46,044 bases of DNA from Parabacteroides distasonis. Lineage in GTDB: Bacteria; Bacteroidota; Bacteroidia; Bacteroidales; Tannerellaceae. Below, in pieces: positions 1 to 46,044 of this stretch. A model generated the notes under the pieces. It was given only the letters and a program-made list of their open reading frames with translations, was not told the origin of the DNA and made no database searches. Within the stretch, counting starts at the first letter, position 1, and every line of letters begins with the position of its first letter. The stretch lies in contig NZ_SRYM01000031.1 in the NCBI RefSeq assembly GCF_004793765.1, forward strand, positions 1-46,044, given 5' to 3'. A program made the position numbers and the translations under genes.

Positions 1-39
1 GTGGACCAAATTTATTTAATTTTTAACTAGCTCCCATTT

Positions 40-1629
40 TTATGGGACACTAGTGATGTAATTTATCAAAAGAGTCACCCGCTCTTTGAGAAATAAATTT
101 TGATTGGATTGTTTCTCTAACTCAATGGCCCTAGCTTCATTTTTCACTGTCGATTGAGAGTATCTGTCTATTTCGCATTGATATTCTCGGTTTTCAGATT
201 CTAAACGCTCCGTTTCTTTCTGCAAGTTTTTGATATTGATCTCAATATTATCTTGATATTCTTTTTTTTCTGATTGTAGAATCTGAATATTATTGCGCAA
301 ATCATCGATCAACCTTATTTTATCATCAAAATCTTCAAGTATAGATTTCATCAAAATCTTATTCGTTTGTATTATCTCTTCATTTTCATGCACTTTTGAG
401 AGATATTCATGAATATGCTCTTCTGATTTCCTTAAGCGCCGTTCTTTCAGCCATAACTTGCGCTGATAACCAAAAGCGAGCAGCCCGATGAAAAAAATCA
501 TAACGATCCAACCTCTAAGGATCAATTTCCGCAACCGCTCTTTTTCCAACAAAAGAGTTTTCTTCTCATTTTCCAATTTCTCATTATCGTATTTCTCTTG
601 CGCTTCCGCTATAGCCTGCGTACGATTTACACTATTTATAGAATCCGTAAAAAAGCGATATTGATCTATATATTTAAAAGCTTCTTCATGATTATGCTTT
701 CTTCTCGAAATAAAATACAAAGCCAAATTTGTGGTTTGAATTCTTTCAATGTTAGAAGTGTTTAGTGACTCCTTAAAATAAACCTCCGCAGAATCCAATT
801 CTCCCATTCGATAAAGGATGACCGCTATTCCAAACGTAGCCGATGAAAAGTTGATAGAATCCCCAGACTGAGACTTTAAAGCCAATTCCTCTTTTTGATA
901 TTCCAAAGCCCTCTTATAATCACCTTCATTAAAATACACAACTCCTAACTCTCCAATAGCCATAGCTTGCGCCTTCAAATCATTAATCAATTCCGCATTC
1001 TCCAAAGAACGTTCAAAGTAATAACGGGCACTATCCAACCGCTTGCGCTCCGCAAATGTCCGCCCCAACTCCGAATAAGCATGCGACCAATCATCTCTTC
1101 GGGGAACTTGCGTGACATAATAAATGGCTTCCCGGAACTGTTCGAATGCCAGATCATAGACCTTCTGCTCCCGATACACACGCCCCAAGGTCTGGCAAAT
1201 CAATGAGGCGAACAACGGCTCATCAAAACTGCCGATTAAGTCTCTCGCCCATACATAGCACTCGGTGGCCTCTTCCAATTTACCCAAGTCTTTCAATACG
1301 GAACCCTTATAAAACCAAGCTTGCGCCTTCCTATGCCCATCTCCTTGCTTATCGAAATAACGAAGAGCCACGTTGATCAGCGAGTCCGATGTATGCTTCT
1401 TATAATTTTTATCCCAAGCCTGTGTATAGAGCAAGCACCAAGTGGCATCGTTCAGCTTATCCGAAGGGGAAGGTTTAGGCACCTTTTCCAATAAGGCCAA
1501 TGCGCTGTCCGGATGATCCCACATGATAGAGTCAATCTGTGCTAGTTCAAGGGAAACCGTTTCTGTTTGTTGCCGACAGGAAAAACAGAAATTCACACAC
1601 AATAGTATTAGAGCGATTACAAATCTCAT
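40..1629 (-). CDS. TPR / transmembrane / coiled-coil lipoprotein, probably lacking its C-terminal regulator domain
   Basis: Predicted lipoprotein of 529 residues: a hydrophobic signal is followed by a lipobox-like FCFSC with Cys18. Tetratricopeptide-like helical repeats fill roughly residues 100-330 (for example GKLEEATECY and GDYKRALEYQKEELAL). One membrane segment follows at about 370-388, then a charged coiled coil at about 395-510. This is the architecture of a large Bacteroides/Parabacteroides family in which TPRs face the periplasm and, in many members, the cytoplasmic coiled coil leads into a C-terminal helix-turn-helix. Here the protein stops at LINYITSVP, about where I would expect that domain to begin, and the 39 remaining bases of the window have stops in the other frames. 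A regulator truncated to a non-DNA-binding form is my inference. A TTTGCGG-type box at about 1762-1769 (minus strand) could be its promoter. Confidence 0.75.
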   Translation of the reverse strand: MRFVIALILLCVNFCFSCRQQTETVSLELAQIDSIMWDHPDSALALLEKVPKPSPSDKLNDATWCLLYTQAWDKNYKKHTSDSLINVALRYFDKQGDGHRKAQAWFYKGSVLKDLGKLEEATECYVWARDLIGSFDEPLFASLICQTLGRVYREQKVYDLAFEQFREAIYYVTQVPRRDDWSHAYSELGRTFAERKRLDSARYYFERSLENAELINDLKAQAMAIGELGVVYFNEGDYKRALEYQKEELALKSQSGDSINFSSATFGIAVILYRMGELDSAEVYFKESLNTSNIERIQTTNLALYFISRRKHNHEEAFKYIDQYRFFTDSINSVNRTQAIAEAQEKYDNEKLENEKKTLLLEKERLRKLILRGWIVMIFFIGLLAFGYQRKLWLKERRLRKSEEHIHEYLSKVHENEEIIQTNKILMKSILEDFDDKIRLIDDLRNNIQILQSEKKEYQDNIEINIKNLQKETERLESENREYQCEIDRYSQSTVKNEARAIELEKQSNQNLFLKERVTLLINYITSVP

Positions 1630-1770
1630 CTATAAAAATACCGATTTTAAGGACTCGTACAAAGTAAAAAATATCCTCCCTATTATGCAAGAGCATTTTG
1701 GAAATTCCATGAATCTGGCACGTATAAAATATAATGGCTCAGTAGAAATTTAGTGGGGTACCGCAAAGCT

Positions 1771-1862
1771 GCAAATAATCCGGTATAACTACCCTTTTCG
1801 AAGAATATATACTTCAAGTGGCATTAGATATATACTTCATTGCCCAAGTAAGTATATCTTCT
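1771..1862. repeat. Direct repeat R1 / ~23-bp-period palindromic array downstream of the ATPase gene
   Basis: This stretch contains three TATATA-centred units spaced 23 bases apart, judged by the CTTC ends at 1813, 1836 and 1859. The first, about 1801-1816, is a near-perfect 16-bp inverted repeat (GAAG...CTTC). Its first 67 bases align, in the same orientation, with 3472-3537 on the other side of the ATPase gene, including the shared blocks TAATCC, GTATAACT and GAATATATACT. It lies between the ATPase stop codon and the start of the TPR gene. Confidence 0.65.
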
Positions 1863-1878
1863 CTCGCAGGCATGTCAC

Positions 1879-3438
1879 CTAAACGATCTCCCAACGATCC
1901 AGGTTCCGTTCCTCCTTGCTGAAAGAGCCCCCTATCTTTACCAACCGCCGGCCGTCGGCCTGATAAGGGAACAGATAGCCCTTCTCGTTGATCTGCCTCA
2001 ACGCATCCTCCACCGAGCCGTCCAGCTTGAACTCGAAGACATAAATATAATCGGAGGTTTTCACCACGGCGTCCACACGGCCTTTGGCACTTTTCACCTC
2101 CGCCTCGCAGAACTGGCCCATCAACTTAAAGACCAGATAGAATACCACCTGATAGTGGCGTTCCGTCTTTGCGTTCAACTCATAGGGGAAGTCGGCGAAG
2201 AAGGCTTTCAGACGGGTAAGGAAGGCATCCGCGTCACCGGATCTCAATTCACGGATGAATTTACCGATATAAAAACCTTTCTCGTCATCCGTGATAGAAC
2301 TGTAGAAAGGAAGGATGAAATTAAGGAAGCCGTATCGAACCTCATCATTTGGGAAACCCAAAGAGTAGAGGCCGAACTCCTTATCATACCCTTTGATCGT
2401 CAAATAACCGCTTTGGTATATCAGCGGGATCGGATTATTACCGCTCGCACGGTACTCGGCGAAAGAGGAGGCCTCCGCCTCTACGCCATCTATCAATGTA
2501 CGGAGGTCGTACTCGCTATCTTGCAGCAGTTTCACCAGGAAGGTAGGGGTTCCGGTCTGGAACCAATAACTGCCGAACTCTTTCTTTTGCAGGCAACTCA
2601 AGGTGCTGAAGGGATTAAAGACTCCCTCGCAGGAAGGGTGAAAATGATAACCGTCGTATTGACACATCATCCGGGCGACCACCTCTTCCTCCCGGCATTC
2701 CTGCACCTCCGCCATTTTCTTCAATTCCGGAGCAAACGTATGAAGCAACTCATCATGCGTAATCCCGCACAAGGTGGCATAATCGTAATCCAGGCTGATA
2801 TCGTTCAACTGGTTCAGGTCGCTAAAGACACTCACTTGGGAGAACTTGGTAACTCCGGTCAGGAATACGAATCTCAAGAAACGATCCGCGCTTTTCAATA
2901 CGCCATAGAAACCTTTTAAGGTATTCCGGTAATCATCCAGTAACTTTTCATCCGTAAGCGCCTGAAGCAAAGGCTTATCATATTCATCCACCAACACCAC
3001 GACACCACGTCCGGTCCGCTTATAAGCCCGGGCTATCACGCCGATAAAACGATCGGATACCGTAACCTCCCGCTCATCTTTGCCCCAACAATCCTCCCAT
3101 ACATTCAAATGACGGGAAAGGATAGACACCAGACGCTCGGGGGAATCATATTTCTCGGCGTTCAGATCCAGATGCAATACAGGATAAGAAATCCAATCCC
3201 GCTCCAACTTCTCGATCGCCAATCCCTCGAACAATTCCTTTTTTCCCTTGAAATAGGCTTCCAAGGTAGAGATCAACAAGCTCTTGCCGAAACGACGGGG
3301 GCGGCTCAGGAAATAGGGCTTTCCCATTGTCACCAGTTGATAAACCAATTCGGTCTTATCCACATAAAGATAATTCTCCTTACGCAAATACTCAAAACTC
3401 TGCACCCCGATAGGTAATTTCCGTATTCCTGCTATCAT
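1879..3438 (-). CDS. AAA-ATPase-like / PD-(D/E)XK nuclease superfamily protein
   Basis: 519 residues from the ATG at 3438. The open frame runs further upstream, but that extension translates the repeat at 3472-3537, and MIAGIRKLPIGVQSFE is the usual start of this family. The N-terminal AAA-ATPase-like domain shows YVDKTELVYQL, SRPRRFGKSLL (a P-loop variant) and VVLVDEYDKPLL (Walker B). The C-terminal part has the nuclease-like signature DAVVKTSDYIYVFEFKLDG, matching the D...(D/E)xK pattern. Such genes are present in many copies in Bacteroides and Parabacteroides. Their role is unknown; mobility or defence links are only suggested. A minus-strand TATCTTTG box at 3471-3464 gives it its own promoter. 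The flanking direct repeats suggest that it arrived or was duplicated as a cassette. Confidence 0.85.
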   Translation of the reverse strand: MIAGIRKLPIGVQSFEYLRKENYLYVDKTELVYQLVTMGKPYFLSRPRRFGKSLLISTLEAYFKGKKELFEGLAIEKLERDWISYPVLHLDLNAEKYDSPERLVSILSRHLNVWEDCWGKDEREVTVSDRFIGVIARAYKRTGRGVVVLVDEYDKPLLQALTDEKLLDDYRNTLKGFYGVLKSADRFLRFVFLTGVTKFSQVSVFSDLNQLNDISLDYDYATLCGITHDELLHTFAPELKKMAEVQECREEEVVARMMCQYDGYHFHPSCEGVFNPFSTLSCLQKKEFGSYWFQTGTPTFLVKLLQDSEYDLRTLIDGVEAEASSFAEYRASGNNPIPLIYQSGYLTIKGYDKEFGLYSLGFPNDEVRYGFLNFILPFYSSITDDEKGFYIGKFIRELRSGDADAFLTRLKAFFADFPYELNAKTERHYQVVFYLVFKLMGQFCEAEVKSAKGRVDAVVKTSDYIYVFEFKLDGSVEDALRQINEKGYLFPYQADGRRLVKIGGSFSKEERNLDRWEIV

Positions 3439-3463
3439 AAAGCTTATTGTTTGATGTCTCAGA

Positions 3464-3471
3464 CAAAGATA
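3464..3471 (-). promoter_or_regulatory. -7 box of the ATPase gene promoter
   Basis: The minus strand reads TATCTTTG, an exact match to the Bacteroidetes -7 consensus TAnnTTTG, 26 bases before the ATG at 3438. I see no clear -33 TTG at the expected distance. The box sits at the edge of repeat R2; the matching place beside R1 reads CAGCTTTG. Confidence 0.5.
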
Positions 3472-3537
3472 GCAATAATCCAGTATAACTTTTCCCTCCT
3501 TGTAGAATATATACTGCGAGTGCCTTAGGATATAAGT
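3472..3537. repeat. Direct repeat R2 / ~22-bp-period array upstream of the ATPase gene
   Basis: Imperfect copy of R1 (1771-1837) in the same orientation. Units begin AG at about 3482, 3504 and 3527, spacings of 22 and 23 bases, with cores AGTATAACT, AGAATATATACT and AGGATATAAGT that approximate the palindrome AGTATATACT. It overlaps the last codons of the small membrane-protein gene at 3525-3734 and lies just upstream of the ATPase promoter. Confidence 0.65.
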
Positions 3538-3734
3538 CCCAGCACCCCACAAGCGATCAGCCCGACTCCCAGCAACGCATAGAAGACACGTGCGCCGCCA
3601 CGACCGAACCAGTTCACGAAAGTCATCGCCCCGCTGGTTTTAAAGTACCAATCCAAATTAAAGATCGCCGCTACGATTGAAAACAATCCCAGAGCGATAA
3701 ATAAGACTAAGATAAAGTATTCGGAAGGACCCAT
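3525..3734 (-). CDS. Small two-helix membrane protein (Imm17-like)
   Basis: 69 residues with two hydrophobic segments, about 6-25 (ILVLFIALGLFSIVAAIF) and 47-67 (ARVFYALLGVGLIACGVLGL), joined by a loop containing WYFKTSGAMTFVNWFGRGGAR. Size and pattern resemble proteins annotated as immunity 17 family in Bacteroidales. No toxin gene is nearby, so an immunity role is not supported by context. It starts 4 bases after the tsaE stop and is probably cotranscribed with it. Its last codons lie inside repeat R2, so its C-terminus may have been reshaped by that repeat. Confidence 0.6.
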   Translation of the reverse strand: MGPSEYFILVLFIALGLFSIVAAIFNLDWYFKTSGAMTFVNWFGRGGARVFYALLGVGLIACGVLGLIS

Positions 3735-3738
3735 AGAC

Positions 3739-4158
3739 TTACTTAACCTCTACAGTACGTGAACCGTCCGGATTCTCCGAGATCGTTACACCTACCACAT
3801 CTCCGGGCAACAACTCATCTATTTTCTCCGGCCATTCGATAAAGCATAAAGCCCCGCTATAGAAATAATCTTCCGTTCCGATATCTTCGGCCTCACTCAA
3901 TTTATTGATCCGGTAAAAATCAAAGTGATAGATCAATTCTCCCGTCGTATCGCTACGGTACTCATTGATAATAGCGAATGTGGGACTGTTGATCACGTCC
4001 TCCACACCCAATTCCTCACAGATCGCCTTGATAAAGGTAGTCTTACCGGCCCCCATCGGACCATAGAAGGCAAAGACCGTACGATCATCCATCCCGGCGA
4101 TAAACGCCTTAGCCGCCTCATGGATCTTATCCAAACTTTCTATTTTCAGTATGCTCAT
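3739..4158 (-). CDS. tsaE: tRNA N6-threonylcarbamoyladenosine (t6A37) biosynthesis ATPase TsaE
   Basis: 139-residue P-loop ATPase of the TsaE family. Walker A is GPMGAGKTT at residues 33-41, and [10 protein letters not shown] and FDFYRI are family blocks; [13 protein letters not shown] near the C-terminus is also typical. With TsaB and TsaD it makes the t6A37 modification of ANN-decoding tRNAs in the cytoplasm, and its ATPase activity resets the complex. It lies 75 bases downstream of porX on the same strand, an order I recall from other Bacteroidetes, and 4 bases before the small membrane-protein gene, so the three probably form one operon. Confidence 0.93.
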
Positions 4159-4233
4159 AACATTCGTGTTTACAGTTTATATGGACTGCAAAGTTCGTGA
4201 TATTTATGATATACGCAACTTATCGGCACATTA

Positions 4234-5784
4234 TCATTTCGGTTCCATCGTAATAAACGGCACCAACATCTCCTCCATCGAGATTCCTCCGTGCTGGAAT
4301 GTATTTTTGTAATAAGAGACGTAATAGTTATAATTATTCGGATAAGCGAAGAAATTCTCTCCACAGGAAAAAATATATTTACTGCTTAGGTTCGGCGAAG
4401 GAAGTCCTACTTTTTCCGGATCCCGGATCTCGAATACCTCTTTCGGATTGTAGTTCAAGTTCTTGCCTACCTTATAGCGTAGATTGGTATTCGTATTCTT
4501 ATCGCCTATCACCTTGATCGGATTCGTTACCCGGATCGTTCCGTGATCGGTCGTAACGATCACCTTAGCTCCCCGCTCAGCGATTCGTTTGAACAACTCA
4601 AGCGTAGAAGAGTGCTGGAACCATGATTTAGTCAAGCTGCGATAGGCTGCCTCGCTTTGCGCCAACTCACGGATCATCTTACTCTCCGTACGAGCATGCG
4701 AAAGCATATCCACGAAGTTCAGCACAATCACATTCAGTTGATTACGAGTAAGAGAAGGGATCGTAGCCAACAACTTCTCTCCATATTGGGAATCGTGTAC
4801 TTTATTATATGAGAAGGTATATTTCTTACGGAACCGATCGATCTGGGTTTGAATCAATGGAGCCTCATTCAAATTCTTACCTTCCTCGCTCTCCTCATCT
4901 ACCCACAAATCCGGAAACATCTGCTCTATTTGCGAAGGCATCAAGCCCGAGAATATAGAGTTGCGGGCATATTGCGTGGCGGTTGGCAGTATGCTATAAT
5001 ACAAGCTCTCGTCAAACGTAAAATACTCAGTAAGCAATTCTTTTACCACCCGCCATTGATCCAGCCGGAAATTATCGATCAATATAAAGAAAACCTTCTC
5101 GTCATTATCCAACATTGGGAAAACCTTCTTCTTAAACAGGTCGGGGCTCATCAACGGGCGATCGGCCGGATTCTGTATCCAGTCCACATAATTCTTCTTC
5201 ACGAATTTGGCAAAAGCGTTATTGGCCTCTTCCTTCTGCATACGGAGCATATCTGTCATTGCCACTTGGCTGCTTTCCAGTTCCAGTTCCCAGTACACCA
5301 GTTTCTTATAGACATCCATCCAATCATCCGTCGTCAAGGAATCATTGATTTGCATACCTATACGACCGAATTCCTGCTGATAACCCACCGTGGTCGTCTC
5401 GGAGATAATCACGTTCTTATGGACATTCTTCTTGATAGAGAGAAGCAATTGGTTGGGATTTACCGGTTTGATCAAATAATCCGCGATCTTATTTCCGATC
5501 GCCTGATTCATGATACTTTCCTCCTCACTTTTAGTCACCATCACGACCGGCACATTCGGAGCGATCTCCTTGATATGCGACAGCGTCTCCAATCCTGTCA
5601 AGCCGGGCATATTCTCATCGAGAAAAATAATGTCAAACGATTGTTCCTTACAGCAGTCAATGGCGTCTTGCCCGCTCACCACCGGAACGATCTCATACCC
5701 TTTGTCCTGCAAGAACAAGATATGCGGTTTTAACAAATCAATCTCGTCATCCGCCCAAAGTACTCTATCTTTCTTCGCTGCCAT
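4234..5784 (-). CDS. porX: T9SS response regulator PorX (receiver domain + alkaline-phosphatase-superfamily domain)
   Basis: 516 residues from the ATG at 5784. The open frame extends upstream, but MAAKKDRVLWADDEIDLLKPHI is the conserved PorX start, and an excellent promoter lies just before it. Residues 1-120 form a CheY-like receiver with acidic residues D12/D13 and probable phospho-acceptor D56 in IIFLDENMPG. A helical linker follows. The C-terminal half is a PglZ/alkaline-phosphatase-like domain with the metal-site motifs FFILIDNFRLDQW and VIVTTDHGTIRV. In Porphyromonas, PorX acts with the histidine kinase PorY and the sigma factor SigP to control T9SS genes, and the effector domain is a zinc phosphodiesterase. 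No porY is in the window. The porPKLMN operon it is expected to control begins about 29 kb away. Confidence 0.95.
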   Translation of the reverse strand: MAAKKDRVLWADDEIDLLKPHILFLQDKGYEIVPVVSGQDAIDCCKEQSFDIIFLDENMPGLTGLETLSHIKEIAPNVPVVMVTKSEEESIMNQAIGNKIADYLIKPVNPNQLLLSIKKNVHKNVIISETTTVGYQQEFGRIGMQINDSLTTDDWMDVYKKLVYWELELESSQVAMTDMLRMQKEEANNAFAKFVKKNYVDWIQNPADRPLMSPDLFKKKVFPMLDNDEKVFFILIDNFRLDQWRVVKELLTEYFTFDESLYYSILPTATQYARNSIFSGLMPSQIEQMFPDLWVDEESEEGKNLNEAPLIQTQIDRFRKKYTFSYNKVHDSQYGEKLLATIPSLTRNQLNVIVLNFVDMLSHARTESKMIRELAQSEAAYRSLTKSWFQHSSTLELFKRIAERGAKVIVTTDHGTIRVTNPIKVIGDKNTNTNLRYKVGKNLNYNPKEVFEIRDPEKVGLPSPNLSSKYIFSCGENFFAYPNNYNYYVSYYKNTFQHGGISMEEMLVPFITMEPK

Positions 5785-5804
5785 AAACTTACCTGGTTTA
5801 TTTA

Positions 5805-5835
5805 CAAATATATGGATAATCCTCCATATAACAAC
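5805..5835 (-). promoter_or_regulatory. porX promoter
   Basis: On the minus strand a GTTG (-33) at 5835-5832 and TATATTTG (-7) at 5812-5805 are separated by 19 bases, matching the Bacteroidetes consensus TTTG-N19-TAnnTTTG. Transcription would start near 5798, giving a leader of roughly 14 bases. The spacer carries a dyad, TATGGA...TCCATA (5811-5828), that could be an operator. Confidence 0.7.
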
Positions 5836-6048
5836 GAAAGAAACGAGATGTTTCGTATTTGATCTCGTAATTTTCCCAAATCCAGATAAGCGAATAGCCA
5901 ATGAGGAGATCTCCTTCATCAACTCACGAACAGTACTCTCTCTTACATGCTAAGGTTCAAAAATATCCAATTTATCTACAATTATCAGGCCCTATCTACC
6001 ATCATTTACTGCTTTTCTATCTCTAAACAGAACGATCTCCCCACATTC

Positions 6049-6070
6049 GCCGTATATCATTATACGGCCT
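6049..6070. other. Intergenic hairpin between porX and the PUL
   Basis: GCCGTAT...ATACGGC with a 6-base loop, followed on the plus strand by a pyrimidine run (CTCTTCTT). It looks terminator-like, but no plus-strand gene lies immediately upstream. The interval 5785-6321 otherwise holds the porX promoter and the array at 6126-6235. Confidence 0.4.
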
Positions 6071-6125
6071 CTTCTTGATATAGATAAAATATTAACATAT
6101 AAGCTTATACAGTTTTTATCCATGA

Positions 6126-6235
6126 AAAACTAAAGTTTTATACCGCTAAAACCTTTGTTTTCCGCTTAGGAAACTTTTGTTTCTATATAGGGAAACTAAG
6201 GTTTCTTCAGCACGAAACTTTTGTTTTCTGTAGGA
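6126..6235. repeat. Tandem array: five 22-bp units with an AAAC-N4-GTTT palindromic core
   Basis: Five units start at 6126, 6148, 6170, 6192 and 6214, exactly 22 bases apart. Each begins with a 14-base inverted repeat: AAAAC/GTTTT in units 1-2, GAAAC/GTTTC in units 3-4, and GAAAC/GTTTT in unit 5. The loop is TAAA, CTTT, TTTT, TAAG and TTTT in turn, followed by an unconserved 8-base spacer. The outer pair changes from A-T to G-C on both arms together, and unit 5 would form a G-U pair in plus-strand RNA. It sits just upstream of the broken sigma-factor copy. Confidence 0.85.
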
Positions 6236-6321
6236 GTAAAGAAAATAGTTCCCTAGGAACTTTGCAGAACTTAGTTTTACTTCAGAAGTCATGTAATCTT
6301 ATTTTTATTACTCAGCTTATA

Positions 6322-6498
6322 ATGGCAAAAGACAATTTTAACATTATTTGCGAACGAAACTATCAACGATCGTTCATGTTCGCTAAATCAGATGATATGA
6401 TAGCAGAAGATATCGTATCCGATTCTCTTGTGAAGTATTGGAGACTGATCTCCACCCAAAAAGGAGAAGCAACAATAACCGGAAAGCGGGGAAAATAA
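6322..6498 (+). pseudogene. Truncated ECF sigma-factor copy ending in a hydrolase-gene remnant
   Basis: Codons from 6322 encode MAKDNFNIICERNYQRSFMF...DDMIAEDIVSDSLVKYWRLIS, clearly homologous to the N-terminal region 2 of the intact sigma factor that follows (FNIIYERNYRRSFLF...DDMVAEDIVAESLVKYWRLVS), with a 3-residue gap. Homology stops after about 50 residues, so the rest of region 2, the linker and region 4 are missing. Its last bases and the next few (6475-6505) match 29 of 31 positions of 17368-17398 near the 3' end of the second hydrolase gene, in a different frame. The protein divergence shows the sigma copy is an old paralogue, not a recent duplication. Confidence 0.8.
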
Positions 6499-6505
6499 AA
6501 GTATG
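6475..6505 (+). repeat. 31-bp remnant of a GH127 gene 3' end
   Basis: 29 of 31 bases are identical to 17368-17398 in the second hydrolase gene, where they encode NRKAGRMKV and the first base of the next codon's neighbourhood. In the matching frame here they read NRKAGKIKV and then a TGA stop where the hydrolase has Trp. Similarity ends abruptly on both sides, as expected for a recombination scar. Confidence 0.8.
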
Positions 6506-6565
6506 ATTACTTTAACTATTTTTCTATCAAAAATTCCTACTTTTACCGCTAAATCTGTATTGAAG

Positions 6566-7111
6566 ATGAAAGGAGACGATTTTAATATCATTTATGAACG
6601 GAATTACCGACGGTCATTCCTGTTCACCAAATCATATGTACATGATGACATGGTGGCTGAGGATATCGTAGCTGAATCGCTTGTAAAATATTGGCGACTG
6701 GTCTCTGCTGGAGAAAACGAGATAACAGAAGCCTTATTGCTCACGATTTTGAAAAATAAAGCCCTTAACTATTTACGCCATAAAGCCATACATGATGCCG
6801 CTATTGAAAATTTAGAGGAAATAAAGAATAGAGAACTAAGCATTAGAATTTCCACACTCGAGGCTTGCGATCCGAAAGAGATCTTCTCCGATGAGGTCAA
6901 TAGGATCATCCACAAAACTTTAAAAAACTTACCAGAACAAACTCATCGAATATTCGAGATGAGCCGCTTCGAGAATAAAACCGTAAAAGAAATAGCGGAT
7001 GAGACAAACCTCACCATAAAAGGTGTAGAATACCACATAACCAAAGCTTTAAAAGCTTTGCGTATCAACTTGAAAGACTATCTACCCTTATTTTATTTTC
7101 TTTTTTCTTAA
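6566..7111 (+). CDS. ECF RNA polymerase sigma-70 factor of the PUL
   Basis: 181 residues from the ATG at 6566 (MKGDDFNIIYERNY), the usual start for this family; the frame stays open to 6503, but that extension includes the hydrolase-gene remnant. Region 2 includes DDMVAEDIVAESLVKYWRL, and region 4 is LPEQTHRIFEMSRFENKTVKEIADETNLTIKGVEYH with its helix-turn-helix. It is the Bacteroidetes type (RpoE/FecI-like) encoded with a FecR anti-sigma factor and an STN-bearing SusC. Expected action: released by FecR when the SusC STN domain signals glycan import, it transcribes the susC-susD-hydrolase genes. It lies 74 bases upstream of fecR. Confidence 0.93.
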   Translation: MKGDDFNIIYERNYRRSFLFTKSYVHDDMVAEDIVAESLVKYWRLVSAGENEITEALLLTILKNKALNYLRHKAIHDAAIENLEEIKNRELSIRISTLEACDPKEIFSDEVNRIIHKTLKNLPEQTHRIFEMSRFENKTVKEIADETNLTIKGVEYHITKALKALRINLKDYLPLFYFLFS

Positions 7112-7185
7112 TTTTTTTCATTTTCCCACTAGGGATTTAGCGCACAGCGTTGTTTTTATAACAGAAAACAAATTAACAGACATTC

Positions 7186-8115
7186 ATGGAGCAATTACTA
7201 CAACGGTACATAAGAGGTAAGGTTTCCGAAGAAGAGAGACTGAAAGTAGTGTCATGGCTGGACGAAAGCCCTGATAACATGCGTGAATTTCTGGCTTTAC
7301 GTAAATTATATGATATTTCACTTTGGCATACGGATACAGAGCAAAAAACACTTCATAAAAAATTCATTCCAACAATTCGACGTATCGCAATCGAAACACT
7401 AAAAATAGCAGCGATCTTTTTAATTGGAATTTTTGTTACTAAACAATTCGTAGAACAAAAGCTAGAGGATATACAAATACAAACCATCCATGTACCCACA
7501 GGTCAGCGAGCTGAGTTAACTTTAGCGGACGGGACACATGTTTGGCTCAACTCTCGCTCGACATTGAAATTTCCTAATAAATTCGGCACAAATAAACGGA
7601 ACGTAGAACTTAACGGAGAAGGGTATTTTTCTGTACATCATGACAAAAAACGTCCTTTTACCGTACAAACCGAAAAATACGCAATTCATGTATTGGGTAC
7701 CGAATTTAATGTTAAGGCATATCACAACAGTCCTTTATTTGAGACAGCATTATTAAAGGGCAGCGTAGAAATCTCTTCCTCAACTATGCCGAAGAGATTA
7801 CGCCTAAAACCGAACGAGATGGCGATCGCAAGTCAGGAAGGATTAAATACATCCCATATTCCTGACTACAACTACTTTAAATGGAAAGAGGGATTATTCT
7901 GTTTCGAAGACGAGTCGATCCAAAGTTTAATAGAAAAGCTACAGCTTTATTATGATATTAAAATTGATGTTCAACGACCATCCTTACTTCAATACCGTTA
8001 TTCCGGCAAATTCCGTATCAAAGACGGAATTGACCATGTATTGAAAGTATTACAATTAAAGCATAATTTCACTTATACAAAAAATGAAGAGACGAATCTA
8101 ATCGTGATAAAATAA
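7186..8115 (+). CDS. FecR-family anti-sigma factor
   Basis: 309 residues. The cytoplasmic N-terminus (MEQLLQRYIRGKVSEEERLKVVSWL) is the sigma-binding segment. A single membrane helix lies at about residues 70-88 (TLKIAAIFLIGIFVTKQF). The periplasmic FecR domain starts at VPTGQRAELTLADGTHVWLN and runs through GEGYFSVHHDKKRPFTVQT and VLGTEFNVKAY. A DUF4974-type C-terminal domain (DESIQSLIEKLQLYYDIKI) follows, a fold that interacts with STN domains. Length and order are typical. It sits between the sigma factor and susC, the standard trans-envelope signalling layout. Confidence 0.95.
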   Translation: MEQLLQRYIRGKVSEEERLKVVSWLDESPDNMREFLALRKLYDISLWHTDTEQKTLHKKFIPTIRRIAIETLKIAAIFLIGIFVTKQFVEQKLEDIQIQTIHVPTGQRAELTLADGTHVWLNSRSTLKFPNKFGTNKRNVELNGEGYFSVHHDKKRPFTVQTEKYAIHVLGTEFNVKAYHNSPLFETALLKGSVEISSSTMPKRLRLKPNEMAIASQEGLNTSHIPDYNYFKWKEGLFCFEDESIQSLIEKLQLYYDIKIDVQRPSLLQYRYSGKFRIKDGIDHVLKVLQLKHNFTYTKNEETNLIVIK

Positions 8116-8195
8116 ATATTTAGTCGTTAACCTTTTAAATACAGAATATAGAGAATGAAAACATAACAAACAATTAACAGCACAAATTACACAAA

Positions 8196-8222
8196 AAGGG
8201 AGATGCTGCAACATCCCCCTTC
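8196..8222 (+). terminator. Hairpin between fecR and susC
   Basis: AAGGGAGATG and CATCCCCCTT pair across a 6-base loop with one mismatch. No strong T-run follows, so it may be a weak terminator or attenuator separating the regulator genes from the susC transcript. The rest of the 174-base gap is AT-rich. Confidence 0.45.
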
Positions 8223-8289
8223 CATAAGTCAGTACCAGACTTGCGAAAATAAATTCATTTAGTACTAACAAATAAGACATTACAAATGT

Positions 8290-11200
8290 ATGAAAAAAAT
8301 TTGTAACGGGCATTTTATGTCCTCTTTTAACACAGAAGACAAAACATTTCGAATAATGAGATTAACATTCATTGCATTATTTGTATTCAGTTTCAGCTTA
8401 CTCGCATCCGTACATTCACAAACGATGCACGTCAATATCAATGCTAATAATGAATCTACGCATTCAATTTTAGAACAGATAGAACAGCAAACCGATTATT
8501 TATTCATTTATAATACAAATGAAATCGACTTAAACCGTAAAGCATCCGTACACGCTCAAGACCAAACGGTAATGGATGTTTTGTCACAAATTTTCAGAAA
8601 CACGAATATTGGATATGCGATTGAGGGCAGTAATATCATGTTGATGAAGAAAGAAGAAAAAGCAGAACAACAACAGGATAACAATAAGGTCTCAGGAACA
8701 ATTACAGATAAATCTGGAGAACCTATTATCGGCGCTAACGTCGTTATAAAAGGAACAACTAACGGAACTATTACAGATATAGATGGTAATTATACGTTAG
8801 ATGTTCCTGTTTCTGCCATCTTGCAGATTTCCTATATCGGATATTTGACACAAGATGTTCCAGTAAATGGGAAACAACAAATCAATATCCGTTTAGTAGA
8901 AGATACGCAACAATTAGACGAGGTGGTAGTGGTTGGCTACGGTACACAGAAAAAAGGGGAATTAACTTCATCTATTTCCAGCATAAAAAGTGAAACGTTC
9001 ATTCAAGGTTCAGTACAAGACGCTGCCCAGTTGCTTCAAGGAAAGGTTGCGGGACTTGGCATTGTCATGCCTAACGGTGATCCGACGTCTTCATCTCAAA
9101 TTGTATTGCGTGGTATCGGCTCACTAAAAGGAGACCGGGTTCCATTAGTTATTGTCGATGGAGTTCCGGGTGATATGAGCACTGTTGCACCAGAAGATAT
9201 CGAAAGCATAGATGTTATAAAAGACGGCTCAGCCGCCGCTATTTATGGAACCAGAGGAAATAATGGTGTTATTTTCATCACTACAAAAAAAGTAAAAGGA
9301 GAAATACCTGTAACTATTGATATTCAAGCCTATGTCACTACCCAGCAAATCAAAAAAAGATTAGATATGATAGATGCCAATCAATACCGTCAATTAGTAA
9401 AACAAGGGAAACCCGGCGCTATTGATTATGGTTACGATACAGATTGGCTAGACCAGATATTAAGGACTCCTATTTCTTACGTAACGAATGCCAGTCTACG
9501 CGGAGGTAATCGCAACTCTAATTACATCGCAAACATAAACTATAAGTCAGGCCAAGGCATTATCAAACGTTCAGACAATAGAGTGTTAACCACACGATTG
9601 GAAATCAACCATTCTATGTGGGATAACTTATTGAAGTTTAATTTAAACATCATGGGTAAAGAACAAAGATATACAGCCTTAGGAGATGGCAAAAGCTTCA
9701 ATGGGGAAATTTACCGAAATGCGTTAATCAATATTCCAACTGAACGTCCGAAAGACGATAACGGAAACTGGATTGAGCATCCGACAATGAACGGATATAT
9801 GAATCCGGTAGCTACGCTATATGAAAGTAATGGCGAGAATAAAAGTACCCAATTACGTACATTCGGAACCGTTACATTGACTCCCATAGATGAATTTTTC
9901 GTAAAAGCATTAGTGTCGAGAACCTCTTATAATCAAACCTGCGGATATGCTGAAACTAAAAAACACATATCAACTGTCCGCAATGGCAAAAACGGGTTTG
10001 CTTCTCGTGGAACAACAGCTTCTATCGATAATCTGTTAGAGATCACAGCCCAATACAAAAATAATTTTGGCGCTCATAATCTTACTGGTTTAGCGGGTTA
10101 TTCTTATCAAGACAATACCTATGAAAATTATTGGATGCAAAACTGGGATTTCCCATCCGATCAATATAGCTACAATAATATGGGAGCTGGAGCTGCCTTA
10201 AAAAGAGGAGAAGTTGGAGAAAAGTCAGAAAAAACGAAAGCTAAGCTAATAGGCGTATTTGCTCGTGTCAATTATAGCTTTAATGATCGTTATTTAGCAT
10301 CTGTCAGTATCCGTCATGAAGGAGCTACACAATTCGGAGCTAATTATAAATGGGGAAATTTTCCTGCCGTATCCGTAGGTTGGAATATACATAATGAGGA
10401 ATTCATGAGCTCCTTACGTTTTATCAGTAGCTTGAAAGCTCGTTTAGGTTTTGGTGTAACGGGTTCCATTCCTGAAGATCCATATATGTCATTAAGCCGC
10501 TTGACCAGCAATAAAAATCTTTATACAGGTTCCGGTTGGCTTCCTACGTTAAAGCCTTCAAGTAACGCCAACCCGAACTTACGTTGGGAGAAAAAAGAAG
10601 AGTGGAACTTAGGAGTAGACTTCGGTGTCCTTGATAACCGTATCAGTGGATCTATAGACCTTTATAAACGCACGACAAAAGATATGCTATGGAACTATCA
10701 AGTAGCCACTCCTCCTTATTTATATCAGGAAATCCTCGCAAACGCAGGAACTATGCAAAATAAAGGACTAGAGATACACCTCAGTGCAATCCCAGTACAA
10801 ACAAAAGAATTCTCATGGACAACTAGCTTTAATTATTCGACCAACAAAAATAAGTTGGTTGCCCTATCAAACGAGGAATTCCAATTAAAATCCGGTTATA
10901 TAGAAGATGGCTGGACTGGCGAACCTATCCAACAATATACCCATCGAATATTTGAAGGGGGTGAGGTTGGTAACTTCTACGGTTTTAAAACGATCGATAT
11001 AGATAGCGAAGGACGTTGGATTATTGAAGATAAAAACGGTAATCCAAAACCGATCTCAGAGCAACAAGCAGAAGATAAAAAAATTATTGGAAATGGCCTG
11101 CCCAAACATCTATTAAGCTGGGATAACAGTTTTACCTTCAAAAATTTCGACTTAGGTATAACTATGCGAGGTGCATTCGACTATGACATCCTCAATTACC

Positions 11201-11565
11201 CCCGCATGTTTTATGAATGTCCCGTAAACTTGACCCGGGGAAATTTGCTTGCCACAGCTTATGAACCGAAGTATGGAAAGACTGTACTAAACGACCAACA
11301 GGAACTTCAATATGTTAGCTATTTCATCGAAAGAGGAAACTTTTGGAAAATTGATAATATCACCATTGGTTATACCTTAAAACTTAAGAATGATTATCTA
11401 AAAAGGATACGTATATACGCAACCGGTAATAACCTATTCACATTTACAGGATACAGTGGATTAGACCCTGAGGTTAATACGCAAGGACTTAATCCCGGAT
11501 GTGATGAATTAGGCCGTTACCCTTCTACACGTTCCTTTACTTTAGGCGCAATGTTTACTTTTTAA
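8290..11565 (+). CDS. SusC/RagA-family TonB-dependent glycan transporter with STN signalling domain
   Basis: 1091 residues. A late signal peptide ends near residue 44 (FSFSLLASVHSQ); later Met codons at residues 10 and 23 are possible starts. An STN (secretin/TonB N-terminal) domain spans about 46-125. A carboxypeptidase-regulatory-like beta sandwich (VSGTITDKSGEPIIGANV) covers about 133-205. The TonB box with SusC signature DEVVVVGYGTQKK is at about 209-221, then the plug (LLQGKVAGLGI, DVIKDGSAAAIYGTRGNNGVI) and a 22-strand barrel ending in the aromatic strand TLGAMFTF. With SusD it imports oligosaccharides across the outer membrane; the STN domain relays occupancy to FecR. The downstream hydrolases suggest an arabinofuranose-containing glycan. 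Confidence 0.96.
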   Translation: MKKICNGHFMSSFNTEDKTFRIMRLTFIALFVFSFSLLASVHSQTMHVNINANNESTHSILEQIEQQTDYLFIYNTNEIDLNRKASVHAQDQTVMDVLSQIFRNTNIGYAIEGSNIMLMKKEEKAEQQQDNNKVSGTITDKSGEPIIGANVVIKGTTNGTITDIDGNYTLDVPVSAILQISYIGYLTQDVPVNGKQQINIRLVEDTQQLDEVVVVGYGTQKKGELTSSISSIKSETFIQGSVQDAAQLLQGKVAGLGIVMPNGDPTSSSQIVLRGIGSLKGDRVPLVIVDGVPGDMSTVAPEDIESIDVIKDGSAAAIYGTRGNNGVIFITTKKVKGEIPVTIDIQAYVTTQQIKKRLDMIDANQYRQLVKQGKPGAIDYGYDTDWLDQILRTPISYVTNASLRGGNRNSNYIANINYKSGQGIIKRSDNRVLTTRLEINHSMWDNLLKFNLNIMGKEQRYTALGDGKSFNGEIYRNALINIPTERPKDDNGNWIEHPTMNGYMNPVATLYESNGENKSTQLRTFGTVTLTPIDEFFVKALVSRTSYNQTCGYAETKKHISTVRNGKNGFASRGTTASIDNLLEITAQYKNNFGAHNLTGLAGYSYQDNTYENYWMQNWDFPSDQYSYNNMGAGAALKRGEVGEKSEKTKAKLIGVFARVNYSFNDRYLASVSIRHEGATQFGANYKWGNFPAVSVGWNIHNEEFMSSLRFISSLKARLGFGVTGSIPEDPYMSLSRLTSNKNLYTGSGWLPTLKPSSNANPNLRWEKKEEWNLGVDFGVLDNRISGSIDLYKRTTKDMLWNYQVATPPYLYQEILANAGTMQNKGLEIHLSAIPVQTKEFSWTTSFNYSTNKNKLVALSNEEFQLKSGYIEDGWTGEPIQQYTHRIFEGGEVGNFYGFKTIDIDSEGRWIIEDKNGNPKPISEQQAEDKKIIGNGLPKHLLSWDNSFTFKNFDLGITMRGAFDYDILNYPRMFYECPVNLTRGNLLATAYEPKYGKTVLNDQQELQYVSYFIERGNFWKIDNITIGYTLKLKNDYLKRIRIYATGNNLFTFTGYSGLDPEVNTQGLNPGCDELGRYPSTRSFTLGAMFTF

Positions 11566-11578
11566 AATAAATAAACTC

Positions 11579-13207
11579 ATGAATACAATTAAAAAACATA
11601 TAAATATCTTATTATTAGGCTGCTGTTCATTGAATTTTATTTCCTGCACAGACCTAACCGAAGAAATCTTCTCTGACATTACTGAAGATAGTTATAAATA
11701 TGAAGCTGGAGACGCAACTAAAGTGGTTGGTGCCGCTTATACCAATCTTCAAGATTGGGGATATTGCGGTTCCGGACAAGCTCCAATGCTGAGTCAAGAA
11801 ATATGTACCGATGCCGCAGTGTTCCCCGCTAATGGTTCCGGTTGGGATGATGGAGGTGTATTTCGTAGAATGCATCAACATTCATGGAACTCCGAACAAT
11901 TACAAGTGAATCGTTTATGGGAAGTTTGCTATTCCGGAATTATCTTGGCAAACCGGGCTATCAGCATTATCAACCAAGATGATTTTCCTTTTGCCGCAAA
12001 TGAAAACAAGGCTGCCATGATCGCTGAATCTCGAGCATTACGTGCTTTCTATTACTGGTACATCATGGATAATTTCGGAGATGCTCCTTTAGTAACGGAA
12101 CCCACCTCAGAATTACCTGTAAAAACATCCCAGAAGGATCTTTATGATTTTATAGTCAAAGAACTAAAAGAGTCTTTCAGCGATCTCCCAACAGAGAAAA
12201 ATGAATCTAATTATGGAAGATTCACATTATGGGGAGCTAAAGCCCTCCTCGCTAACGTATATTTGAACGCAGAAGTATATACAGGTGATCCCCAATGGAA
12301 TGCTTGTATTCAAGAGTGCGATGATATCATTAATTCAGGAAAATACAGTTTAGACATTAATTATAGCGATCCATTTAAGGCACACAATGAAAACTCATTA
12401 GAAAATATATTAGTCATTCCTTATGATGAAATATTTGCCACTGGATTTAACTATCATTTAGCCGCCTTACACGGAGCAAACCAAAAAACGTATGATCTAG
12501 TTGGAAGCCCTTGGGGAGCTGGGGCCTATAAAGGAATACCTCAATTCATCGACACCTATGATCCAGATGACGAACGTTTAAATGCGACTTGGCTAGGAGG
12601 TCCCCAATACGCATCCGATGGGACACCTCTTACAGGCTCTTATGACTTAATGGGACAACCTCTTATCTTCGTCAACAAAATGCCCAACGGAATTTTCACC
12701 GGTGAGGCAGAAGGATATCGCTGGTTAAAATATGAGGTTGAGATGGGAGCCAGAAGTGAACTAAATAATGATTTGGTCTTATTCAGACTTACGCAAGTCC
12801 ATATGATGAAAGCAGAATGCCTTTTACGTACTGGGAAAGCAGATCAAGCAGCGTCTATTGTCAGTATGGTCAGAAAAAGAGCATTTAAAGAACATCCTGA
12901 AAAAGCGATTGTCTCAGGAGCGCAATTACAAGAAAAATCCTGTTACAAATACGGTACGGTAGAAAACTATGTATTAACTTCGCAAAATCAAGTTTATCCG
13001 GAAAAATTCGGACGTTTCTATGATGAACTAGGTTGGGAATTCGCTGGAGAATCTTATCGCCGGAGAGATATGATACGTTTCGGTCATTTCACAAAAGCTA
13101 AATGGTTATCTCATGAGCCGAATGGAGATTATAAAACGGTATTTCCCTTACCTCAAAAAGTAGTAGATACCAATCCGAATCTGGAACAAAATCTGAATTA
13201 TCAATAA
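11579..13207 (+). CDS. SusD/RagB-family outer-membrane glycan-binding lipoprotein
   Basis: 542 residues, lipoprotein signal with NFISC as lipobox. SusD features: AAMIAESRALRAFYYWYIMDNFGDAPLV is the conserved TPR helix pair, FTLWGAKALLANVYLNAEVY follows, and the C-terminal part has GRFYDELGWEFAGESYRRRDMIRFGHF and FPLPQKVVDTNPNLEQN, the classical SusD end. It caps the SusC barrel and binds the target glycan at the cell surface. It begins 13 bases after the susC stop. No SusE/SusF-like gene follows. A stem-loop after the stop probably lowers expression of the hydrolase that comes next. Confidence 0.96.
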   Translation: MNTIKKHINILLLGCCSLNFISCTDLTEEIFSDITEDSYKYEAGDATKVVGAAYTNLQDWGYCGSGQAPMLSQEICTDAAVFPANGSGWDDGGVFRRMHQHSWNSEQLQVNRLWEVCYSGIILANRAISIINQDDFPFAANENKAAMIAESRALRAFYYWYIMDNFGDAPLVTEPTSELPVKTSQKDLYDFIVKELKESFSDLPTEKNESNYGRFTLWGAKALLANVYLNAEVYTGDPQWNACIQECDDIINSGKYSLDINYSDPFKAHNENSLENILVIPYDEIFATGFNYHLAALHGANQKTYDLVGSPWGAGAYKGIPQFIDTYDPDDERLNATWLGGPQYASDGTPLTGSYDLMGQPLIFVNKMPNGIFTGEAEGYRWLKYEVEMGARSELNNDLVLFRLTQVHMMKAECLLRTGKADQAASIVSMVRKRAFKEHPEKAIVSGAQLQEKSCYKYGTVENYVLTSQNQVYPEKFGRFYDELGWEFAGESYRRRDMIRFGHFTKAKWLSHEPNGDYKTVFPLPQKVVDTNPNLEQNLNYQ

Positions 13208-13214
13208 TAACATA

Positions 13215-13242
13215 GAGGGTATGTCTTACAAGGCATACCCTC
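13215..13242 (+). terminator. Stem-loop between susD and the first hydrolase gene
   Basis: GAGGGTATG and CATACCCTC form a perfect 9-bp stem with a 10-base loop, 8 bases after the susD stop and 22 bases before the next start. There is no T-run, so partial termination or mRNA-end protection is more likely than full termination. Confidence 0.5.
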
Positions 13243-13264
13243 CCTTAATCTCTATTTCGAAAAA

Positions 13265-15307
13265 ATGAAGTATTTATTAACGATAACATTATCAAGTCTA
13301 ATCTCTATTGCCTCCGTTTCTGCTACATTGCCGGGAAATGAAGGTTCTATCAACATTAATTACCCGAACAATCGTTATCCATTAGCCTCTAAACCTTATA
13401 TAGAGTTGCCTATTGGGGATGTTAAACCTACGGGTTGGCTAAAAATTCAAATGGAACGAATGTGTACGGGAATGACCGGCCATCTGGATTCTATCTATAC
13501 GAAAGTAATGGGACCGCGTAACGGTTGGTTGGGTGGAGATGGAGACGTATGGGAACGAGGCCCATACTGGATCGATGGCTTACTACCTCTGGCTTACATC
13601 ATGAATGATGAGGTCTTGATCCAAAAAGTAAAGCCTTGGATTGAATGGACATTGGCTTCTCAAAAGCCTAACGGATATTTCGGGCCAGATACAGACAGAG
13701 ACTATGAACCCGGCCTACAGCGGGATAACGCACAAGATTGGTGGCCCAAAATGGTTATGCTCAAAGTTCTGCAACAATATTATTCCGCTACCAACGATCA
13801 AAGAGTTATCTCGTTCCTCACTAATTATTTCAAATACCAGCTTTCTGAACTGCCTAAAAGTCCTTTGGGAAAATGGACTTTCTGGGCTGAACAACGAGGA
13901 GGGGATAATCTGATGATCGTATATTGGCTTTATAATATCACGGGCGATCCTTTCCTTTTGGAATTAGGAGAGTTAATCCATAAGCAAACCTTCAATTGGA
14001 CTGACGTGTTTTTGAACCAAGATCATTTAGCCCGGCAAAACAGCCTGCATTGTGTAAATCTCGCCCAAGGATTCAAGGAACCTGTCATTTATTACCAACA
14101 GAGCCATAATCCTCAAAATCTGGAAGCGGTTAAGGAAGCTGTACGGAAAATGCGCCATACGATTGGTTTTCCTACAGGATTATGGGCGGGAGATGAACTT
14201 TTACGTTTCGGTAACCCGACACAAGGATCGGAACTCTGTACCGCTGTCGAGATGATGTTCTCTCTCGAGAAAATGTTAGAGATAACCGGAGATGTCCAGT
14301 GGGCTGATCATTTAGAGAAAGTCGCATACAATGTACTGCCAACACAGATCAAGGATGACTTTTCCGCACGACAATATTATCAGCAAGTCAATCAAGTAGC
14401 GATCACTTGCGAAGGACGTAACTTTGTCTCACCACACGAGGACACAGACATTGTTTTCGGAGAATTGAGCGGTTATCCTTGTTGTACCTCCAATTTACAT
14501 CAAGGTTGGCCTAAATTCACACGACATCTATGGTTTGCCACCGCCGATAATGGCATCGCTTCACTTATCTACGCACCATCGGAAGTGACTGTCCAAGTGG
14601 GAAACGACATCACGGTTAAAATCGCAGAGAAGACCGATTATCCCTTTGAAGAAAAGATCGATTTCAATTTATCGTTCCCTAGCAAGAAAGACAAGAAAGC
14701 CTTTTTCCCTTTTCACTTGCGAATTCCTGCTTGGTGTAATAATCCCGTGATTACGATAAATGGCGAGGCTGTCTCTATCGCAGCTCACTCTGGCGAAATC
14801 GTACGAATCAACCGGGAATGGAAAGATGGCGATCATATCCAGCTAGAGCTACCCATGCGTATATCCACAAGCAATTGGTATGACGATGCAGTTGTCATCG
14901 AACGAGGCCCATTATTGTATTCCCTAAAGATGGATGAGAAATGGGAACGCAAGGTTGATCAACGACCAGAGTCTTCACATAAAGGAGAATGGTATTATGA
15001 AGTCACCTCTACTTCCCCATGGAATTATTCCTTAGTTCGCAAATATTTAAAAAAAGAAGAACTAGAGAAAAATTTCGTCGTTAAAAAGGTAGAGAACATC
15101 GCCCCTTACCCATGGAACCTAGAGAATGCACCTATCACGATCAAAACAAAAGGACGGATCTTACCTTCATGGAAAATGTTCAAAGGTTCCGCCGGCCCCG
15201 TAAATTTCTTCATGCAAGCCAACGAACCGATGGGTGATGAAGAGACGATCGAGTTAATCCCCTATGGATGTACGACTTTACGTATAACAGAATTCCCGGT
15301 ACGGTAA
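13265..15307 (+). CDS. DUF1680 (GH127/GH146-like) beta-L-arabinofuranosidase-family hydrolase, secreted
   Basis: 680 residues with a Sec signal peptide ending near SVSA. The (alpha/alpha)6-barrel family DUF1680 is recognised from GDVWERGPYWIDGLLPLAY, AGDELLRFGNPTQGSELC and GYPCCTSNLHQGW. By comparison with the B. longum GH127 enzyme, E323 and C325 (ELC) plus C406-C407 (PCC) would be the zinc ligands, one of the paired cysteines being the nucleophile, so the site looks complete. The sequence departs from the canonical GH127 in the next gene, and GH146 or an unassigned DUF1680 branch is possible; substrate specificity cannot be read here. It belongs to the susCD transcript, partly insulated by stem-loops on both sides. 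Confidence 0.88.
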   Translation: MKYLLTITLSSLISIASVSATLPGNEGSININYPNNRYPLASKPYIELPIGDVKPTGWLKIQMERMCTGMTGHLDSIYTKVMGPRNGWLGGDGDVWERGPYWIDGLLPLAYIMNDEVLIQKVKPWIEWTLASQKPNGYFGPDTDRDYEPGLQRDNAQDWWPKMVMLKVLQQYYSATNDQRVISFLTNYFKYQLSELPKSPLGKWTFWAEQRGGDNLMIVYWLYNITGDPFLLELGELIHKQTFNWTDVFLNQDHLARQNSLHCVNLAQGFKEPVIYYQQSHNPQNLEAVKEAVRKMRHTIGFPTGLWAGDELLRFGNPTQGSELCTAVEMMFSLEKMLEITGDVQWADHLEKVAYNVLPTQIKDDFSARQYYQQVNQVAITCEGRNFVSPHEDTDIVFGELSGYPCCTSNLHQGWPKFTRHLWFATADNGIASLIYAPSEVTVQVGNDITVKIAEKTDYPFEEKIDFNLSFPSKKDKKAFFPFHLRIPAWCNNPVITINGEAVSIAAHSGEIVRINREWKDGDHIQLELPMRISTSNWYDDAVVIERGPLLYSLKMDEKWERKVDQRPESSHKGEWYYEVTSTSPWNYSLVRKYLKKEELEKNFVVKKVENIAPYPWNLENAPITIKTKGRILPSWKMFKGSAGPVNFFMQANEPMGDEETIELIPYGCTTLRITEFPVR

Positions 15308-15384
15308 AAGAAACCTAACACACGGCATTCACTGGAAGTATAGGTCTGCACTCAGGATTATCAGATACAATACAAGAAATTTGC

Positions 15385-15446
15385 AATAAAATGGCATATG
15401 ATAATGATTATAATAAACTGTCATCTTCATATGCCATTTTATTTTT
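15385..15446 (+). terminator. Intrinsic terminator after the first hydrolase gene
   Basis: A long stem (AAAATGGCATATGA pairing with TCATATGCCATTTT, extended by A-T pairs) with a 25-base AT-rich loop, followed by a T-run ending at 15446. It should end the susCD-hydrolase transcript. The remaining gap to 15561 has a TATCTTTA near 15516, a weak -7 candidate for the next gene. Confidence 0.75.
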
Positions 15447-15560
15447 AGAGACATTTACCGAATATCCCTATATAAACACTGTCTCATAAATTATCCGAAA
15501 TTGAGAATAATTCCCTATCTTTATCCCCCACAAACTATTAATCACAATTTCTAAAGCTAT

Positions 15561-17435
15561 ATGAAGCAATGTCTAATACTCATCGCATCAACCTTTTTTT
15601 TGTTGGGTTGCCAAAGCTCTAAAGAAAACAGAAAAGAGCAACCTTTAAAAGTAATTAATCAGATCGATTTCTCCCATGTGAAAATCAATGACAATTTTTG
15701 GTCTCCCAGACTCAGCAAGCACGTCTCAACGACTCTACCTGTTTGCATCGATCAAATAGAGAATCAAACCGGACGTATTCGTAATTTCGAAAATGCGGCC
15801 AAAGGAGAAGGAGAACACTCTGGTATTTTCTTTGATGATTCCGATGTTTACAAGGCACTAGAAGGGATTGCTTACAGCCTAATCAATAACCCGAACCCAG
15901 AACTAGAGAAGAAAGCGGACGAATGGATCGATAAATTCGAAGCTGCGCAACAACCGGATGGGTATGTCAATACCTTTTACACACTAACCGGATTGGAAAA
16001 ACGGTGGACAAATATGGACAAACACGAGATGTATTGCGCCGGACATATGATAGAAGCAGGAGTAGCTTATTTCCAAGCAACCGGTAAACGTAAACTCCTC
16101 GACGTATGTATCCGAATGGCAGACCATATGATGAGACAATTCGGGCCGGAAAAGGCACATTGGGTACCGGGACATGAGGAAATCGAACTGGCACTCGTGA
16201 AACTCTACCAAGTTACCCAAGAACAAAAATATCTGGATTTCGCTTATTGGTTATTGGAAGAACGTGGACATGGTCACGGAAGTATGGGTAACGAAGGTAC
16301 ATGGAATCCTGCGTACTATCAAGATAGTTACCCTGTCAGGAAACTTACTGACATATCGGGACATGCGGTAAGATGTATGTACCTTTACTGTGGCATGGCC
16401 GATGTAGCCGTCTTAAAAAACGACACAGAGTATATAGACGCAATGAATCGTTTATGGGATGATGTCGTACTACGAAATATGTATATTACCGGAGGAATCG
16501 GTTCATCCAAGGATAACGAGGGATTCACGAAAGACTATGATTTACCAAATCTAGACGCTTATTGCGAAACCTGCGCTTCCGTTGGTATGGTATTCTGGAA
16601 CCAACGCATGAATCAACTTACAGGCGACTCTAAATATATGGATATACTGGAACGTGCCATGTACAATGGCGTACTTGCCGGTATTTCTTTGGCTGGAGAT
16701 CGTTTCTTCTATGTGAATCCACTAGAATCCAAAGGAGATCATCACAGACAGGAGTGGTATGGTTGTGCTTGTTGCCCCAGCCAAATCTCCCGCTTCTTAC
16801 CTTCTATCGGGAATTATATTTATGCGACATCCAAGGATGCGTTATGGGTAAACCTTTACATCGGCAATACAACCCAATTGACTCTAGAGGATAGCCATGT
16901 TATCTTGCGACAAGAAACGAATTACCCTTGGGATGGTTCTGTCAAACTCACGGTTTCTTCCACAAAAGACCTGCCAAAAGAAATTCGGCTCCGAATACCC
17001 GGTTGGTGCAGAAATTATACCTTAACGATCAACGGAAAAGAAGTGGGTTTATCTCAAGAAAAAGGATATGCGATCATCTACGACTGGAAATCTGGCGACG
17101 TAATCTCGTTAGACATGGATATGCCCGTTGAAGTAGAGGCGGCAGATCCCTTGGTTACAGAAAACATAGGTAAACGTGCCATCCAACGCGGTCCTCTCGT
17201 TTATTGTATGGAAGAAGTGGACAACCCCCATCATTTCGATCAGATAGAACTCGATTCGAATGCCGTATTCAAGACTGCTTTCGAACCAGACCTTTTGAAT
17301 GGAGTGGAAATCATCAAGGCGATAAACGAGCAACAATCCATTACTTTCATCCCCTATTATGCCTGGGATAACCGGAAAGCGGGGAGAATGAAAGTATGGG
17401 TAGATTATAAGGAACACGAATTAGATATAGAATAA
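15561..17435 (+). CDS. GH127-type beta-L-arabinofuranosidase lipoprotein
   Basis: 624 residues, lipoprotein signal with lipobox LLGC (TFFLLGCQSS), so probably anchored in a membrane. Canonical GH127/DUF1680: the zinc-cysteine site has E336 and C338 in AYCETCAS and C404-C405 in GCACCPSQISRFLP, with spacing close to E338/C340/C417/C418 of the characterised B. longum enzyme, whose first paired cysteine is the nucleophile. Other conserved blocks are GGIGSSKDNEGF and HEEIELALVKLY. The expected reaction is removal of terminal beta-L-arabinofuranose, as found on plant hydroxyproline-rich glycoproteins and some pectic side chains. It follows a strong terminator, so it probably has its own promoter. 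A 31-bp piece near its 3' end recurs at 6475-6505. Confidence 0.93.
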   Translation: MKQCLILIASTFFLLGCQSSKENRKEQPLKVINQIDFSHVKINDNFWSPRLSKHVSTTLPVCIDQIENQTGRIRNFENAAKGEGEHSGIFFDDSDVYKALEGIAYSLINNPNPELEKKADEWIDKFEAAQQPDGYVNTFYTLTGLEKRWTNMDKHEMYCAGHMIEAGVAYFQATGKRKLLDVCIRMADHMMRQFGPEKAHWVPGHEEIELALVKLYQVTQEQKYLDFAYWLLEERGHGHGSMGNEGTWNPAYYQDSYPVRKLTDISGHAVRCMYLYCGMADVAVLKNDTEYIDAMNRLWDDVVLRNMYITGGIGSSKDNEGFTKDYDLPNLDAYCETCASVGMVFWNQRMNQLTGDSKYMDILERAMYNGVLAGISLAGDRFFYVNPLESKGDHHRQEWYGCACCPSQISRFLPSIGNYIYATSKDALWVNLYIGNTTQLTLEDSHVILRQETNYPWDGSVKLTVSSTKDLPKEIRLRIPGWCRNYTLTINGKEVGLSQEKGYAIIYDWKSGDVISLDMDMPVEVEAADPLVTENIGKRAIQRGPLVYCMEEVDNPHHFDQIELDSNAVFKTAFEPDLLNGVEIIKAINEQQSITFIPYYAWDNRKAGRMKVWVDYKEHELDIE

Positions 17436-17459
17436 AAAATCCACTGCTAATAATGATAA

Positions 17460-17504
17460 GGGCGGTGTATCAAATACTGATAATATCAAATTGACACACC
17501 GCCC
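17460..17504. terminator. Bidirectional terminator between the PUL and the antiporter gene
   Basis: GGGCGGTGT and ACACCGCCC form a 9-bp GC-rich stem around an AT-rich loop, between convergent genes ending at 17435 (plus) and 17525 (minus). Confidence 0.7.
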
Positions 17505-17524
17505 CTACTTAAACACGAATATCA

Positions 17525-19030
17525 TTAGTTTTTCTTCATCGTATAATCCTTCACCCCTAAGGAATCATAGGCCTGCAAAAGCGCCTCGTCATTATCGGAG
17601 ATCATTAACAACTTATCATTCTCCTTTAATTCCGTATTTCCTTTCGGGATAAAATAGCGGCCTTCCCGTTTCACCATCACCGCCAAGGTATGATCAGGTA
17701 AAGTCAACTGCATCAATTTATTTCCATGGGATAATACCGCCGGGGTAATATCGATCTCGCTCATTGCACTCTTGATCTCCTCGGGAAGTTCGATGCCAAA
17801 CTCATCCTTTCTTTCCGGCTCATCCACCATATCCAGCCATTTAGCGGCTTGGGTAACCGTGGTTCCTTGGATCAGCAAAGAAAGAATCGTGATAAAGAAT
17901 ACGATATTAAAGAACATACTGGCATGCTCAATCCCAGCGATCATCGGATAGGTAGCAAAAATAATTGGAACCGCCCCACGTAATCCCACCCATGATATAT
18001 ATAGTTTACCCTTGAAAGAGAAATTCTTATAAGGTATCAAGCAAAGGAACACGCTAATCGGACGGGCAATTAAGATCATAAAGACCCCCACCAGCACACC
18101 CACGCTTGCCACCGGCAATAACTCATGTGGATTCACCAGCAAACCTAACGTAAGGAACATCACGATCTGCCACAACCAAGCGAAACCGTCAAAGAACGTC
18201 CCCATACTTTTCTTATGAACAATCTTAGCGTTACCAACCACCAAACCAGCGATATATACCGCTAAATAGCCATTACCTTTACATAAGGTCGTTGCGGCGA
18301 AGGTGAAGAAAGCCGTAGCCAATAAAAGGATCGGATACAAAGACTCGTTATCTATATCGATCTTATTGATAATCAACACGGCTAGTTTCCCCAATAAGAA
18401 ACCGGCGATAGCTCCCACCGATAATTGAATGACCAAAGATAGCCCGGCTTCCCAAATATTCATACCTCCGCTTTGTATGTAAGCGATCAGAAGCAAGGTA
18501 AGCATATAAGCCATCGGGTCATTACTACCACTCTCCAGCTCCAAGGTAGGACGCAGACGCTCTTTCAAATAAACCCCTTTACTGCGCAAAATTGAAAAAA
18601 CCGAGGCTGAGTCCGTAGAAGACATAACCGCTGCCAGCAATAAAGACTCCGGGAAAGTCAACGTAACATATTTGCCAAATAAACCAAATAACCAATAGAT
18701 AAACCCGCCCGTGATAAAAGTCGTAGCCAGTACTCCGAGCGTGGCTAATACCACACCCTGCGAGGCGATAGGTTTGACCTCCGCCACTTTCGTATCCATA
18801 CCACCCGAGAACAAGATAATACTCAACGCCAACATACCTATAAATTGGGCTACATTCGGATCACTGAACTGGATACCCAGGCCATCACTGCCAAACAACA
18901 TCCCCACACCAAGGAACAACAACAAAGCGGGTAAACCAAAACGATAACCGGCCTTACCGGCGAATATACTAAAAAACAGGATCACGGAGGCTATTAATAG
19001 CACTTGCTCAGGATTTTGAAACATACGCAA
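17525..19030 (-). CDS. Potassium/proton antiporter (CPA1, CvrA/NhaP2 type) with RCK_C domain
   Basis: 501 residues. The first about 390 residues are a multi-helix Na+/H+-exchanger domain (about 12 membrane segments), with ESGSNDPMAYMLTLLL carrying the Asp/Asn transport motif and STDSASVFSILRSKG before it. The C-terminal region, after a short linker, is a TrkA-C/RCK_C domain (LPDHTLAVMVKREGRYFIPKGNTELKENDKLLMIS) that usually senses nucleotides or ions. Function: inner-membrane K+ or Na+ efflux in exchange for protons, for volume and pH control. It is a single gene, divergent from the transglutaminase-like gene. Confidence 0.93.
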   Translation of the reverse strand: MRMFQNPEQVLLIASVILFFSIFAGKAGYRFGLPALLLFLGVGMLFGSDGLGIQFSDPNVAQFIGMLALSIILFSGGMDTKVAEVKPIASQGVVLATLGVLATTFITGGFIYWLFGLFGKYVTLTFPESLLLAAVMSSTDSASVFSILRSKGVYLKERLRPTLELESGSNDPMAYMLTLLLIAYIQSGGMNIWEAGLSLVIQLSVGAIAGFLLGKLAVLIINKIDIDNESLYPILLLATAFFTFAATTLCKGNGYLAVYIAGLVVGNAKIVHKKSMGTFFDGFAWLWQIVMFLTLGLLVNPHELLPVASVGVLVGVFMILIARPISVFLCLIPYKNFSFKGKLYISWVGLRGAVPIIFATYPMIAGIEHASMFFNIVFFITILSLLIQGTTVTQAAKWLDMVDEPERKDEFGIELPEEIKSAMSEIDITPAVLSHGNKLMQLTLPDHTLAVMVKREGRYFIPKGNTELKENDKLLMISDNDEALLQAYDSLGVKDYTMKKN

Positions 19031-19215
19031 AACGGGTTTTATGATTAGTGATTTGATACTTTGTCACAAAGTTCGTAAACTTTTTGCAATTATAATCACA
19101 CAAAAAGAAGAAATCCGGTCTCATATTTACAAGAAGACTGAATTTATTCTTTCCATAGAAAAACAAATCTTTCTTACAAATTGTTCGAGAATTTTTCTAT
19201 CTCGCATAGAATCAT

Positions 19216-19223
19216 TACTTTTG
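19216..19223 (+). promoter_or_regulatory. -7 box for the transglutaminase-like gene
   Basis: TACTTTTG matches TAnnTTTG exactly, 22 bases before the ATG at 19245. The -33 region is only a T-rich stretch near 19193. The position argues against the longer open frame that begins at 19041. Confidence 0.5.
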
Positions 19224-19244
19224 GCAAACATACATATCCACTTT

Positions 19245-21905
19245 ATGAACAAAAAACATCTATTCGCACTGGTGTTTACATTACTCGTATGGACGAGCTG
19301 TAACAACCAACAACATTTTATTACCGACGCCGCTTACCGAGCTGAGGTTGAGAACGCTTTCCAAGCGAAACAGGCCGCTCTGCCTAACGGAAACCTTTTC
19401 GCAGTATTTAACGATCAAATGACTCCCGAAGAGAGAGAGGCGTTAACCTTCATGTACGCCTATATGCCGATTGGAGACATCACGGACTATAATGGCGATT
19501 TCTATTTGAAAAACATCCGTTCCTCTTTCCAAGCACGGAATGAGATGCCTTGGGGCGATAGCATCCCTGAGGATATCTTCCGCCATTTCGTATTGCCGGT
19601 ACGAGTCAACAATGAGAATCTGGATGAAAGCCGCATGGTTTTCTTTGATGAATTGAAAGACCGAGTGAAAGGTCTCTCGTTGTACAACGCAGTACTGGAA
19701 GTGAATCACTGGTGCCATGAGAAGGTTATCTATACTCCTTCCGATAGCCGCACAAGTTCCCCTTTGGCATCTGTAAAGACCGCTTACGGTCGTTGCGGCG
19801 AGGAGTCTACCTTCACAGTAGCCGCTTTACGTTCCGTGGGTATCCCCGCACGTCAGGTATATACGCCTCGCTGGGCGCATACGGACGATAACCACGCATG
19901 GGTAGAAGCTTGGGTGAATGGTAAATGGTATTTCCTCGGCGCTTGCGAGCCGGAGCCGGTATTGAATCTGGGTTGGTTCAACGGCCCTGCTTACCGGGGC
20001 ATGTTGATGCACACGAAGGTATTTGGTAAATACAATGGCCCAGAGGATGTCATGGAACGTACCGATGGGTATACCGAGATCAACGTGATCGATAATTACG
20101 CGCCTTCGGCCAAAGCAGTTATCACGGTTACGGATGCCAATGGCAAGCCGGTGAAGGACGCTCTGGTTGAATTCAAGATTTATAATTATGCCGAGTTCAA
20201 CAGCGTAGCCCGCAAGAAGACGGACGCAGATGGTAAATGCTCGTTATCCGCCGGAAAAGGGGATATGTTGGTATGGGCCAGCAAAGACGGCAAGTTCGGC
20301 TACAGCAAGGTTTCTTTCGGCAAGGACGGAGAGGTTACGATCGCCTTGAATAAGAAACCGGGAGATGTGGAGACGATCGCCCTAGATATCGTACCACCGG
20401 TGGACGGCTCTATCCCTGCGGAAGTTACACCGGAGCAAAAGGAAGCGAACGCCAAACGCTTATTGGAGGAAGACGCTATCCGTAATAAATATGTAGCCAC
20501 GTTCTATACGGAAGAGAAAGCGGAGGCTTTAGCGAAAGAATTGGGTATCGATCCGATGAAGACGGAGGATTTCATGATCGGTAGCCGCGGCAACTGGATG
20601 GAGATCGAGAAGTTCTTACGGGAGACTCCCGCCGAGAAACGTGAGCAGGCAATGGCTTTATTGGATGTCGTATCCGCTAAGGATCTACGTGATACACCCG
20701 CATCTGTCTTCACGGACCATTTGAACAATACGCCGACCGTTCAAAACGAATGGTTCAATGAATATATCATGAATCCCCGTGTAGCTAATGAGTTCCTAAC
20801 TCCTTACAAGAGTTTCTTCGCCGCAAACATTGAACCTTCCTTGGCGAAGCAAGCCGTAGAGAACCCGCAGGCATTGGTAGATTGGGTGAAAAATAACGTC
20901 TCCATTAACGACGCACTAAACGCACAACGTATTCCAATCATGCCGATGGGTGTCTGGAAATCTCGCATCGCAGATAAGGGTTCCCGTAATATCTTTTTCG
21001 TGGCCGTGGCTCGTAGCTTAGGTATTCCGGCACGTATCGAGCCGGTAGCCCGCAAGATCCAGTACTTCAAGGACAACACTTGGATAGACGTCGATTTCGA
21101 GGCTGCCGTACAGACAACCGCCAAACAAGGCAAGGTAATCGCTTCTTACCTGCCGATCAAAGCACTACAAGACCCGAAATATTACAGTCACTTCACGATC
21201 GCCAAGGTTTTGCCGAACGGTACTTTACAGACCTTGAATTTTGAGAGAGGCGGTAACGTAGATATGGGCTTGGGAGATACTTGGAGCGGATTATTGAAAA
21301 ACCCGTTGTCTATGGATGAAGGTAATTATATGTTAGTGACCGGTACTCGTATGGCAAATGGTAGCGTATTGGCCGAGATCGAGTTTTTCAATGTGGAGGC
21401 AGACAAGACCGTCCCGATCAAATTAGAGATGCGTGAAAATAAGGATGAAATACAGGTGATCGGTAACTTTAACTCCGAGAATAAATTCAAACGTGTGGAC
21501 AACGGTGAGGAAACCAGCTTACTGGCAACGACCGGACGTGGTTATTATATCGTAGCGCTTCTAGGCTCCCGCCAAGAACCAACGAACCATGCGATGCGTG
21601 ATATTGCCGCCGTAAAGAAGGAACTGGAGGATTGGGGACGAGGCATCGTGCTTCTCTTCCCGGACGAGAAGGGTTATAAGAACTTCGATCCGAAAGAGTT
21701 CGGCGATTTACCGGGCACGATTACGTACGGTCTGGATATCGACGGGGCGATCCAAAAGGAAATGGCTACAGCGATGAAATTGCAAAATGCCAATACCTTG
21801 CCGATCTTCTTGATCGCCGATACGTTCAACCGTGTCGTATTTGTCTCTCAAGGCTATACAATTGGCTTAGGCGAGCAGTTAATGAAAGTCATACATAAGC
21901 TATAA
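19245..21905 (+). CDS. Transglutaminase-like multidomain lipoprotein
   Basis: 886 residues from the ATG at 19245, where a lipoprotein signal begins (lipobox WTSC); the upstream extension of the frame is rejected. The transglutaminase core has Cys184 in YGRCGEESTF and His217 in DDNHAWVEAWV, but the usual following Asp is replaced in YFLGACEPEP. A carboxypeptidase-regulatory-like sandwich follows at about 285-360 (AVITVTDANGKPVKDALVEF). A second transglutaminase-like fold at about 560-640 (GSRNIFFVAVARSLGIPARIEP) lacks the catalytic Cys. The C-terminus (GIVLLFPDEKGYKNF, PIFLIADTFNRVVFVSQGY) resembles a thioredoxin-like domain without a CxxC. It is probably a periplasmic or surface protease or peptide-processing protein; the substrate is unknown. 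It is monocistronic, with a terminator 26 bases downstream. Confidence 0.82.
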   Translation: MNKKHLFALVFTLLVWTSCNNQQHFITDAAYRAEVENAFQAKQAALPNGNLFAVFNDQMTPEEREALTFMYAYMPIGDITDYNGDFYLKNIRSSFQARNEMPWGDSIPEDIFRHFVLPVRVNNENLDESRMVFFDELKDRVKGLSLYNAVLEVNHWCHEKVIYTPSDSRTSSPLASVKTAYGRCGEESTFTVAALRSVGIPARQVYTPRWAHTDDNHAWVEAWVNGKWYFLGACEPEPVLNLGWFNGPAYRGMLMHTKVFGKYNGPEDVMERTDGYTEINVIDNYAPSAKAVITVTDANGKPVKDALVEFKIYNYAEFNSVARKKTDADGKCSLSAGKGDMLVWASKDGKFGYSKVSFGKDGEVTIALNKKPGDVETIALDIVPPVDGSIPAEVTPEQKEANAKRLLEEDAIRNKYVATFYTEEKAEALAKELGIDPMKTEDFMIGSRGNWMEIEKFLRETPAEKREQAMALLDVVSAKDLRDTPASVFTDHLNNTPTVQNEWFNEYIMNPRVANEFLTPYKSFFAANIEPSLAKQAVENPQALVDWVKNNVSINDALNAQRIPIMPMGVWKSRIADKGSRNIFFVAVARSLGIPARIEPVARKIQYFKDNTWIDVDFEAAVQTTAKQGKVIASYLPIKALQDPKYYSHFTIAKVLPNGTLQTLNFERGGNVDMGLGDTWSGLLKNPLSMDEGNYMLVTGTRMANGSVLAEIEFFNVEADKTVPIKLEMRENKDEIQVIGNFNSENKFKRVDNGEETSLLATTGRGYYIVALLGSRQEPTNHAMRDIAAVKKELEDWGRGIVLLFPDEKGYKNFDPKEFGDLPGTITYGLDIDGAIQKEMATAMKLQNANTLPIFLIADTFNRVVFVSQGYTIGLGEQLMKVIHKL

Positions 21906-21930
21906 CAACAGGCTCGTAGGAGAATTAAGA

Positions 21931-21964
21931 AGGGGCGGCTCTATCTATAAGGCCGCCTCTTTTG
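21931..21964 (+). terminator. Terminator after the transglutaminase-like gene
   Basis: AGGGGCGGC pairs with GCCGCCTCT (one mismatch) and is followed by TTTT. It starts 26 bases after the stop codon. Confidence 0.75.
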
Positions 21965-22273
21965 TATTCGGTTGTATCCTTTCTCCATGAAAACAAATGA
22001 CGTGACTTCTTCAAATCCTATCATCCTCAACTTATTATGAATAATAGTATTATCCGTCATGACACTTGCCTCTATATCGTACTGACACATCCCTGGCATA
22101 TACTCAAACAACAACGAAAAAAGGCAGATGATAAAGAACATCCCTAAGTAAATACTGAATTTACCGTCAAATATGTTTTTCGTACAATACGGATTTAAGT
22201 TTAGAAAAATAAAGGGAAACGCAGTACATAAGACACACGTTTCCCTTATTCTTTTCCCGCCCTCCCTCCTCAC
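21941..22273 (-). other. Doubtful 110-codon frame in a 508-base gap
   Basis: The minus strand is open for 110 codons with one hydrophobic stretch (YLGMFFIICLFSLLFEYMPGM). I do not recognise it. It runs into the terminator at 21931-21964 and its composition is not clearly coding, so it may be decayed or chance. The rest of the gap 21906-22413 holds structured sequence: CATTCCCG and CGGGAATG (about 22329-22379) pair around a smaller dyad TCCGTCACGGA, which could end the minus-strand gene that stops at 22414. Confidence 0.2.
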
Positions 22274-22413
22274 GGAGGTAATGGCGGATGAACTTTAATT
22301 TATTACTTTAGTATTAATATTAATCCATTCCCGCCTGTTCGTCCGTCACGGAGTACTTGGAGCTATATCCGCACGGGAATGAGTTTTCGATTTATGTTAT
22401 TTCTTTATAAACC

Positions 22414-25400
22414 TTATTTTACGATAGCCTTTACAGCTTCCTCACCGTCTACAGCCACGGCTACGATACCAGCCGGTACTGCGATTGTAGCGTTATCAGA
22501 AGTAAGAACGGTCTCAGCGACTACCTTACCAAGGATGTTCGTGATAACTACAGACTTACCGGCTGCGCCCTGGATAGTTACCGTACCGTTGCCGGCTACG
22601 ATAGCGATACCCTCAGCGGCGATTTCGTCGTTGGAAGTTACGAACTCATCACCCTCAGCCATTTGCTCTACGTTGAATACCAACGCACCGTCATTGTTAG
22701 TCTTAGCTACATCGAATTGAGAGCCATTATCAGTCAATACCAAGCAACCATTGTGCATCTTCAACCAAGCGGCACCATAAGTAGGAGCGATCGCACGATT
22801 CAAATTACCGTCACCTATAACTGTTCTATACTTGTCATCTGCATTATCATTATCATAATCGAATGAATAAACATTAGACTCAATCAAGAATGCGTTAGCA
22901 TCGTTGTTTTCAGTAGCCTTCAAAGCAGTCTCCGGATTTACATAGCGGAATGACCAAGTTACATTCTTGTGCTTGTCGCCTGTCAAGTCTACGATAAAGT
23001 GAGTTAACTTGTTAGCACGGTAGTTCTTATAGATTTCTGCCGTATCCAACTTAGCCGGTTCCATCTTTTCGAAGCCATTTGTCAATACAACCAAACTGTC
23101 ACCTACCTTAATAGCCGGAACGAAACCTACGCGAGTGTAGCTATTGTTGCTTGCGTTTTGGGAATTAACCATATACGGATTCTTCTTAGCTTCAGCGTCT
23201 ACCAATACCTGAGCGGAATCAGAGAAGTTCACCATGTACTTACCGTAAACGAAACCTAATTTACCGCGAGTAGCGTGTACACACTTGTAAGGATCGTCCG
23301 TAATATGACCATCAGCGTCGATATGAGGGCCAGCCTCTGTACAAGGCTCTGTAGCAACACCTTCTTGATCGTTACGAGCGACAGAGATCAAGTATTGAGG
23401 TTTGATCTCACCCAAACCACGTTTCACCCAAGCCGTATCCACATGGAAGAACAATTTGCCTTTAGCTTGCTCCGCATTCCAGATACCTGCGTAATCAACC
23501 TTCTTGTCTTGCAAGTTCGGGTTCATCTCATCCATCAAGTACTCGCGACGAACATTCTCAACGAATGCCAAGCATTGCGCACCGTCCGTTTCGCTCTCAC
23601 CTAAAGCCTTGATGTTGAAACGACGATATAACGGAGCGTCATCGATCTCTACAGAGAAGGCGGAGTTACGAGCCTCAAAATTACCAGATATAAACTTATC
23701 ATTGATATCACCGTTTACCAAATCCAATGTATTGTCATCTACAGACAATTTAGAAGAAGCATAATCATTAGATCTAAAAGAAACTTCAGACTCAGTACCA
23801 GAAGCATAGTTCTTAATTGCCTGATCCTTTACAGCAATAAAGGATTTTCCTTCTTTATCTACACCATAGTATAGATTTGCCGGAATAATCGTATAGAAAT
23901 GCTTACCACTCTTGTCATTGTTCTCTTTCAAGAAATACGTACCATAAGCAGTTTCTGACAAAACATACTTCTTAGTCTTTTGGTCATAGCCTAAGCTACG
24001 TCCCCAGTTATCAACAATGCGATATACATTTCTCACCAACTTGTCATCATAACCATACTTATCGTCTTTTACGGCAATTTCCAAACGGAAGCTAGACTTC
24101 GTACCGTTCTCGTCTACACGTACGATAGAGTCCTTATCGCTCGGTACGCTCAAGAACTTATCATCGGCCAAACCATGCAAGTAGTTGAACAAATAACGCT
24201 CTACATCTGTATCCAACTCCGTTACATACTTGTAACCAAGCTTATCGTTCTCTACGCTTTCTTTAGATACCGGAATGAAATCCAATGTATCACCACTCAA
24301 TTGGTTCACAAAGAACTTGTTGTCACCAGCCTTAAATAATTGACCCGAAATAGTCAATAGATCATCAAACTCACGGTTTTGGATAGTAACCGGAGAAGTA
24401 GCGGAAGAAGAGTTCTTCTTCACAACCCAATGAGCGGCAGGCATGTGATCGAAGTTCTGATTCCTCTGTTGCGGCATATATTTAAAATCACCCGCCAAGT
24501 TAGCGATGAAATAATCACCATCAGATTGGTCAGTTCTCTCATATCCCCGCTTGTTATAACCAGAAGTACGCAATTGGATCATATAGATACCTTCCGCTAA
24601 AGTTGTCGGAACATAAGCATTTGCGCTTATGCCGATAGAAACCTTAGTCAACATACCGTTCGCTTTGTCATTCCAACCCGGAGTAGTAGCCGCATCAGCA
24701 ACAGAAGAAGCTTCAGAAGCGATCGTTAACTCACGAGCCGTAGTCAAAGTAGCCAAACGCAAGTAGTAGTCATCTGTTGCTCCTACATTCTCACTCCATT
24801 CCGTATAAGCACCATCTACACCATCAACAGGAACCTTTGTTCCTTTCTTCTTATAGTTCCTTACTTTGATAATCAAACGCTCATCACTAGGAGAATAATC
24901 AAAGTCGAACATATAAGCCTCTGGTAAACGAGCCAGCTTATTAGCGCCCTTACCCTCTGTCTGCTCGTCTACATTGGCATAAGCGAACTTAACCAACTGA
25001 CCTACAGACTCTGTGCCTGAATGATAAAGCGTATCAGCCACGATATAAGCTTGTTTGTCATAAGCCTTCTTATCCTTAGCCATCAACATTACATACTTTG
25101 TCCCTCTAACATTCACAGCTTTCAAAGCCGTATTAGCAAACAAGTTAGACCCTTTAGACGTTACATCCTTGTCGAAAGACAAGTTGAACCAACCCTCAGG
25201 AGCCGTACCTAATTGTGAATTCAGTGCTTCCGCATCGATATTGGTAACCAAAGCAGCCTCATAAGGAGCTACCTTGAAAGCATTGGCAGGAACAGCATTA
25301 GCAGCCGCCTTTTTAACAACCAAACCCGCAGGGGTAGATTCCAAATAAGCAACCGTATTAGCGTTCAAATAAGATCTCAAGACTTCAGCCTGCAATTTCT

Positions 25401-25821
25401 TGCCAGAACCCGCATCTGTCAAAACCGTATTTAACCACTCGGAAGTCGCACCCCCAATAACTGCCGGAACAGAAGGAGTATCCTTATCCAATTTACTAGC
25501 GTCGACCGCCAAGGTCAAGCCTGTAGCCTTGTTCACGTAAGTAAACTTAGGGGCGTTACCATTCGCGCCCTGAGTAACAGTTACAGACCACAAGGAATTA
25601 CTCGTGTTTTGGATAGTTGCTTTAACCTGAGCCGCTGGTAAAGACACCAATTTTCCATAATCCCCCGCATCGGGATCAGCAACAACAGAAATGAAGTTCA
25701 CACCATCACCTAACAAGTAAGTCTTGTTAGACTCATACTTTTGAACCCCAGTCTGCGCCCCTACCGACATAGCAGATGCTAACATAGCACCGACAAGCAA
25801 AGTAGAAAACTTTTTGTTCAT
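22414..25821 (-). CDS. Large secreted surface protein, DUF6383-type, with a T9SS-like C-terminal domain
   Basis: 1135 residues with a clear Sec signal (MNKKFSTLLVGAMLASAMSVGAQ). The body is rich in Asn, Asp, Lys and Tyr, with repeated beta-type segments and few cysteines, as in large Parabacteroides surface proteins carrying a DUF6383 end. The last about 75 residues (IAIVAGNGTVTIQGAAGKSV..., NILGKVVAET, AVPAGIVAVAV, EEAVKAIVK) follow the pattern of a type A T9SS sorting domain: an Ig-like sandwich with G(K)xV, a P-x-G-I turn and a terminal Lys-x-(I/V)-V. It would then be exported by the porPKLMN machinery encoded 9 kb away and fixed to the surface. The cargo role is inference. It is single-gene, with its 5' region beside the array at 25987. 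Confidence 0.75.
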   Translation of the reverse strand: MNKKFSTLLVGAMLASAMSVGAQTGVQKYESNKTYLLGDGVNFISVVADPDAGDYGKLVSLPAAQVKATIQNTSNSLWSVTVTQGANGNAPKFTYVNKATGLTLAVDASKLDKDTPSVPAVIGGATSEWLNTVLTDAGSGKKLQAEVLRSYLNANTVAYLESTPAGLVVKKAAANAVPANAFKVAPYEAALVTNIDAEALNSQLGTAPEGWFNLSFDKDVTSKGSNLFANTALKAVNVRGTKYVMLMAKDKKAYDKQAYIVADTLYHSGTESVGQLVKFAYANVDEQTEGKGANKLARLPEAYMFDFDYSPSDERLIIKVRNYKKKGTKVPVDGVDGAYTEWSENVGATDDYYLRLATLTTARELTIASEASSVADAATTPGWNDKANGMLTKVSIGISANAYVPTTLAEGIYMIQLRTSGYNKRGYERTDQSDGDYFIANLAGDFKYMPQQRNQNFDHMPAAHWVVKKNSSSATSPVTIQNREFDDLLTISGQLFKAGDNKFFVNQLSGDTLDFIPVSKESVENDKLGYKYVTELDTDVERYLFNYLHGLADDKFLSVPSDKDSIVRVDENGTKSSFRLEIAVKDDKYGYDDKLVRNVYRIVDNWGRSLGYDQKTKKYVLSETAYGTYFLKENNDKSGKHFYTIIPANLYYGVDKEGKSFIAVKDQAIKNYASGTESEVSFRSNDYASSKLSVDDNTLDLVNGDINDKFISGNFEARNSAFSVEIDDAPLYRRFNIKALGESETDGAQCLAFVENVRREYLMDEMNPNLQDKKVDYAGIWNAEQAKGKLFFHVDTAWVKRGLGEIKPQYLISVARNDQEGVATEPCTEAGPHIDADGHITDDPYKCVHATRGKLGFVYGKYMVNFSDSAQVLVDAEAKKNPYMVNSQNASNNSYTRVGFVPAIKVGDSLVVLTNGFEKMEPAKLDTAEIYKNYRANKLTHFIVDLTGDKHKNVTWSFRYVNPETALKATENNDANAFLIESNVYSFDYDNDNADDKYRTVIGDGNLNRAIAPTYGAAWLKMHNGCLVLTDNGSQFDVAKTNNDGALVFNVEQMAEGDEFVTSNDEIAAEGIAIVAGNGTVTIQGAAGKSVVITNILGKVVAETVLTSDNATIAVPAGIVAVAVDGEEAVKAIVK

Positions 25822-25946
25822 AATCTAAAATTTAATATTAATAATAGTGTTAATTAAGTACTTATCCACATTCCGATAGCCTACTATCGTTCGAAAACGG
25901 CGAGTCTAAACCATCATTTATAATAGTCGTTTTCCACATATAATAT

Positions 25947-25964
25947 AATGTACGTGCGTACATT
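25947..25964. other. Perfect 18-bp dyad upstream of the surface-protein gene
   Basis: AATGTACG-TG-CGTACATT has 8-bp perfect arms, 126 bases upstream of the surface-protein start. It is a candidate operator or short hairpin. It is not in phase with the 22-bp array that begins 40 bases later. Confidence 0.4.
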
Positions 25965-25986
25965 AAAATGCAGATTGAGTAAGCCA

Positions 25987-26074
25987 ACGCCAGTATACGT
26001 GTAGCCCTACGCCGATATACGTATAAGGCCACACCGATATAGGCACAGCCCCATGCCGATACTGGCGCACAGCG
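25987..26074. repeat. Tandem array: four 22-bp units, core around CCGATATA
   Basis: Units start at 25987, 26009, 26031 and 26053, exactly 22 bases apart. Shared positions are AYRCC at the start (ACGCC, ACGCC, ACACC, ATGCC), a central GATA/GTATA and a C-rich spacer (GCCC, GGCC, GCCCC). Inverted symmetry is partial: ACG...CGT in units 1-2 and CC...GG in units 3-4. It lies in the 344-base gap between divergent genes starting at 25821 (minus) and 26166 (plus). Confidence 0.75.
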
Positions 26075-26165
26075 CAAGTTCTTCACCGATTTCGGCTTCA
26101 AGCACATATTCGGAAGGGAAATAGAATAAGAATCGCTATATTCGCAGGATAAACAAATCAAACAT

Positions 26166-26600
26166 ATGGAAGAAAAGCTAGATCCCACGATCATCCCTCA
26201 CCTGTACGCTCTATGCCTCAACCGGGAATGTCCCAAAGCCGATACTTGCCTTAGGCAACTGGCCGAGAGAAGTATACCCAGCCATATCGCCTTTTGGCAA
26301 GTCGTCAGCCCCAAACACATCGCCGCGATGGAAAAAGATTGCCCCTACTATCGGTCGAATAAGAAGGTGCGCTACGCCCGGGGATTCATAAATATACTGG
26401 ACAACCTGCCTCACAAGCAAATGCAGGCCGTCTCACTTAACCTGATCCGTTTTTTCAACCAGCGCACCTACTATCGCGTCCGGAAAGGCGAACGACCCTT
26501 ATCGCCGGCCGAGCAACGAGCCGTGTTGAGTATCCTCAAGCAACATGGGGTGGACAAGCCTAAGGAGTTCGACGCTTACTTCGAGACTTACGACTGGTGA
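26166..26600 (+). CDS. DUF6078-like small cytoplasmic protein
   Basis: 144 residues, no signal peptide or membrane segment, basic. It contains Cys-rich motifs near the N-terminus (LCLNRECPKADTCLRQLAE, then KDCPYY) and a helical C-terminal part (LSPAEQRAVLSILKQHGV, EFDAYFETYDW). The pattern matches Bacteroidales proteins I recall as DUF6078; the function is unknown. The four or five cysteines could bind a metal, which is inference. TATATTCG at 26137-26144, one base from TAnnTTTG, may be its -7 box. It is flanked by 22-bp arrays on both sides (25987-26074 and 26632-26787). Confidence 0.7.
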   Translation: MEEKLDPTIIPHLYALCLNRECPKADTCLRQLAERSIPSHIAFWQVVSPKHIAAMEKDCPYYRSNKKVRYARGFINILDNLPHKQMQAVSLNLIRFFNQRTYYRVRKGERPLSPAEQRAVLSILKQHGVDKPKEFDAYFETYDW

Positions 26601-26631
26601 TCGTCTAATGGAAATATATTCCTTTGCCTAT

Positions 26632-26787
26632 TGGCAATACCTTGACATCGCCTCTGACAAAGGACTGTCATCCCGGATGACAAGGCATTGTCATGCTTAT
26701 GGCAATACTTTGCCACCCGCATGGCAAAACATTGTCACGTAGATGGCAAAATATTGTCACGCACGTGGCAGAATATGCGACACTAAG
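26632..26787. repeat. Tandem array: seven ~22-bp units, TGRCA-N6-TGYCA palindromic core
   Basis: Units start at 26632, 26655, 26678, 26700, 26722, 26744 and 26766 (spacings 23, 23, 22, 22, 22, 22). Each has a 16-base inverted repeat, then a 6-7 base spacer. Arm pairs are TGGCA/TGACA, TGACA/TGTCA (twice), TGGCA/TGCCA, TGGCA/TGTCA (twice) and a degraded last unit. Changes keep pairing: TGACA goes with TGTCA and TGGCA with TGCCA, and the mixed TGGCA/TGTCA units would form a G-U pair in plus-strand RNA. It fills much of the gap before the RND efflux operon. Confidence 0.88.
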
Positions 26788-26926
26788 AAAGACGATCCGT
26801 CAAGTAAAGAACATGTTTCTCAAAAAATAGCATCTTTGATTAAACCTTTTCACGTAACGGATGTCTATACTTGCGTTTGATTATATATTTTGGAGTAACA
26901 AATTTTAGTAAATACCATACGAGAAC

Positions 26927-28030
26927 ATGATGACAAAGAGAGCGAAATGGGGAGTTTCAGCGGCTATCTTATTGATGATAACGGGAATGATCGCTTACCC
27001 TCAATTGAAAAACAAGTTCAAGGCATCCCAAGATGCCGCTTCAGTCGTACCCACACCGGGCACGAGCCAGCGAAACCAGACACTTAACATCAATGCCGAG
27101 GTATTGAAATACCAATCATTAACCGATAAGATCATGAGTACCGGAAGTACCCTTCCGGACGAAGAGGTGGATTTGGCTTTCGAGTCCTCCGGTAAGGTGG
27201 TAGCCATCTATTTCACGGAAGGTACCCACGTAAAGGCGGGCGATCTGTTGGCCAAAATCAATGACAAGCCGCTGCAAGCCCAGCTAAAGAAGCTGGAAGC
27301 CCAAGTCCCTTTGGCCAAGGACCGTGTCTATCGCCAACGTACCTTGCTGGAGAAAGACGCCGTCAGCCAAGAAGCCTACGAGCAAGTAGCCACCGAATAC
27401 GAGAAACTAATGGCGGATATCGAGCTAGTCAAAGCGAATATCGCCCAGACAGAGCTTCGGGCTCCTTTCGACGGGATCATCGGACTTCGCTCCGTGAGTG
27501 AGGGCGCGTATGTTACCTCCTCCTCTTCCGTAATCGCGAAGTTGACCAAGATATCCCCGTTGAAAATCGAGTTCTCCATACCCGAGAGCTATGCGGCCGA
27601 GGTGCATGACGGAACCCCAATCCTATTCCGCATGGAGAAAGGCGGCATGATGCAGAACTATAAGGCGACCGTTTACGCCGTGGAAAGCAAGGTAGACATG
27701 ACGACCCGCACCTTGAAGGTACGTGCCACTTACCCGAATCCGGGCGAGAATATCTTACCCGGCCGTTATACCTCCGTCGAGATCAGCAAGCGGGAGATCA
27801 AGGATGCCCTAGCCATCCCCAGCGAGGCCATTATCCCCGAGATGGGAAAAGACATCGTTTATTTATATAAGAACGGCGTAGCCGAGCCTCAAGAAATCAC
27901 GATCGGTATACGAACCGAAAGCCGTGTACAGGTATTGCAAGGACTGAGCGTGGGCGATACGTTGATCACGTCCGGCGTGATGCAATTGCGTACCAGCATG
28001 AAAGTATCTATTGACAACTTGACTGAATAA
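26927..28030 (+). CDS. RND efflux periplasmic adaptor (membrane fusion protein)
   Basis: 367 residues with an N-terminal membrane anchor (VSAAILLMITGMIAY). Order of domains: lipoyl half (VDLAFESSGKVVAIYFTEGTHVKAGDLLAKI), an alpha-hairpin coiled coil at about 115-160, second lipoyl half (IAQTELRAPFDGIIGLRSVSEGAYV), a beta-barrel and a membrane-proximal domain (AIPSEAIIPEMGKDIVYLYKNG). It bridges the pump and the outer-membrane channel. Start choice between Met codons at 26927 and 26930 is open. It is the first gene of the three-gene efflux operon, 11 bases before the pump gene. Confidence 0.95.
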   Translation: MMTKRAKWGVSAAILLMITGMIAYPQLKNKFKASQDAASVVPTPGTSQRNQTLNINAEVLKYQSLTDKIMSTGSTLPDEEVDLAFESSGKVVAIYFTEGTHVKAGDLLAKINDKPLQAQLKKLEAQVPLAKDRVYRQRTLLEKDAVSQEAYEQVATEYEKLMADIELVKANIAQTELRAPFDGIIGLRSVSEGAYVTSSSSVIAKLTKISPLKIEFSIPESYAAEVHDGTPILFRMEKGGMMQNYKATVYAVESKVDMTTRTLKVRATYPNPGENILPGRYTSVEISKREIKDALAIPSEAIIPEMGKDIVYLYKNGVAEPQEITIGIRTESRVQVLQGLSVGDTLITSGVMQLRTSMKVSIDNLTE

Positions 28031-28041
28031 GGAGAAGAACG

Positions 28042-31000
28042 ATGGCAAATATTTCAGAAACCAGTATAAACCGGCCCGTACTCTCGACAGTGATGATGCT
28101 GGTCATCCTCCTGTTCGGCTTTATCGGTTACCGGTTCCTTGGCGTCCGGGAGTTCCCGAGCGTAGACCAGCCGATTATCTCGGTCAACGTATCTTATCCC
28201 GGAGCGAACGCCGACGTGATCATGAACCAGATCACCGAGCCGTTAGAACAGAATATCAACGGTATCCCGGGTATCCGTTCATTGAGTAGCGTGAGTAGCC
28301 AAGGCAGCAGCCGCATCACGGTAGAGTTCGAGTTGTCCGTGGATATGGAAACGGCGGCAAACGACGTACGTGACAAGGTATCTCGTGCCCAACGCTACCT
28401 TCCCCGCGACTGCGACCCACCTACGGTATCGAAAGCGGACGCCGACGCCTCCCCGATCATGCAGATCGCCATCCGAAGTAACAAACGCTCGTTGATGGAG
28501 TTGAGCGAGATCGCCGAGCTAACGGTGAAAGAGCGTTTGCAGACCATCGAGAACGTGAGTGGCGTGGATATCTGGGGACAAAAACGATATTCCATGCGCC
28601 TATGGCTGGACCCGATCAAGATGGCAGGTTACGGAGTGACCCCGATGGACGTGAAAAACGCTGTCGATAACGAGAACGTGGAGCTTCCCTCCGGTAGTAT
28701 CGAGGGTAATACGATCTCCTTATCTATCCGTACCTTAGGATTGATGCATACCGCCAAGGAATTCAACGATTTAATTATCAAGGAAGACAATAACAACATC
28801 GTGCGCTTCAGCGATATCGGACGTGCGGAGGTAGCCCCCGAGGACTTGCGGAGTTTGCTGAAGAAGAACGGCGAGCCGATGGTTATGACCGTTATCATCC
28901 CCCAACCGGGAGCCAACCATATCGAGATCGCCGACGAGGCCTGCAAGCGTATCGAGCAATTACAAAAGGACTTGCCGGAGGACGTCACGATCGAGATGAT
29001 GTATGACAACACCCGCTTTATCCGGGCCTCTATCGGTGAGGTACAACAGACGATCTACGAGGCTTTCCTCTTGGTCGTATTGATTATCTTCTTGTTCCTC
29101 CGCGACTGGCGGGTCACGCTGGTTCCTGTCGTCGTTATCCCCGTATCGTTGGTAGGCGCTTTCTTCGTGATGTATATCTCCGGATTCTCCATCAACGTAT
29201 TGACGATGTTGGCGGTCGTGCTCTCGGTAGGCCTGGTGGTAGACGACGCGATCGTGGTGGCGGAGAATATATATGTGCGTATCGAGCAAGGTATGTCGCC
29301 GAAAGAGGCGGGTATCGAAGGATCGAAAGAGATCTTCTTCGCCGTGATATCTACCACGATCACCCTGATCTCCGTATTCTTGCCGATCGTTTTTATGGAA
29401 GGTATGACGGGGCGTTTGTTCAAGGAGTTCAGTATCGTGATCGCCGGTTCGGTCGCTATCTCCTCGTTCGTGGCCCTTACGTTCACACCGATGTTGGCTA
29501 CCAAGCTATTGAAGAGGAGAGAGAAGAAAAACTGGTTCTATCGGAAGACCGAGCCGTTCTTCGAGGGATTGAACACGATCTACGCCAAGTCGTTGAACGC
29601 GTTCCTGAACCATAAGATATGGTCGATCCCTATCGTTATCCTTCTCTTCGGATCAATCGGGTACTTCTGGAAGAACATTCGTTCCGAGTTATCGCCTTTG
29701 GAGGACCGTTCCATGATCTCCGTGAATATGCGCGGGCCGGAAGGCGCCACCTTCGAGTTTATCCGCGACTATGCGGATCGTATCGAGCAAATAGCCGACT
29801 CCATCGCTCCCGAGAAGCAATCCATCATGACCCGCTCGTGGGAAGGAGGAGGTTCGATTAACCTCATATTAAGCGATATCAAGGAGCGGGAACGCTCGCA
29901 GATGGAGATCGCCGAGATCTTGTCGAAAGAGGTTCGCAAAGAGACCTTGGCCCGTGCCTTCGTACAGCAGCAATCCACCTTCGGCGGACGACGGGGCGGT
30001 ATGCCTGTCCAATACGTATTACAGGCCCCGACCTTGGATAAACTGCAAGAGTTCCTGCCCACGTTTATGCAAAAGGTGAACGAGAGCCCGGTCTTCCAGA
30101 TGGCGGACGTGAACTTGCGCTTCACCAAGCCGGAGGCACGTATCGAGATCGACCGGGATAAGGCGTCGCTATTGGGTGTCAGCACCCGGAACATCGCCCA
30201 GACCTTGCAATATGCGTTGAGCGGACAGCGTATGGGCTATTTCTATATGAATGGTAAGCAATACCAGATATTGGGCGAGATCAACCGCCAGCAACGAAAT
30301 ACCCCTGTCGATTTAAAATCGATCTATGTACGTAGCAACAATGGGGAAATGATCCAGTTGGATAACTTGGTTAAGGTTACGGAAAACGTAGCGCCGCCCC
30401 AATTGTACCGCTATAACCGTTTCGTATCGGCGACGGTTACCAGTGGATTGAATAAAGGATACACGATCGGCGATGGTCTGGACGAGATGGATCGTATCGC
30501 CTCGGAGGTGCTGGATGGTAGTTTCCGTACCGCCCTTTCCGGCGAGTCGAAAGAGTTCCGTGAGAGTTCTTCCAGTTTGATGTTCGCCATGATCTTGGCC
30601 TTATTGATGATTTATTTGGTATTGGCCGCCCAGTTCGAGAGTTTCAAAGACCCGTTGGTAGTGATGTTCACCGTACCTTTGGCTATCGCCGGCGCATTGA
30701 TGTTCATGAGTTATTCGGGTATCACGATGAATATATTCAGCCAGATCGGTATCATTATGTTGATTGGTTTGGTGGCGAAGAACGGTATCTTGATCGTAGA
30801 GTTCGCCAATCAGCGGCAAGAGTCGGGATTTGGTTTGCCGGAAGCGATCCGATCGTCCGCGACCCAGCGTCTGCGCCCGATCTTGATGACCAGCGTATCG
30901 ACCATCCTCGGTTTGGTACCGTTGGTATACGCTACTGGCGAGGGTGCCCAAGGGCGTATCGCCATGGGTGTAGCGGTAGTAGGCGGAATGTTGGTATCCA

Positions 31001-31077
31001 CCTTCTTGACCTTGTTTATCGTACCGGCCATGTATTCGTTTATATCCACCGACCGGAAAAAGAACATTACTGAATAA
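28042..31077 (+). CDS. RND-family efflux pump (HAE-1/AcrB-like), inner membrane
   Basis: 1011 residues, usual length for the family. The N-terminus (ISETSINRPVLSTVMMLVILLFG) is the first helix, and the porter domain starts at VSYPGANADVIMNQITEPLEQNINGI. The helix 4 motif GLVVDDAIVVAENIYVRIEQG carries the two adjacent Asp residues of proton relay. The second half repeats the fold (LMIYLVLAAQFESFKDPLVVMFTVPLA, GLVAKNGILIVEFANQ, RPILMTSVSTILGLVPL). It exports drugs, bile acids or other amphiphiles using the proton gradient; the substrate cannot be told from sequence. It is cotranscribed with the adaptor and outer membrane factor. Confidence 0.96.
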   Translation: MANISETSINRPVLSTVMMLVILLFGFIGYRFLGVREFPSVDQPIISVNVSYPGANADVIMNQITEPLEQNINGIPGIRSLSSVSSQGSSRITVEFELSVDMETAANDVRDKVSRAQRYLPRDCDPPTVSKADADASPIMQIAIRSNKRSLMELSEIAELTVKERLQTIENVSGVDIWGQKRYSMRLWLDPIKMAGYGVTPMDVKNAVDNENVELPSGSIEGNTISLSIRTLGLMHTAKEFNDLIIKEDNNNIVRFSDIGRAEVAPEDLRSLLKKNGEPMVMTVIIPQPGANHIEIADEACKRIEQLQKDLPEDVTIEMMYDNTRFIRASIGEVQQTIYEAFLLVVLIIFLFLRDWRVTLVPVVVIPVSLVGAFFVMYISGFSINVLTMLAVVLSVGLVVDDAIVVAENIYVRIEQGMSPKEAGIEGSKEIFFAVISTTITLISVFLPIVFMEGMTGRLFKEFSIVIAGSVAISSFVALTFTPMLATKLLKRREKKNWFYRKTEPFFEGLNTIYAKSLNAFLNHKIWSIPIVILLFGSIGYFWKNIRSELSPLEDRSMISVNMRGPEGATFEFIRDYADRIEQIADSIAPEKQSIMTRSWEGGGSINLILSDIKERERSQMEIAEILSKEVRKETLARAFVQQQSTFGGRRGGMPVQYVLQAPTLDKLQEFLPTFMQKVNESPVFQMADVNLRFTKPEARIEIDRDKASLLGVSTRNIAQTLQYALSGQRMGYFYMNGKQYQILGEINRQQRNTPVDLKSIYVRSNNGEMIQLDNLVKVTENVAPPQLYRYNRFVSATVTSGLNKGYTIGDGLDEMDRIASEVLDGSFRTALSGESKEFRESSSSLMFAMILALLMIYLVLAAQFESFKDPLVVMFTVPLAIAGALMFMSYSGITMNIFSQIGIIMLIGLVAKNGILIVEFANQRQESGFGLPEAIRSSATQRLRPILMTSVSTILGLVPLVYATGEGAQGRIAMGVAVVGGMLVSTFLTLFIVPAMYSFISTDRKKNITE

Positions 31078-31088
31078 TAAATAAACAC

Positions 31089-32432
31089 ATGAATAAGTAC
31101 CTATATACATTACTATTGGCCGTCTCCTCCCTCTTTATGGCGGAGGCGCAGCAACTATTCGACCTGAGACGGTGTATAGAGACTGGATTGCAACAGAACT
31201 ACTCCATCCGTATCATTCGTAACGAGCAACAGATCAGCGACAATAACGCCACCCCGGGAAACGCCGGTTATCTGCCTACCGTAGATATGAGCGGCGGATT
31301 CAGCGGAAATATCAACAACAACCGTAACAGCCTGCAAGACGGATCGATCGAGAAGGCGAATGGTATAAACAGCGAGACGGGCAACATCGGACTAAACGTT
31401 AACTGGACGGTTTTCGACGGTTTTGGTATCCAAGCCGAATACGCACGCTTGAAAGAATTACAGCGAATGGGGGAATTGAACACCCGCATGACCATCGAGG
31501 ATTTCGTAGCCAACCTTTCCAGCGAGTACTACAACCTGATCCGGCAGAAAATCCGCCTGCGTAACCTCCGTTCCACCTTGGATCTTTCCAAAGAGCGTTT
31601 ACGGATCGTGGAAGAACGGTATTATATCGGTTCCATGTCCCGTCTGGACTTGCAACAGGCTCAAGTGGACTTCAACTCGGATAGCTCCAAGGTATTAAAC
31701 CAATTGGAGGTCGTGCATACCTCCCGTATCCGCCTGAACGAGTTGATGGCATTAAACAATGTGGAGGAGGAAATCCAGATCAAGGACTCCTTGATCTACC
31801 CGAACCCGTTCCTCGACGAGGTAGATCTATGGAAGAATACCCTCGAAGCCAACGCCTCGCTCCTGATCGCCCAAAAGAACCAGACATTGTCCGAGCTTGA
31901 TTATAAAAAGGTAAAAAGCCGCTATTATCCCTATGTCAAGCTGAACGCAGGCTACGGCTACACGGCGAACTGGACGGAAGTGGGCAATTACGACCTCCAA
32001 CAACGGCTGGGGCTTAATTACGGCGTGACCATCGGTATGAGCCTCTTCGACGGTTTCAACCGGAAACGAGAGCAACGCAACGCCCGCATCCAAATCGAAA
32101 ACAAACAATTGCGCATCCAAGAACTGGAACTTGCCCTGCGTGCGGATATGAGCAACTTCTGGATGGCCTATAAAAACAACCTCGACCTATGGAGCCTAGA
32201 AAAAGAGAATCTCGTAGCCGCCCAAGAGAACTATCGGATCGCAATCGACCGCTATAAACTCGGCGAGCTGTCCGGTATTGAATTGCGTGAGGCGCAAAAC
32301 AGTCTGCTGGAAGCGGAAGAGCGTCTTTCCGTGGCGGAATACTCCACCAAGATCTGTGAGATCTCGCTGCTTCAATTAAGCGGGCAGATATTAACCTATA
32401 TCCGCCCTGAACCGGAGAAAGCCAGTTTCTAA
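31089..32432 (+). CDS. TolC-family outer membrane factor of the efflux operon
   Basis: 447 residues with a signal peptide ending at MAEAQ. Two OEP repeats are visible: LRRCIETGLQQNYSIRIIRNEQQISDN starts the first, and VDLWKNTLEANASLLIAQKNQTLSELDYKKVKSRYYPYV the second. The family marks SRLDLQQAQVDFNSDS and LGELSGIELREAQNSLLEAEERL are the coiled-coil ends. It forms the trimeric channel docking with the adaptor. It begins 11 bases after the pump gene and is the last gene of the operon; its stop is followed within 2 bases by a 22-bp palindromic array. Confidence 0.95.
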   Translation: MNKYLYTLLLAVSSLFMAEAQQLFDLRRCIETGLQQNYSIRIIRNEQQISDNNATPGNAGYLPTVDMSGGFSGNINNNRNSLQDGSIEKANGINSETGNIGLNVNWTVFDGFGIQAEYARLKELQRMGELNTRMTIEDFVANLSSEYYNLIRQKIRLRNLRSTLDLSKERLRIVEERYYIGSMSRLDLQQAQVDFNSDSSKVLNQLEVVHTSRIRLNELMALNNVEEEIQIKDSLIYPNPFLDEVDLWKNTLEANASLLIAQKNQTLSELDYKKVKSRYYPYVKLNAGYGYTANWTEVGNYDLQQRLGLNYGVTIGMSLFDGFNRKREQRNARIQIENKQLRIQELELALRADMSNFWMAYKNNLDLWSLEKENLVAAQENYRIAIDRYKLGELSGIELREAQNSLLEAEERLSVAEYSTKICEISLLQLSGQILTYIRPEPEKASF

Positions 32433-32433
32433 G

Positions 32434-32530
32434 ATAAAGGCCAGTGCCACGCCTATGGCACGACTGTGGCACTGCGATGGCACGCTGGTGCCACCGTTAT
32501 GGCACGGGTGTGCCATCCGCATGGCACAAG
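32434..32530. repeat. Tandem array: about 4.5 units of 22 bp, TGGCAC-N4-GTGCCA core
   Basis: Units start at 32434 (left half degraded), 32456, 32478, 32500 and 32522 (half unit), 22 bases apart. Units at 32478 and 32500 have perfect 16-base inverted repeats TGGCAC-N4-GTGCCA; spacers are TGCGA-like, CCGTTA and TCCGCA. The core resembles that of the array at the other end of the efflux operon (26632-26787), but with GC-rich arms. It follows the last gene of the operon directly, so it would be in its 3' untranslated RNA. Confidence 0.88.
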
Positions 32531-32632
32531 TCATTATAACCCCGTTTAATGACTAGAGGCTTATGCTAATTGCGTTTTTTTATGTAAGTTCGCGGTAAAT
32601 GGCAAGGTCTCATTGCCCAATGACAAAAAGAA

Positions 32633-33424
32633 ATGCAAATACTACCAAAGGTTAATACATTACGAAAAGGATCGCTCTTGTACCGCAGCATCCGTTACCG
32701 TAAAGGATTCGGAGTACATTCGCCTTTCGTTTTTAACCTCATCACGAAGGTCATCGAGGAAAAATGCTCCTATTATAGTTTCTATGATATAGAGCTTTTA
32801 CGTAAGCAGTTATCATTCAGGGAAGGAGAGATCACCTATCCAGACCGGCAGAACAAAGGGAAACGAAAGACCCGTTCCATCAGCGAGATCGTAAAACGGG
32901 AATCCATCCGGCCCAAGCATGGCGCCTTATTATTCCGTTTGACAAACTATTTCAAGTCCAAGAATATCCTCCAGATAGGAACCACGATGGGGTTGTCTAC
33001 CTTATATCTAACCTCCTATGCCACGGGATTGAGATGTATCGCCTTGGAAAATGTACCGGAATTCGCCACGATTGCCCGTCAAGCATTCGCTAAAGAGGGA
33101 CGTAATCCCGTCGATTTGCGTATCGGTAATTATAAGGACTTGCTTCCCCAAGCCTTAAATGACATAAATAGCTTAGATTTTGTTTTTTTCAACACTTTAT
33201 ATGAACAACATAACAACCTCTGGCTGTTTAATGAATGTATGAAATACGCGCACAACGATACGGTATTCGTTTTTGAGGGAATCAAGGCGAGCCGTAAGAT
33301 GCGTGAACTTTGGGAAGAGATCTGCGCATGTCCGGAAGTGACGGTCACCTTAGATCTTTACTCGCTAGGGATTGTCTTATTCAACAAGAAATTGCACAAA
33401 CGAGATTATATTGTTTATTTTTAG
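32633..33424 (+). CDS. Class I SAM-dependent methyltransferase
   Basis: 263 residues, no signal. The N-terminal [27 protein letters not shown] is a conserved beginning of a Bacteroidetes methyltransferase family. A Rossmann-type SAM site is visible at [29 protein letters not shown] (motif I with a GTTMG loop and an acidic end to strand 2), and SLDFVFFN is the motif after it, resembling O-methyltransferase type 3. The substrate is unknown. It is 20 bases upstream of the cobalamin adenosyltransferase gene and likely cotranscribed. TAAGTTCG at 32585, one base from TAnnTTTG, may be the promoter box. Confidence 0.82.
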
Positions 33425-33443
33425 GATTCAAAACAAGTCAGAT

Positions 33444-34007
33444 ATGAAGAAGAGTATGATCTATACCAGAACAGGCGATAAAGGAACCACTTCACTGGTA
33501 GGTGGACAACGCGTATCGAAAGCGCACGATCGGATCGAGAGCTATGGCACCGTAGATGAGCTGAACTCCTTTATCGGATTATTAATCACGGCCTTGAATG
33601 ATGAGAAAGACACTGATTTCTTATCATTCATCCAGCATAAGCTATTCACGATCGGTTCTTACCTAGCCACGGATCAAGCGACCACGGAATTGAAGATCGA
33701 GAGCAAGATAACGCCCGAGAGCATCGAGCGTATCGAGCGGGAGATAGACCGCCTGGATAACGAGCTGCCCAAAATGCATGCGTTCATCCTACCGGGAGGA
33801 TGCCGCTCGGCCGCCCTCGCACACGTTTGCCGGACCGTTTGCCGCCGTGCCGAGCGACAAATTTATCGCTTAGCCGAGAATTGCCCCGTTGAGGAGCCTG
33901 TATTGATATTTATGAACCGTTTATCGGATTATTTCTTCGTTCTGGCACGAAAAGAATGCATAAATAATAACGGTAAAGAAATTATTTGGGATTATACTTG
34001 CGTATAA
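33444..34007 (+). CDS. Cob(I)yrinic acid a,c-diamide adenosyltransferase (PduO type)
   Basis: 187 residues from the ATG at 33444; the frame is open upstream but overlaps the methyltransferase, and [18 protein letters not shown] is the family start. The ATP-binding [14 protein letters not shown], the [14 protein letters not shown] motif and the cobalamin-side [13 protein letters not shown] with [14 protein letters not shown] are all present. It transfers the adenosyl group of ATP to cob(I)alamin (or cobinamide forms), making adenosylcobalamin for enzymes such as methylmalonyl-CoA mutase. Length is typical. Confidence 0.94.
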
Positions 34008-34078
34008 TAAATAAAGTCATATTTTCGCGGAAAAATAGAGAACCAAATCGCTCCGGCGATTATTAATACTTGACAGCT

Positions 34079-34300
34079 ATGTATTGGACATTAGAGTTAG
34101 CTTCAAAATTGGAAGACGCACCCTGGCCTGCGACTAAGGATGAACTTATTGACTATGCACAACGTTCTGGTGCGCCATTAGAAGTGATTGAGAATTTGCA
34201 GGAAATGGAAGATGAAGGCGAGATTTACGAATGCATGGAAGACATCTGGCCGGATTATCCAAGTAAAGAAGACTTTTTCTTCAACGAGGAAGAATACTAG
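34079..34300 (+). CDS. DUF2795-family small acidic protein
   Basis: 73 residues from ATG 34079 (MYWTLELASKLEDAPWPATKDELIDYAQRSGAPLEVIENL); an upstream TTG in the same frame at 34070 is less likely. The domain is a short helical module, WPATKDELIDYAQRSGAP...VIENLQEMEDEGE, followed by an acidic tail with EDIWPDYPSKEDF. Highly conserved in Bacteroidetes; function unknown. TATTTTCG at 34020-34027 may be its -7 box. A strong terminator follows at 34335. Confidence 0.85.
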   Translation: MYWTLELASKLEDAPWPATKDELIDYAQRSGAPLEVIENLQEMEDEGEIYECMEDIWPDYPSKEDFFFNEEEY

Positions 34301-34334
34301 TTCAATTGAGAATTAAAAATTAAGAAATATAAAG

Positions 34335-34379
34335 AACGAGGTGGCGGACGATCGGGCTCCCCTGCCTCGTTGCTTTTTT
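34335..34379 (+). terminator. Terminator after the DUF2795 gene
   Basis: AACGAGG and CCTCGTT pair around a GC-rich 23-base loop that can pair further, and GCTTTTTT follows. It separates the adenosyltransferase/DUF2795 genes from the T9SS operon. Confidence 0.75.
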
Positions 34380-34441
34380 GTGAAAATACAATTTATCCGG
34401 ATTTGCTGCGTTTGTAGTTACAACGCGAAGTGAATGTTTAA

Positions 34442-35389
34442 ATGAGAAGACGTCTTCTTTCGATCCTGATCCTTTTGTGTACCTGTGCGGGAATCGTACG
34501 GGCGCAATATGACGCACGCTTAAGTCAATATTTCATGGCGAAACCGTATTATAACCCGGCGGTGGCCGGAGCAACGGAGGATTTGAATATATTGGCTCTC
34601 GCTCGCATGGAGATGGTCGGAGTGCATGGGGCACCCATGTCGTTTTTCATTACGGCGGATATGCCACTCACTTTAGGCAAGACGAATCACGGTGTCGGAT
34701 TGGTTGTATTTACCGAGGCGATCGGACTTTTCCAGAATACGCATGTAGGGGCGCAATACGCTTATAAGTATAAATTATTCGGGGGAGTCTTGAGCGGAGG
34801 TCTGCAAATCGGTTTAGTCAACCAATCGTTCGACGGAACCAAGGTGATAAAGGTTGAGTCCGAATACCATCAAGAGACCGATGCCGCCATTCCTGTAGAG
34901 CAGGTCAGCGGCATGGGGTTGGATATGAACTTCGGTATTTACTATACCCATAAACAGTTTTACGCCGGGTTTGGCATGACGCATATCACCCAACCGGAGC
35001 TTCAACTGGACGAGAACGCCTATACCTATATAGGTCGTTCACTTAATCTAATGGGTGGATACAATATTCAATTAAAGAATCCGTTGATAGAATTACAGCC
35101 CTCGGTGTTCTTGCTGACAGACATGCAAAGCTTTCACGCGGATATTACCGCTAGGCTGGAATATAATAAGATGTTTAATGGTGGTTTTTCCTATCGGGTG
35201 AATGAATCGGTGGGCATCATGTTCGGCGTAAAGCTAGGTCGTTTCCATGCGGGTTACGCCTTTGATTTCCCGACCACGGCGCTAGGCCGGGCAAGTAGCG
35301 GCAGCCACGAGCTATGTATCAAGTACGCCTTAAAGCTGAACAAGACGAAGACAGGAAAAAATAGACATAAAAGTGTACGTATATTATAG
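34442..35389 (+). CDS. porP: T9SS outer-membrane protein PorP/SprF family
   Basis: 315 residues with a Sec signal (LLSILILLCTCAGIVRAQ). PorP/SprF signature: YDARLSQYFMAKPYYNPAVAGATEDLNILALAR, then beta strands (HTHVGAQYAYKY-like pattern, GGLQIGLVNQSFDG) and FHAGYAFDFPTTALG near the end. It is an outer-membrane beta-barrel-type component that associates with the PorK/PorN ring. It is the first gene of the porPKLMN operon, 3 bases before porK. Confidence 0.93.
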   Translation: MRRRLLSILILLCTCAGIVRAQYDARLSQYFMAKPYYNPAVAGATEDLNILALARMEMVGVHGAPMSFFITADMPLTLGKTNHGVGLVVFTEAIGLFQNTHVGAQYAYKYKLFGGVLSGGLQIGLVNQSFDGTKVIKVESEYHQETDAAIPVEQVSGMGLDMNFGIYYTHKQFYAGFGMTHITQPELQLDENAYTYIGRSLNLMGGYNIQLKNPLIELQPSVFLLTDMQSFHADITARLEYNKMFNGGFSYRVNESVGIMFGVKLGRFHAGYAFDFPTTALGRASSGSHELCIKYALKLNKTKTGKNRHKSVRIL

Positions 35390-35392
35390 TAT

Positions 35393-36823
35393 ATGAAAAA
35401 AGTATTATTAGTACTTGTAACGGTAGCCTTGCTTACCTCCTCCTGCGGTAAATCTCTCCGGAGTGCCGGCGGTGAGGTGACAGGTGTCAGATCGGTAGCG
35501 TTCAATGAACCAGCGCCGTATGGAATGGTCTTGGTTAAAAGAGGTTCATTCGAGATGGGTCCCTCCGACAAGGATTCCTTGTGGGGAATCATGCCGGAGA
35601 CAAAAGGGGTCTCTTTCGACGCGTTCTGGATGGATCAGACAGAGGTAACGAACGCCAAATATCGCCAGTTCGTTTATTGGGTGAGGGACTCTATTATCCG
35701 TGAACGCTTGGCGGATCCGGCTTATGGAGGCAACGATCTGTTCAAGATCACGGAAGACCGTTACGGGGAGCCTGTCACTCCGCATTTGGACTGGAACCGT
35801 CCGATTCCTTGGAGACGGGCGAACGAGGATGAGCAACGTGCGATAGAAAGTGTCTATTACACGAATCCCGTTACCGGAGAGAAAGGTTTGGACCCTAAAC
35901 AAATGATCTATAAATACGAGTGGTACGACTATACCGCCGCCGCCCTCCGCAAGAATCAGTTGAACCCGGTGGACCGAGTTCGTAATACGGATATTCAGGT
36001 AGATCCGAACGAGGTAGTCATGATCTCCAAGGATACCGCTTACATCGATGATGAAGGACGTGTAATCAACGAAACGATCACCCGCCCGTTAAGCAGCGAA
36101 TGGGATTTCTTGAATACCCGTATCGTCAATATCTACCCGGACGAGAATTGCTGGGTGAACGATTTCAAGAATGCGTACAACGAGCCATATACCCGTATGT
36201 ATTTCTCTCATCCGGGTTACGATGATTATCCCGTAGTCGGTGTTTCTTGGGAACAAGCGACTGCCTTCTGCGTATGGCGCACGAATTTATACAAAGAGTC
36301 TTTGAGCTTACCTCCGGGGCAATTGGTAGAGCCGTTCCGCCTTCCGTCCGAGGGAGAATGGGAATATGCCGCCCGTACGGGTAAGAATGAGAATAAGTTC
36401 CCTTGGTCTACCGACGAGCTGCAAGACAGCAAAGGTTGTTTCTTGGGTAACTTCAAGCCGGGTAAAGGTAATTATACGGAGGATGGCCATTTGATTACGT
36501 CTCGTGTAGGCTCTTTTGCCCCGAATGAGTTCGGGTTATACGATATGGCAGGAAACGTGGCGGAATGGACTTCAACGTCCTACTCCGAGTCTGGCCCGAG
36601 CCAAATGAGCGACATGAATCCGGATCTGCGTTACAACGCCGCCAAGAACGATCCCTACGCCATGAAAAAGAAAGTAGTGCGAGGAGGTTCATGGAAAGAT
36701 GTCTCACAATTTATCCGTTCGGACATGCGTACTTTCGAGTTTCAGAACGAGAGCCGTTCTTACATCGGTTTCCGTTGCGCACGTACCCAAATAGGATTCT
36801 CTCGCTCCAAAGGAAAGAAATAA
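35393..36823 (+). CDS. porK: T9SS outer-membrane ring lipoprotein PorK/GldK
   Basis: 476 residues. The lipobox is LLTSSC with Cys18. The protein has the formylglycine-generating-enzyme/sulfatase-modifying fold used structurally in GldK: GMVLVKRGSFEMGPSDKDSLWG, FDAFWMDQTEVTNAKYRQFV, PVVGVSWEQATAFCVWR, FRLPSEGEWEYAARTG, LYDMAGNVAEWTST and VVRGGSWKDVSQFIRS. PorK forms the periplasmic ring with PorN under the outer membrane. No sulfatase gene is near, so an enzymatic role is unlikely. Confidence 0.95.
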   Translation: MKKVLLVLVTVALLTSSCGKSLRSAGGEVTGVRSVAFNEPAPYGMVLVKRGSFEMGPSDKDSLWGIMPETKGVSFDAFWMDQTEVTNAKYRQFVYWVRDSIIRERLADPAYGGNDLFKITEDRYGEPVTPHLDWNRPIPWRRANEDEQRAIESVYYTNPVTGEKGLDPKQMIYKYEWYDYTAAALRKNQLNPVDRVRNTDIQVDPNEVVMISKDTAYIDDEGRVINETITRPLSSEWDFLNTRIVNIYPDENCWVNDFKNAYNEPYTRMYFSHPGYDDYPVVGVSWEQATAFCVWRTNLYKESLSLPPGQLVEPFRLPSEGEWEYAARTGKNENKFPWSTDELQDSKGCFLGNFKPGKGNYTEDGHLITSRVGSFAPNEFGLYDMAGNVAEWTSTSYSESGPSQMSDMNPDLRYNAAKNDPYAMKKKVVRGGSWKDVSQFIRSDMRTFEFQNESRSYIGFRCARTQIGFSRSKGKK

Positions 36824-36874
36824 GCGGGAATTATAAATTTAAATTTTTGAATCATTTAAGACAATAATACAACG

Positions 36875-37966
36875 ATGGGAAAATATAGAAGATATAAAAA
36901 CAGACTGGAGATGTTCCTATCCAGCGAAAGAGGAAAACGAGTATTGAACTTCCTGTATAGTTGGGGTGCGTCCATCGTAATCCTCGGTGCGTTGTTCAAG
37001 TTATTACATATACCATACGCTAACCAAATCCTGTTCGTGGCGATGATCACCGAGTCTATCGTATTCTTTATCTCGGCGTTCGAGCATCCGAACAAGGAAT
37101 ATCATTGGGAAGATGTTTTCCCTGTATTGAAATCAAAGAACCCGATGGATCGTCCGGATTTCACCGGTACGCCAATCTCAACCATGATCAATTCTACAGA
37201 TAATGTAGAAGACGATGAGATAGCGGGAGGAATAAATATCGGTTCAGCAGCGTCTAAAGCGAACGCACAAAGAGGTGGTTCCTTGAATATCGCAGGTAAT
37301 CTGGACGTGACGGAAGAAGATACCAAGAACTTATCCGAGAGCATCAAGAAATTAAGCGGAGCGGCCGAGCAAATCTCCAAAATGGCGGAATTGACGGAAG
37401 CTACCCAAAAATATCTGGAGCAATTATCTGGCATGTCTGAGAACATGGAGCGTTTCAGCCAAGTGACTCATTCACTTACGAACGTATCCGATACGCTGTT
37501 GAACTCTTATAAGAGTATCACGGATAATTCCGATGGCATCAGCCAGAACTCCCGTGGTTACGTACACCAGATGGAACAATTGAATCGTAATGTGTCCGGA
37601 TTGAATACGATCTATGAGATCCAGTTGAAGAGCATCAGCTCGCAGATCGAGTCTATCGAGCATATCAACAGTGGTTTGAGCCGTATCCGTGAGATGTACG
37701 ACGGATCGGTGGTAGATAGCTCCGTATTCCGTAACGAGACGGAAAAGATGACTCGCCAACTGGCCGAATTGAACCAAGTATACAGTCGTTTATTGCAAGC
37801 GATGACCGTGAATATGGGCTACCAACAACCGGCGCAGCCGCAACAACAACCTCAACAACCGATGTATCAGCAGCCACAACAGCCCGGTTACCAACAGCAA
37901 TATCAGCAACCCTATGGTTACCAACAGCCACAACAGGCTCCGTATACAAACAACCCAATGAAGTAA
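36875..37966 (+). CDS. porL: T9SS inner-membrane motor protein PorL/GldL with a Gln/Pro-rich tail
   Basis: 363 residues. Two membrane helices at about 27-46 (LYSWGASIVILGALFKLLH) and 53-70 (ILFVAMITESIVFFISAFE) form the proton-driven stator-like unit with PorM; the Glu in ITESIVFF is in the place of the proton-relay residue. Then come EHPNKEYHWEDVFPVL, a helical cytoplasmic coiled-coil region (about 135-310), and an odd C-terminal tail of about 45 residues made almost only of Gln, Pro, Tyr and Gly (for example QQPQQPMYQQPQQPGYQQ). The tail makes it longer than the GldL forms I know. Confidence 0.94.
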   Translation: MGKYRRYKNRLEMFLSSERGKRVLNFLYSWGASIVILGALFKLLHIPYANQILFVAMITESIVFFISAFEHPNKEYHWEDVFPVLKSKNPMDRPDFTGTPISTMINSTDNVEDDEIAGGINIGSAASKANAQRGGSLNIAGNLDVTEEDTKNLSESIKKLSGAAEQISKMAELTEATQKYLEQLSGMSENMERFSQVTHSLTNVSDTLLNSYKSITDNSDGISQNSRGYVHQMEQLNRNVSGLNTIYEIQLKSISSQIESIEHINSGLSRIREMYDGSVVDSSVFRNETEKMTRQLAELNQVYSRLLQAMTVNMGYQQPAQPQQQPQQPMYQQPQQPGYQQQYQQPYGYQQPQQAPYTNNPMK

Positions 37967-37972
37967 AGAAAT

Positions 37973-39541
37973 ATGGCAGGAATATCAAATAATCCCAATT
38001 CTCCCCGTCAGCGGATGATCAACCTGATGTATCTGGTGTTCATCGCCATGATGGCACTGAATGTGTCGTCGGAGGTGCTGGATGGTTTTGAGTTGGTGGA
38101 AGGTAGCTTGCGAACCTCTATCGATAACTCCTCCCGCCGAAACAAGATCGTAGCGGACGAGATGGAAGCTTATTACCAAGAGAATCCCCAGAAAGTGGGT
38201 GAGTGGGCATTGAAGGCCCGTGAGGTGAAAAGAGCCTCAGATAGCCTCTATACGTATATACAAGATTTAAAGATCCGTATCGCTAAGGTAGCTGATGGCG
38301 AGAATGCCAACGTAAACAGCATCGAGCATAAGGATGATTTGGAAGCCGCCTCCCGTGTAATGCTCTCTCCTGTAAGCGGAGAAGGTAAAAAGCTGAGAGC
38401 GGAAATTGATAAGTATCGTATCTGGATGGGCGGCTTTATCGAAGATTCGGCGAAGACTGCCGTATTGGAGGCGAACCTAAGTACCACTCCCCCTCATAAA
38501 GCGGGTATCAATACCCGTACTTGGGAAGAGGCCTTGTTCGAGAATATGCCGGTAGCGGCGGCTGTTACCCTGTTAACAAAAATGCAAAGTGACGTTCGCT
38601 ACGCCGAAGGTGAGGTCTTATCGAACTTATTGAATAGCGTAGACGTTGGCGATTACCGTGTGAACCAGATCACGGCGCAGGTAATTCCAGAAAGCCAGAT
38701 CGTTATGCGAGGAAGCCAGTACAAGGCGAATATCGTATTATCGGCGGTAGACTCCACGAAACGTCCTACGATCTATGTAAACGGAAAGGAATTACCTTAC
38801 GAGAATAAAGGAGTCTTCACGGTAAATACCGGAGCTGCCGGGACATTCCCTGTCAAAGGTTATATTGAGATGCCGAATAGCGACGGCAGTGTCATGCGCC
38901 GGGATTTCGAGAGCGAGTATTTCGTGACCGAGCCGACAGCTACCGTGGCACCGACACTGATGAACGTATTATATGCCGGTATCGCCAACCCGATGCGTAT
39001 CGCCGTGCCGGGTGTACCGAGCGGTAACGTAACAGCTACCATGACGAACGGCACATTAACCCGCAGCAAGGATGGTTGGGAAGCCCGCCCGTCCAAAGTA
39101 GGGACGGAAGCCGTGATCACGGTAAACGCCCGTATGGCGGATGGCCGGAACATAGAGATGGCAAAGACTACCTTCCGCGTGCGTGCCCTCCCCGATCCCC
39201 TGCCCTATATCGAGTATAAGGATCAAAACGGTAACGTCCGTAAGTTTAAGGGAGGTATGATCGCCAAACGTAGCTTGGTAGAGGCTGACGGTATTCTGGC
39301 CGCTATCGACGATGATTTGCTAAATGTAAAATATACGGTATTACGTTTTGAGCTGACTTTCTTCGACTCCATGGGTAACGCTATCCCGGAAGTGGCCGAA
39401 GGAACCAACTTCTCGCAACGTCAGAAAAACTATATCCGCAATCTAAGTAAGGGTAAACGTTTTTATATCACCCGTGTAGTCGCAAAAGGTCCGGACGGTA
39501 TCGAACGTACCATACCGACTATCGAAGTAATCGTAAATTAA
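37973..39541 (+). CDS. porM: T9SS motor/trans-envelope protein PorM/GldM
   Basis: 522 residues. The N-terminus, [33 protein letters not shown], is the conserved single membrane helix and start of the periplasmic part. The large periplasmic region is made of a helical D1 domain and Ig-like D2-D4 domains ([24 protein letters not shown] starts the second). It spans the periplasm as a dimer, linking PorL in the inner membrane to the PorK/PorN ring. It starts 6 bases after porL. Confidence 0.96.
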
Positions 39542-39551
39542 GATTCGCTGT

Positions 39552-40643
39552 ATGAAACATCTGTATTACATAGCCGCTTTGGCCGCCACTTTTTTAACAA
39601 CGATGCCTCTTCACGCACAAGAAGAAGTTGAGAACGAAGCTACGCAGCAACAACAAATGCGCCGCCGCTCGCCTCAAGCCAGCCGTGGGGAAAGAAACGA
39701 TAAGAAAGATACCGGTTTACCCGAACTGACCGTACGGGCCCAAGATATGAACGAGCGTTTGACGCAAGAGATCGGGAACGCTCGCTGGATGCGTATTATC
39801 TACCGGCAGGTGGACTTGATGAAAGAGCAGAACGCTCCGCTTTATTACCCGACCCGCCCGATGAACGGACAGATGAATCTTTTCTCCGTAATCTTCCAGC
39901 TTTTAGGAGAGAACAAGATCAAGGCCTATGAGTATCTGGACGGATACGAGGAGTTTGACGAAGCCCATTTGATCAACTTCAAGGATTTGCTGGATCGCTT
40001 CTACATCCTTTATGAGGAGATGCCGGGAAGAGCGGGTGAGGAACCGACTTTCGTAATCAATGAGAGCGATATACCGGCAGCCGACATACGGTCTTATTAT
40101 GTAAAAGAAGCATGGTATTTCGACCAGAATAATTCCGCTTTTGATGTCAAGATATTGGCGATTTGCCCGATCCTTACCTCTACAGGTGATATGGGAGAGA
40201 CAACCATGCCTATGTTCTGGCTGCCTTACGAGAACATACGTCCGTATATCAGTAATTCATACATCATGACGTCTAATATGAATAACGCCATGACTTTCAC
40301 GATGGACGACTATTTCCGTCGCCGTATGTTCGAGGGAGATATCATCAAGACCCAAAACTTAATGAATCTGCCATTGCAGGCGTATTGCCCGACACCGGAT
40401 TCCTTAAAGAACGAGCAAGCTCGTATCGAAAGCCAATTGACGGGCTTTGAGAAGTCACTCTGGTATCAACCGGATACGACTCAAGTAGCGGTAGACAGCA
40501 AAGCCGCGAAGAAAGCAGCTAAGAGAAGTGCCCGGAAAGACAAAGGCTCTACCAAAGAGACCGCTCCCGAGAAAGCCGCTAAAGTAAAAGCGCCGAAAGC
40601 AGAGAAATCCGCCCCTGTGCGCAGTGTACGACGCAGAAGATAA
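39552..40643 (+). CDS. porN: T9SS ring protein PorN/GldN with a basic C-terminal tail
   Basis: 363 residues, signal peptide ending near TMPLHAQ. The GldN domain at about 60-310 shows ARWMRIIYRQVDLMKEQNAPLYYPTRP, YVKEAWYFDQNNSAFDVKILAICP and MFWLPYENIRPYI. It pairs with PorK to form the periplasmic ring. The last about 45 residues are Lys/Ala/Arg-rich and end in SVRRRR, a low-complexity basic tail likely to be disordered. It starts 10 bases after porM and is the last gene of the operon. Confidence 0.94.
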   Translation: MKHLYYIAALAATFLTTMPLHAQEEVENEATQQQQMRRRSPQASRGERNDKKDTGLPELTVRAQDMNERLTQEIGNARWMRIIYRQVDLMKEQNAPLYYPTRPMNGQMNLFSVIFQLLGENKIKAYEYLDGYEEFDEAHLINFKDLLDRFYILYEEMPGRAGEEPTFVINESDIPAADIRSYYVKEAWYFDQNNSAFDVKILAICPILTSTGDMGETTMPMFWLPYENIRPYISNSYIMTSNMNNAMTFTMDDYFRRRMFEGDIIKTQNLMNLPLQAYCPTPDSLKNEQARIESQLTGFEKSLWYQPDTTQVAVDSKAAKKAAKRSARKDKGSTKETAPEKAAKVKAPKAEKSAPVRSVRRRR

Positions 40644-40686
40644 AAAGAAGCACATATGCCTGGCATAGAGTAAAAATATGATAGCT

Positions 40687-40728
40687 AAGAGAGCCTCGCC
40701 TCTGCCTTGCCATAGATGAGGCTCTCTT
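40687..40728. terminator. Bidirectional terminator between porN and the DUF418 gene
   Basis: AAGAGAGCCTC and GAGGCTCTCTT form a perfect 11-bp stem. It lies between convergent genes ending at 40643 (plus) and 40737 (minus). Confidence 0.8.
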
Positions 40729-40736
40729 ACATATTT

Positions 40737-41924
40737 CTACTTAGAACCTACCCATGTCCATTTATGCCAAATACCTTCCAACGGTCCATGTTTATGTCTT
40801 TCTGCCCACCATTTACAAAAGCGTATTTGCAAGAAGAAAAAGGCGATACCGATGAACATACTGACCGTATAACCGCAGTAAGGAGCCAAATTCAAGCCGA
40901 TCGGGAAATAGATCAACGCACCGAAAAAGGATTGCGACACGTAATTCGTCAAACTCATCTTCCCATACGAGCGCAAGACGGAAGTGAAACGCCTAAAACC
41001 CTCCCATTGGTACAGTAACACGAAAGAGGCGACCAATACAAACGTGAAAGCGAATTTCTGCCACATATCAAGTGCCACTGCCACGGTCTGACATACCAAA
41101 GCGTTATCTGCCCTATCTTGTAACAATACCCCCAATTGGAACAAAGGGCAGAAAGCAATCGAGGCGATAATTAGAGTCTTTATCCAAAAACGGGAATTCT
41201 CCTCCGAGGGGATAAATAATTTCTTGCGCCCGATCAACATGCCCAGCATAAACAACCCACAGGTCTGTACATACCGGCCGGCACCAACGGCCCAGAGCAA
41301 ACTAGCCTTTTGCCCCAACGTCACGTTCTGCCAGATGAAGTTCCAGAGGTCGCCCCGTTTGGTATGTTCTGCCATCTCAGCGTACATCGCCCCAACCCCT
41401 AAATCGGGAAGTTGGTGACCCGGATTAAACAAACTAGCGATGTAATGATACCACTCCACCGGCTGCAATAAAAAGATAATAGCCGTTATCAAGACAGCCT
41501 TATCGCTCCATTTACGCACGATAAACAAAACAACACCTACGATCGCATACAGCAACAGCACATCGCCTGCCGGATAGAAAGCGGCGTTCAGCGTAGCAAA
41601 GAGCGTCAGTAACAACATCCGCCAAAGAAAACGGTAACCGAAGTCCTTCCCCTTCGCCTGCTGGTTCGAATACTGTATATAAAAGGTAAAGCCGAATAAC
41701 AATGCGAAGATGGAATACGATTTACCGGCGAACAAGCCAAATACCACCGTAAATACACCCTCATTCAATACGTTCAGCCATCCCGGAAGCGTAGCCGGGT
41801 CCGGATAGACCGGATAGATAAAATGTTCCACATGATGCACCAATAAGATGGCCAAGACAGCGAATCCACGTAGCGCATCCACCACCTCTACACGAGGCGG
41901 CTTAGAGATTGTTATTTGTTGCAT
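40737..41924 (-). CDS. DUF418-family multi-pass membrane protein
   Basis: 395 residues with about 9-10 membrane segments. The start RVEVVDALRGFAVLAILLVHHVEHF is the DUF418 / heparan-alpha-glucosaminide-acyltransferase-like first helix, and the C-terminal VLRSYGKMSLTNYVSQSFFGALIYFPIG...RFCKWWAERHKHGPLEGIWHKWTW is the conserved DUF418 end. It may transfer acyl groups across the membrane, but substrates are not known. It starts 4 bases after the nitrilase stop, so the two are one operon. Confidence 0.9.
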   Translation of the reverse strand: MQQITISKPPRVEVVDALRGFAVLAILLVHHVEHFIYPVYPDPATLPGWLNVLNEGVFTVVFGLFAGKSYSIFALLFGFTFYIQYSNQQAKGKDFGYRFLWRMLLLTLFATLNAAFYPAGDVLLLYAIVGVVLFIVRKWSDKAVLITAIIFLLQPVEWYHYIASLFNPGHQLPDLGVGAMYAEMAEHTKRGDLWNFIWQNVTLGQKASLLWAVGAGRYVQTCGLFMLGMLIGRKKLFIPSEENSRFWIKTLIIASIAFCPLFQLGVLLQDRADNALVCQTVAVALDMWQKFAFTFVLVASFVLLYQWEGFRRFTSVLRSYGKMSLTNYVSQSFFGALIYFPIGLNLAPYCGYTVSMFIGIAFFFLQIRFCKWWAERHKHGPLEGIWHKWTWVGSK

Positions 41925-41928
41925 ACTA

Positions 41929-42888
41929 TTATTTGCTATTTGTTGTTTCTGTTAACCATGCTACCTTTTGATTGGACTCATGCGGTTGACCGATGATATC
42001 CGCATAAAGTTCCGGACGACGGGCATTTCGGTAACGATATCCTCCAGCCTGTCTCAATTTCTCAGGGATAGCCGTAGCGATCACGAAATCATCCCCCAGC
42101 TTACGGCATTCCGCCACGATATCGCCGAAAGGATCCAAAATCATCGAGCAACCGTTCTTGATCTCATTATAATCACGCCCGATCGGATTGGAGAATACCA
42201 CATATACCGCATTGTCGTACGCCCTAGCGGGAAGCCATTTCATAAGCCAAGCACGTCCCTTCAGGCCATCGAACTCCTGTCGCAAGGAAGTCGGATCGTT
42301 TGCCCGGTTCTCCCACAACACAGGATCTATCAAACCAGCCCCGGGGCGAGGGGAAGGGGTACACATTGTCACGTGAGGCATGAAAATGATATCCGCCCCT
42401 AATAAGGCCGTGGCCCGGACATTCTCTATGATATTATTATCATAGCAAATCAATATGCCACATTTCCATCCCTTGATCTCAAGAACCACATATTGATCGC
42501 CCGGCAAGATATTCGGATTAATAAACGGATGTAGCTTGCGGTACTTTGCTTTCAAGCCATTGCTATCTGCGCAAACTTGCGCTTTATAGATACGATCCCC
42601 ATCCCGCTCAAAGAATCCGGCCAGCAACGTGACACCAAACTCTTTGGCGATGGCGATCAAGGCTTGCGTACTCTCCCCCGTAGGGATCGGTTCGGCAATA
42701 GCCAACAATTCCTTGCGAGACAAGTCCTTGGCAAACGTATATCCACAAACCGAGCATTCGTGAAAAGCCACTACATCCGCTCCCTCTACCGACGCTTTCC
42801 GGCACATCTCCCGGATGACAGAAAGATTATACCCCTTATCGTTATCCCGTGTCTCGAACTGCACGGTGGCGATTTTCAATGGTTCCAT
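41929..42888 (-). CDS. Nitrilase-superfamily carbon-nitrogen hydrolase
   Basis: 319 residues from ATG 42888. The frame is open to 42933, but that Met overlaps the -7 box, so MEPLKIATVQFETRD is the start. The Glu-Lys-Cys triad is visible: E44 in VAFHECSVCGYTF, K118 in KAKYRKLHPF and C148 in CGILICYDNNIIEN. It hydrolyses an amide or nitrile C-N bond; a beta-alanine-synthase-like or N-carbamoyl-type amidase is possible but not determinable. It is cytoplasmic, the first gene of the operon with the DUF418 protein. Confidence 0.92.
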   Translation of the reverse strand: MEPLKIATVQFETRDNDKGYNLSVIREMCRKASVEGADVVAFHECSVCGYTFAKDLSRKELLAIAEPIPTGESTQALIAIAKEFGVTLLAGFFERDGDRIYKAQVCADSNGLKAKYRKLHPFINPNILPGDQYVVLEIKGWKCGILICYDNNIIENVRATALLGADIIFMPHVTMCTPSPRPGAGLIDPVLWENRANDPTSLRQEFDGLKGRAWLMKWLPARAYDNAVYVVFSNPIGRDYNEIKNGCSMILDPFGDIVAECRKLGDDFVIATAIPEKLRQAGGYRYRNARRPELYADIIGQPHESNQKVAWLTETTNSK

Positions 42889-42932
42889 GATATTTTGATT
42901 TAATTGGCTTATATATTTTTCGACTAGGTTCA

Positions 42933-42940
42933 CAAAGATA
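42933..42940 (-). promoter_or_regulatory. -7 box of the nitrilase/DUF418 operon
   Basis: The minus strand reads TATCTTTG, matching TAnnTTTG exactly, 45 bases upstream of the ATG at 42888. It lies only 12 bases from the opposing box at 42953-42960, so the two promoters overlap. Confidence 0.6.
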
Positions 42941-42952
42941 ACAATAATATAC

Positions 42953-42960
42953 TACTTTTG
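42953..42960 (+). promoter_or_regulatory. -7 box of the GNAT/CAT-like operon
   Basis: TACTTTTG followed by CGGG, an exact match to TAnnTTTG, 23 bases before the ATG at 42984. A weak -33 (TTCA) begins 24 bases upstream, inside the opposing promoter. Confidence 0.6.
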
Positions 42961-42983
42961 CGGGATAACTTTTTCTACCGATC

Positions 42984-43493
42984 ATGAATATCAGACAAAC
43001 ACGACAAGAAGATCTGGCCGAGGTAATGGCTATGTACGATTATGCACGCCGGTTCATGCAAGAACATGGCAACGGCAATCAATGGATCAATGGATATCCT
43101 TCCGAGGAATTGATCTCCAACGAGATCAAGGCCAGCCATAGTTTCGTATGCGAAAATGAGCAGGGCGAGTTAGTGGGGACCTTTTGTTACATCGAGGGAA
43201 TTGACCCTACTTACCTAAAGATCTATGAAGGCGAATGGCTGAACGATGAGCCTTATGCCGTGATCCATCGCATGGCCTCCAACGGCAAGCAGAAAGGAAT
43301 CTCCTCCGCATGCCTGGAATGGGCATTCGCACATTGCGATAATATCCGTATCGACACGCACCGGGATAATATCGTCATGCAGAACCTATTGAAAAAGCAT
43401 GGCTTCAAGCGATGCGGTATCATTTACATAGCGAATGGTACGGAACGCATCGCTTTCCACAAAATAGTAAACCCAACAAATAAAGAATCATGA
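42984..43493 (+). CDS. GNAT-family N-acetyltransferase
   Basis: 169 residues, cytoplasmic. GNAT fold: IRQTRQEDLAEVMAMYDYARRFM (beta1-alpha1), EQGELVGTFCYIEG (beta-strand motif), HRMASNGKQKGISSACLEWAFAHC (acetyl-CoA-binding motif A, with a GKQKGIS loop in place of the usual R/QxxGxG/A), and NLLKKHGFKRCGIIYI at the end. The acceptor is unknown. It overlaps the next gene by 4 bases (ATGA), indicating translational coupling. Confidence 0.88.
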   Translation: MNIRQTRQEDLAEVMAMYDYARRFMQEHGNGNQWINGYPSEELISNEIKASHSFVCENEQGELVGTFCYIEGIDPTYLKIYEGEWLNDEPYAVIHRMASNGKQKGISSACLEWAFAHCDNIRIDTHRDNIVMQNLLKKHGFKRCGIIYIANGTERIAFHKIVNPTNKES

Positions 43494-44113
43494 AGCATCC
43501 TATTGACCTAGAGCATTGGAACCGGAAAGAACATTTCCTGTTTTTCGATGCTATGGATGACCCTTTCTTCGGGCTGACCACCCAGATAGACGTGACCTCT
43601 ATTTATAAAGAGGCGAAAGCGGATCATGCCTCTTTTTTCCTCTACTCCTTACATAAGATTATGACAGCCGTTAATGAGGTGGAAGAGTTCCGGTACCGGA
43701 TCATCGAGAACATCCCTGTCTGCTTCGACCGAATCCACGTGGGCACAACGATCGGGCGGGAAGACGGAACATTCGGCTTCGGCTTCATCGAATATACCCC
43801 GGACAGACAGCTGTTCCTTCAAAATGCGCAGAAAGAGATCGAGCGAGTGCAAGCTCTCACCGGCCTTTGCAAAGATAGGGAATCTGACCGGCAAGACCTA
43901 ATCCGTTTCTCCTCGGTACCATGGATCGCCTTCACGGAGATGAAACATGCTTCCTCTTTCCGTACAGGTGATTCTGCTACCCGAATTTCCACCGGAAAAC
44001 TGATCGAGCAGAACGGGCATCGGATGCTCCCTATCTCCGTAACGGCTCATCATGGCTTGATGGACGGCAGGCATGTGTCGATCCTCCTAGACCGTATAGC
44101 GGATAAAGACTAA
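43490..44113 (+). CDS. CatA-like (chloramphenicol acetyltransferase family) protein
   Basis: 207 residues, close to the usual CAT length. The catalytic motif HHxxxDG is present as HHGLMDG, with the catalytic His at about 188; the start of the family fold is WNRKEHFLFFDAMDDPFFGLTTQIDVT, and VPWIAFTEMKHA occupies the usual SxxPW.xF position. It uses acetyl-CoA to acetylate a hydroxyl group, but whether chloramphenicol is the substrate cannot be said: many chromosomal Bacteroidales members of this family give no known resistance. It overlaps the GNAT gene and ends before the array at 44130. Confidence 0.86.
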   Translation: MKHPIDLEHWNRKEHFLFFDAMDDPFFGLTTQIDVTSIYKEAKADHASFFLYSLHKIMTAVNEVEEFRYRIIENIPVCFDRIHVGTTIGREDGTFGFGFIEYTPDRQLFLQNAQKEIERVQALTGLCKDRESDRQDLIRFSSVPWIAFTEMKHASSFRTGDSATRISTGKLIEQNGHRMLPISVTAHHGLMDGRHVSILLDRIADKD

Positions 44114-44129
44114 ATAATATACATGAAGC

Positions 44130-44220
44130 AGTACTCTCATAAGGAGTACTACAGTACCTCGTAGGGAGTACCTCAGTACTTCAAAGGCAGTACTGTAGTA
44201 CTGCCTTTGAAGTACTGAGG
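44130..44220. repeat. Tandem array with AGTACT palindromes, 22-bp period, ending in a 50-bp perfect hairpin
   Basis: AGTACY half-sites start at 44145, 44167, 44189 and 44211, exactly 22 apart, each followed 8 bases on by a second AGTAC half. A further AGTACT at 44130 lies one base off the phase. Cores are AGTACTACAGTACC, AGTACCTCAGTACT and AGTACTGTAGTACT. The last part, 44171-44220, is a perfect inverted repeat: 23-base arms around TGTA, including spacers (TCAAAGG and CCTTTGA). It lies between convergent genes, ending at 44113 (plus) and 44290 (minus), and probably also serves as a terminator. Confidence 0.88.
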
Positions 44221-44289
44221 CTTGCCAAGGAGTGGACGAACCGAAACAACCGTATGAACCGGACAGCACATACGGCCGGTCATGGCAGG

Positions 44290-45438
44290 TTATTTGCGCA
44301 TCGGCCAAAAACGCCTTGTCAAATATCTACGGAACGGCTCGTCGTATAGCTTCAAGCTAACGTAAGCCAATACTATACTTCCGATAACCAATGCCAACGC
44401 TTCCGGCCATGCTTCCGCAAATGTCAGATTCTCCTTCTTCACCCACCCGTAATACAAGTATATAAGCGGGTAATGTACCATATATAAAGGATAAGAGACA
44501 TCTCCCAAGAATTTACAAATACGGGCGGAATGCTTATCGGTTGTTTTCCCGGAAGCCCCCAGATAAACAAGCATAGGGAATATTAGGATCGCACATACAG
44601 AATCATAGATACCATTCATCCATAAAGCCTCACTGCCACCGACATAGGGCATGGAAAGTAAAACAACGATCGCCAAACTACAGATCCAAAAGGCTCCTTT
44701 GACATGAATGGGCTTAAAAACACGTGACATTAACAATCCCATAGAGAAAGAAAATAACACTCGTAAAAAGCCACCGATCAGGTTGTACTCTTCCATCGTC
44801 CATCCCACACCCAGGTGCCCCGCACCGGAAAAATTGAATATAGCGAACGAAGCCAATCCGATTCCCGCCAAGGCAATAAGTGCCGTAAGCGCCTTGGTCG
44901 ACATCCGACGAATAAACAAAGCGTACATAATATTCCCGATATACTCAAAGAACAAAGACCAACTAGGGCCATTCAAAGGAAACATCTCACCATTCCCACG
45001 GATCTCAGGCCCGGTACCCGGTACAGCCGGTATCAAAAAAAGATTGATAAGCAAAGCTAGCATCACCATGGATATAGAGACCTGCGTACCATCCCACTTC
45101 TCACACCCTTGCATATAAAACGCGATAACTCCCAAAACAGCCCCTAGGATAACCATCGGATGCAAACGGATCAATCGACGTTTGATAAAATCCTTTGTCG
45201 TCATGGTTTTCCACCGGTCGTCATAAGCATATCCAATCACGAACCCAGACAGGATAAAGAAGAAATCAACGGCTAAATAACCGTGATTAAATTGTTGATC
45301 GATAGGACTCGTCGCAAATGCCTCGAATACATGATAAAATATAACCATTAGAGCGGCGACACCTCTCAATCCATCAAGAAGGTCGTAATGTGGTTTCGTG
45401 TCCGCGAATGCGGCCGCCGAGATTTTTGAGTTAGACAT
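44290..45438 (-). CDS. OafA/YrhL-type acyltransferase 3, membrane
   Basis: 382 residues with about 10 membrane helices. The acyltransferase-3 start LLDGLRGVAALMVIFYHVFEAFA contains the conserved RG...H residues; GYLAVDFFFILSGFVIGYAYDDR and WSLFFEYIGNIMYALF are family blocks. It transfers an acyl (often acetyl) group to a cell-surface polysaccharide or lipid sugar; the target is unknown. It is monocistronic, with a promoter box at 45493-45486. Confidence 0.92.
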   Translation of the reverse strand: MSNSKISAAAFADTKPHYDLLDGLRGVAALMVIFYHVFEAFATSPIDQQFNHGYLAVDFFFILSGFVIGYAYDDRWKTMTTKDFIKRRLIRLHPMVILGAVLGVIAFYMQGCEKWDGTQVSISMVMLALLINLFLIPAVPGTGPEIRGNGEMFPLNGPSWSLFFEYIGNIMYALFIRRMSTKALTALIALAGIGLASFAIFNFSGAGHLGVGWTMEEYNLIGGFLRVLFSFSMGLLMSRVFKPIHVKGAFWICSLAIVVLLSMPYVGGSEALWMNGIYDSVCAILIFPMLVYLGASGKTTDKHSARICKFLGDVSYPLYMVHYPLIYLYYGWVKKENLTFAEAWPEALALVIGSIVLAYVSLKLYDEPFRRYLTRRFWPMRK

Positions 45439-45485
45439 TTATTGTTTAAGCTTATATTTGATATTACTATTACTTCTAATTTCCA

Positions 45486-45493
45486 CAAAAATA
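45486..45493 (-). promoter_or_regulatory. -7 box of the acyltransferase gene
   Basis: The minus strand reads TATTTTTG, an exact TAnnTTTG match, 48 bases upstream of the ATG at 45438. No convincing -33 is seen. The sequence is AT-rich, so chance matches are possible. Confidence 0.4.
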
Positions 45494-45869
45494 CAAAAAG
45501 GAGCCATCTTTCACGTTATTAAGCAGTTCTTTTTTTCATTAAAAACCTCCAAACTTGTGAATAATATCAAATCCAGCCTGTTCTAAACATGAATCCGATT
45601 CTTGAGGGAAAAAACATTCCCTATGCCACAGCAAAGTTCAAGTATTTTAGCCTTCTTATTTTTCAGTAGTCATTTTTTGTAGAATCGCAAATCAGATAAA
45701 AAGGTATTTAATCCATCATATATATATTTAGCTCACCAACCTTGTAATTCACATTCATCTACGCTCTCGTAAATTTCATGTTTATTATATACCAAACTTC
45801 TTTCTATTCTATTTCGTGCCCAAATAGTTCCCCAATATACCAACAAACCAATCAATTACTAGAAAAAGA

Positions 45870-45907
45870 AAAAGGACAAACTCAAAATAATTTGAATTTG
45901 TCCTTTT
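45870..45907 (-). terminator. Terminator for a minus-strand gene beyond the window
   Basis: AAAAGGACAAA and TTTGTCCTTTT form an 11-bp stem with inner pairing (CAAA/TTTG). On the minus strand it is followed by a T-rich run (TTTTTCTTTTT). Apart from this, the 606-base region 45439-46044 is AT-rich and shows no supported gene; a short AGGGAA...TTCCCT hairpin sits near 45606. Confidence 0.6.
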
Positions 45908-46044
45908 CAGTACCCAGAGCCGGTACAAACCATAGAAATCATAGGAAAACAAAAGAACTTATTCACCTTATTATCAATAACTTGCATATTTCTTATTTTC
46001 TCCATTTTTGCCATATTTTGCCCATTTTCTGTTATTCAGTACAC

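Follow-up and report, generated by a model that had tools for sequence, protein, structure and literature searches.

Why does intergenic DNA in this part of the Parabacteroides distasonis genome repeat every 22 or 23 bp, with cores that differ from site to site? The window, the whole stretch of 46,044 nucleotides that was analysed, was scanned for repeats at lags 5–60. Lag 22 was found at five sites (6110–6197, 25979–26066, 26688–26775, 32440–32527 and 44115–44202) and lag 23 at one (26605–26693), with harmonics at lags 11 and 44. Beyond these, the scan returned a single coding stretch near 37.8 kb.

Arrays in the window

The arrays and the leader of one of them are as follows.

1771..1862, no strand assigned: family 1 array with a 23-bp period and two to three units (ATATATACTTC), from sequence, inverted repeats and family 1 grouping; adjoins an AAA-ATPase/PDDEXK_9 gene (1879–3552)
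3472..3537, no strand assigned: degenerate family 1 array at the opposite end of the gene at 1879–3552, from sequence and family 1 grouping; has AATAATCC(A/G)GTATAACT in common with the 1771 site
6090..6125, plus strand: leader like those of other F1 copies (ATATAAG..A-CAGTTTTT..), from flank matches among F1 loci
6126..6236, no strand assigned: F1 array of five 22-bp units with AAAC/GTTT half-sites and a variable 4-base centre; flanked by a response-regulator gene, which we take to be PorX-like, and an ECF-sigma-like frame
25979..26079, no strand assigned: family 2 array, 22 bp, CCGATATA-type units
26605..26797, no strand assigned: family 8 array, 22 bp, with TG(C/T)CA and TG(G/A)CA half-sites; its left part (26605–26693) is weaker and has a 23-bp period
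32434..32530, no strand assigned: family 6 array, GTGCCA-N6-TGGCAC, beginning directly 3' of a TolC-family stop codon and followed by the inverted repeat AGTCATTATAACCCCGTTTAATGACT
44129..44220, no strand assigned: family 9 array with AGTACT half-sites between convergent genes, ending in a perfect 24-bp inverted repeat (44171–44220)

The initial annotation had listed seven sites with a period of 22, sometimes 23. Five of the seven pass the scan, and the short site at 1771 and the degenerate site at 3472 fall below its threshold. Both cluster by similarity with family 1 members elsewhere in the genome. When palindromy was compared with shuffles, the 1771 site was equalled by 4 of 100 and the 3472 site by 81 of 100, the latter being no more palindromic than the shuffles. 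The intergenic position of the arrays is borne out, as is the description of one period carried by many sequences. The site at 25987 overlaps a 110-aa reading frame that looks spurious. DNA resembling the family 8 array occurs at six other sites in genome G012 and at three in G037.

Abundance, symmetry and placement

The period extends well beyond the window. Of the 24 intergenic tandem arrays with periods of 12–59 in 497 kb of the same genome, 17 repeat every 22 or 23 bp, and the peak is confined to these two values; shuffled noncoding DNA gave none or one such array. Lag 22 scored 11 times and lag 23 6 times in a sample of 35,767 noncoding bases from this genome; 100 dinucleotide shuffles of the same bases gave on average 0.00 and 0.01 such hits and never more than 0 and 1, respectively. 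Extrapolation from the 17 arrays in 497 kb gives about 140 in the chromosome. Among other Parabacteroides stretches, 10 of 15 arrays have a period of 21–23, compared with one of six in 19 Bacteroidia genomes outside Bacteroidales and none of three in E. coli. The excess at lag 22 that had been predicted genome-wide and in relatives is thus present.

The arrays fall into about 15 sequence groups, many of them dispersed. Family 3 (F3) and part of family 1 (F1, the AAAC-N4-GTTT family) have 23-bp units, and most other families have 22. Two-unit matches in the genome itself number 39 for F1 and 40 for F3. F3 also matched 10 P. distasonis records that are labelled as plasmids. A leader-like flank is found at 7 of 11 F1 loci, using a pattern made after the copies were seen, and flank matches in families other than F1 are almost absent. 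The proposal that arrays are born locally by one copying process is unsupported because the cores are dispersed. The leader common to several F1 copies and the existence of orthologous sites with or without an array also speak against it.

In 23 of 48 arrays, palindromy was stronger than in 99 or more of 100 column shuffles. The dyad design that most sites had been said to share is therefore real but not universal: about half of the arrays have dyads every 22–23 bp. Extragenic palindromic units with regular spacing and in both orientations were found. F1 units tend not to have self-complementary centres: the central pair is so in 3 of 51, where 21 would be expected, and AAAA was counted 13 times, TTTT 12 times and AATT not at all. 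A simple dimer operator would not predict this bias, which would also fit the loop of a hairpin or a recombination site with an orientation.

Placement is biased towards gene ends. Convergent genes flank 23 of 76 arrays, compared with 15% of intergenic bases, and of the 36 arrays between codirectional genes 25 are closer to the stop of the upstream gene. Divergent genes flank 17 of the 76. In this genome alone the number is 7 of 37, so that a role as a boundary cannot cover all arrays. The neighbours have no family in common: 187 Pfam families occur among 79 neighbours, and none is found in more than three. F1 was also considered as a regulon and rejected, as six annotated P. distasonis places matching F1 DNA adjoin genes that are unrelated by annotation.

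Comparison between relatives

The genome (G000) was compared with the relatives G004, G023 and G017. Two-unit matches to F1 number 39 in G000, 49 in G004, 51 in G023 and 0 in G017, and those to F3 number 40, 32, 23 and 32, respectively; of the two families, G017 is without F1 alone. A search of G017 with five F1 loci of G000 returned nine matches, all of them flanks, and at four of the five loci both flanks are kept and the array is missing. At the pdxB–MFS locus, G017 retains a single GTTTC-N8-GAAAC as a relic, and between cmk and ispH it keeps an apparent half-unit relic. Loss of F1 in G017 is likelier than a late gain elsewhere, because both G023 and G004 carry arrays at loci L019 and L020.

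In G023, the arrays at L019, L020 and L024 have mixed AAAC/ACAC half-sites and C-TGYAG-like centres. The exact F1 variant GACACTRYAGTGTC, found at one of the three, has 11 copies in G023 and none in the 37 other Parabacteroides genomes. The drift of the core is partial, as plain F1 remains in G023 with its 51 two-unit matches. Between G000 and G004, differences were counted at 20 of 392 core positions (defined from other loci) and at 68 of 627 other array positions, a slower change of the core that depends largely on two loci.

Arrays are variably present or absent at orthologous sites, and one family may stand where another is found in a sister genome. The pdxB–MFS locus contains F1 in G000, F12 in G004 and an F1 variant in G023. 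The G004 counterpart of the 6126 site has two F12 units upstream of the same left gene, and at one further site an F3 array in G000 corresponds to a single 32-bp hairpin-forming palindrome in G004 and G023. The family 6 array at 32434 is present in G004 and in a named P. distasonis strain and absent in G023; the family 9 array at 44129 is about one unit longer in G023 and absent in G017. Differences between genomes at two sites amount to exactly 44 bp, or two units. Between two P. distasonis strains, the unit number was identical at three arrays.

Known systems and competing explanations

Cooperative operator arrays and plasmid iterons contain helically phased sites about 20–22 bp apart, with one protein per array. 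The Parabacteroides arrays resemble them in helical phase and spacing and differ in their number (about 140 in the chromosome), their unrelated neighbour genes and their frequent position at 3' ends. REP/BIME elements are similar in being dispersed extragenic palindromes with regular spacing and units in both orientations; PMC2817692 reports gyrase binding by BIME-2 and a contribution of REPs to Rho-dependent termination. Here, in contrast, the unit is 22–23 bp and many unrelated cores have one period. Identity with RAYT/REP was rejected, as Y1_Tnp (PF01797, RAYT) gave no match in the genome itself; the control genomes were positive in 5 of 14.

The nearest described element is the BrickBuilt MITE of Porphyromonas gingivalis (PMC4596501), an intergenic 23-nt tandem unit present in 19 copies in one strain, with the consensus AGAYCATARTATCCTCTCRTRTG and predicted long stem-loops. 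In our own reading of that consensus, the palindrome TCTCATATGAGA would span the unit joint. The same paper refers to 22- and 23-nt tandem repeats reported earlier in P. gingivalis W83. BrickBuilt shares with our arrays the order, the intergenic location and a 23-nt tandem unit without spacers. It is described there as one family with a leader and a tail with IS5-like inverted ends, whereas the arrays here form about 15 groups in one genome, with shared flanks almost confined to F1 and patchy turnover of families. IS5-type ends (GAGACCTTTGCA / TGCAAAGGTCTC, with at most two mismatches) were found at 3 sites within 300 bp of 48 arrays, against 1.5 expected. BrickBuilt-type IS5 ends were accordingly rejected. 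The suggestion that the arrays might be catalogued under a REP/MITE-like term thus stands to the extent that BrickBuilt is a described 23-nt case, but its inverted ends are not enriched here. Among the papers listed in literature searches, some of them largely off-topic, BrickBuilt and the P. gingivalis 22/23-nt repeats were the only descriptions of anything similar.

We tentatively favour an explanation in which the arrays are BIME-like DNA elements, and family-specific trans-acting protein dimers bind the dyads and keep each family. Dimers of a protein encoded elsewhere in the genome, a different one for each family, would occupy neighbouring dyads 22–23 bp apart, all on the same helical face. 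Where arrays lie at the ends of genes or separate convergent genes, as many do, the coated DNA could serve as a boundary for transcription or topology. Because every array of a family would rely on one protein, its loss would let all arrays of that family collapse by deletion between units; a change in the protein would let the core of the family drift. The sharp period peak, the dispersed and patchily distributed families, the absence of F1 but not F3 from G017, the core drift in G023, the slower core, the placement of the arrays and the equal folding of sense and antisense RNA speak for this; the unrelated neighbour genes, the F1 centres, the arrays without excess palindromy, the persistence of plain F1 in G023, the possible strand leaning of single arrays and the arrays between divergent genes speak against it. 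That families come and go among close relatives suggests that each answers to a protein of its own.

Under a possible but doubtful alternative, an unrecognised enzyme copies the arrays into intergenic DNA as selfish, dispersed repeats, and their common period is the footprint of that enzyme family. If existing palindromes were the preferred targets, families would replace one another at the same site, which is consistent with the three variants at pdxB–MFS and with the F3 array opposite the 32-bp palindrome. Dispersal, presence or absence at orthologous sites and the leader-like flank at 7 of 11 F1 copies also fit. Against it, a RAYT-type Y1 transposase is absent from this genome, most families have no common flanks, IS5-type ends are not in excess, a search for a phage origin of F1 found no phage match, and unit number is the same at three arrays in two P. 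distasonis strains. Selfish copying alone also leaves the loss of only F1 in G017 unexplained.

It is improbable that the arrays act as RNA, in the form of tandem 3'-end hairpins that stop transcription or protect mRNA. The bias to gene ends, the plain 32-bp hairpin in two sister genomes and the non-complementary F1 centres, which suit loops, would agree with such a role, as would the 32434 array, which folds strongly as a single strand under DNA parameters (z −4.5). However, sense RNA was more stable than antisense in 18 of 36 cases (p 0.96), and G-U and A-C mispairs were balanced in sum over 48 arrays (194 and 207). A strand preference in the mispairs is possible for individual arrays: 3 of the 48 reach p<0.05, and the chi-square values sum to 77 over all 48. 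Adjacent unit centres showed no order of pairing, as long hairpins of alternating units would have (72 of 152 matches, compared with 74.5 shuffled). A terminator scan of the 32434 array, the one site scanned, found no terminator-like site, Rfam gave no match above the gathering score in the window, and the 17 of 76 arrays between divergent genes also disagree with this role. The RNA hairpins considered in the initial annotation thus lack a consistent strand signature, and its DNA-level explanation fits better.

Neutral minisatellites, formed by local slippage on palindromes with a period set by polymerase or hairpin size, are about as improbable: the exact two-unit differences and the perfect inverted duplication within the array at 44130 would fit them, but the same cores lie at many unlinked sites, the period is held at 22–23 and not spread, G017 lacks F1 and has F3, unit number does not differ between two P. 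distasonis strains at three arrays, and the core changes more slowly.

The explanation by family-specific dimers can be extended to a period-locked system of Bacteroidales, which we consider unlikely as it stands. Dyads every 21–23 bp would be filled by many families, each served by a different paralogue within a single protein superfamily; if a protein were lost or changed its specificity, the arrays of its family would be erased or rewritten, and other families would take over the sites. If true, bacteria would here have a counterpart to satellite DNA that co-evolves with the protein binding it. Bacterial repeats are usually named by sequence; here the spacing is the constant and the families vary between sister species. 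Correlating the presence of genes with that of array families across Parabacteroides offers a direct route to the partner protein, and common gut bacteria would gain a candidate boundary system for the chromosome or its transcripts.

Period of the arrays and its taxonomic reach

A lag scan of the window (lags 5–60) reveals a clear 22-bp period at five sites and a 23-bp period in a sixth stretch, and the remaining lags hold only harmonics and one coding repeat. The initial annotation had listed seven intergenic sites with a period of 22 or 23 bp; those at 1771 and 3472 proved weaker in period, yet were placed in a family by similarity. The strong arrays consist of about three to five units each. 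The inverted-repeat design proposed as common to the sites applies to part of the arrays examined: mirror symmetry exceeded at least 99 of 100 period-preserving column shuffles in 23 of 48, and not in the rest.

The intergenic lag-22 excess that had been anticipated genome-wide is present in a sample of the same genome (G000; 27 stretches, 497,236 bases), drawn by position and not by array matches; many of the stretches come from contigs that also bear a match to the F1 family (AAAC-N4-GTTT, 22 bp). Noncoding DNA gave 11 and 6 hits at lags 22 and 23, against dinucleotide-shuffle means of 0.00 and 0.01. Arrays were called with a fixed rule that required an intergenic site and 28 of 44 matches at a period of 12–59, taking the best lag at each site; of the 24 arrays so called in the sample, 17 have a period of 22–23 bp and a further 3 have one of 42 or 44. 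A named P. distasonis record is 95.8% identical to G000 across 93% of window positions 26100–46044. The PLSDB records NZ_OY725748–NZ_OY725834, P. distasonis TSDC17.2 "plasmids" with housekeeping genes, look chromosomal.

Under the same rule, 10 of 15 arrays were at 21–23 in other Parabacteroides stretches, which mostly surround the region orthologous to the window and hence are partly orthologous. The corresponding counts were 1 of 6, that one AT-rich, in nineteen genomes of Bacteroidia outside the order, 0 of 2 in one further genome of the order (one of the two at 44), and 0 of 3 in 250 kb of E. coli SK1144. In named genomes, the surroundings of one gene locus have a period of 21–23 in 10 of 14 arrays from Parabacteroides and Massilibacteroides, 5 of 14 from other Tannerellaceae (plus 8 at 41–46, equal to two units), 4 of 11 from Prevotellaceae and Bacteroidaceae (every one at 21, plus 2 at 41), and none of 4 from Dysgonomonadaceae and others (one at 42, one at 45). 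Based on these counts, from small samples, the array feature is strongest in Parabacteroides and its family.

Sequence families and turnover at fixed sites

DNA similarity divides the 48 arrays, five of them added by hand, into 16 groups, eight of them singletons; two singletons are the halves of the 26605–26797 site, and joining these leaves 15. For three singletons (family 8, family 9 and F12), a search found extra copies in G000, where the commonest families among those searched are F1 and F3 (ATG(GG/CC)CAT, 23 bp). Among 38 genomes of the genus, two-unit F1 matches number 51 and 49 in the sister genomes G023 and G004, 39 in G000, 28 in G021, 27 in G008, 19 in G012, 16 in G025 and 14 in G037; fourteen others have 1–7, and the remaining 16, including the sister G017, have none. 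F3 is present in eight (G020 44, G000 40, G004 32, G017 32, G023 23, G010 22, G036 5, G032 3), as is F12 (AAACRYGYRCRYGTTT), counted as single cores (G004 45, G032 27, G000 11, G023 4, and four with 1). Backward-pattern controls gave 0 in most genomes and 5 at most, but exceeded the F1 count in G002 and G013, and therefore low family counts carry little weight. The three distributions are patchy and mutually incongruent.

Arrays of families 1 and 3 directly adjoin at L010:18380–18593. At L021:16301 and other F1 loci, in addition to the leader, a TATCTACAA..TATCTACCATCATTT stretch 100–300 bp away apparently recurs near several F1 arrays, judging from secondary matches. In the window and one sister stretch, the following were observed.

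1879–3552: AAA-ATPase_like/PDDEXK_9 gene (PF09820, PF08011) with a family 1 array at either end; two tandem copies in G023
6323–6600: apparent broken duplicate of the start of an ECF sigma gene, directly before the intact frame 6503–7111
43490–44113: chloramphenicol acetyltransferase family gene (PF00302) adjoining the 44130 array; this locus has an extra ATP-binding gene in TSDC17.2 and a 3.7-kb gap between flanks in G004
L249:10798–10869 (G004): 54–72-bp stretch with a 92–94% match to Bacteroides finegoldii and Persicobacter records, possibly a far-ranging repeat

The 32434 array is common to G000, G004 and a second P. distasonis strain, and the site in G023 is a short intergenic region without an array. 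In G023 the 44130 array is longer by about one unit; G017 lacks it. At L032:7233, family 6 occupies the site in G000 and G004, and a family-8-like array in G017. The pdxB-MFS locus carries F1 in G000, F12 in G004, an F1 variant in G023 and one leftover dyad in G017. At L011:19097, where G000 has an F3 array, G004 and G023 have a lone 32-bp palindrome able to form a hairpin; its sequence in G023 is TTGTAGAGACGGGGCACGCCCCGTCTCTACAA, from which G004 differs by one base.

Five of 11 F1 loci were compared in the three sisters. In G004, four of them carry F1 and the fifth F12. In G023, three carry variant units with a mixture of AAAC and ACAC half-sites and with C-TGYAG-like centres; L022 has no array there, and L021 gave no match to an orthologous flank. 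The variant GACACTRYAGTGTC, matched exactly, occurs only in G023 (11 matches on 8 contigs, one at the compared loci). Plain F1 is still present there, so the rewriting of the F1 core is partial. G017, 91–94% identical to G000 over the window, keeps both flanks without the array at L019, L020, L022 and L024, and matches one flank only at L021. What appear to be relics remain at L020 and L024; the F3 count of G017 is normal. The family-wide loss, with relics, is the strongest hint of a trans-acting factor.

Placement, constraint and dyad symmetry

Placement was analyzed for 76 arrays of period 20–24 from many genomes, with orthologues counted apart and some loci chosen through F1 matches. Convergent gene pairs hold 23 arrays, against 15% of intergenic bases, and divergent pairs 17, against 30%; the other 36 lie between codirectional genes, 25 of them closer to the upstream stop. 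RNA folding energy did not differ between sense and antisense (18/36). Mispairs in the 48 arrays are balanced overall (G-U 194, A-C 207), with a possible lean in single arrays (3 of the 48 reach p < 0.05; the summed chi-square is 77). Together these results are read as reflecting mainly a DNA-level feature.

Between G000 and G004, nine orthologous arrays differ at 20 of 392 family-conserved positions and 68 of 627 others (p = 0.0013 on the assumption that sites are independent; conserved positions were defined from other loci), a signal supplied mostly by two of the nine loci. F1 units, 51 in all, were taken from own and sister sequences with a search pattern that itself fixes the half-sites. 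Their central four bases shun self-complementarity, with a complementary inner pair in 3 units versus 21 expected; the centre is AAAA in 13, TTTT in 12 and AATT in none. The alternate dyad centre is palindromic above expectation (21 of 38 versus 12.3). A plain dimer operator does not account for the asymmetric F1 centre, which may reflect a hairpin loop or else a crossover site with an orientation.

Origin, known relatives and possible function

The DNA helical repeat in cells is near 11 bp, and the dyad sites would be phased two helical turns apart; each array is predicted to be coated by a dimeric protein specific to its family. The chief rival, a mobile origin, would account for array dispersal and is compatible with the protein-coated dyad model. 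The closest described element is BrickBuilt, a P. gingivalis MITE whose printed 23-nt consensus has the same dyad design (PMC4596501); the same source cites earlier reports of tandem repeats of 22 and 23 nt in strain W83. The IS5-type ends of BrickBuilt were not enriched near the arrays analyzed.

REP/BIME elements are similar in their working, but no RAYT (Y1 transposase) was found in the own genome. The passage on RepRanger that names Bacteroidota (PMC12306157) covers three genomes, Parabacteroides not among them. The available portions of PMC4060949 and PMC5771137 hold nothing on 22-bp arrays, and no account of many-family 22-bp arrays was found in searches of open-access papers. For BIMEs, roles with gyrase and as terminators are described (PMC2817692). 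Given these roles and the bias toward gene ends, we infer that the likeliest function of the protein-coated dyad arrays would be that of a boundary.
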